IMG/VR virus record: IMGVR_UViG_3300017714_000033
Span: 1-42,014 of that record
DNA length: 42,014 nt
Source: a virus
Reading direction: 5' to 3' (one strand)
This document shows positions 1 to 42,014 of this stretch, one piece after another. Position numbers and translations under genes: made by a program. How positions within the stretch are numbered: the first letter of the stretch is position 1; each line of letters begins with the position of its first letter. Below the pieces are notes generated by a model. That model saw nothing but the letters and a program-made list of their open reading frames with translations. It ran no database searches and had not been told where the DNA came from.

Positions 1-858
1 GCATTAGAGACTATAGAGCAAGTAGAAGAAATGGATAGACTTACAGACAGTTTAGGTATGATGCGTACTAGCGCAGAGAGTAGTAACGAGGCTATGGGTA
101 AGTTCAACATGGGTATGAACTTTGCTATGATTGGTGTAATGTTGGCTACTTCTGCTACTATGGCCTTTAGTGGTAGTATGAAAGATGGAACACGAAAACT
201 GAGAATGCAAAGAACTGCGGCTATCGCTATGGGATTATCTACTGTTATGATGACAGTACAAATGGGTATGGCTCAAATACAAATGATGAACTTATCGGGT
301 CAAATGATAAACGGTGGGTTGGCAGCGAAACACGCTGCTGCTTCTAACAAAGTTTTAGGAGACTCTAACCTTTATGTAGCGCAGACTTCGGGTATGGCCG
401 CTAAAGGTATGAAAGCATTTTTGATTGCTTCTGTAGCAGGTACGGTGTTGTTGGGTGTTTCCTATATTATTGCTAGAGCAGGTGAATCTTTAGGTCTGTT
501 TGATGTAGCAGTTGACGACTCAATAGAAGGACTAGATGAATTACTAGACGTAGGCTCTGCACAGAACCAATGGATAGATGACTTTTCTAGTTCTTTACAA
601 GATGGTGAAGATGCTATGGCTAAGTTTAATGGTAGTCGAGAAGAAATGTTCTATGGTTTCAAGGCAGGTAACGCAGTAGGCGCTTTAATAAAACAAGTAA
701 AGCAACAAGGTGTAGAAAACTTTGTAGCGAACACAGAAGTAATTATGACTAACAACTTCAACGGTATGACTACAAGAGAAGTAGCCAATGAAATACTAGA
801 ACTTATAGAAGAAGGTTCGGGTAGTAATATCAATATAAGTATGGCAAGTCTAGGGTGA
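1..858 (+). CDS. tail tape-measure-like protein, 3' part
   Basis: The reading frame is open at the window edge, so this is the C-terminal part of a longer gene (285 codons visible; an internal ATG at 31 is not a convincing start). The visible protein has Met/Ala/Gly-rich hydrophobic stretches at about visible residues 40-58, 74-92 and 138-158, then a more polar acidic tail. Long proteins with such segments just before the tail-tip genes are typical of tape-measure proteins, which set tail length and occupy the tail lumen. It overlaps the next gene by 4 bp (GTGA at 855-858). The family call rests on composition, position and coupling to the giant tail gene; no specific domain was recognised. 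Confidence 0.6.
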   Translation, partial: ALETIEQVEEMDRLTDSLGMMRTSAESSNEAMGKFNMGMNFAMIGVMLATSATMAFSGSMKDGTRKLRMQRTAAIAMGLSTVMMTVQMGMAQIQMMNLSGQMINGGLAAKHAAASNKVLGDSNLYVAQTSGMAAKGMKAFLIASVAGTVLLGVSYIIARAGESLGLFDVAVDDSIEGLDELLDVGSAQNQWIDDFSSSLQDGEDAMAKFNGSREEMFYGFKAGNAVGALIKQVKQQGVENFVANTEVIMTNNFNGMTTREVANEILELIEEGSGSNINISMASLG

Positions 859-3800
859 TTAACTTGGTTAGGTCGGTTACTGGTAAATACAATCTTTGGA
901 TAGCAGGTTACTATGATGACTTTAGCGGTGCTAGAGCAATAGCAGACGATAACAATAGTCCAAGTGCTACAGTAGCCTACGACCACACTAAAACGCATTA
1001 CGGAAACCCTATGAATGGAGAGGCAACACTAAATCCTCGCTATCGTTGGTCTATTGTTGAAAGGTCTTTAGGTACTAATTATGACGCTGCTCTTACAGGT
1101 ACTAACAACACATATAAATATCTACAAAACAACGGTGCTTTTGAGTGGATAGGTCAAGATATAATAAGACAAAAATATGATAGGTGGGAAGGTAAAGCGC
1201 AACTACAATATCCCGATGGTAACGTAGGTAATAAATATAGATATGGCGGTAGTGGTAATGACGCATACCAATTGTTCACAAACGGTTTTGATACTTTAGG
1301 GACATATATAGTTCCTCTAGGTTCTAGTGACTGTACGTTTGGTAGAACTACTGCTAATGAATATACAGACACTCTTTACGAGAGTAAAACTGCGGGGTAT
1401 GTTGATGCTTCTTATGCAGTTTCTTTTACGCAGAAAGCAAATCTTATAGGTACTTGGATGGGGGAAACTATGGATTTTACAGACGCAGACGAAGTTTGTC
1501 CTCAAAATATTTTTTTCCCTGTTACTTCTCCCGCTAACAAACCCTTCTTAGCAATTCAGTCATACTATCAAACCGCGCCCACTAGCGGTAGTGTCCCATC
1601 TATACCTTCCATAATATACGATGGTTCATTAAACAGTAGGGCAGACGGTGACATATTCCACTTTAGAGTAGCGGTAAGGTCTTTCAACGGGAATACATCA
1701 TCAAACGGTAATGCGGGGGCTAACGTAAATGTTAAATTGGGTTTCACTAGTAGAATTGGTACTATATATGAAGATGGTTTTACTCACAGTAGTAACACTC
1801 CCGCAATCAATTTTAACCTATCTCTCACCAATTACGATTCATATGGTTCGCTATATAACGGTAACGCTACTAAGACATCTTATACCAATGATACCGCTTG
1901 GATTGACGTTGACGTTACTTTAGATTATACAAACAGCACTTATGTAGTATATCAAGACGGTGTGCAAGTAAGTACAGCCTCTTTTACTGGTACTGCTGCT
2001 AATATGTATGGGTATCAAATTACTGCTTACCCCGATGATAACAAGGACAATTCTGTAATAACTTTGTTGTTAGATAGAGTAGCACTATACCGACCATTAA
2101 CAAATCATCCCGCAGGTTTACAATTAGCGCCTGTCAAAGATTTGAAAGTTAGTTCTGTAGTCAACGGTATATCACAATGTAAAATAAATATATCAGATGA
2201 TGCAGATATTAATGCTAACGGTACTATCGGTTTTAATTCTAATGAGTATGATTATACTTTAACCCCTATTTTTGACGGCAGTATTACTAGCGATTGGTTT
2301 CTATTAGTCTTTGCAGAAGGTGGAAATAATTGGGTAAGAGATTCAAGAATAGACAGGCCGATATGGAGAGGTCTAATGGAAAAGTTACGAATTAGGCAGA
2401 GTGGAAGGGGTAGAAGTTTAGAAATAAGTGCTAAAGATACTTTATCTCTATTAGATAGACAAGTACCTTTATGGGAAGTAGGACAAAGTGGTTTGAACGA
2501 TGATGAATCACAAAATCCATATTGGCTTTATGATTCACAAGGGTTTAGAAATACTATGTACTTTGGTGTAAAACCATTTAAGTTATTAAATAATGAATTA
2601 GGATTTGATGTTGATGATTCTTTCTTAGAAAGAAACGACCAACGTATGCAATTGGGGTCGGGTCATCCTATACAAATGTCAATAAATGAAGATGCTGACG
2701 GCGCTACTTTTGTAGAAAAAGAATATGAAGGAGTAGGTATAGATAGTATTGGTTATACTGGAACATACACAAAGGTTTACATGACTGGTAATCCTTCCTA
2801 TACAGGCGGTGGCGGTGGAACTAGTGTCTCTATAATAAACTCTGAAACAAGTCAATATAATATCAGTAATAAAACCCCGCATAGTGTAGGTACTTATACT
2901 GATTACAGGGACAACTCTACTAAACAATTTCTTAATTTCACGCAAACTGATATGCCATATCAAGGCGCTGCTGATATAGTATATGCAGGTAAGTACGATT
3001 TTGCTGATGCTATATCATGGACTGAATTATACAATAAACTTACTTACTACGGAAATTATATTATAAGAGGTAGTGACACATCACCTTCTTGGCCTACCAC
3101 ATATACAGCAAACAAAATATCTCAAGCAATCTTTACGGTATTAGAGGGTATGTTCATAATGGGTGCTTACGTTCAAAGAACTCTTGATGAAGATTCTACA
3201 AGTCAAACCTACACCTTCCTTTTTGATACAGACCCTAACCTTGAAGCGGGTGATGTGTTTAGAGTACCTTATAGTGCTACACCTAGTGGTACAAATATTG
3301 ATTTCCTACAAGACCATACTGTTAGAGCAGTAAAAGAAATAATGACTTATCACAATACTGTCAACACACCCGCTAGTCCGTTGGGTAATATTTATTCTAC
3401 TTTAGTGGATAGAAAAAGATGGGTTGTAAATACTAACACACCATACAAAAATACAGAGTATGGAGATTACGAAACAGTTAGTGGGTTATTAGAAAATAAT
3501 TCTAGGATATATTACGAAAGTCAAAAAAGTATAGGAAGAATGTCGGCTACACCTACCCCAGTCGCAGACGGAGACTTGACTAAGAAAATATCTCAAGCAG
3601 TTTGGATGAGGGACTTGCCCGAATCTTTATGGTTCAAGTATCACTTTGGTGACATAACTACTGATTCTCATATAGACGCTACTGTCGCACCTAATTCTAT
3701 AACTTCTAATGATACTTATGTTCAAATATCTTCTACAACTAAAACGGCGTTAGACAATGCTAATGTATCTAACGGCATAGCCCAATTAGGCGCTGACGAT

Positions 3801-6800
3801 TTATTTATTTTCAAGGGTGTTACAACAGTAGGGAGTAATCATTATTTAGTAGGCTGTCAATTTATCAGTAATTCATATGGTGTAGGCGCTACCCTACAAT
3901 TCCCTGTAATCAAAAACGATTACAAACATATTTGGTTGCTTTGGTCGGATATGAGAAACAACGGGAGAGGGGATGCTGATGCGGGAACTAGAAAGGTAGA
4001 CTTTGGTTTAGAATATCCGCTATCTAGTAACTATGAAGTAAGTTTATTTTTCAAAGACCAAATAAATAATCAAGGTCAAAAGGATTTGTTTTCATCTCTA
4101 AAGATAGGAGAAGATATAGATATATGGAACGTAGATTCTACAGTAGACCCATCAACAGGTATACAATTTTCCTATCCTATAGATTATGATAATGCTTTAG
4201 GTATAAGTGGTTTAGCCGCAGTTAGTGGTGGGACTTACGATGGTAAAGTAGAAGTTACATATACATCTACACATTCCCTATCAACTTCGGATAATATATA
4301 TATTTATAATAGTAATTTATATGACGGTTATTATACTGTACTTAATGTCCCTTCAACTACAAGAATTATAATAGATAAAACTTCACTTGGTTCTGACACA
4401 GGTAAAACAGGGGGTATTCTAGGTGCTAAAACAAAAGGTACATCTATACTGTCTAACACAAATTACAAAAACTGGCATGACAAAGGAGGGTCTTTCTTAG
4501 TTATAGATGCTTCAAAGTTTTTCAATATAAACTCAAGTGCTAACAACGGTAAGGTAGGACAGGCAGCAGGTGGTAAAACTACTTTAGGAGATTACACAGC
4601 AACAGTAAGGGGATTCCCTGTAATAATAGATAACTATTGGTCGGAGGCTATAGCAACTAGTTCTAATACAGGAACTACTTATCTCAATCATCCTAATAGT
4701 AATAAAATAAGAAATGACGGCGTGTTTATGTCTAACAATATAGAACAGGGTGATTTTTATTTATTATTAGATAGTGTTGACAACTTTGACTTTAGCGGTT
4801 ATGGTAGAATCGTTGCTCTCAAAGATGACGGTAGTAATAAACAAACAAAAACAGAAAATTATTTTGGTTGGAATGATAGAAATAGTACAAAAAGAACAGG
4901 AACGGTAACTGTTTCACAAGCCTTTACTGCTACAGATGCGGGGTATTGGGAATTGACGGATTCTTCCGCTACATTCATAGACTGGGGTATAAGGGCGGGT
5001 ATGTATATCATTAATGCAACTCTACCTTGTGAAACGCCCGTAGCCTCCCCTTACGGTGGTTCTGAATATAATACAAGACCTAGATATAGAATAAAAGAAG
5101 TTGTTAGTAATACTAAAATAAAAGTAGAATTAACCTTTTTCAATAGGGATTTAACAGAGAGTCTAACTGGTGTTACCTTCACAGGTAGAACTAGGAGAAA
5201 GACTTTAACATCTTGGGATGCTAGTAATAGGTGGTTAAGTTTAGGAGTACATACTTATGTAATACCTGTTCAATTGACTGGTGTTCTTACTACTAGTGCA
5301 AGTAGTATTTCTATTAGTGCTGATAGTTCGCCCGATGAAATTAGAAAGGCTATGAATGATTTCTATAGATTTTCTTCTCCTACATTTAACAATCTTACAG
5401 CAAGTGAATCTTATTCTGCTAATACTGTTATCAGAACACCGTTTAGAATAAATGAAACTAATTACTATAATGACGGTACTGTTACTGTAGCGGAAAGGGG
5501 AGTGAAAAATTATGATAATGTATCTGTATACAATACTTTAGCCCCTATTCACCTTATGGATATAATGATGTATATAGATGGTTATTTTAGTAGTAGGACT
5601 AGTAATACTTACTACGACCACGATAAGTTTAGGGCTTTGTGGTGTGCAGCAACTATGAAAACTTGGATGCCCAAAACAAGATTATCTACTACTTTTGATA
5701 TAAACAATATACCTATAACAGAAAATATGTCAACTGACGGAGGTACAGTAAATATTGATTCTTACGGTGGCTCTTTCGATACAAGAGGTAAAGATTTGTT
5801 AAAGATAATATCGGGAGTTCAGAAACATAGTTCTCAAGGCGTAGACAATAATATAACTACAACCTTCTCTTACTTACAAGGTAGAGATGGTAGATTAGAT
5901 TACAGGCCAAAGTATAATAGTGGTTATTTATTTACAAGGAACAATTTATCCATGAGCGACTTAGATGGTAACATAGCAGGTAAGGTAGAGAACGTAAGAG
6001 TTTACTATAAAAATGGTAAATCTTTCGTAGATTATCCAAAGCCAAACTTAACAGACACTACTAGATGGAAAATAGTAGAACACCCAACTGTAATCTCAAA
6101 TAGAGAGGCTTTAAGTTTAGCACAGAAAGAATACAACTCTCAAAAAAATACTAGACTAAGTATTAAGGCTTCGCCAATGAGAGCAACCGAAACAGTAGCA
6201 GGTGTTTCAACACCAATAGCAGATGTTATGTTAGATGGTGGTAGGTTCGGTTACATATCAGACCCACAGAGAGTTATACAGGGCCATAATGATTTATCCC
6301 AAGCAGACGCTTATTCGTGGTCTAGGATAGGTACAGGTGGTGTATTATTCGGCGGTATGGTAAATGCTTTAGACGGTAATATAAATCAAAAATCAATAGA
6401 TAATACTACCCCCGATGACATATATAATCGTAGTGGTAGAAGTATGTATCACAATGCTGCGGCTTCTAATGATATACCTTATTCAATAAACTACTATTGG
6501 TACGGGGCTAATAGTCTAAGCCATGCTGTCCAAGTAGTTCATATACCTAAACATATGCCAAAAGTAAGTGCTACTACCTCAGAGCATTTGAGGGTAGCAA
6601 TTTCTATACAGGGTGGAACTACTATTGACGATGCGATATTTAGATTACATTTATTGGATTACCCATATAGTTTGAGTCAAGAAGGAGAAGGTCGCGCACC
6701 TTCTTTATCTATAAACGCAGGTATTACTAGTAGTACTTATTTCACCTATGTTGATATGAAGGGTAGTGGATTCCATGAAATATCAGCGCCTACTTCATAT

Positions 6801-8096
6801 TGGAATAGTTCAGCATCTAAAATAGTTGTTAGTTTCAATGCGGAATATTGTAGAGCGTTGTTGAGACATAGATGTGGCGACACTACTTCTGTAAATATTC
6901 TAAAAAACGCTAATGGATTTAGTGGCGACGCAACCATAGTAACAGGAAACGGTTCTAGTATATTCCCACTAGGTATGAGAAATTATAATGAGTTTCAAGG
7001 ATATGCTTCCACAAGAACTGCTTGGTATGCCCCTAGATTACTAATTACAGATGATGTGGTTTATGTACCTGCTACATATGTTACATATACTGATAAGGGT
7101 CTTGGTTTGACAGACGAAGTAATGACTATACAAAAAGTAGACTGGAAAGTTACAGCAGAGGGTTTGGAAGAAGTAGAACTGAGATTAGAAAGAGATGAGT
7201 CACTTTCTGCTGCGGGTATAATACCATATTTAATGTCGGGTGTAGATTCTATAAGACCTACACCAATAGTAACAGGTGGTAACGGGGACGAAGGAAACAG
7301 CAGTCCAGTAACGGGAGGAACATTTTCCCCTATTCTTGGTGTTCTAGGTTCAGAACTTGATTTGAATGCTAGTAACCCTAGTGGTGGAACTCAACAAGGA
7401 AATCAAGCAACAGAAGCACAGGGCGGCGGAGGTCAAACCTTTGACAGCACTATAAGTATAAATCAATTGAACACTCAACTGTATTCTGAATTGAAAGATA
7501 GAGCCAATTTATCAGATAGTAAGTTTAGTCACCAAAACGACTTTTCTATATTAGGGCAATCTAAGCCATCTGTACGGCCTTCTTCGATGCGAAGCATAGA
7601 AGGGCTATCTACAACAATCTCTCCCACTAGCGGCTCTCTAACGGTAACAAACAAGGGTATGTCGTTTGGTGGTGCAGGTCATCCCGAAGATACCGCAGAA
7701 CCTAACACTACTACTTCCTTCTTTATCACTATGCCCGAAGATGTTATGAGTGATGAAATTAATATAAGCGGTAAAGTAACTATGAACAGTACATCTTCTT
7801 CGACATCCAAAACAGGAACATTAGCGATAAGGGCAGAATGTGTAGAAACAGGGGATGTTATTGAAAACACTATATCCATAGGAACTAATACAGAGTTTAC
7901 TGTAGATTTAATTCCTAAAAGTATATTACGAGGTGTTTCTACAGTAGGTAATACTGTATTAGTAACAATCTCAAGAAATGCAGGTCAAGGTAGCGACAAT
8001 GCAAATGACTTGTCAATCAATCTAAACGAACTTAGAGTAAGTTATAGAAAGGCATCCTTCTTTTCTGATAGCGGTTCATCTACTTTTACTAACTAG
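855..8096 (+). CDS. giant tail/baseplate-like structural protein (2,413 aa)
   Basis: Starts with GTG overlapping the previous stop (GTGA) and ends with TAG inside the convergent nuclease gene (8-bp overlap). The protein is rich in Ser, Thr, Asn, Gly and Tyr with few charged stretches, as in beta-rich virion fibres. Around residues 265-415 a LamG/concanavalin-like pattern is seen (…DGVQV…LLLDRVALY). Residues about 420-560 look like a tail-hub segment (IWRGLMEKLRI…LEISAKDTLSLLDRQVPLW). Near residues 2095-2117 the pattern DWKVTAEGLEEVELRLERDE recalls the C-terminal part of tail-hub/baseplate proteins. A Gly/Ser/Gln-rich linker and a last beta-rich domain follow. I infer a tail-tip hub fused to receptor-binding or fibre domains. 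It follows the tape-measure-like gene, the usual place for such proteins. At 2,413 aa it is unusually long for a single tail component. Confidence 0.65.
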   Translation: MINLVRSVTGKYNLWIAGYYDDFSGARAIADDNNSPSATVAYDHTKTHYGNPMNGEATLNPRYRWSIVERSLGTNYDAALTGTNNTYKYLQNNGAFEWIGQDIIRQKYDRWEGKAQLQYPDGNVGNKYRYGGSGNDAYQLFTNGFDTLGTYIVPLGSSDCTFGRTTANEYTDTLYESKTAGYVDASYAVSFTQKANLIGTWMGETMDFTDADEVCPQNIFFPVTSPANKPFLAIQSYYQTAPTSGSVPSIPSIIYDGSLNSRADGDIFHFRVAVRSFNGNTSSNGNAGANVNVKLGFTSRIGTIYEDGFTHSSNTPAINFNLSLTNYDSYGSLYNGNATKTSYTNDTAWIDVDVTLDYTNSTYVVYQDGVQVSTASFTGTAANMYGYQITAYPDDNKDNSVITLLLDRVALYRPLTNHPAGLQLAPVKDLKVSSVVNGISQCKINISDDADINANGTIGFNSNEYDYTLTPIFDGSITSDWFLLVFAEGGNNWVRDSRIDRPIWRGLMEKLRIRQSGRGRSLEISAKDTLSLLDRQVPLWEVGQSGLNDDESQNPYWLYDSQGFRNTMYFGVKPFKLLNNELGFDVDDSFLERNDQRMQLGSGHPIQMSINEDADGATFVEKEYEGVGIDSIGYTGTYTKVYMTGNPSYTGGGGGTSVSIINSETSQYNISNKTPHSVGTYTDYRDNSTKQFLNFTQTDMPYQGAADIVYAGKYDFADAISWTELYNKLTYYGNYIIRGSDTSPSWPTTYTANKISQAIFTVLEGMFIMGAYVQRTLDEDSTSQTYTFLFDTDPNLEAGDVFRVPYSATPSGTNIDFLQDHTVRAVKEIMTYHNTVNTPASPLGNIYSTLVDRKRWVVNTNTPYKNTEYGDYETVSGLLENNSRIYYESQKSIGRMSATPTPVADGDLTKKISQAVWMRDLPESLWFKYHFGDITTDSHIDATVAPNSITSNDTYVQISSTTKTALDNANVSNGIAQLGADDLFIFKGVTTVGSNHYLVGCQFISNSYGVGATLQFPVIKNDYKHIWLLWSDMRNNGRGDADAGTRKVDFGLEYPLSSNYEVSLFFKDQINNQGQKDLFSSLKIGEDIDIWNVDSTVDPSTGIQFSYPIDYDNALGISGLAAVSGGTYDGKVEVTYTSTHSLSTSDNIYIYNSNLYDGYYTVLNVPSTTRIIIDKTSLGSDTGKTGGILGAKTKGTSILSNTNYKNWHDKGGSFLVIDASKFFNINSSANNGKVGQAAGGKTTLGDYTATVRGFPVIIDNYWSEAIATSSNTGTTYLNHPNSNKIRNDGVFMSNNIEQGDFYLLLDSVDNFDFSGYGRIVALKDDGSNKQTKTENYFGWNDRNSTKRTGTVTVSQAFTATDAGYWELTDSSATFIDWGIRAGMYIINATLPCETPVASPYGGSEYNTRPRYRIKEVVSNTKIKVELTFFNRDLTESLTGVTFTGRTRRKTLTSWDASNRWLSLGVHTYVIPVQLTGVLTTSASSISISADSSPDEIRKAMNDFYRFSSPTFNNLTASESYSANTVIRTPFRINETNYYNDGTVTVAERGVKNYDNVSVYNTLAPIHLMDIMMYIDGYFSSRTSNTYYDHDKFRALWCAATMKTWMPKTRLSTTFDINNIPITENMSTDGGTVNIDSYGGSFDTRGKDLLKIISGVQKHSSQGVDNNITTTFSYLQGRDGRLDYRPKYNSGYLFTRNNLSMSDLDGNIAGKVENVRVYYKNGKSFVDYPKPNLTDTTRWKIVEHPTVISNREALSLAQKEYNSQKNTRLSIKASPMRATETVAGVSTPIADVMLDGGRFGYISDPQRVIQGHNDLSQADAYSWSRIGTGGVLFGGMVNALDGNINQKSIDNTTPDDIYNRSGRSMYHNAAASNDIPYSINYYWYGANSLSHAVQVVHIPKHMPKVSATTSEHLRVAISIQGGTTIDDAIFRLHLLDYPYSLSQEGEGRAPSLSINAGITSSTYFTYVDMKGSGFHEISAPTSYWNSSASKIVVSFNAEYCRALLRHRCGDTTSVNILKNANGFSGDATIVTGNGSSIFPLGMRNYNEFQGYASTRTAWYAPRLLITDDVVYVPATYVTYTDKGLGLTDEVMTIQKVDWKVTAEGLEEVELRLERDESLSAAGIIPYLMSGVDSIRPTPIVTGGNGDEGNSSPVTGGTFSPILGVLGSELDLNASNPSGGTQQGNQATEAQGGGGQTFDSTISINQLNTQLYSELKDRANLSDSKFSHQNDFSILGQSKPSVRPSSMRSIEGLSTTISPTSGSLTVTNKGMSFGGAGHPEDTAEPNTTTSFFITMPEDVMSDEINISGKVTMNSTSSSTSKTGTLAIRAECVETGDVIENTISIGTNTEFTVDLIPKSILRGVSTVGNTVLVTISRNAGQGSDNANDLSINLNELRVSYRKASFFSDSGSSTFTN

Positions 8097-8856
8097 AGTA
8101 TTTATCTCTAAGGGCTAAAATATCTTTAGCACGACCTCTACCTATACCTTGTACTTCCATAAGACTTTTCTGAGTAGTCTTAGAATTAAGTATCTTAGGT
8201 ATAGAGCCAAACTTATCAAGTAGTTTCGCAGCCGCTTCTACTGATACACCTTCTATACTAGAAAGAGCCTTGATTCTATTGTCTAACTTTTTCATATCGT
8301 GTATCTTTTTTTCTTTAGCGGGTAATTTATCTCTTGTTACCGCACCCTGTATTGACATCTGAGTGTGATTAGTTACTAACCAATCACAGAAGTCATCCAT
8401 ACTTAACAGTTCCATATATTTAATTTTAGGAAACCTTTGGTAGAATTGCATCTTGAATGTCTGATTAACCTTCTTCATTCTAGCCAGTTCGATAGCCATA
8501 GACTTAGAGTTAGGTGTCCCTTTACCTACGACATACGGTTTGTATTTAGTTCCATATACAACTAAGATAGGATTCTCAAAGTCATCTTGTAAATCACGAA
8601 GTTGGTCTAAGATAGTACGGTTTCTACCCATACCTATTATACTTCTATACAGGTCATTGATTTCCTTTGCTTCTATACCCCATGTACCCATAGCGTAGTC
8701 GCCAGTAGGTAATCTCCTAATTTTCATGTTGCCGTCTTTACCCAAATCGGCATCACCTAAACGCATCAATAGTTTAGCCTTTATTTTATCATTTTCCCTA
8801 TCGTCAACTAGAAGCACAAAAAATACTATTGGGATATTGTATTTAAGCCGTTCCAT
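8089..8856 (-). CDS. ERCC4/XPF-family structure-specific nuclease with HhH domain
   Basis: 255 aa. The N-terminal half carries the ERCC4 nuclease signature: VDDRE at 17-21, GDY at 52-54 and IEAKEINDL from 61, corresponding to the ERK-x3-D core. The usual Arg of ERK is Ala here (E62-A63-K64, D68). The C-terminal 60 residues hold a helix-hairpin-helix pair (LSSIEGVSVEAAAKLLDKFG; VQGIGRGRAKDIL). XPF/Mus81/Hef enzymes use this arrangement to cut branched or flap DNA, so processing of replication or recombination intermediates is likely. There is no helicase domain, as in short archaeal XPF forms. It is the last gene of the leftward block; its start lies inside the end of the 51-aa zinc protein upstream (14-bp overlap). 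The family is clear; activity is inferred, and the Arg-to-Ala change should be kept in mind. Confidence 0.88.
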   Translation of the reverse strand: MERLKYNIPIVFFVLLVDDRENDKIKAKLLMRLGDADLGKDGNMKIRRLPTGDYAMGTWGIEAKEINDLYRSIIGMGRNRTILDQLRDLQDDFENPILVVYGTKYKPYVVGKGTPNSKSMAIELARMKKVNQTFKMQFYQRFPKIKYMELLSMDDFCDWLVTNHTQMSIQGAVTRDKLPAKEKKIHDMKKLDNRIKALSSIEGVSVEAAAKLLDKFGSIPKILNSKTTQKSLMEVQGIGRGRAKDILALRDKYSS

Positions 8857-8998
8857 TATCTCGAAAACATTCTATACAACTTCTCCAATTAATTGTGGTG
8901 ATACAAGCAGGTCGTTTCAAACAAACAGTACATAAAAAAGGTGGTTTGAGCATTCTACTACTGTAACTCTCAAGTTGACTTTTCTCTATTTCACTCAT
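8843..8998 (-). CDS. 51-aa zinc-ribbon microprotein
   Basis: ATG at 8998 overlaps the primase stop (ATGA) and the TAA at 8845-8843 lies inside the start of the ERCC4 gene, so it fits exactly into the coupled chain. The protein has two Cys pairs, C23-x2-C26 and C41-x2-C44, which would make a small zinc-binding knuckle. The N-terminus is polar and helical. The sequence suggests no specific partner. Its place between primase and XPF-like nuclease suggests a DNA-related accessory role. Evidence that it is real: exact coupling at both ends and conserved-looking Cys spacing. Confidence 0.7.
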   Translation of the reverse strand: MSEIEKSQLESYSSRMLKPPFLCTVCLKRPACITTINWRSCIECFRDNGTA

Positions 8999-10062
8999 GT
9001 ACTACCGTCATCTCTCCAACAAGAGCCTACACACAAACCCCTTGCTTTAATCCAAGCACAGGAAGGTGCATTGTCGTAGTTGATAATACTTTCAACGTGA
9101 AACTTACTTGTGTTTCTATTAAAGTCTCTCCAATTCAATGTTTCAAGATAATCAACTATTGATTCTACCATTACTTTCTTATCACTAGGTGAAACAGTTT
9201 CTACTGGTGCAAACCATCTAAGGTTTTCGGCAAGGTGTTGTACTAATGCCAGTCTAACTTCGTGTCTAGGATTCTCTACTTTAGTAGCACTATCCAAACA
9301 AGGTGGTATAGGTATCTGTTTCATAGTTCCTATCTCGCCATCGAAAACCAAATTATTATGCACCGTCAATTGTATAGGATTATTCGCTACCCATTTTACT
9401 ATACTAAAGGAAGAGTTAGGTGTATCGCCCACGAAGGGGTCATTCTTACTTAGAGTGGGGTCGGGTCTTATAGGTATTACATATCCCAATGGGTCAGCCA
9501 TGAATGCTTCCTTATCCACATTAACAGCCCACTTACCTCTAGTTATATTGTATGTGTCCGGCACTCTAGTTAGTTTCTGAGGATGACCTACGCCATCTAA
9601 TGTGTTTAGTCCTTTACTCATCTTTCTTTGGTATCTATCAATGTGTTTAACCATAGAAGTACCGAACACTTTCTTTTCAAAGAACTGATGTATATGAAAA
9701 CCCCTACCTGTAAAAACTAATCTTACATCACCTTCTAATCTATTTAATAACTTAACAACATCTAACTTTACATCATTCAAACTACCGCCTTCTAGCATAT
9801 CAAAATCCCACCATGCCCTATCTATTATGACAGATTCTAAATCCGGTTTCCATGACCTAACAGGGTCTAACCTCTCAAAATTATAAAGAGAAGTATAACA
9901 AGATGCTTTACCGTTGATTTTATTTATGTAGTTATCATATTCCTGTTGTGAACGGCAAAGTCTACGCTTCAAGCCAATCTCTCTAGGAAATAATAACATA
10001 GTCATATTATCACGCCTTTTGTTGGTGTCCACATCTACAGGTAAGAACTTGTATAACTTCAT
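8995..10062 (-). CDS. archaeo-eukaryotic primase (AEP) with PriL-like Cys domain
   Basis: 355 aa from the ATG at 10062, which has an AGGTGG Shine-Dalgarno 5 nt upstream; a GTG at 10071 is possible. Using the GTG numbering, catalytic AEP motifs are visible: WWDFDML (DFD at 89-91), FTGRGFHIHQFF (121-126 core) and RVPDTYN (169-175). The C-terminal part has four Cys (258, 338, 347, 351) in the pattern IPPCL…PSC…GLC…SC, reminiscent of the iron-sulphur domain of the large primase subunit. The protein therefore looks like a single-chain primase or primase-polymerase that makes starters for PolB. It is coupled by ATGA to the downstream 51-aa zinc gene. The AEP call is firm; the Fe-S cluster is inferred from Cys pattern only. 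Confidence 0.85.
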   Translation of the reverse strand: MKLYKFLPVDVDTNKRRDNMTMLLFPREIGLKRRLCRSQQEYDNYINKINGKASCYTSLYNFERLDPVRSWKPDLESVIIDRAWWDFDMLEGGSLNDVKLDVVKLLNRLEGDVRLVFTGRGFHIHQFFEKKVFGTSMVKHIDRYQRKMSKGLNTLDGVGHPQKLTRVPDTYNITRGKWAVNVDKEAFMADPLGYVIPIRPDPTLSKNDPFVGDTPNSSFSIVKWVANNPIQLTVHNNLVFDGEIGTMKQIPIPPCLDSATKVENPRHEVRLALVQHLAENLRWFAPVETVSPSDKKVMVESIVDYLETLNWRDFNRNTSKFHVESIINYDNAPSCAWIKARGLCVGSCWRDDGST

Positions 10063-10159
10063 ACACCCCACCTACCTGTCCTGTTACTCTAGCCATCTCT
10101 TCCATATTTATCCAATCTGTATTACCACAATTATTACATTCATCATTACTAAAACTCAT
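10010..10159 (-). CDS. 49-aa zinc-ribbon microprotein
   Basis: ATG at 10159 overlaps the stop of the PD-(D/E)XK nuclease (ATGA). It ends with TGA at 10012-10010, reading 53 bp into the primase gene in another frame. It has CNNCG at residues 8-12 and CRCG at 41-44, a compact zinc ribbon. The long overlap with the primase start is unusual in this block, and the primase Shine-Dalgarno lies within this gene, implying translational coupling. Function unknown; a nucleic-acid-binding or replisome accessory role is only a guess from context. Confidence 0.65.
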   Translation of the reverse strand: MSFSNDECNNCGNTDWINMEEMARVTGQVGGVYEVIQVLTCRCGHQQKA

Positions 10160-10992
10160 ATTGTACTCTCCGTATATCCCGTCAATTCAGCCTCACAATT
10201 AAGATTAAAGTCGCACCAAATAGGGCAGAAATAGTCGTTCCATTTCATAGGCCATTGTTGGGCTACTAGTGATTCAATAGTGTTACTTAATGATTTGTCG
10301 AATGCCTTAATTGACCTAGTAGAAACTTGTTCCAAAAGAGCGTAGCCACCGTACTTTCCTTCAAAGACAACTTTATTTCTCTTCTCCCCCTCTGCCAATA
10401 ATTTACATTCCCATGCGTTTTCATCTTTCTCATAATCGGGAAGAATATATAAAAAATGAGTTACTTCTGCATAATCCATAAGACCTAACAGTCGAAGGTA
10501 GTAAACCATTTCCTTTCGGGTGCGATTTATTTTACCTATGTTAGCAGTACCCGTTTTCAATTCAACAATAGTAAGTGTGTCATCGGGGTTACGAATAACA
10601 CCGTCAATCATACCTACCCATATTACATCATAACCTTGATAGTTTTCATGTACTTCATGTTTAGCCTCGGCCTCAACCAAATCTAAACCTTCCATATGAG
10701 CCGCTATTTGATGAACCAAATCAGCCATTCTGATGACCGCAGGGTCGGACTCTACGTTCAGTTCTTGGGAGGTAATATTCATAGCCTCTTCACCTTGTAA
10801 AAGCCCTGCTTCCAGTACAGAGTGTATAGCAGTACCTCTAATCATTTCCTCAGAAGGTGGAGGTCTAGGTACACCACTAACGTAGTTCCAATAGAACTGT
10901 CTAGGACATTTCATGTATGTGATTAAGGATGATTTACTTACCCTCAAATATCCTTCGTCAGAAGGGTTGTAAGATGAACTACTCTTCTTCAT
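10156..10992 (-). CDS. PD-(D/E)XK nuclease, Cas4/RecB-like with likely Fe-S cluster
   Basis: 278 aa from the ATG at 10992, preceded by GAGGGTG 6 nt upstream; a GTG at 11001 is an alternative. Motifs numbered from the ATG: C29 in KCPRQFYWNY; H57 in RGTAIHSVLE; D130 in GMIDGVI; E144-L-K146 in IVELKTGT (the catalytic D…ExK core); a C-terminal trio C256, C260, C266. One N-terminal and three C-terminal Cys around a RecB-type core is the Cas4/AddB arrangement that holds a 4Fe-4S cluster. Such enzymes are exonucleases that produce single-stranded ends. No CRISPR genes are near, so end resection for recombination or replication is more likely than spacer acquisition. It sits between a small acidic gene and the primase. 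Confidence 0.85.
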   Translation of the reverse strand: MKKSSSSYNPSDEGYLRVSKSSLITYMKCPRQFYWNYVSGVPRPPPSEEMIRGTAIHSVLEAGLLQGEEAMNITSQELNVESDPAVIRMADLVHQIAAHMEGLDLVEAEAKHEVHENYQGYDVIWVGMIDGVIRNPDDTLTIVELKTGTANIGKINRTRKEMVYYLRLLGLMDYAEVTHFLYILPDYEKDENAWECKLLAEGEKRNKVVFEGKYGGYALLEQVSTRSIKAFDKSLSNTIESLVAQQWPMKWNDYFCPIWCDFNLNCEAELTGYTESTI

Positions 10993-11224
10993 CGGAAGCA
11001 CCCTCTTGTGGGGCTTCCCAGTCCGGTAATTCAGACAGTACAGCGAGATATTCTGATTCGTCTATCTCACTTTCTAATGCAAGTAAATTGCCCCTTAACA
11101 TACCTGCTCTAATTCCTACTCTTTCATTTACGGATGACGTTTGCCACCAAACTCTATCAGCACCATACATCTGTATGGCTGCTTCCAAAACTTGAAGTGA
11201 CCCTGTAACTAATATCTTATCCAT
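10979..11224 (-). CDS. small acidic protein, unrecognised
   Basis: 81 aa; begins MDKILVTGSLQVLEAAIQMY and ends with a run of acidic residues (ASDEEE). No motif recognised. Its ATG lies 29 nt downstream of a TATA-like box (TTTATTAAAC, 11253-11244) and behind AGGAGATG, so it probably heads a transcript containing the nuclease, primase and XPF genes. It overlaps the nuclease start by 14 bp. An acidic C-terminal tail is common in proteins that contact DNA-binding partners, but nothing more specific can be said. Confidence 0.7.
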   Translation of the reverse strand: MDKILVTGSLQVLEAAIQMYGADRVWWQTSSVNERVGIRAGMLRGNLLALESEIDESEYLAVLSELPDWEAPQEGASDEEE

Positions 11225-11243
11225 GTTATTTCATCTCCTATAT

Positions 11244-11253
11244 GTTTAATAAA
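11244..11253 (-). promoter_or_regulatory. TATA-like box upstream of 11224 start
   Basis: TTTATTAAAC on the minus strand, first T 29 nt before the ATG at 11224, in the 216-bp gap between genes. The spacing matches the other leaderless-type starts here. An AGGAGATG element lies between the box and the ATG. The rest of the gap (11254-11440) holds no recognisable gene. Confidence 0.5.
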
Positions 11254-11440
11254 TATTATTGGCTTATCCAACTTATTAATGCTCTATTGTTTATCAGAAT
11301 GGTTTGGGCGCTGCAATCTAATCTCTCTCCGACCCTTCAACGGTTTTATTATCGTACCTGTTTCTTTATCCCTTTCTGTGCATATCGGTTATGGTTTTGG
11401 GCTACCACCTGTTTATGTAGCCTCGCCAACTTTGTAATAT

Positions 11441-11782
11441 TTATTCTTCCTCCTGTGTTATGCCATTATCCCAATCCTGTACTTTAGTTTGGTTAGAATC
11501 ACCAAAGTCATATTCAGCACCGCATTGAGGACAGGTAGTATCTAGTTCAACGTGTTCTAGTTTAGGGATTAAAGTAGTAAAGCCACACTTACATTCATAT
11601 TCTTCAATTAAGTTATCCTTCTTCATCAATGCTAAAACTAACATATTTAGTTTATTCAAATCAGACATAACCGTCGAACTAAAACTTGTTAGGAATCCAC
11701 CAATTTCTTGTAGACCCTGTTCGTGCTTTTCTACCATTTCCTTCATCTCATTATCCTTCATATTACCGCCGCCTTTTCGCAT
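11441..11782 (-). CDS. coiled-coil protein with C-terminal zinc ribbon
   Basis: 113 aa from ATG 11782, which is 31 nt downstream of a TATA box (leaderless start); ATG 11761 is an alternative. Residues about 8-60 are helical and charged, likely coiled coil. Residues about 64-95 carry CKCG and CPQCG, a zinc-ribbon pair; the tail is acidic (TQEEE). Transcription-factor-like or replication accessory proteins often have a ribbon plus helix, but no family was recognised. It is the first gene after a repeated promoter block and is followed by a 216-bp gap. Confidence 0.75.
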   Translation of the reverse strand: MRKGGGNMKDNEMKEMVEKHEQGLQEIGGFLTSFSSTVMSDLNKLNMLVLALMKKDNLIEEYECKCGFTTLIPKLEHVELDTTCPQCGAEYDFGDSNQTKVQDWDNGITQEEE

Positions 11783-11787
11783 ATTAT

Positions 11788-11815
11788 TACCTTACTTCAT
11801 TAAGCATATAAACCT
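11788..11815 (-). promoter_or_regulatory. repeated promoter block, copy A
   Basis: 28 bp on the plus strand including TTCATTAAGCATATAAACCT; on the minus strand it reads AGG-TTTATATGC-TTAATGAAG. TTTATATGC (11813-11805) is a good archaeal TATA box 31 nt upstream of the ATG at 11782. A nearly identical block (one mismatch in 28) lies at 16259-16286 before the RecA-like gene, so both genes are probably controlled alike. Confidence 0.7.
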
Positions 11816-11818
11816 ATG

Positions 11819-14050
11819 TTATAGCCACTCTATCCCTGCTATACCTTCTAGTGAGTTAATCAATGGTTGCATCGACCAACCCGCTAATTCATAATAAGGT
11901 TTAGCCTTATTCACTATAAATCTCTCAGCCAATACTTTGTAGCCTATTTCACTAACACCTTCTATTTCATTAGGTTCGTCAAACGCTATATACTTTCCTT
12001 TAGGAGTTATAGTAGATAAGAAGTAAGAATCCTTACGGTAATTCTTACCTAAGTATTCGTTAGCCCAAGCCGCACCTGCTGATGAACCCGACAGGACTTT
12101 GTATTTACTAAGGTCTTGTTTCAACCTACCCTTCATACATATATCCAATGGGTCAATATCCTTTGATACTACTTTAGAGATTAAACTAGATAGTTCAAGG
12201 GTAACATCGGATTCTGATTTACCATTTAATATTCCTTGTATAACATCTGTCATACTTTCTTTCATTATAGGAGGCATACGACTCTGTTTTAATTCGATGC
12301 CTTTGAAGTATGACTTAGGTTCGTGGTACTTACCGTCAGTCCAAGATACAAGACCTGCGTATCTATTCTTAGCAGCAATAATTATTTTAGGACACCATTT
12401 CTCGAACTCAGTTTCTATCGGTTTCATATTCTTGTTAATTATTTTCAATGCTTCAACACCCTGTTCCGGTGTCTTGATTTCACAAAAGATAGAATCCGTG
12501 TGACCGTAAATTGTTTTCATCCCTAATTTATCCGCTTCATCCTTCAATTCTTGTAAAGTGTTTCTACTAGTATAGGTTATTGCTGCTGCTACTTCGGGAT
12601 GATACAATCCGTACTTAGCGTCACCTGCTACACCGTACATAGATGCTACTAGGGACTTACAAGCAAACTGCATAGTGTCCCATTTATTCTTCTCATCTTC
12701 ACTATCAGACATTATAATTCTCATCTTATATTCATTTCTCATACTAGTCATATTATCCATTTGTCTACATAACAATCCTTTACTTTCAAGGTTAAACTTA
12801 CTACCGTTTCCACAATCAGAACCGTTAGGGTCAAGCGTGTCCCACGATATACCATACTTACTTACATTACTATGATACATGGCCTTAACATCAAGTATTC
12901 CTATGTTGTCATACACACCCGCAACAGGCTGCATAACATTAGCACCTTCGTAATCCTTCTTAGCAAACTTTGGCCTTGTAGGAATCCTACCCTTAAACTC
13001 AGTATCTTTCAACGCTAAAACAGAAAACATTTGAGTGATGTGTGGCGTACTACGAATCTCGCATTGAACTAGGTGTTGTAATGCGGTGTAATAACCCAAC
13101 GCATTTACTGTAGCGTCTAATCTAGGCAGTAGTCTTACGTCTTGTCTACAATAATGTATGTATAGGGGAAGGTCGGAATAATATGTATCGTGACCGTCGG
13201 GCAACTCTACTTTATCCTCACCTAATACTTCCTTAGATACTTCACTAAGACTGTACGCAGGTAACTTACCATTCTTCAATTCCCATATCTTACTGAATGC
13301 AATCATTAAATCAATACACATTCTACCAACTATGGGCTGTTCCCAATCACCAAACTCATATCGTATAGAACGCATCGGAGACATACCTCTAGGTTCTATA
13401 CCATTAACTCTACACCTCTCAAATATAGTCTTAATATCTGCACCAGTAACATACCAACCAGTTAATATATCGGGGTCATGTTTATCCATGTGTCTAATAA
13501 AATGTATTAACATACTCTTCTCATCGGGAAATCCTAATGCGGGCGTTTCATATTCAAACTCACCGTATTTACTGAATGATGTCTTTTCCTTTAGAGATGG
13601 TTCTACAAACCATACAAACTCTTTATCGGTATAGTTGTCGTAAACTACTATAACCCGCATTCTACTAGTGGAAGGCGACCATTCACAATCTAAGAACCAT
13701 GTGCGGTGTTCATAATTAGGGATAGCGCCATGTTCTTGTAATCTATCTACCATAACACGATTAGCATGGGACACATTTGCTTCCCAAGTATAATCTCCTT
13801 GATTATACGCAGTCTCTCGCATAGTGTATGGGTCACTACAAACTATCTTAGTAAGAGATTCACCGTAGACACCCTTGTAACCAGTTTCCTTACCTACACT
13901 TTCTATATATTCTGCTGATTCATCAGCAACGAAAAAGTAAGGGTAATAGTTACTATGACTAATACTTTGCCTTTCTTTCGTCTTTGGGTCACGGTATCTA
14001 ATACTAACTGTTTTACCCCTTAATTTATCTACTATCAAGGTTCTCACCAT
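11819..14050 (-). CDS. polB: family B DNA polymerase with 3'-5' exonuclease
   Basis: 743 aa. Replicative polymerase of the virus. Exonuclease motifs: FLDCEW (D121, E123), ILTGWYVTGADIK (D205), YIHYCRQDV (Y300, D304). The inter-domain YxGG-like motif is YEGANV at 367-372. Polymerase motif A is ILDVKAMYHSNV (D387); motif B is ACKSLVASMYGV (K465, Y472, G473), with Ala at the usual Asn position; motif C is YGHTDS (515-520), with His where most family B enzymes have the first Asp; the catalytic second Asp (D519) is kept. KNRYAG from 561 fits the thumb-side KKRY-type motif. At 743 aa it is compact but complete. Start ATG 14050 lies 26 bp inside the upstream HTH gene. It is flanked by clamp and recombinase genes. 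Confidence 0.96.
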   Translation of the reverse strand: MVRTLIVDKLRGKTVSIRYRDPKTKERQSISHSNYYPYFFVADESAEYIESVGKETGYKGVYGESLTKIVCSDPYTMRETAYNQGDYTWEANVSHANRVMVDRLQEHGAIPNYEHRTWFLDCEWSPSTSRMRVIVVYDNYTDKEFVWFVEPSLKEKTSFSKYGEFEYETPALGFPDEKSMLIHFIRHMDKHDPDILTGWYVTGADIKTIFERCRVNGIEPRGMSPMRSIRYEFGDWEQPIVGRMCIDLMIAFSKIWELKNGKLPAYSLSEVSKEVLGEDKVELPDGHDTYYSDLPLYIHYCRQDVRLLPRLDATVNALGYYTALQHLVQCEIRSTPHITQMFSVLALKDTEFKGRIPTRPKFAKKDYEGANVMQPVAGVYDNIGILDVKAMYHSNVSKYGISWDTLDPNGSDCGNGSKFNLESKGLLCRQMDNMTSMRNEYKMRIIMSDSEDEKNKWDTMQFACKSLVASMYGVAGDAKYGLYHPEVAAAITYTSRNTLQELKDEADKLGMKTIYGHTDSIFCEIKTPEQGVEALKIINKNMKPIETEFEKWCPKIIIAAKNRYAGLVSWTDGKYHEPKSYFKGIELKQSRMPPIMKESMTDVIQGILNGKSESDVTLELSSLISKVVSKDIDPLDICMKGRLKQDLSKYKVLSGSSAGAAWANEYLGKNYRKDSYFLSTITPKGKYIAFDEPNEIEGVSEIGYKVLAERFIVNKAKPYYELAGWSMQPLINSLEGIAGIEWL

Positions 14051-14408
14051 GTCGGTCTAAAAACACTTTACCTGCTTTTAGGTATTCTTTCTTGAATCCC
14101 CTGCTTCTAGGTGTGATACTATGTTTGGCTAACCATTGATGTATCGCTACCGCAGACACACCAAACTGCTCTCCTATCTCAGCACAAGAACGGTATTGGT
14201 TACAGTAATTTTCTACCATCCATTCACGGTTTCTATAATGTGCTTGAGTCGGGCATTCCTGTATGGTTATTTTAACGCTGAAAAGAGTATCTATTTCCCC
14301 TGCGGCAAATCCATCCACTCTTTCTACCCATCCCATTTTACTCATCAGTTCGTTCACTTGTTGTTCATTCAATTTTACTTCATGTGTTTTCTTATACAAT
14401 ATAATCAC
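14025..14408 (-). CDS. helix-turn-helix DNA-binding protein
   Basis: 127 aa. A helix-turn-helix of the AraC/homeodomain-like type is visible at about residues 72-98 (SCAEIGEQFGVSAVAIHQWL). The N-terminal half is charged and unassigned. GTG at 14408 overlaps the clamp stop (GTGA); a TTG at 14399 preceded by AGGTGAT is also possible. Position between clamp and polymerase suggests a regulator or DNA-targeting accessory; no nuclease motif is evident. Confidence 0.75.
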   Translation of the reverse strand: MIILYKKTHEVKLNEQQVNELMSKMGWVERVDGFAAGEIDTLFSVKITIQECPTQAHYRNREWMVENYCNQYRSCAEIGEQFGVSAVAIHQWLAKHSITPRSRGFKKEYLKAGKVFLDRHGENLDSR

Positions 14409-15307
14409 CTCGTTACACTCGCCTGTAAGAGAAAGTCGTCTGTACCTTCTCCGAAAGAGAGTAATAGCCTATGTCCTTGTTCGTACATACTAAAGTCAAA
14501 TATAGATAATCTGACTGTACCGTTTATATGTGCTAGAGTTTGTTCTAACCCACCGGAAAATGTTACTGGGTCGGGAAGGTACTGACTACTACCACGTTCA
14601 CTAGCATTTACCTGTGTAAGATTCTTGCCTTTATTGTAAGCACCAGTAGTAAAATACAATCCCTTGTCATGCAATTCAACAGTATAGCGGTTTAGTTTCT
14701 GACCGTTCATGTTATCAGTCCTAAGTGCCTCGTACAAATCAATAGCCTCAAAGTGCATATCTACACAAGGCTCAAAGACCTTTTCATTGGCTGCCGTATA
14801 GGTTACTGGCTCATTGAAATTAGAAGTCTGATTTATTTTACCCATCAACCCCAATGATTTATTCAACCAACTTTCTAAAGTCTCATTACTGTTGGCAAAC
14901 GCCTTGGCATTTGGGTTAGCGTCTAAAGTAGTTGTCTTGTTGTTACTTACTAGGCGAACTTTATTACTAGAAGGACTCTGATGTATGTTTAGTTTCCCAC
15001 CATGATATTTTAGAACACCGAGTAAAGTATCAATGTCTGACACATATATGTTACCGTCGTATGTTTTATCACTAACGTAAGATTCACCGTTCTCTAACAA
15101 AGGTATACTAAAATGAGATACAGAAGTAACACCATCTTTAACGATGGAAGTAGTTCGCATCCTACCACTAATACAAACCAACACACAAGACGTAACTTGA
15201 TTAGACTTACTACCACCGATATAATGAGGCCGTTGTGTTTTCTTAAGAAGAATCTCCAACGCCCCAGTATCTACTAGGAAGTAGTTGTTAGTTATGCGGT
15301 TACTCAT
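14405..15307 (-). CDS. putative PCNA-like sliding clamp
   Basis: 300 aa. No short catalytic motif, but length and secondary-structure rhythm fit a clamp. Two beta-rich halves are joined around residues 150-165. The C-terminal strand pattern (VRLSIFDFSMYEQGHRLLLSFG…DFLLQASVTR) resembles the end of PCNA, where the last strands precede the inter-domain edge. A clamp is expected because the block encodes an RFC-like clamp loader and PolB, and no other gene fits. ATG 15307 follows GGTGAG at good spacing and the RecA-like stop. The call relies strongly on context; the sequence is divergent and a structural comparison would decide. Confidence 0.55.
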   Translation of the reverse strand: MSNRITNNYFLVDTGALEILLKKTQRPHYIGGSKSNQVTSCVLVCISGRMRTTSIVKDGVTSVSHFSIPLLENGESYVSDKTYDGNIYVSDIDTLLGVLKYHGGKLNIHQSPSSNKVRLVSNNKTTTLDANPNAKAFANSNETLESWLNKSLGLMGKINQTSNFNEPVTYTAANEKVFEPCVDMHFEAIDLYEALRTDNMNGQKLNRYTVELHDKGLYFTTGAYNKGKNLTQVNASERGSSQYLPDPVTFSGGLEQTLAHINGTVRLSIFDFSMYEQGHRLLLSFGEGTDDFLLQASVTR

Positions 15308-15311
15308 GTAC

Positions 15312-16253
15312 TCACCACTTCAATACAGGTAAACCAGTCCAAGTAACTTTGTTATCTTTAACGCTTAGAATAGTATGTGTAGAACCTAGATGTTCCATGT
15401 TCTTACCTTTCATTTCTTCTATGGTTGCCTTGATAACCCACTCGCCCTCGGCAAGTTTCTTGTCACCTTTAACACCAGTAGCCAAATCTGCTTTCTTCAT
15501 GTATCTCGCTAAGAATATCTGCTGACTGAAAAGTCTCATAGTACCTTTCTCCCATTCCGGTACTTCACCTACAGACATCATAACTTTCTTACCTGTACCA
15601 TCATCCATGAACTCTTTAATATCTTTCAAGTGGAAAGTAAAGAATACCTTGTTTACAGGTAAACTATGTAGTCTATTCAAAACACCACGATTAAGTCTGT
15701 TTCTCTCTCTCCATTCTTTCTGATTGAATGTACCATCTTCTGTTTCTATAATACCTCTATCTAGTAATGAAGTACGCATAGCGTGTTCACACCATTTAAG
15801 GAATGTAGAACCACCGTCAAAGATAACACCGCCCCAATCATCGGGAGATGCTGCTATCTCATCAGCCAAGATATTAACAAACCATGATGTTTTATCTAAA
15901 AGAGATTTATGGTTGACCGAGTTGTCCTCATTAAAGATAGAGTCATCAGTCTCGTCATGTAGTGGTATTACCATAATATTTTCAGCGTTAGGATAGATAT
16001 AATCTACCGTTGACTTCGCTGAATTATCCACATCGAAGATTGCTACTTTCTTACCCGCTTTGATTTCGTCATCAAGCATAGATAGTGCAAGACCCGTTTT
16101 ACCACAATTCTCTCTTGCTACAAGAGCCATTCTAATATCTACTGATTGAGCGAGGTTATTCTTAAACCTCTCCCTAAAGTATTCCTCACCGTAAGTTACC
16201 TTCGGTGCATTCGTTTGTACTGCATTTGTTTGATTAGTTCCCCAAGCCGACAT
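15312..16253 (-). CDS. RecA/Sak4-like P-loop ATPase (recombinase or annealing protein)
   Basis: 313 aa from ATG 16253, which lies 30 nt after its TATA box; ATG 16259 is the alternative. Walker A is ARENCGKT (46-53; first Gly replaced by Ala), followed by the RecA-fold strand KVAIFDVDNS; Walker B is WGGVIFDGGS (D146). The later part has a VFFTFHLKDIKEF segment typical of RecA-core proteins such as viral Sak4 or AAA_24 ATPases. Such proteins aid single-strand annealing and recombination with an SSB. No RadA N-terminal HhH domain is present. It heads a run with clamp, HTH protein and PolB. Confidence 0.75.
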   Translation of the reverse strand: MSAWGTNQTNAVQTNAPKVTYGEEYFRERFKNNLAQSVDIRMALVARENCGKTGLALSMLDDEIKAGKKVAIFDVDNSAKSTVDYIYPNAENIMVIPLHDETDDSIFNEDNSVNHKSLLDKTSWFVNILADEIAASPDDWGGVIFDGGSTFLKWCEHAMRTSLLDRGIIETEDGTFNQKEWRERNRLNRGVLNRLHSLPVNKVFFTFHLKDIKEFMDDGTGKKVMMSVGEVPEWEKGTMRLFSQQIFLARYMKKADLATGVKGDKKLAEGEWVIKATIEEMKGKNMEHLGSTHTILSVKDNKVTWTGLPVLKW

Positions 16254-16258
16254 AAACA

Positions 16259-16286
16259 TACCTCACTTCATTAAGCATATAAACCT
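16259..16286 (-). promoter_or_regulatory. repeated promoter block, copy B
   Basis: Near-copy (27 of 28 bp) of 11788-11815. TATA box TTTATATGC at 16283-16275 on the minus strand, first T 30 nt upstream of the ATG at 16253. The block overlaps the end of the groEL-like gene, so the RecA-like gene can be transcribed apart from the chaperonin genes. Confidence 0.7.
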
Positions 16287-17865
16287 ACTCAGTAGGTAAT
16301 GCTACAGCGACCTCCGTTGTCAAAACTAATCTACTGATACTCATAGCACTACGCAAAGAAGAGATTACTACGTCTAGTGGGTCTAAGATATTATACTCGT
16401 AAGGTACAGGCACTAATTTCTTAAGTTTAGCGTCATACCAATCACCATTCATAAAATTATCATATAATTCTGTACGTTCAATCACTTGTCTATCACTATT
16501 GTATCTAATAACAATAGGTATTTCCCAACAGGCTTCTTGTATTATATCATCAATAGAGTTTTTCCATCCGGCATCCGAGTACAATACTTGTAAGTATGCT
16601 AGACCGCCACCATAAACCACACCGGACTGTAAGGCAGCCTTAGTAGCATTGATAGCATCGTCAAATCTCTCAAGACGTTCGCGTATTTCCAACTCACTAT
16701 TACCACCAACGTGTACGATAGATACTTTACCCTGTAATCTAGCGATTCTATTGTTTAATTTCTCAGCATCCCAATCATTTAATTCTTCGATACCTTCACC
16801 TATTGATAAGATATATTCATCCTTATCCTGTACGAACCTTTTCACTTTAGTGTCCGTATCAAGATTCTGCGATATGACAGTAGAAGTTTCTTTCACCGTT
16901 ATATTAACTGTATCACCCAAGTCCTCTTTCACAAGTTCAGTAATTGTATCTCCCGCACCCTGCTTGAATACTTTAGCCCCTGTTATACATCCTATATCGT
17001 CTAACCATGCTTCCGCTTCTTCTCCCCACGCAGGTACTTTAACAATACAAGCATCAATAGCCTTGTTAGCCACATTGACTAAGAGATTAGGCAACGCATT
17101 ACCACTAACATTCCTACAAATGAATAAGATAGGTTTATTGTCACCCTTAGCCAATTCGAGAGCAGGTATCATATTAGAGAAATCATCAATTACTTCTGTC
17201 GTTAAAACAACATACGCATCCTTCATATCTAGTTTGCCTTCGGGGGCAAAGTAATGTGATATGTAACCGGAAGGTATCTCAAAACCATTCTGAGTTTCTA
17301 TTGTCGTAGAAGTATTCTTACTAGGTTGTAAAGTAACCGTAGAAAACTTGTTGCTCACATCGAATGCCTTTGAAAGTATTTCACCTATCTCGGAATCATT
17401 GTTACCTGCTACATAAGCCACATTAAACAAATCTTCTTTAGTGGCTAAAGGTCTTGCTATTGTAGTAAGACCTTCTATCATGGATTCAACGGATGCTTCC
17501 ATATTATCTACTATCTTTAACATACTAGGATTTAACTTATCTAAGAAGTCATAGTAAGTAATAGCCGCTTGACACATCTTCTGTGCTAGGATAGTAGCAG
17601 TAGTTGTACCGTCACCGGACTTAGCCTGTGCTTCACTAGAAACTTGCTGTATTAGATTAACCCCCATATTAACAAATGGGTCGGAATGACTTACTGACTT
17701 AGCAATAGACACACCATCGTTCAATGCTAACGGAAAGTCATTCTCTCTCTCCAAGAGAACTGTGCTTGCACCTGCACCCAATGTAGGTCTAACTACATCA
17801 GTCACTAAATTAATTCCTTCTATCAAAGAATCTCTCAACTCATTACCACGTCTAATTTCACTCAT
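16285..17865 (-). CDS. groEL: group I chaperonin (GroEL-like)
   Basis: 526 aa from ATG 17865 (AGGAG 9-10 nt upstream; a TTG at 17874 is too close to that site). It is GroEL-like rather than thermosome-like: N-terminal VTDVVRPTLGAG; LNDGVSIAKSV; the ATP motif GDGTTTA (DGTTT at 85-89); and the second ATP-site region FDDAINATKAALQSGVVYGGG with the expected Asp (402) and GGG at 418-420. The C-terminus ends VALPTE with no GGM-repeat tail. Length matches bacterial GroEL (about 548) with a slightly shorter apical or C-terminal part. It folds substrate proteins in a double-ring cage with a GroES lid; viral substrates are unknown. It directly follows the groES-like gene, as in cellular operons. Confidence 0.93.
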   Translation of the reverse strand: MSEIRRGNELRDSLIEGINLVTDVVRPTLGAGASTVLLERENDFPLALNDGVSIAKSVSHSDPFVNMGVNLIQQVSSEAQAKSGDGTTTATILAQKMCQAAITYYDFLDKLNPSMLKIVDNMEASVESMIEGLTTIARPLATKEDLFNVAYVAGNNDSEIGEILSKAFDVSNKFSTVTLQPSKNTSTTIETQNGFEIPSGYISHYFAPEGKLDMKDAYVVLTTEVIDDFSNMIPALELAKGDNKPILFICRNVSGNALPNLLVNVANKAIDACIVKVPAWGEEAEAWLDDIGCITGAKVFKQGAGDTITELVKEDLGDTVNITVKETSTVISQNLDTDTKVKRFVQDKDEYILSIGEGIEELNDWDAEKLNNRIARLQGKVSIVHVGGNSELEIRERLERFDDAINATKAALQSGVVYGGGLAYLQVLYSDAGWKNSIDDIIQEACWEIPIVIRYNSDRQVIERTELYDNFMNGDWYDAKLKKLVPVPYEYNILDPLDVVISSLRSAMSISRLVLTTEVAVALPTE

Positions 17866-18082
17866 CTGTTTCAACTCCTAAAATATTACTATAATGTATA
17901 AAGAGATACTTACCGACCTTCATTATCTTACTATCGTCACAAAGAATGCAACCCATAGGCTGTAGGGAGGGAAGAGGAACACCCTCACCTACAGACACTA
18001 TAGAGAAATTATCTTTAACGACAAAAGAAGATGTCTCTTTAGATACAAGTTCTATCAAGACATATTCTCCGGTGGCCTTCAC
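17858..18082 (-). CDS. groES: GroES-like co-chaperonin
   Basis: 74 aa, starting with GTG overlapping the SSB-like stop (GTGA) and overlapping the groEL-like start (ATGAGTGA). The pattern YVLIELVSKE…SIVSVGEGV…GCILCDDSKIMKVGKYLFIHYSNILGV follows the GroES beta-barrel, including the end motif before the last strand. It is shorter than cellular GroES (about 97). The usual mobile-loop motif (GGIVL) is not visible; the region after VSKE is short (TSSFVVKDN). Partner of the downstream GroEL-like protein by position. Family assignment rests on pattern and adjacency. Confidence 0.75.
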   Translation of the reverse strand: MKATGEYVLIELVSKETSSFVVKDNFSIVSVGEGVPLPSLQPMGCILCDDSKIMKVGKYLFIHYSNILGVETDE

Positions 18083-19284
18083 TCATCCCACCCTGCGTCA
18101 TCTTCTACGTTTACTGGTGCGATTGTGTCAAAGGCATACCAACCGTTTACGGACATTCTATCATCCCCTTCTTTGGTTCTCCATGCCTGTCCGACCATCA
18201 GAACTTTAGTACCGACAGCGAAGTCAACTTTATCATCTTGTTCAGAGGGAACGTATATCTCAACACCTTCTGCTGATGACATAATATCTACATCGGAAAC
18301 CATTAGTACATATCCGCCATTGTCCCTAGGGTCAATGTGAATTACTTCACCGACAACAATAAGACTTCTATCCCACCAACCATCTTTACCGTTGAAAGTA
18401 TCGTAGTAAGAACCTAGTTGGTCTAGTCCAGTAATAGTATTTTCCAAACCAAATACCATTTGTGCAACACCGCCCGTAATTAATTTACCATCGTATTCTA
18501 CTGGTGCGGCATCAAAGATAGATGCGACAGATTGACTAGCATTGAATACAGAAACTTTAGGTTTCACATAAGCAACAGTACCACTTGCATTAGGTCGCAT
18601 AGCGAAAGTACAAGGTACGAATGTCGGGTATTGAACATCTGCTGCTGCTTGTGTAGCCTTTACTGTTATTACTTTAAGGTCTGAATTATCTCCTGTTGGC
18701 CTACCTAAGAATAGCATTGTTCTTTCTCTCTCATCTTGAGGTCTAGCACGACCATATTTGAAGTTAGTATCACCGGATGGGAAAGTCTTGTTATTCTTAT
18801 CCCACACAACATAAAAGTGTGTGTTCTCATCTAGTTTCTGTGTGTGTCTAGGAAGTTCACTTACTTCCGCAGTTTCATTACCAAAGTATTCTTCTTTAGA
18901 ATGACGGGTAAAAGAACCGTCGTGGTTGTCCTCGAATAAAACAACGCTTCCATTATCTACAAAGTTTTGTCTAACATCTTCACTAGCAACACGCAGTTGG
19001 TTAGCCATTTTGTTGTATAAGATTTTACCCCATTCTTTACTTCTAGGGACAGATACAAACATACCTTCGTATGTTACTGCACCGGAACGACTCAATGCCG
19101 CTTGTTCGGTTGTTAGTTGTCGTGCTGCAACTCTTAATGCTAATACATTACAGTCATCATCTGACTTACCTGCATTCTTCCATGCACCACCTTGTTCGGC
19201 TAGAATTGCTTGCGCCTTCTGCCTCATAATGTCTGCACTTACATTTACTTTTTTCGCTATATTTTCTATCATACTGTTATCCAT
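18079..19284 (-). CDS. putative single-stranded DNA-binding protein (OB-fold)
   Basis: 401 aa. Residues about 305-392 look like an OB-fold (LIVVGEVIHIDP…GGYVLMVSDVD…VEIYVPS…VGTKVLMVGQAW…VNGWYAF), followed by the acidic tail VEDDAGWDE, a feature of SSB/RPA proteins that recruit partners. The N-terminal part (residues 5-60) is helical; the middle is beta-rich and may hold a further OB domain. A replication operon with primase, polymerase, clamp and RecA-like ATPase needs an SSB and this is the best candidate. ATG 19284 follows GAGGTGAT, with a TATA-like box 49 nt upstream. No enzymatic motif is present. Confidence 0.55.
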   Translation of the reverse strand: MDNSMIENIAKKVNVSADIMRQKAQAILAEQGGAWKNAGKSDDDCNVLALRVAARQLTTEQAALSRSGAVTYEGMFVSVPRSKEWGKILYNKMANQLRVASEDVRQNFVDNGSVVLFEDNHDGSFTRHSKEEYFGNETAEVSELPRHTQKLDENTHFYVVWDKNNKTFPSGDTNFKYGRARPQDERERTMLFLGRPTGDNSDLKVITVKATQAAADVQYPTFVPCTFAMRPNASGTVAYVKPKVSVFNASQSVASIFDAAPVEYDGKLITGGVAQMVFGLENTITGLDQLGSYYDTFNGKDGWWDRSLIVVGEVIHIDPRDNGGYVLMVSDVDIMSSAEGVEIYVPSEQDDKVDFAVGTKVLMVGQAWRTKEGDDRMSVNGWYAFDTIAPVNVEDDAGWDE

Positions 19285-19324
19285 ATATAATCACCTCGTC
19301 GGTACACTCTCCGTATTTCTTTAG

Positions 19325-19333
19325 GCTAATAAA
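19325..19333 (-). promoter_or_regulatory. TATA-like box before the SSB-chaperonin run
   Basis: TTTATTAGC on the minus strand in the 54-bp gap after the clamp-loader gene. The first T is 49 nt upstream of the ATG at 19284, leaving room for a short leader with the GAGGTGAT ribosome-binding site. Likely drives SSB, groES and groEL. Confidence 0.5.
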
Positions 19334-19338
19334 GGTAC

Positions 19339-20253
19339 TCATATACACAACCTCACGAAATTATGGAGAGTAATTCTTGGGTCTACACCTAGCAGTAAAT
19401 CCCTTTCTGCTGTGACTGCCGCATCAATGACCTTCAACTTAGAAGTTGGTTTAGCGGAGGAATTGACAGCATAATTAAATATTTCTTTTACCTTTGTTCT
19501 AACTTCTAAAAGATTATCCGATTCACCTATCATTTTCAAAGCAGCCTCGTAATCCTTCTCGACAAAACATAACTTCAAAATAGGTTCGCAGTTCAGCCCA
19601 TCATCCTTTAAGGACAAAAGGAATTGTTCTGCCTCCTTGTCATCTGCTATGTTCGCATAAACTTGTAGTGCGTTTATGGCTGCCCGCATATCACCTTCGT
19701 GTGCAGTAGCAATAAGATGTATCTTAGTGTTTCCTATCCTATTCGTGCCTTCGTGTGCTGCTATGTTAAGTAATTTAGCATACACAAGTTCCTTCGGTAT
19801 ATCGTGGAAATAATGAACAGTACACCTAGACTGAATCCATGCTGTGATTTTAGACAAATCATTACAGGTTAAAATAAACTTAGCGTGTGCGCCTTCCATA
19901 ACTCCTTTCAAGGCTGATTGAGCCGCAGGGGTCAATTGGTCTGCTTCATCTAGTAAGATTATCTTGTTGTAATAACCATTACCACAAAGAGGAATTATTT
20001 CTTCTTCGATGAAGTCAATACCTCTAGTCCTTTTACTACTAGCGTTAAAGATATATAATTGAGAATTGTACTTCTCGGCTAGTGCATAGGCTAGAGATGT
20101 CTTACCTGTACCTGCACCTTTACTATAAAATATATGATTACCGACGAAAGTTTCTTCAAACTTAGCGACTATCTCATTCTGTCCGATTATGTTATCAAAA
20201 GACGGTCTATACTTTTCAGTCCAAAGTACATCTTTATTATTTTCTTCCCACAT
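19339..20253 (-). CDS. rfcS: replication factor C small-subunit-like clamp loader
   Basis: 304 aa. Clear AAA+ clamp-loader motifs: N-terminal WTEKYRPSFDNIIGQ (RFC box), Walker A GAGTGKT (46-52), Walker B IILLDEAD (DEAD 102-105), sensor 1 LTCND (128-132), the SRC motif at 142-144 (IQSRC), and sensor 2 GDMRAAINALQ. It loads the ring clamp on primed DNA for PolB. The length fits archaeal RFC small subunits, which form most of the pentamer. No RFC large subunit was recognised, so the protein may form a homo-oligomer or use the host's large subunit. It overlaps the upstream gene by 17 bp. Confidence 0.95.
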   Translation of the reverse strand: MWEENNKDVLWTEKYRPSFDNIIGQNEIVAKFEETFVGNHIFYSKGAGTGKTSLAYALAEKYNSQLYIFNASSKRTRGIDFIEEEIIPLCGNGYYNKIILLDEADQLTPAAQSALKGVMEGAHAKFILTCNDLSKITAWIQSRCTVHYFHDIPKELVYAKLLNIAAHEGTNRIGNTKIHLIATAHEGDMRAAINALQVYANIADDKEAEQFLLSLKDDGLNCEPILKLCFVEKDYEAALKMIGESDNLLEVRTKVKEIFNYAVNSSAKPTSKLKVIDAAVTAERDLLLGVDPRITLHNFVRLCI

Positions 20254-20638
20254 CTAAACCGCCCCCGATTCTCCTTTCTAATATAACTTGCTTTAATCCG
20301 TGATATACTTTAGATAATTCAATATGAGTTTGCGTGTCCCTACCCAATCCTCTCACTTTCCTATCAGTATCTAAAGCCATAGCCACACCTAACATCATGC
20401 CGTTAATAAAAGATTCATCCCACCCATCAATAGATGCTGCTAGTGAATCTAGGTCGGCATCACCACCACCGTAATACGGATTGGTGGCAGCATTCAAACA
20501 ATGCCTAACGTGTGAAACATCTTCTTCTATCTCAGAAGTAAGTATTGTGTCCGTAACAGACGGATGTTTATTACTTTTAACAAACGAATCATTTAGCATA
20601 TTCAGCATCCTCTCCCATTGGTCGGTTTCGTATGACAT
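20237..20638 (-). CDS. unrecognised protein next to clamp loader
   Basis: 133 aa, mainly helical and acidic, with a Gly-rich turn (YYGGGDADLDSL). No motif recognised. Its end overlaps the clamp-loader start and its start overlaps the end of the 99-aa gene by 37 bp. Two long overlaps suggest tight coupling with the loader. Confidence 0.7.
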   Translation of the reverse strand: MSYETDQWERMLNMLNDSFVKSNKHPSVTDTILTSEIEEDVSHVRHCLNAATNPYYGGGDADLDSLAASIDGWDESFINGMMLGVAMALDTDRKVRGLGRDTQTHIELSKVYHGLKQVILERRIGGGLDVGRK

Positions 20639-20901
20639 TGATTATGATACCAGTTAAGTGTTCTAATAACATTCGCTGAACTTGTTCTTCTTCTAGCAAT
20701 AGTTTTACCTTTAACGTATTGTCTCCCAAACTCGTTTTCATATACTATCTTACATAACTCACATACTGGCAAGTTTCCGGCCACTCTACTATTCATGCTA
20801 TGTTCCCCCCATGTAGTGACGGGTATCTTACCTCGGCATAATCTATTTTCACCATCAAAGGTAATGTGTATAATACTAGGTGTATAATTTCTAGGTGTCA
20901 T
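20602..20901 (-). CDS. small Cys-containing protein, unrecognised
   Basis: 99 aa, basic. It has CELC at about 47-50 within PVCELCKIVYENEFG and later Cys/His (NQCHTK), a possible zinc site. ATG 20901 overlaps the upstream stop (ATGA). No family recognised. Confidence 0.65.
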   Translation of the reverse strand: MTPRNYTPSIIHITFDGENRLCRGKIPVTTWGEHSMNSRVAGNLPVCELCKIVYENEFGRQYVKGKTIARRRTSSANVIRTLNWYHNQCHTKPTNGRGC

Positions 20902-21167
20902 TCTTCTACCCCCTTATAGATATACAAAGTGTGCTGTGCTTGGGTAGATGTGGATAATCCATGATTGGTTTGTGTTACCACCCCTAATCTAGTTATGTGT
21001 CTAGACCTTCTCAACTTATTAGCAATAGAGTTTCTACTACCCAACCTTTTGTTTCGGGATAAAAGATATTGATAAATATCTTGAACGGTAAAAGAACCAT
21101 GTTTCTCACTATACTCTTTGATAGCAGGTAACTCTCTCCATGTATCTAACTTTGTTTTAACCTTCAT
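20898..21167 (-). CDS. winged-helix-like small protein (paralog group)
   Basis: 89 aa from ATG 21167, which has GGAGGGG 6 nt upstream and overlaps the previous stop (ATGA). The pattern is three helices then a basic wing: LPAIKEYSEKHG…TVQDIYQYLLSRN…SIANKLRRSRHI, ending in a beta strand (HTLYIYKG). The layout resembles four other proteins in this window (starts 22405, 24434, 24816, 29832). Likely DNA- or RNA-binding; regulatory role inferred. Confidence 0.7.
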   Translation of the reverse strand: MKVKTKLDTWRELPAIKEYSEKHGSFTVQDIYQYLLSRNKRLGSRNSIANKLRRSRHITRLGVVTQTNHGLSTSTQAQHTLYIYKGVEE

Positions 21168-21703
21168 TGTATACCCCTCCACCAGTCGGGTGCATCTCGA
21201 CCCTTGTTCCATGCCGCAAACGTCTTACTGTGATAGTAGTCACGATATGCTTGAACTGCTGTCTCGGCTGTGGCATGATAAATAATCTCGTCGTCATCTA
21301 CATTCTCCGGTCTGAACTCATCGGGCATACATAGTGCAAACGGTGTAAGGTCGCCTTCGGGTATCATGTGGGACATAGTGTATAGATGCTCTATACCTGC
21401 TTCGCAAAAGTGAACCTTGCCGAAACGCTTAGTGTACTCGTCACATAACATGGCTGCATGATGACAAGCCCATATGTAGTTAGTGCGTGACTCACCTACC
21501 CAACGGGTCGCAGGGTGGTTGTGGTAGCCACCGCGTAGTGGCGTTTGTTTTTTAGTAAGCGGCATCTGCTCAGGTGTAGCACCGTGTCGTATGACTGCAC
21601 TACCTAGTTGTTGTAATAATTCTACAACCATCTTAGGTGTATGCTTGTCGCAATACATCTTGGCTGCTAGTATTGGATTCGCGTCTAAAATAAATATGTT
21701 CAT
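21164..21703 (-). CDS. conserved phage-type protein with LDxxPxxAA…DKHxxKM signature
   Basis: 179 aa. Recognisable as a family common in tailed phages: ILDANPILAAKMYCDKHTPKM at the N-terminus, then HPATRWVGESRTNYIWA, EYTKRFGKVH, TPFALCMPDEF, and a C-terminal YRDYYHSKTF…WWRGIQ. The invariant-looking Asp, His, Lys and Trp residues suggest an enzyme, but I do not know an established reaction for it. ATG 21703 overlaps the upstream stop (ATGA), with another ATGA at its end. Confidence 0.75.
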   Translation of the reverse strand: MNIFILDANPILAAKMYCDKHTPKMVVELLQQLGSAVIRHGATPEQMPLTKKQTPLRGGYHNHPATRWVGESRTNYIWACHHAAMLCDEYTKRFGKVHFCEAGIEHLYTMSHMIPEGDLTPFALCMPDEFRPENVDDDEIIYHATAETAVQAYRDYYHSKTFAAWNKGRDAPDWWRGIQ

Positions 21704-21933
21704 TGTTTCACCTCTGTAAAGTCTACATGGTCGCTAGGCAGCCTGTGTGTTCTACGCTGTGCCATGTTGTTAATCAATGTTCTCACATTGAGTATTCCGT
21801 TCTCATATCTCGTCTGTGCTACCTTGTCATTATTAGGGACTAATCTATTTTCCAACTCTGTGAAATCTACATTATCCATAATAAATAACAATGCCTCGTA
21901 TTCTACTTGTATCTGTGTTTTCGCTCTAGTCAT
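21700..21933 (-). CDS. small helical protein, unrecognised
   Basis: 77 aa from ATG 21933, supported by AAGGTGAT 5-6 nt upstream and a TATA-like box 48 nt upstream; a longer frame to 21969 lacks such signals. Helical, with VDFTELENRL and a C-terminal repeat of VDFTE. No motif recognised. First gene of a coupled run leading to the winged-helix gene. Confidence 0.7.
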   Translation of the reverse strand: MTRAKTQIQVEYEALLFIMDNVDFTELENRLVPNNDKVAQTRYENGILNVRTLINNMAQRRTHRLPSDHVDFTEVKQ

Positions 21934-21971
21934 GTGTATCACCTTTCTCTTAAATATACATGGTTGCATTA

Positions 21972-21981
21972 GGTTAATAAA
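21972..21981 (-). promoter_or_regulatory. TATA-like box upstream of 21933 start
   Basis: TTTATTAACC on the minus strand, first T 48 nt before the ATG at 21933; it lies inside a short inverted repeat (GGTTAATAAACC on the plus strand). Same spacing class as the box at 19325-19333. Confidence 0.5.
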
Positions 21982-21997
21982 CCTTTCGATTAGATGC

Positions 21998-22405
21998 TCA
22001 TGGGTTTTTGGGCTTTCTGATACAATGTAGACATATATCGCTGTTTTCCGGCATTATTCTTATTTTGCCACAAGAACACTTACTTGCCCTTGCTCTTTCC
22101 GATGGGGTCATAACGGTAGGACTTCTAGTATACATTATATCTTCTTTAACCCTTATTAGATTCCTGTCTATGTCATAAACTAAATGACTGGCCGAAGCAC
22201 CAACAGCATTCTCAACTTTCTCAGAACCAACAGATACGATTTGGCTATTCTTACTGAGTAATGCTGAGAGAGAATGTTGTGAAGGTATTGCCCTTACGTT
22301 CTTCTCCTTAGAGAGTAAATCGGCTACGGCTTCCTTAGTCATAGCACCGTAATTCCACAACAATTCTACTATCACTCGTCGGATGCGACGATTGTTAGCA
22401 CTCAT
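21998..22405 (-). CDS. winged-helix protein with C-terminal zinc ribbon
   Basis: 135 aa. The N-terminal 75 residues form a winged-helix pattern (RRVIVELLWNYGAMTKEAVADLL…SLSALLSKNSQIV). The C-terminus has KCSCGKIR and CLHC, a zinc ribbon. Both are nucleic-acid-binding modules, so a transcription regulator is the natural reading. A perfect 13-bp palindrome (22421-22433) lies 16 nt upstream of its ATG and could be its operator (inference). Confidence 0.7.
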   Translation of the reverse strand: MSANNRRIRRVIVELLWNYGAMTKEAVADLLSKEKNVRAIPSQHSLSALLSKNSQIVSVGSEKVENAVGASASHLVYDIDRNLIRVKEDIMYTRSPTVMTPSERARASKCSCGKIRIMPENSDICLHCIRKPKNP

Positions 22406-22420
22406 ATAAATATATCCACG

Positions 22421-22433
22421 ATAGTTTAACTAT
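22421..22433. promoter_or_regulatory. 13-bp perfect palindrome, possible operator
   Basis: ATAGTT-T-AACTAT fills most of the 29-bp gap between the membrane-protein gene and the winged-helix gene. Position just before the start of a predicted DNA-binding protein suggests autoregulation. Confidence 0.35.
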
Positions 22434-22434
22434 A

Positions 22435-22623
22435 TCAATCGTTCTCCATAGAGAGATACATTGAGGCTTCTGCAAAGGATTGATTCTCCGGCGCTCTACC
22501 GTCTACAACAAATGGTATTGATATATTGTAGGCATAGTAAAACATGATAGGGCCGCACACAACTAAAAAGAATCCAATAAGCAAAGTTAGGTCTACAATA
22601 ATTTCCAACAATAAACTTATCAT
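22435..22623 (-). CDS. small membrane protein
   Basis: 62 aa from ATG 22623, which overlaps the upstream stop (ATGA); ATG 22629 also possible. Residues 2-34 are strongly hydrophobic (LLLEIIVDLTLLIGFFLVV…MFYYAY), long enough for one or a hairpin of two membrane segments; the C-terminal 28 residues are polar. Role unknown. One of two membrane microproteins in this block. Confidence 0.7.
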   Translation of the reverse strand: MISLLLEIIVDLTLLIGFFLVVCGPIMFYYAYNISIPFVVDGRAPENQSFAEASMYLSMEND

Positions 22624-23291
22624 AGCCATTTAGTTACCTTCTGCCTCCGTTTCTTAACTCCCTTCGGTAAACTAGCCGACGCATTACCGCGTATAAGGTT
22701 AGCCACATTCACATCATACTTCACTAACATTTCCCAATGTTTCTCCTTTGTTCTAAATATACTAGGTACAGTAGTTTCACCCTTATTCTTCTTAGGATAT
22801 TTCACTTGTTTATTTTCACCTTTAATCGAGTAAGTAAGAATAGCAATACTATAATCATCAGAAAGATGTTTGTATGTCTTACTTATTCTCCTATACAATT
22901 CTATGTCATTGTTATTCTGCTTCACAAATGCCATAGCCAATGGTATAGGAACACCTTTCATCAACTTATGTACTCTCCTTCTATCAGTCCATGAGAATAG
23001 TGCCTTTACCCACCTATAATTAGTCGGCTTTGCTTTCAATGATTTGTCAATGATTATATTATCCTCTAATCCTTTAGGGATTGAAATATTCTTATTAGTC
23101 TCCACTACCAATTTCCCCGAAACCAAAGGCAACCACTCTTTTATTTCTTTAGAGGTTAAAGAACCTAGTAAGATGTATGTAGTATCTTTATCCGACAGGT
23201 CGCAATCTATATGCTTATACATTACAACGTGTTTTCCTTTTTTGAAAATAGAGGCATCCCTCGTAAAAATTATTACCCCCACTTTTTTCAA
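22620..23291 (-). CDS. unrecognised basic protein (223 aa)
   Basis: Starts with TTG overlapping the previous stop (TTGA); a GTG at 23282 has a better-spaced GGAG and may be the true start. The N-terminal half alternates strands (VGVIIFTRD…TYILLGSL…KLVVET); the C-terminal half is helical and ends very basic (KKRRQKVTKW). A role at DNA is plausible. The fold rhythm loosely recalls clamp-loader delta-type subunits, but this is too weak to name. Confidence 0.7.
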   Translation of the reverse strand: MKKVGVIIFTRDASIFKKGKHVVMYKHIDCDLSDKDTTYILLGSLTSKEIKEWLPLVSGKLVVETNKNISIPKGLEDNIIIDKSLKAKPTNYRWVKALFSWTDRRRVHKLMKGVPIPLAMAFVKQNNNDIELYRRISKTYKHLSDDYSIAILTYSIKGENKQVKYPKKNKGETTVPSIFRTKEKHWEMLVKYDVNVANLIRGNASASLPKGVKKRRQKVTKWL

Positions 23292-23554
23292 TCTCCTTTA
23301 TTAACAAAGAGATGGGCATTTGTTTCGTAGATAAAATCCTTGAGCCTAGCGTATTGAGATTTACTAAGACCCCATGCTTCATACACCGATATGCTTTGTA
23401 TAGAATAACCGTTGATGTACCATCTAATCCCTTTAGCGGTAATCATAGCAACAAGACCGTCATCATACATGGCTTCGCATAGTTTACCCATCTCATTTTC
23501 TTTAATCGCTGTTCTATATAATCTACGGTTCGGTTTACTTCTCCAACTTTTCAC
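23288..23554 (-). CDS. small unrecognised protein
   Basis: 88 aa; GTG start overlaps the upstream stop (GTGA) and its own stop overlaps the next start (TTGA). Basic N-terminus, then mixed alpha/beta (LVAMITAKGIRWYINGYSI). No motif recognised. Confidence 0.65.
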   Translation of the reverse strand: MKSWRSKPNRRLYRTAIKENEMGKLCEAMYDDGLVAMITAKGIRWYINGYSIQSISVYEAWGLSKSQYARLKDFIYETNAHLFVNKGD

Positions 23555-24177
23555 TCAATCACCTCAAAGGAAGCGTCAATAATACTGGGCGCTTTCAACG
23601 CAGCCATCTGTAATTCAAACCTATCTAACAATTGTGGATGTTCCCTTAGTGTCTCTACTAATATTCTAGATACTTGTTGTGTTTGGGCTTGTGCTAACAT
23701 TAACTGTGAATCTACCCCTATCTCTTTCTTCAACTGCCCTACTAATTTCAAAGAGGTGTTTGCCTGTCCTATCAACTTAGCAGCGTCAGAAACGAAATCG
23801 GATGTGATTGCACCGCCTTGTAATTGCTTCTGTTCCTCTAGTTCGTTTAGATACCCTTGTATGCGTATTACAATGTCCTCTGCTGCGTCTAAAGTAGAAA
23901 TAGATTGTACCCTAGCATCCTCAACGTGTTTGGCCTCTAATGGGTCGTATTCTATATGGTTGTCAAGATGCTCAATCACACTTCCTTCTTCCCAACCATA
24001 CTTCGCTTCAAGATAAGCAGGTTCGTAATCTTGGTTCTTCAAAGCCATTTCAAAATCCTTCCTCAAAGTATGTTCGCAAAATGCACAACCGCCGTCAAGA
24101 ACCCAACGTAATACTTCTATGGCGAAAGCATCGTTCTCTTTAGACAATCTTCTTCTAATTTCTATTTCCCTTTTCAC
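23551..24177 (-). CDS. HTH/zinc protein resembling small terminase subunits
   Basis: 208 aa from GTG 24177 (GTGA overlap, GGTGA upstream); ATG 24192 is an alternative. The N-terminal region has CAFCEH (C31, C34) then an HTH-like stretch AYLEAKYGWEEGSVIEHLDNH ending in H70-x3-H74, the Cys/His-bounded HTH found in many phage DNA-binding proteins. A long helical region follows (SLKLVGQLKKEIGVDSQLM) as in small terminase subunits, which recognise packaging sites. No large terminase is in the window, so this role is unproven; a replication-initiator or regulator role is equally possible. Confidence 0.6.
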   Translation of the reverse strand: MKREIEIRRRLSKENDAFAIEVLRWVLDGGCAFCEHTLRKDFEMALKNQDYEPAYLEAKYGWEEGSVIEHLDNHIEYDPLEAKHVEDARVQSISTLDAAEDIVIRIQGYLNELEEQKQLQGGAITSDFVSDAAKLIGQANTSLKLVGQLKKEIGVDSQLMLAQAQTQQVSRILVETLREHPQLLDRFELQMAALKAPSIIDASFEVIE

Positions 24178-24434
24178 AATGTCACCTTCCATTTGGGGGG
24201 CTTAGAGGAATCCTTTCTTTCTGTGCTTATGTAATACGAAGGATGCTTCTTCAAAGCGTAGGTCAAAGATTGAGCCTGTCGCCTTGCATCTACACCACGA
24301 ATGTATCTGCTCTTGTGTAAAGGTTTCCCGTTCTTTAATTTTAACCTTAAAAGAATCTCGGTGGATGTCATCTCTTCTTTCATCTCCAAAGCAAACCTAT
24401 CTAAACTATCTACGAGGAATCTATTCATCAGCAT
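24174..24434 (-). CDS. winged-helix-like small protein (paralog group)
   Basis: 86 aa from ATG 24434, preceded by GGAGG inside the upstream gene; ATG 24428 is an alternative. Pattern TSTEILLRLKLKNG…ARRQAQSLTYALKKHPSYYIS then a basic Lys-rich end fits a winged helix. Overlaps its upstream neighbour, another member of the same group. Function unknown; nucleic-acid binding inferred. Confidence 0.65.
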   Translation of the reverse strand: MLMNRFLVDSLDRFALEMKEEMTSTEILLRLKLKNGKPLHKSRYIRGVDARRQAQSLTYALKKHPSYYISTERKDSSKPPKWKVTL

Positions 24435-24816
24435 TTTCTCGCTTCCTCCTTGCGTACTCATTTCTTCTAGTCTTTACTTCTTTACTATCTGTATCATAGT
24501 AATTGAAGAACGGGTCATCATCTTCAAAGTAAGATATATATTGTTCTAAGGTACAAGAATATGTTTTAGGCTTGGTATCAAACTTCTTGAAAATAGGATG
24601 TCTATTTATTCTAGACTCTAATTGCCTTAGAGTAACAGCACTTTTACTTGACCTATACAGAGTCCCTTTTTTGTTAGTCATATTAGCATAGCATTCAGAG
24701 ACACTACAAGGTTCACCTTTCTTAATGATATATCTAGCAACAGCCTTAACACCATTATTTTGTTTACTCATACTTCTAGAAGAAAGTATTCCTGTAAGTT
24801 TATGGTTGTCATTCAT
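24421..24816 (-). CDS. winged-helix-like small protein (paralog group)
   Basis: 131 aa from ATG 24816, overlapping the helicase-like stop (ATGA). The core reads AVARYIIKKGEPCSVSECYANMTNKKG…TLRQLESRINRHPIFKKF, helices and wing, followed by an acidic patch (FEDDDPFF) and a basic tail. Likely nucleic-acid binding; no family name recognised. Confidence 0.65.
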   Translation of the reverse strand: MNDNHKLTGILSSRSMSKQNNGVKAVARYIIKKGEPCSVSECYANMTNKKGTLYRSSKSAVTLRQLESRINRHPIFKKFDTKPKTYSCTLEQYISYFEDDDPFFNYYDTDSKEVKTRRNEYARRKRENADE

Positions 24817-26135
24817 TGTTTTAACCCCCATTCTATTTCATTACTAGGTGTCGGATGTCCGAATCTACAAGTAACACCTTTACGGCCTCTTCTCTTGACA
24901 TCGGGTTCATATTCAGAGTACCACGATTGCCCTTGTAGGTTTTCTACTATCCACCTCTTAGCGGATTGATAATCCCCATTAGTAACCATACGAGATACTT
25001 CCTTAACAACTTGAGACTTAGATAAATCTTGCATCCAAAATGTAGTCTTGATTAATTCAGTATCAGCATCCATCACTCTTCTTCTTTGTGTTAGGCTCTG
25101 TGATAAAATACCCCTTAAAGTATCATCCATAGTTATCACTAAAGGCACATTTCCTCTGTAAGTTGGTTGCATCATATGATAGCCTATTGCTAACCTTCTA
25201 AACAGGTCTGCTTCGTAAGAACGTACACTCGGTCTATCAATCCATTCTGCTATATCATCATCAAATAGAATACCGCTAGGAGGATTAGCAACTGCTTCAA
25301 ACATACGATGTTGAATCCATTCTCTGATTTCAATATTCTTTGCCGCTAATTCTATTCTAGTTTCCCTAGTCATGTTGGCTTGCTTGTGTTGAGCCTGTTT
25401 GAACTTCAATTCTTTCTCCGGTGTCATCTCAATATCAATAATGAAGAATCTTCTATCTAATCCCGAATCCAACTCGAACCTAGCAGGTTGTGTTGCAGCC
25501 CACATAGTATAACGGGTAGTGTATTGTACCCAACCCATTTTCAATGCCTTCTGAACCCTACCATTATCTAGGGATGTAAGCAATTGATTCTTCATGTCTA
25601 GGCTATGGTCTTTCTTAGACGCATCGGACATAGAAGAAAACTCTTCAAATCCTAAGAAGCCTCCACACATCTCCCTAGCAATAGGTCGCCCTGCTATTTC
25701 TCCTAAATCGTTTAGACTTCCAAACATACCTGCCTCTGTAATAGAGTTAGCACCCATCATTGTCTTGTAGCCGTGTCCTAAGTCTGCATTAGTAGAATGT
25801 ATTAGTCCAGTACCTTCTGCTAAGAATAGATTGATTAGAACGGACTTACCGCTACCTTTCGCACCTCTCATAAGAATGTGTATTCTTGTGTCGGGTAATT
25901 GAGACATAGGCGTGTAGAATGGCATATGGTTGTGTCTCAAAGGACAGTTATCAATAGTGAAATCTACATCGGGGTCTAGTAGTGGGTCATCGGGGTCGAA
26001 GTCGCATCTACTACACTTGTTCAAAGCGTTGAATAGATGACTACCAATACTGCAAATAAAAACTGGAATCTTATCTGCTACATCTACATAGTGATTTCTA
26101 GTCACGAAGTTATTTACCTCATCAAAAATATTCAT
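24813..26135 (-). CDS. AAA+ ATPase, candidate replicative helicase (MCM-like)
   Basis: 440 aa from ATG 26135 (ATGA overlap; ATG 26141 possible). The N-terminal part has Cys/His pairs (C41, C44, C64, H68) that could bind zinc. AAA+ core: Walker A GAKGSGKS (91-98), Walker B GGFLGFEEF (E164/E165), sensor 1 WAATQPA (212-218) and an arginine-finger-like LDRRF (226-230), in the order used by MCM and related ring ATPases. A C-terminal winged-helix-like region (SKSQVVKEVSRMV…SAKRWIVENL) also matches the MCM plan. It would unwind DNA ahead of PolB. The arrangement is much shorter than cellular MCM and the call is by motif order, so a different AAA+ role is possible. Confidence 0.65.
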   Translation of the reverse strand: MNIFDEVNNFVTRNHYVDVADKIPVFICSIGSHLFNALNKCSRCDFDPDDPLLDPDVDFTIDNCPLRHNHMPFYTPMSQLPDTRIHILMRGAKGSGKSVLINLFLAEGTGLIHSTNADLGHGYKTMMGANSITEAGMFGSLNDLGEIAGRPIAREMCGGFLGFEEFSSMSDASKKDHSLDMKNQLLTSLDNGRVQKALKMGWVQYTTRYTMWAATQPARFELDSGLDRRFFIIDIEMTPEKELKFKQAQHKQANMTRETRIELAAKNIEIREWIQHRMFEAVANPPSGILFDDDIAEWIDRPSVRSYEADLFRRLAIGYHMMQPTYRGNVPLVITMDDTLRGILSQSLTQRRRVMDADTELIKTTFWMQDLSKSQVVKEVSRMVTNGDYQSAKRWIVENLQGQSWYSEYEPDVKRRGRKGVTCRFGHPTPSNEIEWGLKQ

Positions 26136-26932
26136 TCCCATTCACCTATCATACCTTGTAAGTTCTGTGCTGAAACTAATAAATCTCTTATTCTGATATA
26201 TTCCTGTTCAACATAATCCAAACCATATATTTCTTTTACTCTTGAAAGCATTGTATCTGCCGATACTTCATCAACCGGACAATCCGCACCTTGACAAATT
26301 AATATCTTACTAAGTCCATTAGTGAAAGCATCAAACATTTGAGCGAACACCCATGAAATAGGTACTAGGAAAATATCTTCTTCCATTTCCACTTTCTGAG
26401 TATCTGTCATTACCTTATACATTTCACTACTATTCCATTCGTACTCTATATATTCACCACTACTCAAAACATCAGTCCTACTACTGTATCTCTCTAACGT
26501 GTCAGTAGTCATAAACAACATCTCTTGTATGCCATACTCTTTTAGAGATAAAACTACATCTCTAATAGTAGGGTATGTGTATAACCAAGCATTTCTGTTC
26601 ATGTTCTCATCTAAAGTAGGTTCAATCGGGAAAGTATTACTTATCCTAAGAATGAGAACGGTATCGTTACCTACCTTCCTTTCGTATAATCTCCACTCAT
26701 GCCAAATAGGGTCGGGTATAGTTCCTATCGCACTTACAGACATAAGTTTACTATAGATACTCGCTATGTGTGTTTCTGTACCTAATACTAAACTAGCACC
26801 TGCTAGATAGGATGCACTTCCGTATTCATTCTGTGAATAAACTATAAGATTTACATTACCCTTGATAATTGGTTTCGCGTTACTGTTGTGCCACACAATT
26901 TCTGTGTCTTTCATTTGCTCTATATATTTCAT
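26132..26932 (-). CDS. possible PAC2-family protein
   Basis: 266 aa. Strand/helix alternation (LIVYSQNEYGSASYLAGASLVL…LFMTTDTLERY) and a C-terminal element (CPVDEVSADTMLSRVKEIYGLDY…LVSAQ) resemble the PAC2 fold of archaeal proteasome-assembly-chaperone-like proteins. The match is by pattern only. ATG 26932 follows GGTGAT; TATA-like TTAAATACG lies 43 nt upstream. First gene after a 203-bp intergenic region, coupled to the helicase candidate. Confidence 0.45.
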   Translation of the reverse strand: MKYIEQMKDTEIVWHNSNAKPIIKGNVNLIVYSQNEYGSASYLAGASLVLGTETHIASIYSKLMSVSAIGTIPDPIWHEWRLYERKVGNDTVLILRISNTFPIEPTLDENMNRNAWLYTYPTIRDVVLSLKEYGIQEMLFMTTDTLERYSSRTDVLSSGEYIEYEWNSSEMYKVMTDTQKVEMEEDIFLVPISWVFAQMFDAFTNGLSKILICQGADCPVDEVSADTMLSRVKEIYGLDYVEQEYIRIRDLLVSAQNLQGMIGEWE

Positions 26933-27002
26933 AATATCACCTGTATATATTTAACGGGGTTCATGGCGTATTTAATTCTTTTATTGATTTGTTAAATCGT
27001 AG

Positions 27003-27043
27003 AAATAATAAAACGCTGTACTGCTCTATTGTTTTTATTATTT
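27003..27043. repeat. hairpin with TGTACTGC motif in loop
   Basis: Near-perfect inverted repeat: AATAATAAAAC and GTTTTTATTATT (one extra T) enclosing CGCTGTACTGC (27014-27024). Lies in the 203-bp gap 26933-27135, which otherwise holds AT-rich sequence and TATA-like boxes for the 26932 gene. Confidence 0.6.
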
Positions 27044-27100
27044 TTATTTATTTCAAAGAGGGTAAAGAAAGGGACTATTACTTTACTACCTTTGAACAAT

Positions 27101-27147
27101 AAAAAGAATTAAGAAAAACGCTGTACCACGCCCCATTAATTCTTTTT
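27101..27147 (-). terminator. hairpin terminator-like, motif in loop
   Basis: Perfect 12-bp inverted repeat, AAAAAGAATTAA (27101-27112) and TTAATTCTTTTT (27136-27147), with a 23-nt loop carrying CGCTGTACCAC (27119-27129). Read leftward, the stem straddles the stop of the 303-aa gene and ends in A/T-rich sequence followed by T-runs, suggesting a transcript end between the two halves of the leftward block. Confidence 0.5.
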
Positions 27148-28047
27148 GAATGCCCCCCTAACATCCAAAAACATTTCGTGCATCAATCTATTTCTGTCAT
27201 GCCTAGCCAAGTTATAGATACGAACACTATGCTTTACATAGCCATTCAAGACTGGATAGTTTCTATCAGTCATCTCATCTTGGTATACTACCGGACACCA
27301 TTTTCTAGTCTCTTCAATACCTGCGTGTAAATCTCTGATTACTCTTTCTACTTTGAAAGTATCTTCAAAATTAAGATTCTTAGCAAGTGTCGGTTGTATG
27401 AAATAATTAGTAGCCCACACCTCTTTGTCTTTTTCGTGTTGCTTCTGCATTACATTATATTTACCGTTAATGTATGTATCACCATTATTCAGTATTTCCA
27501 TCTCAATCTCATCTGCATATTGTGAAGTGGCAATAAGTTTTACCGAGTTATCATCATAATTATATATCTTAGAAGTATATCCTAGATTCTCAAGTAAATC
27601 TACACAACCGTTCAAATCGTGAGAATCCTGTATATCCTTCGTGTTTATACTCGTAATTACTTTATGCCCTGTTGTAAGTATTCTGAATCTACCTGTCAAA
27701 GTTTTAGCCGAACCTTCTAAAGTCATCCAGTATTCGAGAGTTTCTTTTAGTGCCATTCTCTTGTAGATTGCCATGAAAGCCCTATGACCTATACTACTAT
27801 CCAATAGACCCGTTAATAATGATTTGATAACTGCTCTATCTACAATATAGAAAGTCTGTCCTTTCATTTCTAGTTCAACAAGTGGTTGCCATATACTTCG
27901 GTTCTGTTTACCATTTCTAGCAGCACTAGCATAATGTATAGTACAAGACTCTACATCCAAAAATAAATTGTTCTGTATATTATTCTTGTATGGTCTTAGA
28001 TTAAAGTCTGAATCAAACAAATCATCCAAGTTATTAATCCATGTCAT
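27136..28047 (-). CDS. unrecognised protein (303 aa)
   Basis: 303 aa from ATG 28047, with GGGGGTGAAACT just upstream and ATGA overlap with the preceding small gene; the longer frame to 28137 is not favoured. Mixed alpha/beta; motifs such as FLDVESCTIHYASAAR and VIRDLHAGIEETRKWCPVVY give no family. Length, coupling and composition support a real gene. Last gene of the right half of the block, followed by a hairpin terminator. Confidence 0.75.
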   Translation of the reverse strand: MTWINNLDDLFDSDFNLRPYKNNIQNNLFLDVESCTIHYASAARNGKQNRSIWQPLVELEMKGQTFYIVDRAVIKSLLTGLLDSSIGHRAFMAIYKRMALKETLEYWMTLEGSAKTLTGRFRILTTGHKVITSINTKDIQDSHDLNGCVDLLENLGYTSKIYNYDDNSVKLIATSQYADEIEMEILNNGDTYINGKYNVMQKQHEKDKEVWATNYFIQPTLAKNLNFEDTFKVERVIRDLHAGIEETRKWCPVVYQDEMTDRNYPVLNGYVKHSVRIYNLARHDRNRLMHEMFLDVRGAFKKN

Positions 28048-28244
28048 AGTTTCACCCCCAAAGTAAGGGGTGTGACTACGCCTTTTGAAATACAGATGCA
28101 CAAAACAAAACAACGAACAAAGGAAAGGCGTAGCCACGATGCTAATGAGGCAATACCTTTGTCGCTATTCTGTTGGTAGTTCATGCCGTAGTTAAATGTT
28201 ACTACATTAAAGAATACTCTTGAGTGTTTATTTATCCTCATCAT
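28044..28244 (-). CDS. 66-aa microprotein
   Basis: ATG 28244 overlaps the 35-aa gene stop (ATGA) and its TGA overlaps the next ATG (ATGA at 28047-28044). Basic N-terminus (MMRINKHSR), then a Cys/Val/Leu-rich stretch (LSFVRCFVLCICISKGVV) that could be membrane-associated. The DNA carries a 14-bp inverted repeat (28072-28085 and 28124-28137, one mismatch). Support comes mainly from the exact coupling at both ends. Confidence 0.5.
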   Translation of the reverse strand: MMRINKHSRVFFNVVTFNYGMNYQQNSDKGIASLASWLRLSFVRCFVLCICISKGVVTPLTLGVKL

Positions 28245-28348
28245 GCTAACCACACCCCTAGACCTGCTACTAATATTCCAATAGCAATTCCTCTACAGAC
28301 GTAAGCAAATATCTCGAAGAAATAATCTTTTAAGGTTGATTGTATCAT
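28241..28348 (-). CDS. 35-aa single-pass membrane microprotein
   Basis: ATG 28348 overlaps the upstream stop and its TGA overlaps the next ATG, both as ATGA. Residues 9-34 are hydrophobic (EIFAYVC…IAIGILVAGLGVWLA), enough for one membrane segment. Function unknown; small viral membrane proteins often act on envelope or lysis, but nothing here shows that. Confidence 0.6.
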   Translation of the reverse strand: MIQSTLKDYFFEIFAYVCRGIAIGILVAGLGVWLA

Positions 28349-28563
28349 TCAGCCCACTCCAAATCTAAATCGTATATTACATCTTCTAAATCTAAAGTAT
28401 GTCCTTGTGTATCTCCGCATTTTTCACAACGCAAAGTAATAAGAACGTCTGCACTTGGATTAGTAGGGTCGGGCTTGTTAATAATCTCAAACCCGTCAAT
28501 ATAAACATTCTCATGCAAACACAGATTCTCATCAAGATATTCTTGACCTCTTCCATCACTCAT
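28345..28563 (-). CDS. 72-aa acidic zinc-site protein
   Basis: Has C15…H17 (NLCLHEN) and LRCEKCGDTQGH (C-x2-C), a likely zinc ribbon, with an acidic C-terminal half (LDLEDVIYDLDLEWAE). Coupled by ATGA on both sides. No family recognised. Confidence 0.65.
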   Translation of the reverse strand: MSDGRGQEYLDENLCLHENVYIDGFEIINKPDPTNPSADVLITLRCEKCGDTQGHTLDLEDVIYDLDLEWAE

Positions 28564-28766
28564 TCCTCATCATCTCCCTTATTAATCGGTGGGTCGAGTA
28601 GTAACTCTATAGAGTTTTCTCCATCGTACACAAGACCTATAACTTTACTATCTGAATTGTTTTCAATCCTCTCTATGGCGTGTTTTAATTGCTGACACCT
28701 AACAAAGTACCCACTACGTTGTGCGTGATTTACTTTTATGTCAATCATAACTCTTTCCTCACTCAC
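28560..28766 (-). CDS. small protein, unrecognised
   Basis: 68 aa from GTG 28766 (GTGA overlap); ATG 28748 is an alternative with GAGG upstream. Alpha/beta pattern (MIDIKVNHAQRSG…VIGLVYDGENSIELLLD) with an acidic end. No motif recognised. Confidence 0.6.
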   Translation of the reverse strand: MSEERVMIDIKVNHAQRSGYFVRCQQLKHAIERIENNSDSKVIGLVYDGENSIELLLDPPINKGDDEE

Positions 28767-29023
28767 TCTTCCTCACCCCCACAATACAGCAAAGATTCAC
28801 CGTGACATTCATCACAGTCGCCATCATACATGGTCGGTTCAATATCATCCCCGTAGTTGTACGGCACATCGTCTATCGCTAGACATACGGCACATACGTT
28901 ACCGGAGTCGCCCTCATCATCTGATACTCGGTACATCCCTGTTATACATGGTTTGTTACCTTTGTACCAAAATGTGTTCATCAACTCAATTCCTTTTATC
29001 ATCTTTTCTCTTCTTGTTTTCAT
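28763..29023 (-). CDS. 86-aa Cys-rich protein, probable zinc binding
   Basis: Cys pairs CAVC and CDECHG plus further Cys (KPCITG, LYCGG) in an acidic context suggest one or two zinc sites. ATG 29023 overlaps the MazG-like gene stop. No family recognised. Confidence 0.65.
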   Translation of the reverse strand: MKTRREKMIKGIELMNTFWYKGNKPCITGMYRVSDDEGDSGNVCAVCLAIDDVPYNYGDDIEPTMYDGDCDECHGESLLYCGGEEE

Positions 29024-29274
29024 TCAATCAACTCCTTCAATTCATGTGTTTCTATTTCTAAGTCTAAGTAAGACTTGATACCTTTACGCAACCTCTTAAT
29101 TTCCTCTAACAATTTTTCTGTATATACAATTGCATCCATCATTTCTTCTTGAAAATGATTTAACCATTGTTCTAAACTCAAATCACTTCTTTCCATAGTA
29201 ACTCCGTATTTCTTTTTACCGACTGCTGCTCTAGCCTGTATCTTCTCACATACTTTATCCTCTATTCTACTCAT
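29020..29274 (-). CDS. MazG/dNTP-pyrophosphohydrolase-like small protein
   Basis: 84 aa, all helical. GKKKYG…DLSLEQWLNHFQEEMMDAIVY follows the pattern of the short phage all-alpha NTP-pyrophosphatases: KYG segment, WL, then EE-x2-D (E43, E44, D47), the metal-binding helix. Such enzymes remove unwanted or damaged dNTPs. It is shorter than full MazG, so it would need to multimerise. Coupled by ATGA both sides. Family fairly likely, activity inferred. Confidence 0.6.
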   Translation of the reverse strand: MSRIEDKVCEKIQARAAVGKKKYGVTMERSDLSLEQWLNHFQEEMMDAIVYTEKLLEEIKRLRKGIKSYLDLEIETHELKELIE

Positions 29275-29555
29275 TTGTTAGTCCTCCAATAATCGGGTTC
29301 GCTGTCATCCTCTTCTCTTTTATTTTCTTTGACAACATTAGCAACATCCTTCACTAAGTCTCGGTATTTCTTGGTTGCTGCTGCTGTCCTATGTGCTGCT
29401 ACACCAACCCAAGGCCAAGTCTCTTGTATCAAGGCACGAAGGTGAATCAACTCATCCTCTAGTTGTTCCCTTGTGTAAAAATCAAGACCTGCTCTATCTC
29501 TTACCTCTGTTCTAAGTTTATCCTTTGGGCTTACATAATCACCTATCTTAACCAT
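29271..29555 (-). CDS. small helical protein, unrecognised
   Basis: 94 aa from ATG 29555, with AGGGGTGAT 4-6 nt upstream; GTG 29564 possible. Helical and charged with an Ala/Thr-rich centre (AHRTAAATKKY). The stop overlaps the MazG-like start (ATGA). No motif recognised. Confidence 0.6.
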   Translation of the reverse strand: MVKIGDYVSPKDKLRTEVRDRAGLDFYTREQLEDELIHLRALIQETWPWVGVAAHRTAAATKKYRDLVKDVANVVKENKREEDDSEPDYWRTNK

Positions 29556-29556
29556 A

Positions 29557-29832
29557 TTAATCACCCCTCTCGACCCAGTTCATATAGGCTTCATAGTCAA
29601 TCATCTCGTAGGTTCTTAGTGCAATCTTCATTCCTGTCTTGCGGATAAATGTTGAACGTATTCCTTTGCTACCTCTCATCAAATTACTGATACTTCTTTG
29701 TGTGGATGTATTTACTCTAGGCGACCTTTCATGTAGTTTGTCTGCTAACTCTTGTGCAGTCAATCCTTCGTTTACTGATGAAAGTATTTCACCTATCTTC
29801 CTTCTACGGGATATTTGCTTTCTTCTACCCAT
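29557..29832 (-). CDS. winged-helix-like small protein (paralog group)
   Basis: 91 aa, basic N-terminus (MGRRKQISRRRK), then GEILSSVNEGLTAQELADKLHE…QRSISNLMRGSKGI and a strand pair, a clear winged-helix layout. Fifth member of the group in this window. Likely DNA- or RNA-binding regulator. Confidence 0.7.
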   Translation of the reverse strand: MGRRKQISRRRKIGEILSSVNEGLTAQELADKLHERSPRVNTSTQRSISNLMRGSKGIRSTFIRKTGMKIALRTYEMIDYEAYMNWVERGD

Positions 29833-29836
29833 AATA

Positions 29837-30994
29837 TCAGTCCTCCAATATTTCTGATAACATCGCAGTCCTGAATGCTAACGACAATCCACCATTTCCT
29901 TCTATCGCAAGACCAAAATAATTGTATTTTTCTAAATACTTTATCAAGAGTTTAGACCTAAGACATTCATTTTCAATGACTGTATGGTATAGACTAAGTT
30001 GCTTTGTGAAATTAGTATTCTCGAAAATATTATCCTCTTTAATCAAATCTAAGAAACTATCTCTTATACTAGTGTATTGACGTTCCTTTACTACTTTCCT
30101 TGCGATTAGATTTACTTTAGTCCAAAACATTTCTGTCAATTCAGAAGATGTATACTCTTTCACTTCTAGAGGTAGATAGGGGTAGGACTCTATATCAGCA
30201 GTTTGTATTTGTCTGTAATAAGTCTCAATACCTCTGCCTATAGTATATTTATTATTACTACCCAATATCAAATCTCTAAATCTACCCTTAAAGTATTCAT
30301 CTAAATCTATCTCAGAATCATTTAATTCTTTTGTCCTTTTCGCTATCATTCCTCTAACATTTTTCTCTACACGATTAACCAACTCAGTATATGAATCCAT
30401 TTCTTTCTTTGTTTTGTATATATCATATTTATTAGTCACATCGGTAAACCAATTTATGAAATCGTCACTTAAGAACATGGTCTGATTTTGATAGGTAACT
30501 GTTGCACCTCTAGCGTTATACTTACCTTCCATCAAAGTCAAGGGCTTCGGACATATCTTAAAGATGGGTGAGTCATCATAAATACTAAAGGTCATCAAAT
30601 GATTCGCGTATTTCTTCAAACAATATACACCGTGTTGCATTTCCTCTTTAGTATAGTTTTCTAATAACCAGTTTCTCATCTTCTTTCGGTCAAAGCGGCG
30701 ATACCCTTCATACGGGCATTTATATCCCGTACATCTGTCAACAATACACCTGCCTCTTGTTCCGCCATCAGTCCAATAAGGGGTAAAGACCGAGATAAGT
30801 AGGAAGTCGTGAAAAACATTAGGTAAGCCTTGCTCATTGGTTTTTACATTAGACCTGTAAAGACTTTGTGGCTTCTTAATCGTAATCCATTTCTTAGAAT
30901 CAAAAGGTATTGAGACATTCTCTTTGGCTCTTAAATACTTTGAACCTTTAGTAACCTTTCCTTCTTTAGTCGTTAAAGTATTCTTTATTGCCAT
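29837..30994 (-). CDS. unrecognised protein (385 aa) with Cys cluster
   Basis: Starts at ATG 30994, sharing bases with the upstream stop (TAATG); the longer frame to 31012 is inside the zinc microgene. A Cys cluster GRCIVDRCTGYKCPYEGY lies near the N-terminus; the rest is helical with many Lys/Glu and Tyr. No family recognised. One of three large unknown proteins in this part of the block. Confidence 0.75.
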   Translation of the reverse strand: MAIKNTLTTKEGKVTKGSKYLRAKENVSIPFDSKKWITIKKPQSLYRSNVKTNEQGLPNVFHDFLLISVFTPYWTDGGTRGRCIVDRCTGYKCPYEGYRRFDRKKMRNWLLENYTKEEMQHGVYCLKKYANHLMTFSIYDDSPIFKICPKPLTLMEGKYNARGATVTYQNQTMFLSDDFINWFTDVTNKYDIYKTKKEMDSYTELVNRVEKNVRGMIAKRTKELNDSEIDLDEYFKGRFRDLILGSNNKYTIGRGIETYYRQIQTADIESYPYLPLEVKEYTSSELTEMFWTKVNLIARKVVKERQYTSIRDSFLDLIKEDNIFENTNFTKQLSLYHTVIENECLRSKLLIKYLEKYNYFGLAIEGNGGLSLAFRTAMLSEILED

Positions 30995-31113
30995 TAGAAC
31001 CAACCCCCACATTTACCACAAATACTAGGGTGTGCGGGCATCTCTTCACCTGCTCTACCACAAGTGCATTTACTATCATCATTAAAGATAAAGTCGTTAT
31101 CTCCAAAAACCAT
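30994..31113 (-). CDS. 39-aa zinc-ribbon microprotein
   Basis: ATG 31113 directly follows the stop of the 28-aa gene; TAA overlaps the next ATG (TAATG). CTCGRAGEEMP and CGKCGG make a minimal zinc ribbon (C16, C18; C32, C35). An AGGAGG site lies upstream, inside the 28-aa gene. Function unknown. Confidence 0.7.
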   Translation of the reverse strand: MVFGDNDFIFNDDSKCTCGRAGEEMPAHPSICGKCGGWF

Positions 31114-31200
31114 TCACTCTTCCTCCTGTAATCTTTTAAGGTTTAATCTACGGACTTTATACTTCATGTTGTATCTGTATCTCTGTGCTGCTTTAGTCAT
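31114..31200 (-). CDS. 28-aa basic microprotein
   Basis: ATG 31200 overlaps the KOW-like gene stop (ATGA); TGA directly precedes the next ATG. Sequence is highly basic and aromatic (MTKAAQRYRYNMKYKVRRLN). Very short, but the exact coupling on both sides supports it; it may only serve to couple translation to the zinc microgene. Confidence 0.45.
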   Translation of the reverse strand: MTKAAQRYRYNMKYKVRRLNLKRLQEEE

Positions 31201-31427
31201 TGTTTCATCCCTTTCCTTGATATTATACTAGGAGTTGTTCTCCATACTGAACCAGTAGGTATAACTCTTTTACCACGACCTCTTCCGTAACTTCTATCCT
31301 CAGTTGCCCTTATCGCAACTGTTTTTGTGTTAATTTTAACTACAACACCTTCCGTCATTTTTCCGCCATTCAGGTTCTTCCTACCGAATCTTACTTTCAT
31401 GCCTATTTTAATATCCTCTATATTCAT
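31197..31427 (-). CDS. KOW/SH3-like conserved phage protein
   Basis: 76 aa. IKIGMKVRFGRKNLNGGKMTEGVVVKIN, then ATEDRSYGRGRGK and GSVWRTTPSII, follows a family frequent in phages and bacteria with a small beta-barrel resembling KOW/SH3 modules. Function not established to my knowledge; the Arg-rich loop suggests nucleic-acid contact. Coupled by ATGA on both sides. Confidence 0.6.
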   Translation of the reverse strand: MNIEDIKIGMKVRFGRKNLNGGKMTEGVVVKINTKTVAIRATEDRSYGRGRGKRVIPTGSVWRTTPSIISRKGMKQ

Positions 31428-31720
31428 TCTACATCACCTACTGTAAAGATAGTTCCTGATTCTAAATGTATGTCGTAGGCTGTTCCTCTATTTGTCAAAG
31501 CAACGATTCGTGTTATGTCAATACTAGTGTGACCGGAATGGGTGCGGAATAATAGGTATCTAGGGTTTTCTCTTGAGAACTTAGATTGTGAACAAAGTGC
31601 GTCTTTGCATTCAAGTATAGTTTGTATAAGCATCTGCACATCTCCTGTATTTCTCATTGGGCCATCAACTAGTTTAAGGTCTATACTACTTTTCTTATAT
31701 GGTGTATTGTTTAGTGTCAT
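31424..31720 (-). CDS. small protein, unrecognised
   Basis: 98 aa; helix-rich first half, beta-rich end (YDIHLESGTIFTVGD). ATGA couplings at both ends. No motif recognised. Confidence 0.6.
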   Translation of the reverse strand: MTLNNTPYKKSSIDLKLVDGPMRNTGDVQMLIQTILECKDALCSQSKFSRENPRYLLFRTHSGHTSIDITRIVALTNRGTAYDIHLESGTIFTVGDVE

Positions 31721-31962
31721 TCCTCATCACCTACAATATTCCAATTACGTTCCAAATCCCTTTGACTTTGCCATGCCGATTTGGTGTCCACATTCCAAAG
31801 TATTACTCCCGTATCACATACTTCATATCCTATCACATGAGATATGACACCGTTGTGTATATTCTTCAAAACACAATTACGGTAGTCTTTCATCCCTTCC
31901 GGTATAGGGGCATTCTTTCTTAATTCATCTTGTTCCTCATGGGTCATTTTAGTTTTACTCAT
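31717..31962 (-). CDS. small protein, unrecognised
   Basis: 81 aa from ATG 31962, with AAGTGATGCTA upstream and overlap with the preceding stop (ATGAGTAA). Ends acidic (IVGDEE). No motif recognised. Confidence 0.6.
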   Translation of the reverse strand: MSKTKMTHEEQDELRKNAPIPEGMKDYRNCVLKNIHNGVISHVIGYEVCDTGVILWNVDTKSAWQSQRDLERNWNIVGDEE

Positions 31963-33784
31963 TAGCATCACTTCCTGTATCTTTAGCGACTAGGCTTCCA
32001 CCTTTAAGGGTGTCGCTATCCCTAATTCCTGTTGCTTTTCTTACCTGCTGCAACCACATCTCTTCTCTGCATATTTCAATATATTTAACGTGTGAATCTA
32101 TCTCAGAACCAAGGCTCTTAACCTCTTTTTCATAAGCATCTATAATCAGATTACTTCTATCGTAAATGTAACTTGCGGTGTCAAGACTCTCTCTATACTT
32201 TTGTTCTAACACACTTTCTTTCTCCGTATTAGTAAGGTTGGACATTATCAATTGACTTCTTGCTTGTAACTCTTCTAAGTCTATGTTCTTCCATTGTCTG
32301 TTCGTTAAGACACTACTATTCTGATTCGGAGATGAAAGGACTTCTAGGGATTTTACTATATCGTCATAGGTTATTTCCCTTTCATCATCGAAGTTAATTG
32401 GGGCTGAAAGATAATTATTCGCTGCTTTAGTGTAATCTTCTAGGGCTGAATCAACTGCACTTAGTTGTTCCATCCTTTCTTCACCCACAACACCTTCTGT
32501 TTTACTCCAACTTCTTTTTATCGCTGTTCTAAAAGCATTAACTCTTACGAATGTTTCTAAGTCTATATCATTACTACCGAAGGCAGCCATACAAGCAGTT
32601 CTCAAATCCCCGCAACATTTCTTTATTCTCTCAAGTTTAATTCGAGTATTGGCTGTATGTCTAAGATGATTGTTAGGATGAGTGTTACCATCCCAATCTC
32701 TATGCCCCCAATATAATTCGTGACCTTCTTCAAACGGGGCTACTATATTCATAATTTTTATAGTTCTTGTTACAGTAGCATTGAGTTTTTCTCTTTCCTC
32801 TTTCTTTTTTATTTCAACGTCAAAGTTAGTTGAATCCTTCAAACAAGCAATTAATTTATCAAATACTTTCAAGTCTAAAACAAGTGCATTCTGCCACTTT
32901 GTATGAGCCGACCTATTAATTGTGGAAAATGTTCCTAAAGACCTTGCACCTTTCCACTCATCTCTCTTGTAATTTTGCTGTTTACCGTGAGATACTATAA
33001 GGTAACGAGATTGAGTCTTTTTCTGCGTGGCTTCGTTTCTAAAATTAGCAACAAATCTTTCCAAGTCTTTTATAGAGTTTGACAAATATTGAAAGTCTGT
33101 GTTTTCAATAACTTTGTTTCTAATATTCGCTTCTATATCTGACAACGTGTTGTCGAACTTAACGTGTTCAGAATACAAATCATTATCTGTTTTTAGCCCT
33201 AAAGAAATCCAATATTGGTTGTAGTAACTTTTCCAATTGTAAATATAATAACCACCAAGAGCCGCCATCAAATCTGTCATAGTGTACTCTAATACTCTTC
33301 TTGTATCAAAAGGTACATCTTCATTAATACATCTTCTCGATTCGTACCAAACTTTCCAGTCTCTTATACCTCTTAAATTATTCATAAAATCGTATAAAGC
33401 CCAACTGCCACCAGTAGAGATTTTTGTTGTTTTGTTTGTTACTATATCTTTCATATTACATTTATTTGTGTTATCTAGTTTATACATATTGGCCTTAAAA
33501 AGTCTATTACTCAGATGTTGACCGTTCATCATCCCCCTAGAAAAATCTCGGTATCTAGGTGCTGCACCGCTATTTCTATCTTCTTTAGCGATTAATCTAT
33601 TTTTAGTAATCTGTTCTTCAATATCTTTTTTCGCTGTTTCTGCATACGCCCTCATTCTATTAGAAGGAACATCTATGTGCTTCAAATGTGAAAAGTCTGT
33701 TGTTCTATACACTTCACCGAGAGGGAAAAATAATTCTTCGAGAAGCATATCCGATGTTAAATCAATCTTGAAAGTATTACTCAT
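31955..33784 (-). CDS. large unrecognised protein (609 aa)
   Basis: Largest unknown of the leftward block. Mostly helical and charged, with long predicted helices in the last 150 residues (LEELQARSQLIMSNL; YIYDRSNLIIDAYEKEVKSL) that could form coiled coil. A central RYLIVSHGKQQNY…WKGARSLGTF segment stands out as a possible nucleotide- or nucleic-acid-binding strip, but no catalytic motif is recognised. ATG 33784 overlaps the upstream stop (ATGA). Codon use is like its neighbours. Confidence 0.75.
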   Translation of the reverse strand: MSNTFKIDLTSDMLLEELFFPLGEVYRTTDFSHLKHIDVPSNRMRAYAETAKKDIEEQITKNRLIAKEDRNSGAAPRYRDFSRGMMNGQHLSNRLFKANMYKLDNTNKCNMKDIVTNKTTKISTGGSWALYDFMNNLRGIRDWKVWYESRRCINEDVPFDTRRVLEYTMTDLMAALGGYYIYNWKSYYNQYWISLGLKTDNDLYSEHVKFDNTLSDIEANIRNKVIENTDFQYLSNSIKDLERFVANFRNEATQKKTQSRYLIVSHGKQQNYKRDEWKGARSLGTFSTINRSAHTKWQNALVLDLKVFDKLIACLKDSTNFDVEIKKKEEREKLNATVTRTIKIMNIVAPFEEGHELYWGHRDWDGNTHPNNHLRHTANTRIKLERIKKCCGDLRTACMAAFGSNDIDLETFVRVNAFRTAIKRSWSKTEGVVGEERMEQLSAVDSALEDYTKAANNYLSAPINFDDEREITYDDIVKSLEVLSSPNQNSSVLTNRQWKNIDLEELQARSQLIMSNLTNTEKESVLEQKYRESLDTASYIYDRSNLIIDAYEKEVKSLGSEIDSHVKYIEICREEMWLQQVRKATGIRDSDTLKGGSLVAKDTGSDANE

Positions 33785-33975
33785 TGTTCCACCGCCTTCA
33801 ATTCAGCCTCATAACCTCTAGGCATCCAAACTTTACCACCCCAAGTCCATCTACCTAGTTTTTCTGAAATCTTATGGTGTTTGATGGCATGAGCAATAAA
33901 CACTTGCTCACCATTCGGTTTTACCAATACTAATTCTCCTACTTCTTGCTGTAACTGTTTTCTTCCTTTATTCAT
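33781..33975 (-). CDS. small protein, unrecognised
   Basis: 64 aa; beta-rich (VGELVLVKPNGEQVFIA), then a basic, Trp-rich part (WTWGGKVWMPRGYEAE). Coupled by ATGA to both neighbours. No motif recognised. Confidence 0.6.
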   Translation of the reverse strand: MNKGRKQLQQEVGELVLVKPNGEQVFIAHAIKHHKISEKLGRWTWGGKVWMPRGYEAELKAVEQ

Positions 33976-34088
33976 TTTATCACTTCCGTATTTTCTGAGG
34001 GTATTCTCCCCTCTCGTTCTAAATTAGGGGTTTCCGGTACATAAGCCCTTTCCTTCGCCCAATAGATTTTTCCTTGATTGTAGTACAT
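33972..34088 (-). CDS. 38-aa microprotein
   Basis: ATG 34088 directly follows the upstream stop; TGA overlaps the next ATG (ATGA). Sequence begins MYYNQGKIYWAKERAYVPET; polar, no motif. Supported by exact coupling and by filling an otherwise empty 113-bp gap. Confidence 0.5.
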   Translation of the reverse strand: MYYNQGKIYWAKERAYVPETPNLEREGRIPSENTEVIK

Positions 34089-34514
34089 TTATTCCCACCC
34101 CTCTATTACATCTATCCTCAATTTTTTAATATCATATACTTTACCTGCTAAAGTAATTTTATCTAGTCCTCTTAGTCCATCATTCCCTCTAACTTCTACA
34201 TCAAAACCATTGTATAACCTGTCAATCTTTCGTTCGTTCTTTATCTGTCTGATTATACCTGCTCTGAAATCAATGTGTAAATCATTTAGTTTAACGTGTA
34301 ATATATTTCTTTCTAAACTGTTTGGTAACTTTTTAATTTCCGCTAAGAAATCAACATGGGTTTGATATTGCTTTTGTGTATTTTTGATATTAACTAGGTC
34401 ATACAAATTGCCATTAGGGTGAATGACATTCTTTTTACAACTTTCTATCTTTAACCATAAATCCTCACATACTTTTCTTTGTACGTCATTTGTGACAAAG
34501 GAAAATACAGACAT
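34089..34514 (-). CDS. member of tandem paralog pair, unrecognised
   Basis: 141 aa from ATG 34514 (TGATG overlap). Shares with its upstream neighbour the segments GNLYDLVNIKNTQ and DKITLAGKVYDIKKLRIDVIEGW, in the same order. A helical middle carries many Lys and Asp. Function unknown. Confidence 0.7.
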   Translation of the reverse strand: MSVFSFVTNDVQRKVCEDLWLKIESCKKNVIHPNGNLYDLVNIKNTQKQYQTHVDFLAEIKKLPNSLERNILHVKLNDLHIDFRAGIIRQIKNERKIDRLYNGFDVEVRGNDGLRGLDKITLAGKVYDIKKLRIDVIEGWE

Positions 34515-34921
34515 CAGAGCCACCCCGCCTGTATGTCTAACATCGTTGAACGCACTTTGAATACTTTACCTGCTAAAGTAATTGTATCTATCTTTTGTCC
34601 GTCACAATAGCCAGTTTCTCTAAGTTGTTTTTTCAAACGTCTTGTCATAGCGGTTTGGATTTCTATGTATAGAGTTTTTATTTTACGCTTCAATCTAAAC
34701 TTTGTAAGAGGTTCAGTATATGGATATTCTAACTCTCTGATAGTTTTACGCCAATCATACGCAGTACAGTTTTTTGGGAAGTTGGGGTATCTTTGACAAA
34801 CTTCGGACTCGGTGTTGATTTGCATATCTTTCAAGAAAACCAAATCTCGGATATTACCACTAGTATGAAATATCTTCTCATAGCAATTTTGTATGCCAGT
34901 TTCTATTTCTTCGGGACTCAT
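34514..34921 (-). CDS. member of tandem paralog pair, unrecognised
   Basis: 135 aa. Contains GNIRDLVFLKDMQ and DTITLAGKVFKVRSTMLDIQAGW, parallel to the downstream gene, so the two arose by duplication and then diverged. ATG 34921 overlaps the previous stop (ATGA). The coding strand also contains a GCAGTACAG followed by T6, close to the repeated intergenic motif. Function unknown. Confidence 0.7.
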   Translation of the reverse strand: MSPEEIETGIQNCYEKIFHTSGNIRDLVFLKDMQINTESEVCQRYPNFPKNCTAYDWRKTIRELEYPYTEPLTKFRLKRKIKTLYIEIQTAMTRRLKKQLRETGYCDGQKIDTITLAGKVFKVRSTMLDIQAGWL

Positions 34922-35496
34922 TGTGCATCACCTACAATCATATCGCCTATGTGGATAGGCGGCTCATTATATCCAAACGCTTTCATAAAACTATGTGAAG
35001 AAATCAATTCTTCGTATTGTTCGTCAGTAAGTTTTACTTTAGGGTGTATTCTATTATTTATTGCTCTGATAGCCCAATCATCAGATTCTTTACAGTTGAG
35101 AACATAATTATAATCTATCTCAACATAAGCATCTTGTAGACTTGTAACTAGACTTTGAGTTGCATGAGCAGCCATCCTCATAACAAATGTTTTAGGGTCT
35201 ATTCTACTTACATTACTTTTGAAGTTTATATCTTGCATACGTTTTAGTGAACCTATACTTTTGTAGTAGTTATGAAAGTTAGGCATAAGGGTTGCGTAGT
35301 AATCATACAAATGATGAATCCTAATTTGTATTTCTCTGAGGGACATATCATTCATGTTTTGTATGCCACAAGACTCGGCTACTCTAGCCATTTCAAAACT
35401 TTGATAAACTTCGATTTCATCATGCGTAGCGTGTGCTAAAGTATTATCTCCAAATCTATCTCTTCCGACTTTTCTTACAGATACTTCCAACGGCAT
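34918..35496 (-). CDS. unrecognised protein (192 aa)
   Basis: Start ATG 35496 (TAATG overlap), with AGAGGTGG 5 nt upstream; GTG 35505 less likely. Helical, His/Tyr-rich middle (IRIHHLYDYYATLMPNFHNYY). It might be a distant third relative of the tandem pair, but the resemblance is too weak to state. No family recognised. Confidence 0.65.
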   Translation of the reverse strand: MPLEVSVRKVGRDRFGDNTLAHATHDEIEVYQSFEMARVAESCGIQNMNDMSLREIQIRIHHLYDYYATLMPNFHNYYKSIGSLKRMQDINFKSNVSRIDPKTFVMRMAAHATQSLVTSLQDAYVEIDYNYVLNCKESDDWAIRAINNRIHPKVKLTDEQYEELISSHSFMKAFGYNEPPIHIGDMIVGDAQ

Positions 35497-35804
35497 TATA
35501 TCCACCTCTGAGTAATTGTATCGTCGTTTTCATAGAGAGCATAGGAAATACTACCGACAAGGTGATGACCCATATCCATACCAACCCCACCTACTTTTAT
35601 TCCACCGTGTAAGTTGGAAGTTTTCCAATCCAATATTTTTGATACTAAATATGTGTAATCATAAGGTCTGTTATCAATGATACATATAACAGATATATAC
35701 CTAGTCATGCCCGATTTTGTAACGTGGTTCAGTTTTGTATAGATTATATTACCTGCATCTTCCATAACTTCTTTCATCCTTAAAACATTATCATTAATTA
35801 TCAT
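35496..35804 (-). CDS. conserved phage-type protein (SGMTR…GMDMG family)
   Basis: 102 aa from ATG 35804, with AGGAGG about 11 nt upstream; a longer frame to 35876 lacks support. NHVTKSGMTRYISVICI and GVGMDMGHHLVGSISYAL are signatures of a short family common in phage genomes. I know no assigned reaction. Couples to the next gene by TAATG. Confidence 0.65.
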   Translation of the reverse strand: MIINDNVLRMKEVMEDAGNIIYTKLNHVTKSGMTRYISVICIIDNRPYDYTYLVSKILDWKTSNLHGGIKVGGVGMDMGHHLVGSISYALYENDDTITQRWI

Positions 35805-35805
35805 T

Positions 35806-36087
35806 TTAATCGTGCCTCCTACCTGCGTATGGTAAATCTTCTTCTTTGATAGGCCATATGTTTCCTGTTCGTTCACCTATTGAAACTAATTCTTTTTCTG
35901 AGAAGTAACCCAACTCTTCTTCAAAGCCTTGTACTAATCCGAAATGTGTACCGTCATCGTTTAGTTCTGTGGCGAACCAAAACCAACCGGAGAAAGATTC
36001 CCAACCCTTGAGAACTGGTGCGTCTCTATCCATGTATTTTGAGGTCAAAAATAGTTTACCCTCTTTAGTAATTAACTTTGTACTCAA
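35806..36087 (-). CDS. DUF2958-like protein
   Basis: 93 aa from TTG 36087: the preceding microgene's stop overlaps it (TTGA) and GGAGG lies upstream at good spacing. GWFWFATELNDDG…FGLVQGFEEELGYFSEKELVSI matches the DUF2958 pattern seen in phages and plasmids. Function unknown. The unusual TTG start is well supported by position. Confidence 0.55.
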   Translation of the reverse strand: MSTKLITKEGKLFLTSKYMDRDAPVLKGWESFSGWFWFATELNDDGTHFGLVQGFEEELGYFSEKELVSIGERTGNIWPIKEEDLPYAGRRHD

Positions 36088-36167
36088 AGAGATTCCTCCC
36101 ACAAGTATTCGTCAATCATTTTCTGTTTTCTGTCAAGCGTCATATTTTTTTGTTTTGCATTTTTCAT
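36084..36167 (-). CDS. 27-aa basic microprotein
   Basis: ATG 36167 preceded by AGGAGG at ideal spacing; TGA overlaps the next TTG start. Lys-rich (MKNAKQKNMTLDRKQKM). First gene after a 172-bp intergenic region (36168-36339) that includes a 19-bp palindrome. Short but with a strong ribosome-binding site. Confidence 0.5.
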   Translation of the reverse strand: MKNAKQKNMTLDRKQKMIDEYLWEESL

Positions 36168-36320
36168 TTTCAATTCCTCCTAAAAGTTATTTTAATGGTG
36201 ATAGTAATTTCTCACAATCACTTTCCGCCGACAGCCCGATTTTTTGAATCGAGCGAATCGCTACGGGTTTTGTGAGTTGCCCCCGACGAGCCGAAGCCCG
36301 CCGAGGATTGAAGTAGTCTG

Positions 36321-36339
36321 TACTTTAACTGTTAAAGTA
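36321..36339. promoter_or_regulatory. 19-bp perfect palindrome after DUF932 gene
   Basis: TACTTTAAC-T-GTTAAAGTA, directly beyond the stop of the DUF932-like gene in the gap before the 36167 start. Could be an operator for the following run or part of a terminator. The rest of the gap (36168-36320) holds short GC-rich patches and no gene. Confidence 0.4.
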
Positions 36340-37419
36340 TTAGGCGTTTACCATTTCGATGGCTAGTTCCCAACCTTTCCTCTTTTGCCTTGCACCTTGA
36401 CCGAAGAGGGATGATTCTTGCTTCTTCATCATAACCGCTTGCATCTTTGCATCATCGGCATTTGCTTTGCCGTCACGCACCGCTTTAGGCACAGTTTCGA
36501 TATGGTCTAGGTATTCGGTCAGAGCATTATATGCGGCCCATAGAGTACCTGCCATTTTACCGACACGGTTGGTTTTCTTCTCAAGCAATTTTTCGCATTC
36601 TAAGATTTTGTTAAGACCTTTGGTTGAGTATTGGAATGAACCGTCGGGCTGCTCTTTTGTTTCTATCCCTAAAGCATTTGCGAAGTATTCACGCATCTCA
36701 GATTTTTTCATCTTGATGCTTAACATAGATTCAGCATCATTACCCCACTCATCGAACTCATCCACCATCAAGCCAAGTACCTTACGGACATTATTAACTT
36801 GGTTGTGAACTTTGCCAGTATGTCTAACACTATGACCTTGACCGCCGCTTTGATTTAGAGCCATCGTTAAAGTATTATTACATACCACTCGTATAGGTGT
36901 AAGCATGAACTTAATTGCACCTGAACCATCATGCGTATTGCTGATTAAGATGTAACAGTCAATTTTATCTTTACCCATTAATTTAACTTGATAGGGAATC
37001 TTTGCTAAGACCCAAACTCTTTCACCGTTACCTAATGCACCACATACCTCAATCTTTGCCTCTTGACAATTTGTAAGTTCGTCTAAGAACTCAAACGCTT
37101 CAAAGTTCTGGAATGGTTTCCATACTCGACCGACAGTTTTGCCGCCCTTTGTAAGTGATACCATGTCGCCGTCTAAGTCTCTACGGAATACACCGAAAGT
37201 ATCGGGTACTACAACGTGTCTCTTGTTTTGTTCGTCATACACTTGAAGCGGTATTTTTTCTACAAGCCAGTTAAGACGCGCCGCTTCCAACGCCTCTGTT
37301 CCTGTCATTAGTTCAGAACCAAAGTTCTGTCCTAATCCATGCCAAGGAGTATTCCCCGACCATGCTGTCATCCATTCGTCATTTTTTGTTTTTGCTAACT
37401 GATGTGCCACTTTTTTCAC
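36340..37419 (-). CDS. DUF932 phage/plasmid-like protein
   Basis: 359 aa. Diagnostic segments: NTPWHGLGQNF near the N-terminus, then FGVFRRDLDGD, VGRVWKPFQNFEAFEFLDEL, NGERVWVLAKIPYQV, ILISNTHDGSGAIKF and TPIRVVCNNTLTMAL. DUF932 proteins occur in many phages and plasmids; their role is not established, though association with DNA maintenance is common. GTG 37419 is the apparent start; its leader (37420-37563) has long T-runs and a 12-codon Lys-rich frame ahead of it. Monocistronic-looking, with gaps on both sides. Confidence 0.85.
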   Translation of the reverse strand: MKKVAHQLAKTKNDEWMTAWSGNTPWHGLGQNFGSELMTGTEALEAARLNWLVEKIPLQVYDEQNKRHVVVPDTFGVFRRDLDGDMVSLTKGGKTVGRVWKPFQNFEAFEFLDELTNCQEAKIEVCGALGNGERVWVLAKIPYQVKLMGKDKIDCYILISNTHDGSGAIKFMLTPIRVVCNNTLTMALNQSGGQGHSVRHTGKVHNQVNNVRKVLGLMVDEFDEWGNDAESMLSIKMKKSEMREYFANALGIETKEQPDGSFQYSTKGLNKILECEKLLEKKTNRVGKMAGTLWAAYNALTEYLDHIETVPKAVRDGKANADDAKMQAVMMKKQESSLFGQGARQKRKGWELAIEMVNA

Positions 37420-37563
37420 GTCCTATATTTTTTTTGTTTTTTTGTTTTTTTGGTTTGCCATTTTTTTCGCTAACCTGTTGAGACTGGCAAGTCTCTTAGT
37501 TTGGTGGTAAATCCGGCTACCCCCAATATTAATTAGGGGTTGCCGGTATTTAACCCTACCGTT

Positions 37564-37971
37564 TTACTTTTGGGCTGAATCTAATTCTAACCTCCTTTGT
37601 TCTCTTTTTTCTTCTTCTATCAAGAGCCATGCTTCGGTCATTAGGTCGGCGTGGACAAACCGTCTGTCTGTGCCTTTGTGTTTTGCCCAGTAAATCTCAT
37701 CCGCTTTCTTAATCCAGTTACTAAGGTCTTGTGCGTAGTTTTTTTGTATCTCTAGTTCTTTGCGTAAATCGTCAATGGTGTCTTGAAGCATCATCGAATC
37801 ACCCTCAAATCCTTTCATCACTAAATTAATTTGTTTTGTGGCTTCCTCGATTCTTTTTTGTGTAAATCTGCTATGCCTTATTCGAGGTGGTGAATCAGTT
37901 TTGAGTCTAAAGTCAAAACCCTGTAACACTTCGCTCGCCGTTGGTTCATTTTCATTTTTTTCCGTTTTCAT
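37564..37971 (-). CDS. coiled-coil protein, unrecognised
   Basis: 135 aa, strongly helical; residues about 35-95 are likely coiled coil (LQDTIDDLRKELEIQ). ATG 37971 directly follows the upstream stop (TAA then ATG). No motif recognised. Downstream gap of 144 bp holds T-rich tracts. Confidence 0.65.
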   Translation of the reverse strand: MKTEKNENEPTASEVLQGFDFRLKTDSPPRIRHSRFTQKRIEEATKQINLVMKGFEGDSMMLQDTIDDLRKELEIQKNYAQDLSNWIKKADEIYWAKHKGTDRRFVHADLMTEAWLLIEEEKREQRRLELDSAQK

Positions 37972-38301
37972 TTATTCTTCCTCCTTAATTAGATAACTAG
38001 AGAATCCGCATCTTGTCGCACATCTGTAACAATAATTTCTAGAGTAACTTTCGCCAGTTGCATTAGATTGAACAATTACTTTTAGGGTTGTTTTATTTGT
38101 GCAATCGAAACGGTCACACTCAAACTCAGAAACTTTATCGGCAAATAATCTAACATCTCTTTGGTACAATATTTTTGAGATTTCTTTAATGAAAAACCGA
38201 GGATTATTTTTTACATAATCCGAGATAAATAGATTAGAGGTCATATGACCTAGATTATTTCCGACTCTTTGAAATACATTAGGGTTGAAATTATCTTTCA
38301 T
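37972..38301 (-). CDS. Cys-containing protein, probable zinc site
   Basis: 109 aa; FECDRFDCTN and YCYRCATRCGF give two Cys groups that could bind one zinc. ATG 38301 directly follows the previous stop. Ends acidic (KEEE). No family recognised. Confidence 0.65.
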   Translation of the reverse strand: MKDNFNPNVFQRVGNNLGHMTSNLFISDYVKNNPRFFIKEISKILYQRDVRLFADKVSEFECDRFDCTNKTTLKVIVQSNATGESYSRNYCYRCATRCGFSSYLIKEEE

Positions 38302-38490
38302 TCAAATCCACCTCGCATCAGATAATCGGCGTGGTGCTTTTTTGATAGGGCAAATGTAGACCATACCGACTCTAGTTCTTTTCAGAGTTAAAGTATTTAG
38401 GTCAATTCCATTGATACGAAGTTCTCTAGTCACAAGAGGATGAACCTTTATGTGAAGAGATAATGAGGAAGGATTTCCACCTTCACTCAT
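38302..38490 (-). CDS. small basic protein, unrecognised
   Basis: 62 aa from ATG 38490 (ATGAGTGA overlap); a longer frame to 38499 is less likely. Beta-rich start (LSLHIKVHPLV), basic end (KKAPRRLSDARW). No motif recognised. Confidence 0.6.
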   Translation of the reverse strand: MSEGGNPSSLSLHIKVHPLVTRELRINGIDLNTLTLKRTRVGMVYICPIKKAPRRLSDARWI

Positions 38491-38842
38491 CTGTATCACT
38501 CACCCAAGTATAATTATTCATTACGTTGTCAACTGGTATAACTTCGATTTTTCTAGATGCTAAAACTCTTTCAGCATATTTTTCTTTAGCGGCTAAAACA
38601 ATTTTATTTCTCAAATCACTATCAAGCATATTGAACATTGTAAAAGGACAAGGGCAACCCATTTGAGTTTTCGGTAGCCCTGCTATTTTCATTTTGAAAT
38701 GATTAGTCATATCGTAAGGAGAATCCGCATTTGCGTCAACAAGAATATCTAACAGATTTTTGGTGTTGAGATAATCAACAACCATCTGAAAGACCGCAGT
38801 ATCATAAGCGGGAATATCCCGAATGATTACACCGTCACTCAT
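38483..38842 (-). CDS. unrecognised protein (119 aa)
   Basis: Alpha/beta; MGCPCPFTMFN has two Cys but no full zinc motif. ATG 38842 overlaps the previous stop (ATGA). No family recognised. Confidence 0.6.
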   Translation of the reverse strand: MSDGVIIRDIPAYDTAVFQMVVDYLNTKNLLDILVDANADSPYDMTNHFKMKIAGLPKTQMGCPCPFTMFNMLDSDLRNKIVLAAKEKYAERVLASRKIEVIPVDNVMNNYTWVSDTDE

Positions 38843-39336
38843 TTAACCACCTCGTAAGCAAGAGCGATGTCACCGAACACCGCTTCATAGTTATCATCTA
38901 CTGCTGCCTCGTACACGCCCTTGCGTGTGCGTTTTTCATAGACAGGATGTCCGTTGTTATCTCGGATAACCCAAGTGTTAACATTTGTTTTTTCTGGAAT
39001 TACTTCTACCCTGAAAACAGTATTCATATCAATGCACATATGTGGTCGGTGTATTCTATCCATCGCGTCAGCCTCTTGACGACATTCATTACAAAGTGTT
39101 GCCGGATAGATTCGGTATGATGACAAATCTATATTCTTAGTAACTACGATAACATGACGTGTTTTAGTAAACTTAGTCAGTCTCAGAGAATCCTCTATAC
39201 TGTAAGAACAGATAGAGCATCTGAAAGGCGTATGCCTCTCATGAAAGAAGGTCTTGTTTGCGACCTCCTTCAAAACCTCTTCCGAAGAAGAGGGCAGTCT
39301 TGTGTGTGCCTCTAGGGTGGGTGTATACCTTTCCAT
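38839..39336 (-). CDS. zinc-finger-like protein heading the leftward block
   Basis: 165 aa with FRCSICSYSI (C-x2-C) and LCNECRQEAD (C-x2-C) about 40 residues apart, a likely treble-clef or paired zinc site. ATG 39336 is 28 nt downstream of a TATA-like box, so the leftward block seems to start here as a leaderless message. First-transcribed zinc proteins in viruses are often early regulators; this is inference. Its stop overlaps the next gene (ATGA). Confidence 0.7.
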   Translation of the reverse strand: MERYTPTLEAHTRLPSSSEEVLKEVANKTFFHERHTPFRCSICSYSIEDSLRLTKFTKTRHVIVVTKNIDLSSYRIYPATLCNECRQEADAMDRIHRPHMCIDMNTVFRVEVIPEKTNVNTWVIRDNNGHPVYEKRTRKGVYEAAVDDNYEAVFGDIALAYEVVK

Positions 39337-39356
39337 ATATATTCATCTTTCTATTT

Positions 39357-39364
39357 GCTTATAA
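39357..39364 (-). promoter_or_regulatory. TATA-like box for the leftward block
   Basis: TTATAAGC on the minus strand, first T 28 nt before the ATG at 39336. An iteron copy lies just upstream (39389-39402), where a binding protein could control this promoter. Confidence 0.55.
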
Positions 39365-39894
39365 TAGTATCTATGTAGCATTCTCCACTTTTGTAACCTT
39401 TTTTACATGGTCTAAATAGATTCATCTTGAATCAAAACGCGATTTGATATATAGATTTTATTTTCTTACCTAATCTGTCGGGATATTTCTTATCATCCTG
39501 AAAGTAACTCTCTTTAGGCTGTATTCTAAACGTAGATACAAACCTAGTTTTAATTTAATAGTTGAATGAATAATAGTTTCAACTCTAATCAAGATAATCT
39601 TTCAAAACCTTACTTCATTCATTAGGTCATGCAGTTTTTTCAGATTTGCCACTTTCACCTTGAAAGTAGATTTTTTCTAGAAACTCAATTTTGTAACCAT
39701 TTTAGTTCTGTAACCTTTTTAATTTTGTAACCTTTTCAATTTTGTAACTTTTTACTTTTGTAACCTTTTTTCTAATTTTTACTTTTGTAACCTTTTTACT
39801 TTTGTAACTTTTGACTTTTGTAACTTTTGACTTTTTTTTCGGGGGGAAAGCATTTAGAAAGGTTACAAAAGAAACGTAAAAGGTTACAAAAAAA

Positions 39895-39934
39895 GGTTAC
39901 AAAAGAAACCGATGTACTGCATGACTTTTGTACC
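39895..39934. repeat. inverted repeat enclosing CGATGTACTGC
   Basis: GGTTACAAAAG (39895-39905) and CTTTTGTACC (39925-39934) form a stem with one bulged base; the loop carries CGATGTACTGC (39910-39920). Similar stem-loop context to the two motif copies near 27 kb. Confidence 0.5.
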
Positions 39935-40026
39935 TATTTTCGATGCGTTTGGTTCATGTAGCGCCTCGATGCAAATGAATGCAAAAAAGTTACACATTTA
40001 ATTTCAACCTCAAAAATACCACAATT

Positions 40027-40096
40027 AAAAGTCAAAAAACGCTGTACTGCGGCGGTGTAGAAAATGCACCGAAAAAAAATACCACAATTGACTTTT
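40027..40096. repeat. inverted repeat flanking CGCTGTACTGC
   Basis: AAAAGTCAA (40027-40035) and TTGACTTTT (40088-40096) are perfect 9-bp arms; between them is CGCTGTACTGC (40040-40050). A direct repeat ATACCACAATT also occurs at both sides. Confidence 0.5.
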
Positions 40097-40179
40097 GTAA
40101 CCTTTTTCGGTATCTTTTTTGCACTAGGTGTTTTTTTCAACACTAAGTATCTTTTTCACTTTTGTAACCTTTTGAATAT

Positions 40180-40276
40180 CTTTTGTAACCTTTTACTTCA
40201 CATTGAAAAATCGTAAATATAGGTACGTTCACTTTTGTAACCTTTTAATTCACATTGAAAAATCGCAAAAGCAGGT
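40180..40276 (+). repeat. two 45-bp tandem units, period 52 bp
   Basis: 40180-40224 and 40232-40276 match closely; each begins with an iteron and contains TTCACATTGAAAAATCG. Suggests a larger repeated unit built on the iteron. Confidence 0.75.
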
Positions 40277-40355
40277 TCAGAGGGCTATGAAAAAAAACAG
40301 GCAAAAATTACCGGAAACCGGAAATTAAACGGGTGTAAAAACTACACCGAAAAAA

Positions 40356-40658
40356 CCCAGAAATTAGCCTAAAAACAAAGATTAGTGTTAAAAAATAGTA
40401 AAAACCCAGAAATTAGGCTAAAATCAAAGATTAGGCCGACATTGAAAAAGTGCCTAATTAGGACAGAATCAAAGATTATGGCCGCCTCGCATCCGCAGTA
40501 CAACGATTAGGTTGAAAAACCCCAGAAATTAGGCCACAATCCCACATTATTAACAAATGTAAAATAATTATTATTGGGAGAAACTGCCTACATTTCCGTT
40601 ATTCGGAGTAGAAAATAAACCGTTGTACTGCATATCAAAAAGTGCGAAATTAGGCCAA
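40356..40658 (+). repeat. second repeat family CAGAAATTAGGC…CAAAGATTA
   Basis: Units at 40356-40385 and 40405-40434 are nearly identical 30-mers with period 49 bp. Partial copies lie at 40456-40478, 40521-40549 and 40645-40658. Distinct from the iteron and located only on the right side of the region, nearer the 40720 gene. Confidence 0.75.
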
Positions 40659-40673
40659 ATTCGTTCCAGAGTA

Positions 40674-40683
40674 TACTATAAAG
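40674..40683 (+). promoter_or_regulatory. TATA-like box before 40720 gene
   Basis: TACTATAAAG, 46 nt upstream of the ATG at 40720, followed by GGAGG (40705-40709) as ribosome-binding site. Matches the leadered promoter spacing at 19325 and 21972. Confidence 0.5.
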
Positions 40684-40719
40684 TAAAGGATGATTTGAGA
40701 GGTTGGAGGTTGTCCAATT

Positions 40720-42000
40720 ATGTCAAATGATAATACAATGATTAAGACGCACAAAATGATAAATGCCCCTAGAGAGTTAATCTCGGTAGGGATTGAAGAG
40801 GTTGCTAATGCACCTCAACTATGGAGTAATGTTAGCCACGTTACTCAACTTCTCGGAGAAGTTAAGTTCACTAAAACTAGTTTAGTTCATGCCGTAAGAG
40901 CAGTTAACAGAGTTCTTAGATTGGAAGGAATAAAACCAATTTCAACAAGTAAGAAAACAAAAGAAGATATTATTGACGAACTAGATAGACTATGTTATCA
41001 AGATACAGAAATGTACGGATTCTCAATTAACAAAAACAAAAACTTGCTATTGACTAAGAAAACATTAGTTGACTTCGCTCATGCTGGATTATTAACACAG
41101 GAACTAGGATTGAAATCATACTTGAGATTCAAGAGTACTTCCCAAGAAGTTGAATCAATAGTTACAACAGGTCACGATTCATTCAGTAAAAAGAACTGGG
41201 TAAACTCAGCATGTGAGACAGAAGGATTCGTTGGTCGTCATGCCTTGAGTGGATTCGGTACATTTACAGAAGAAAGAAACCTATGCAATAACAACAAAGA
41301 TGTTCAAACATATGGGATTGAGGACTATGCTGATTGTTATACAGAGAACGGCGTTCTGGGCTATGCTAGAAAAGGAACGACAACTTGTCAAGTATGTGGA
41401 GGAAAGGCAGAGTTAGAGTGGCATAGACCAAGCGTTTCAAAGAAGAATGGTACATTTCTAGGAATGCCATTCATTAGAATGACACGTTCACCATTCAAGG
41501 AAGTAACAATGTCAGCAAGAACAGAAATGAAACAAAAGAAAATATACATGCCAGTTCACAACGACGATGGAGAGATAACAGGATATGAAGACCAATTAGT
41601 TGATAGTAGAATTAAAACAGAATCAATTCAACCTAAATTAGTTCCTGTTCATATTCAGAAAAACGGTGGCAGGGTTGCTAGAAAAATCAACGGACGAACC
41701 GTGTGGGTTGATGTGTACTTTCAACAGTTAGTATTCGAGTCAGAAAGTAGTCAATCATTCGCTGTATGGTGTGCCGTTGAATGTAGCGGTATTGAGAGCA
41801 AGAAATACTTAGACAAGGTATTCATGCCTCACCCCAGTTCATTATCACAGATATTGACTAATACGCTATTGAATGATGCCAACCTAAACTTCCCAAAGAA
41901 GAACAGAGTAACAGAACTAGACGAACTAGTGAATTATGAAATGGGTTCAGATAAATTCGATAGAGATTATTCTGTTGAAGATGGTGCGGGGGTGGTCTGA
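40720..42000 (+). CDS. unrecognised protein with CxxC zinc motif (426 aa)
   Basis: ATG 40720 follows GGAGGTTG and a TATA-like box. The N-terminal 130 residues are helical (SHVTQLLGEVKF; SLVHAVRAVNRVLRLEG; DIIDELDRLCY). A central region has TTCQVCGGKAELEWHRP (C-x2-C plus His), a possible zinc site. The C-terminal part is beta-rich, ending acidic. No family recognised. Divergent from the leftward block and adjacent to the iteron region, it could encode an origin- or operator-binding protein, but no sequence feature proves it. Glycine codons favour GGA, whereas the tail genes favour GGT. It ends in a hairpin. Confidence 0.75.
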   Translation: MSNDNTMIKTHKMINAPRELISVGIEEVANAPQLWSNVSHVTQLLGEVKFTKTSLVHAVRAVNRVLRLEGIKPISTSKKTKEDIIDELDRLCYQDTEMYGFSINKNKNLLLTKKTLVDFAHAGLLTQELGLKSYLRFKSTSQEVESIVTTGHDSFSKKNWVNSACETEGFVGRHALSGFGTFTEERNLCNNNKDVQTYGIEDYADCYTENGVLGYARKGTTTCQVCGGKAELEWHRPSVSKKNGTFLGMPFIRMTRSPFKEVTMSARTEMKQKKIYMPVHNDDGEITGYEDQLVDSRIKTESIQPKLVPVHIQKNGGRVARKINGRTVWVDVYFQQLVFESESSQSFAVWCAVECSGIESKKYLDKVFMPHPSSLSQILTNTLLNDANLNFPKKNRVTELDELVNYEMGSDKFDRDYSVEDGAGVV

Positions 42001-42014
42001 AAATGACCTCCCCC
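41988..42014 (+). terminator. GC-rich hairpin at gene end
   Basis: GGGGGTGGTC (41988-41997) and GACCTCCCCC (42005-42014) pair with one mismatch around a 7-nt loop that includes the TGA stop of the 40720 gene. The window ends here, so a following T-run cannot be checked. Confidence 0.5.

Follow-up and report, generated by a model that had tools for sequence, protein, structure and literature searches.

The 42,014 bases of virus record IMGVR_UViG_3300017714_000033 (the whole stretch of DNA analysed, hereafter the window, which may itself be a fragment) contain neither GATC nor AGCT, and we conclude, at a probability of about 0.85, that they belong to a tailed archaeal virus, probably marine, which has been purged by synonymous change of many host restriction sites, and not of the site of one GATC enzyme. 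We propose that many restriction specificities of a presumed Type II-like kind in the archaeal hosts would select against sites, that the viral genome would be cleared of the recognition sequences by point mutation, largely synonymous, and that an incoming genome free of sites could not be cut at them. GATC and AGCT would then be the part of the lost set common to the whole family, GTAC, CTAG, ACGT, CGCG, CCNGG, GGNNCC, CAGTG, CTGAAG and more would be lost and regained lineage by lineage as the range of specificities among the hosts shifts, and a few relatives would instead carry DNA methyltransferases of their own and keep their sites.

Lost words and codon choice

GATC is a palindrome, hence its count of zero covers both strands. 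Its expectation is 141 from base composition, 128–135 under a maximal-order Markov model and 92 in codon shuffles (n = 200) that leave each protein and its codon usage intact. A sequence-only reading of this DNA had claimed that GATC is wholly absent and that more than a hundred copies would be expected at this base composition, and both claims hold. That reading had also proposed a count of palindromic 4-mers against a Markov model; the count bears it out for GATC and adds what it had missed, namely that AGCT is at zero too (expected 141 from base composition, 97 by Markov model and 113 by codon shuffle). These are the only 4-mers with a zero count in the window, the next lowest by Markov ratio being CGCG, with 11 observed and 33 expected.

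The mark of the purge is visible in the codons themselves. Aspartate before C is encoded 52 times by GAC and never by GAT, whereas elsewhere GAT outnumbers GAC by 533 to 211 (p 2e-27). Likewise, ATC is used for none of the 148 isoleucines that follow a G, against 126 of 674 elsewhere, and GCT for none of the 219 alanines that follow an A, against 256 of 507 elsewhere (256:251; p 1e-52). One-step neighbours of GATC are over-represented (4002 against 3660), and together with the codon switches this is the pattern expected of purging by point mutation, largely synonymous. Because it appears in both the codon shuffles and these synonymous-context tests, the loss of GATC and AGCT goes beyond what composition, codon usage or protein sequence would give.

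Where restriction-site avoidance is defined as an observed/expected ratio below 0.1 with an expectation of at least 15, the excluded sites are GATC (0/92–141), AGCT (0/97–141), CAGTG (0/62), CCNGG (0/60) and others. The degenerate GGNNCC (0/60) and the non-palindromes CTGAAG (0/20) and GTATCC (0/18) are also at zero, and by codon shuffle the non-palindromic losses are CACTG/CAGTG 0/39, GCTCC 0/24, CTGAAG 0/19 and GTATCC 0/17. Absent palindromic 6-mers number 47 of 64, where about 3.3 would be expected to be absent. In a list of restriction-type sites, whose entries overlap or nest and so are not independent specificities, 33 of the 84 with an expectation of at least 10 (first-order Markov) are at zero in the window, compared with 5/79 in T7, 7/82 in cyanophage S-SSM4, 15/84 in HRTV-27 and 34/83 in Serpecor1. 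A number of the lost words cannot be traced to any known specificity, which counts against restriction. Words centred on CCAG and CCTG are also depleted, in a pattern not reducible to a single motif.

Gene content and relatives

The window is probably that of a tailed virus with an archaeal, presumably marine, host (Table 1). The closest GenBank relatives of its polymerase, at 23–25% identity, are from haloarchaeal tailed viruses, and its clamp loader subunit is 35% identical to that of HVTV-1/HCTV-5. A 74-residue open reading frame (17858–18082) adjoining the chaperonin gene, beside which Magrovirales have GroES, has no Pfam match. The near relative L004, though not the window, encodes a portal-like protein (PF04860, E 3e-9, slightly under the cut-off) and a minor tail protein (PHROG 290, E 8e-19). 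Phage records gave no nucleotide match to bases 1–24000 of the window, alignments of the polymerase and clamp loader to genome contigs yielded no marine archaeon as host, and a search of 398 Thermoproteota genomes, run without a positive control and therefore uninformative, gave no polymerase match at 1e-60.

Table 1. Features of the window with their positions, strands and supporting matches.
Feature	Position	Strand	Evidence
Whole record without GATC, AGCT and 47/64 palindromic 6-mers	1..42014	.	counts and null models
ERCC4-type nuclease with helix-hairpin-helix	8089..8856	-	PF02732, 39 bits (cut-off 24)
Cas4-like / phage exonuclease	10156..11001	-	PHROG 69, E 5e-17; PHROG 1706
Family-B DNA polymerase	11819..14050	-	PHROG 262, E 7e-83
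AAA ATPase, family-conserved	15312..16259	-	PF13479, 30.6 bits (cut-off 27)
Group I chaperonin (GroEL-like)	16285..17874	-	PHROG 5725, E 4e-100; PDB GroEL chains, E 5e-76
Archaeal-type clamp loader small subunit (RFC)	19339..20253	-	PDB archaeal RFC small subunit, E 1e-29
DUF932 protein	36340..37419	-	PF06067, E 5e-51; PHROG 1221

With the family-B polymerase as query, which also served as the basis of the tree, relatives were found at 70 IMG/VR loci, including a handful nearly identical to the window; the AAA ATPase has relatives at 63 loci. Of the 55 family contigs with a length of 8 kb or more, 49 exclude GATC and 48 exclude AGCT. Both are excluded in all 14 hold-out relatives brought in by RFC, a set that is not fully independent since at least two lie on contigs of the polymerase set (L282 with L029; L284 with L025). 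GATC-avoiding records spanning 38–72 kb have no GATC at all, save one record with a single copy. The same absence in unrelated co-occurring genomes, which the sequence-only reading had set down as counter-evidence, is for the most part not seen: cyanophage-like contigs of the same metagenomes are normal for GATC, and the unrelated contig L320, likewise without GATC, is the exception. Among 61 cyanophage-like marine contigs, GATC is excluded in 3 and AGCT in 1.

The rest of the lost set turns over among lineages. ACGT, CTAG, GTAC and CGCG are often lost in addition, CCGG, GGCC, GCGC and TCGA rarely, and TGCA and CATG in no relative; in L040/L070 nine tetramers are absent. The minimum number of changes on the polymerase tree is 13 for CTAG, 10 for CGCG, 9 for GTAC, 5 for ACGT and 4 each for GATC and AGCT. 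In a 12.6 kb alignment of the window with L003/L004, at 83.5% identity, none of the window's 39 GTAC sites is retained in L003, compared with 38 of 63 CTAG and 30 of 42 CATG sites retained in L003/L004 and a background 4-mer conservation of about 54%. This reflects either GTAC-directed pressure on the L003/L004 lineage after the split or a relaxation on the lineage of the window. Family GC ranges from roughly 35 to 56%, which suggests several hosts.

Methyltransferases and competing explanations

For METHYLTRANSFERASES, the window has no match to PF01555, PF00145 or PF02086, the three Pfam families tested. Of 49 records scanned, 8 keep GATC, and a strong C5 methyltransferase is found in 5 of these 8 and in none of the 41 avoiders (Fisher 3e-5, uncorrected for kinship), although on the tree the link amounts to two or three independent events and a kinship-corrected test is not significant. 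In three of the avoiders there are weak matches (33 bits) to the C5 methyltransferase family. Whether GATC is retained is not linked to N6/N4 methyltransferases (PF01555; p 0.33), and the mean number of excluded tetramers is 1.2 with a C5 enzyme, 4.4 with no methyltransferase and 5.3 with N6/N4 enzymes only. In L046 a tandem of three methyltransferases (L186:289–1446, 1437–2996 and 3018–4784, minus strand) adjoins the polymerase gene, one of them matching the CcrM and DpnA enzymes over a short stretch. L071, which has no AGCT, encodes a C5 enzyme at L159:7640–8560. L061, L059 and L015 keep GATC with no methyltransferase detected in what are partial records, and a Pfam scan of the accessory genes of L061 found none. 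For the relatives bearing C5 enzymes, the direction of the link would fit the restriction model. The sequence-only reading's claim of strong selection finds good support in four lines of evidence: the synonymous-context tests, the lineage-specific loss of GTAC, recurrence across the family and the association of C5 methyltransferases with retained GATC.

A 2023 survey found persistent archaeal methyltransferases for GATC, AGCT, GTAC, CTAG, CGCG, GGCC, CCWGG, CTNAG and CATTC, those for GATC and AGCT being near-universal in Nitrososphaerota and mostly orphans (PMC10609329). The overlap of the lost tetramers with the first six of these specificities is striking. Against restriction stands the fact that, of the GATC and AGCT methyltransferases known from archaea, many lack a nuclease (PMC10609329); were the host enzymes truly orphan, the model would require either a nuclease dependent on methylation or a partner nuclease as yet unrecognised. 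In the latter case the GATC (m6A) and AGCT (m4C) methyltransferases conserved as supposed orphans in mesophilic archaea would be the modification half of antiviral restriction, their nuclease having gone unrecognised, and the lineage-specific losses would mark further such pairs, an idea that we regard as possible though unlikely.

The former case, in which viral progeny would be methylated at GATC and AGCT by orphan host methyltransferases and then cut at the methylated sites by a nuclease of the next host, is less likely still. It gains from the persistence of both motifs, mostly as orphans, in Nitrososphaerota and Methanomicrobiales (PMC10609329), from a lake Nitrosoarchaeum genome in which 96–98% of GATC and AGCT sites carry methylation (PMC6329791) and from the Mrr of Haloferax volcanii, which targets Dam-methylated DNA (PMC7230728). 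However, methyltransferase-bearing relatives retain their sites, though methylation should then harm them, and the lineage-specific losses would need many separate methylation-dependent specificities.

One host restriction enzyme with GATC as its site would account for a loss that is total in the window and near-universal in the family. As a full account it is refuted, and is most improbable, because AGCT has vanished as fully as GATC, along with about 30 more restriction-type sites, and the remaining losses vary independently among relatives in differing combinations; it may hold for GATC alone. The sequence-only reading's choice of host GATC restriction as the simplest cause therefore survives with regard to restriction and fails with regard to a single enzyme. 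General aversion to palindromes, through structure, replication or repair, could explain why 6-mer palindromes sum to 0.29 of expectation, but it is contradicted, and hardly credible, since ATAT, CTAG (187 observed, 207 expected), CATATG, ACTAGT and CAATTG are near normal in the window, the non-palindromes given above are entirely lost and the lost set differs between close relatives. An artefact of assembly, library or composition can be dismissed, as GATC is normal in other viruses of the same metagenomes (L211 64/70, L266 112/112) beside the family member L009 (0/45), L003 and L036, two family members sampled together, differ in the sites that they have lost, and codon-preserving shuffles bring the sites back.

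Precedents and meaning

A purge of this kind has a direct precedent in the HF1 group of haloviruses (Haloferacalesvirus, Hafunaviridae: HF1, HF2, Serpecor1, Hardycor2), whose extreme palindrome avoidance (no GATC, no CTAG and 21 6-mers missing throughout) was called remarkable and was attributed to host restriction (PMC7230728). As there, a tailed virus, probably archaeal, wholly lacks GATC, a second tetramer and dozens of 6-mer palindromes, and the count of restriction-type sites at zero is alike in Serpecor1 and the window. In contrast, the second tetramer is CTAG in the HF1 group and AGCT here, the HF1 group is a different virus family (the Serpecor1 polymerase is about 23% identical), the window lacks a methyltransferase of the families tested, and here there are about 84 relatives with a common core and a changing remainder. 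A survey of viral site avoidance found 3.9% of site-virus pairs excluded and Type IIG sites not avoided (Rusinov et al., 2018; PMC6286503). The lost sites here resemble those of that survey in falling below the same observed/expected ratio of 0.1 at an expectation of at least 15 and in being mostly palindromic and Type II-like, whereas here one genome excludes dozens, including the Type IIG-like CTGAAG.

By described gene set alone, the window can be likened to the Magrovirales and Aoguangviridae, tailed viruses of marine archaea (Poseidoniales) that encode a family-B polymerase, an RFC small subunit and GroEL (PMC10768690, PMC12999244), all three of which it has in its replication block. It differs in having a single-chain polymerase, where the Aoguangviridae map has PolB-NTD and PolB-CTD. 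Magrovirales genomes span 90–110 kb, and the 42 kb of the window may be a fragment. The magrovirus texts consulted make no mention of site avoidance, and a search of open-access literature, which omits most subscription papers, gave no report of a purge in this marine group. The phenomenon is thus known from salt-lake viruses, and this is a new, well-replicated case.

What is added is a shared core with a changing remainder across many relatives, along with a methyltransferase trade-off that is testable: the sites kept in methyltransferase-bearing relatives make a prediction for the bench. Common forbidden words with a variable rest would be a readable record of restriction specificities in hosts that cannot be cultured. 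They predict host methylomes to be sought, offer a signature for matching virus to host, and allow one to ask whether orphan methyltransferases conserved in archaea have a role in defence.

Gene content of the window and of relatives that keep GATC

In the window, a 2413-aa open frame has related proteins in 37 loci (30–59% identity) and sits where the direction of transcription switches, at about base 8,100. Between 27136 and 42000, a third of its length, no window protein has a relative among the fetched loci, with the exception of a DUF932 protein, which was recognised by families. The clade that retains both GATC and AGCT carries a methyltransferase tandem made up of two N6/N4-type genes and one C5 gene.

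Coordinates of the features discussed
Feature	Record	Position	Strand	Remark
2413-aa open frame	window	855-8096	+	no Pfam family
Three DNA methyltransferase genes in tandem	L186 (clade keeping GATC and AGCT)	289-7033	minus	adjoins polymerase
Three DNA methyltransferase genes in tandem	L173 (same clade)	1180-8680	minus	adjoins polymerase

CCAG and CCTG words in the window

Depletion in the window affects CCAGA (7 observed/47 expected), CCAGC (1/33), CCAGG (0/13) and CCTGA (7/46), unlike CCAGT and CCTGT, which occur at normal levels, and no known specificity fits all of the depleted CCAG and CCTG words. Phage T7 is a further instance of avoidance of a non-palindromic word, CTGAAG being observed once against 28 expected.

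Excluded words outside the family

Marine viruses of the cyanophage-like kind have a different set of forbidden words, all their own: of their contigs (L196-L274, and L074, which is S-SSM4), 36 of the 37 testable ones exclude CCGG, and 15 of 58 exclude TCGA. Several tetramers are also excluded in distant viral contigs that encode the clamp loader small subunit (RFC) and lie outside the family (L294, L297, L305, L320 and L326), with six in L305, five in L297 and four in L320, and thus the trait extends past the window's own family.
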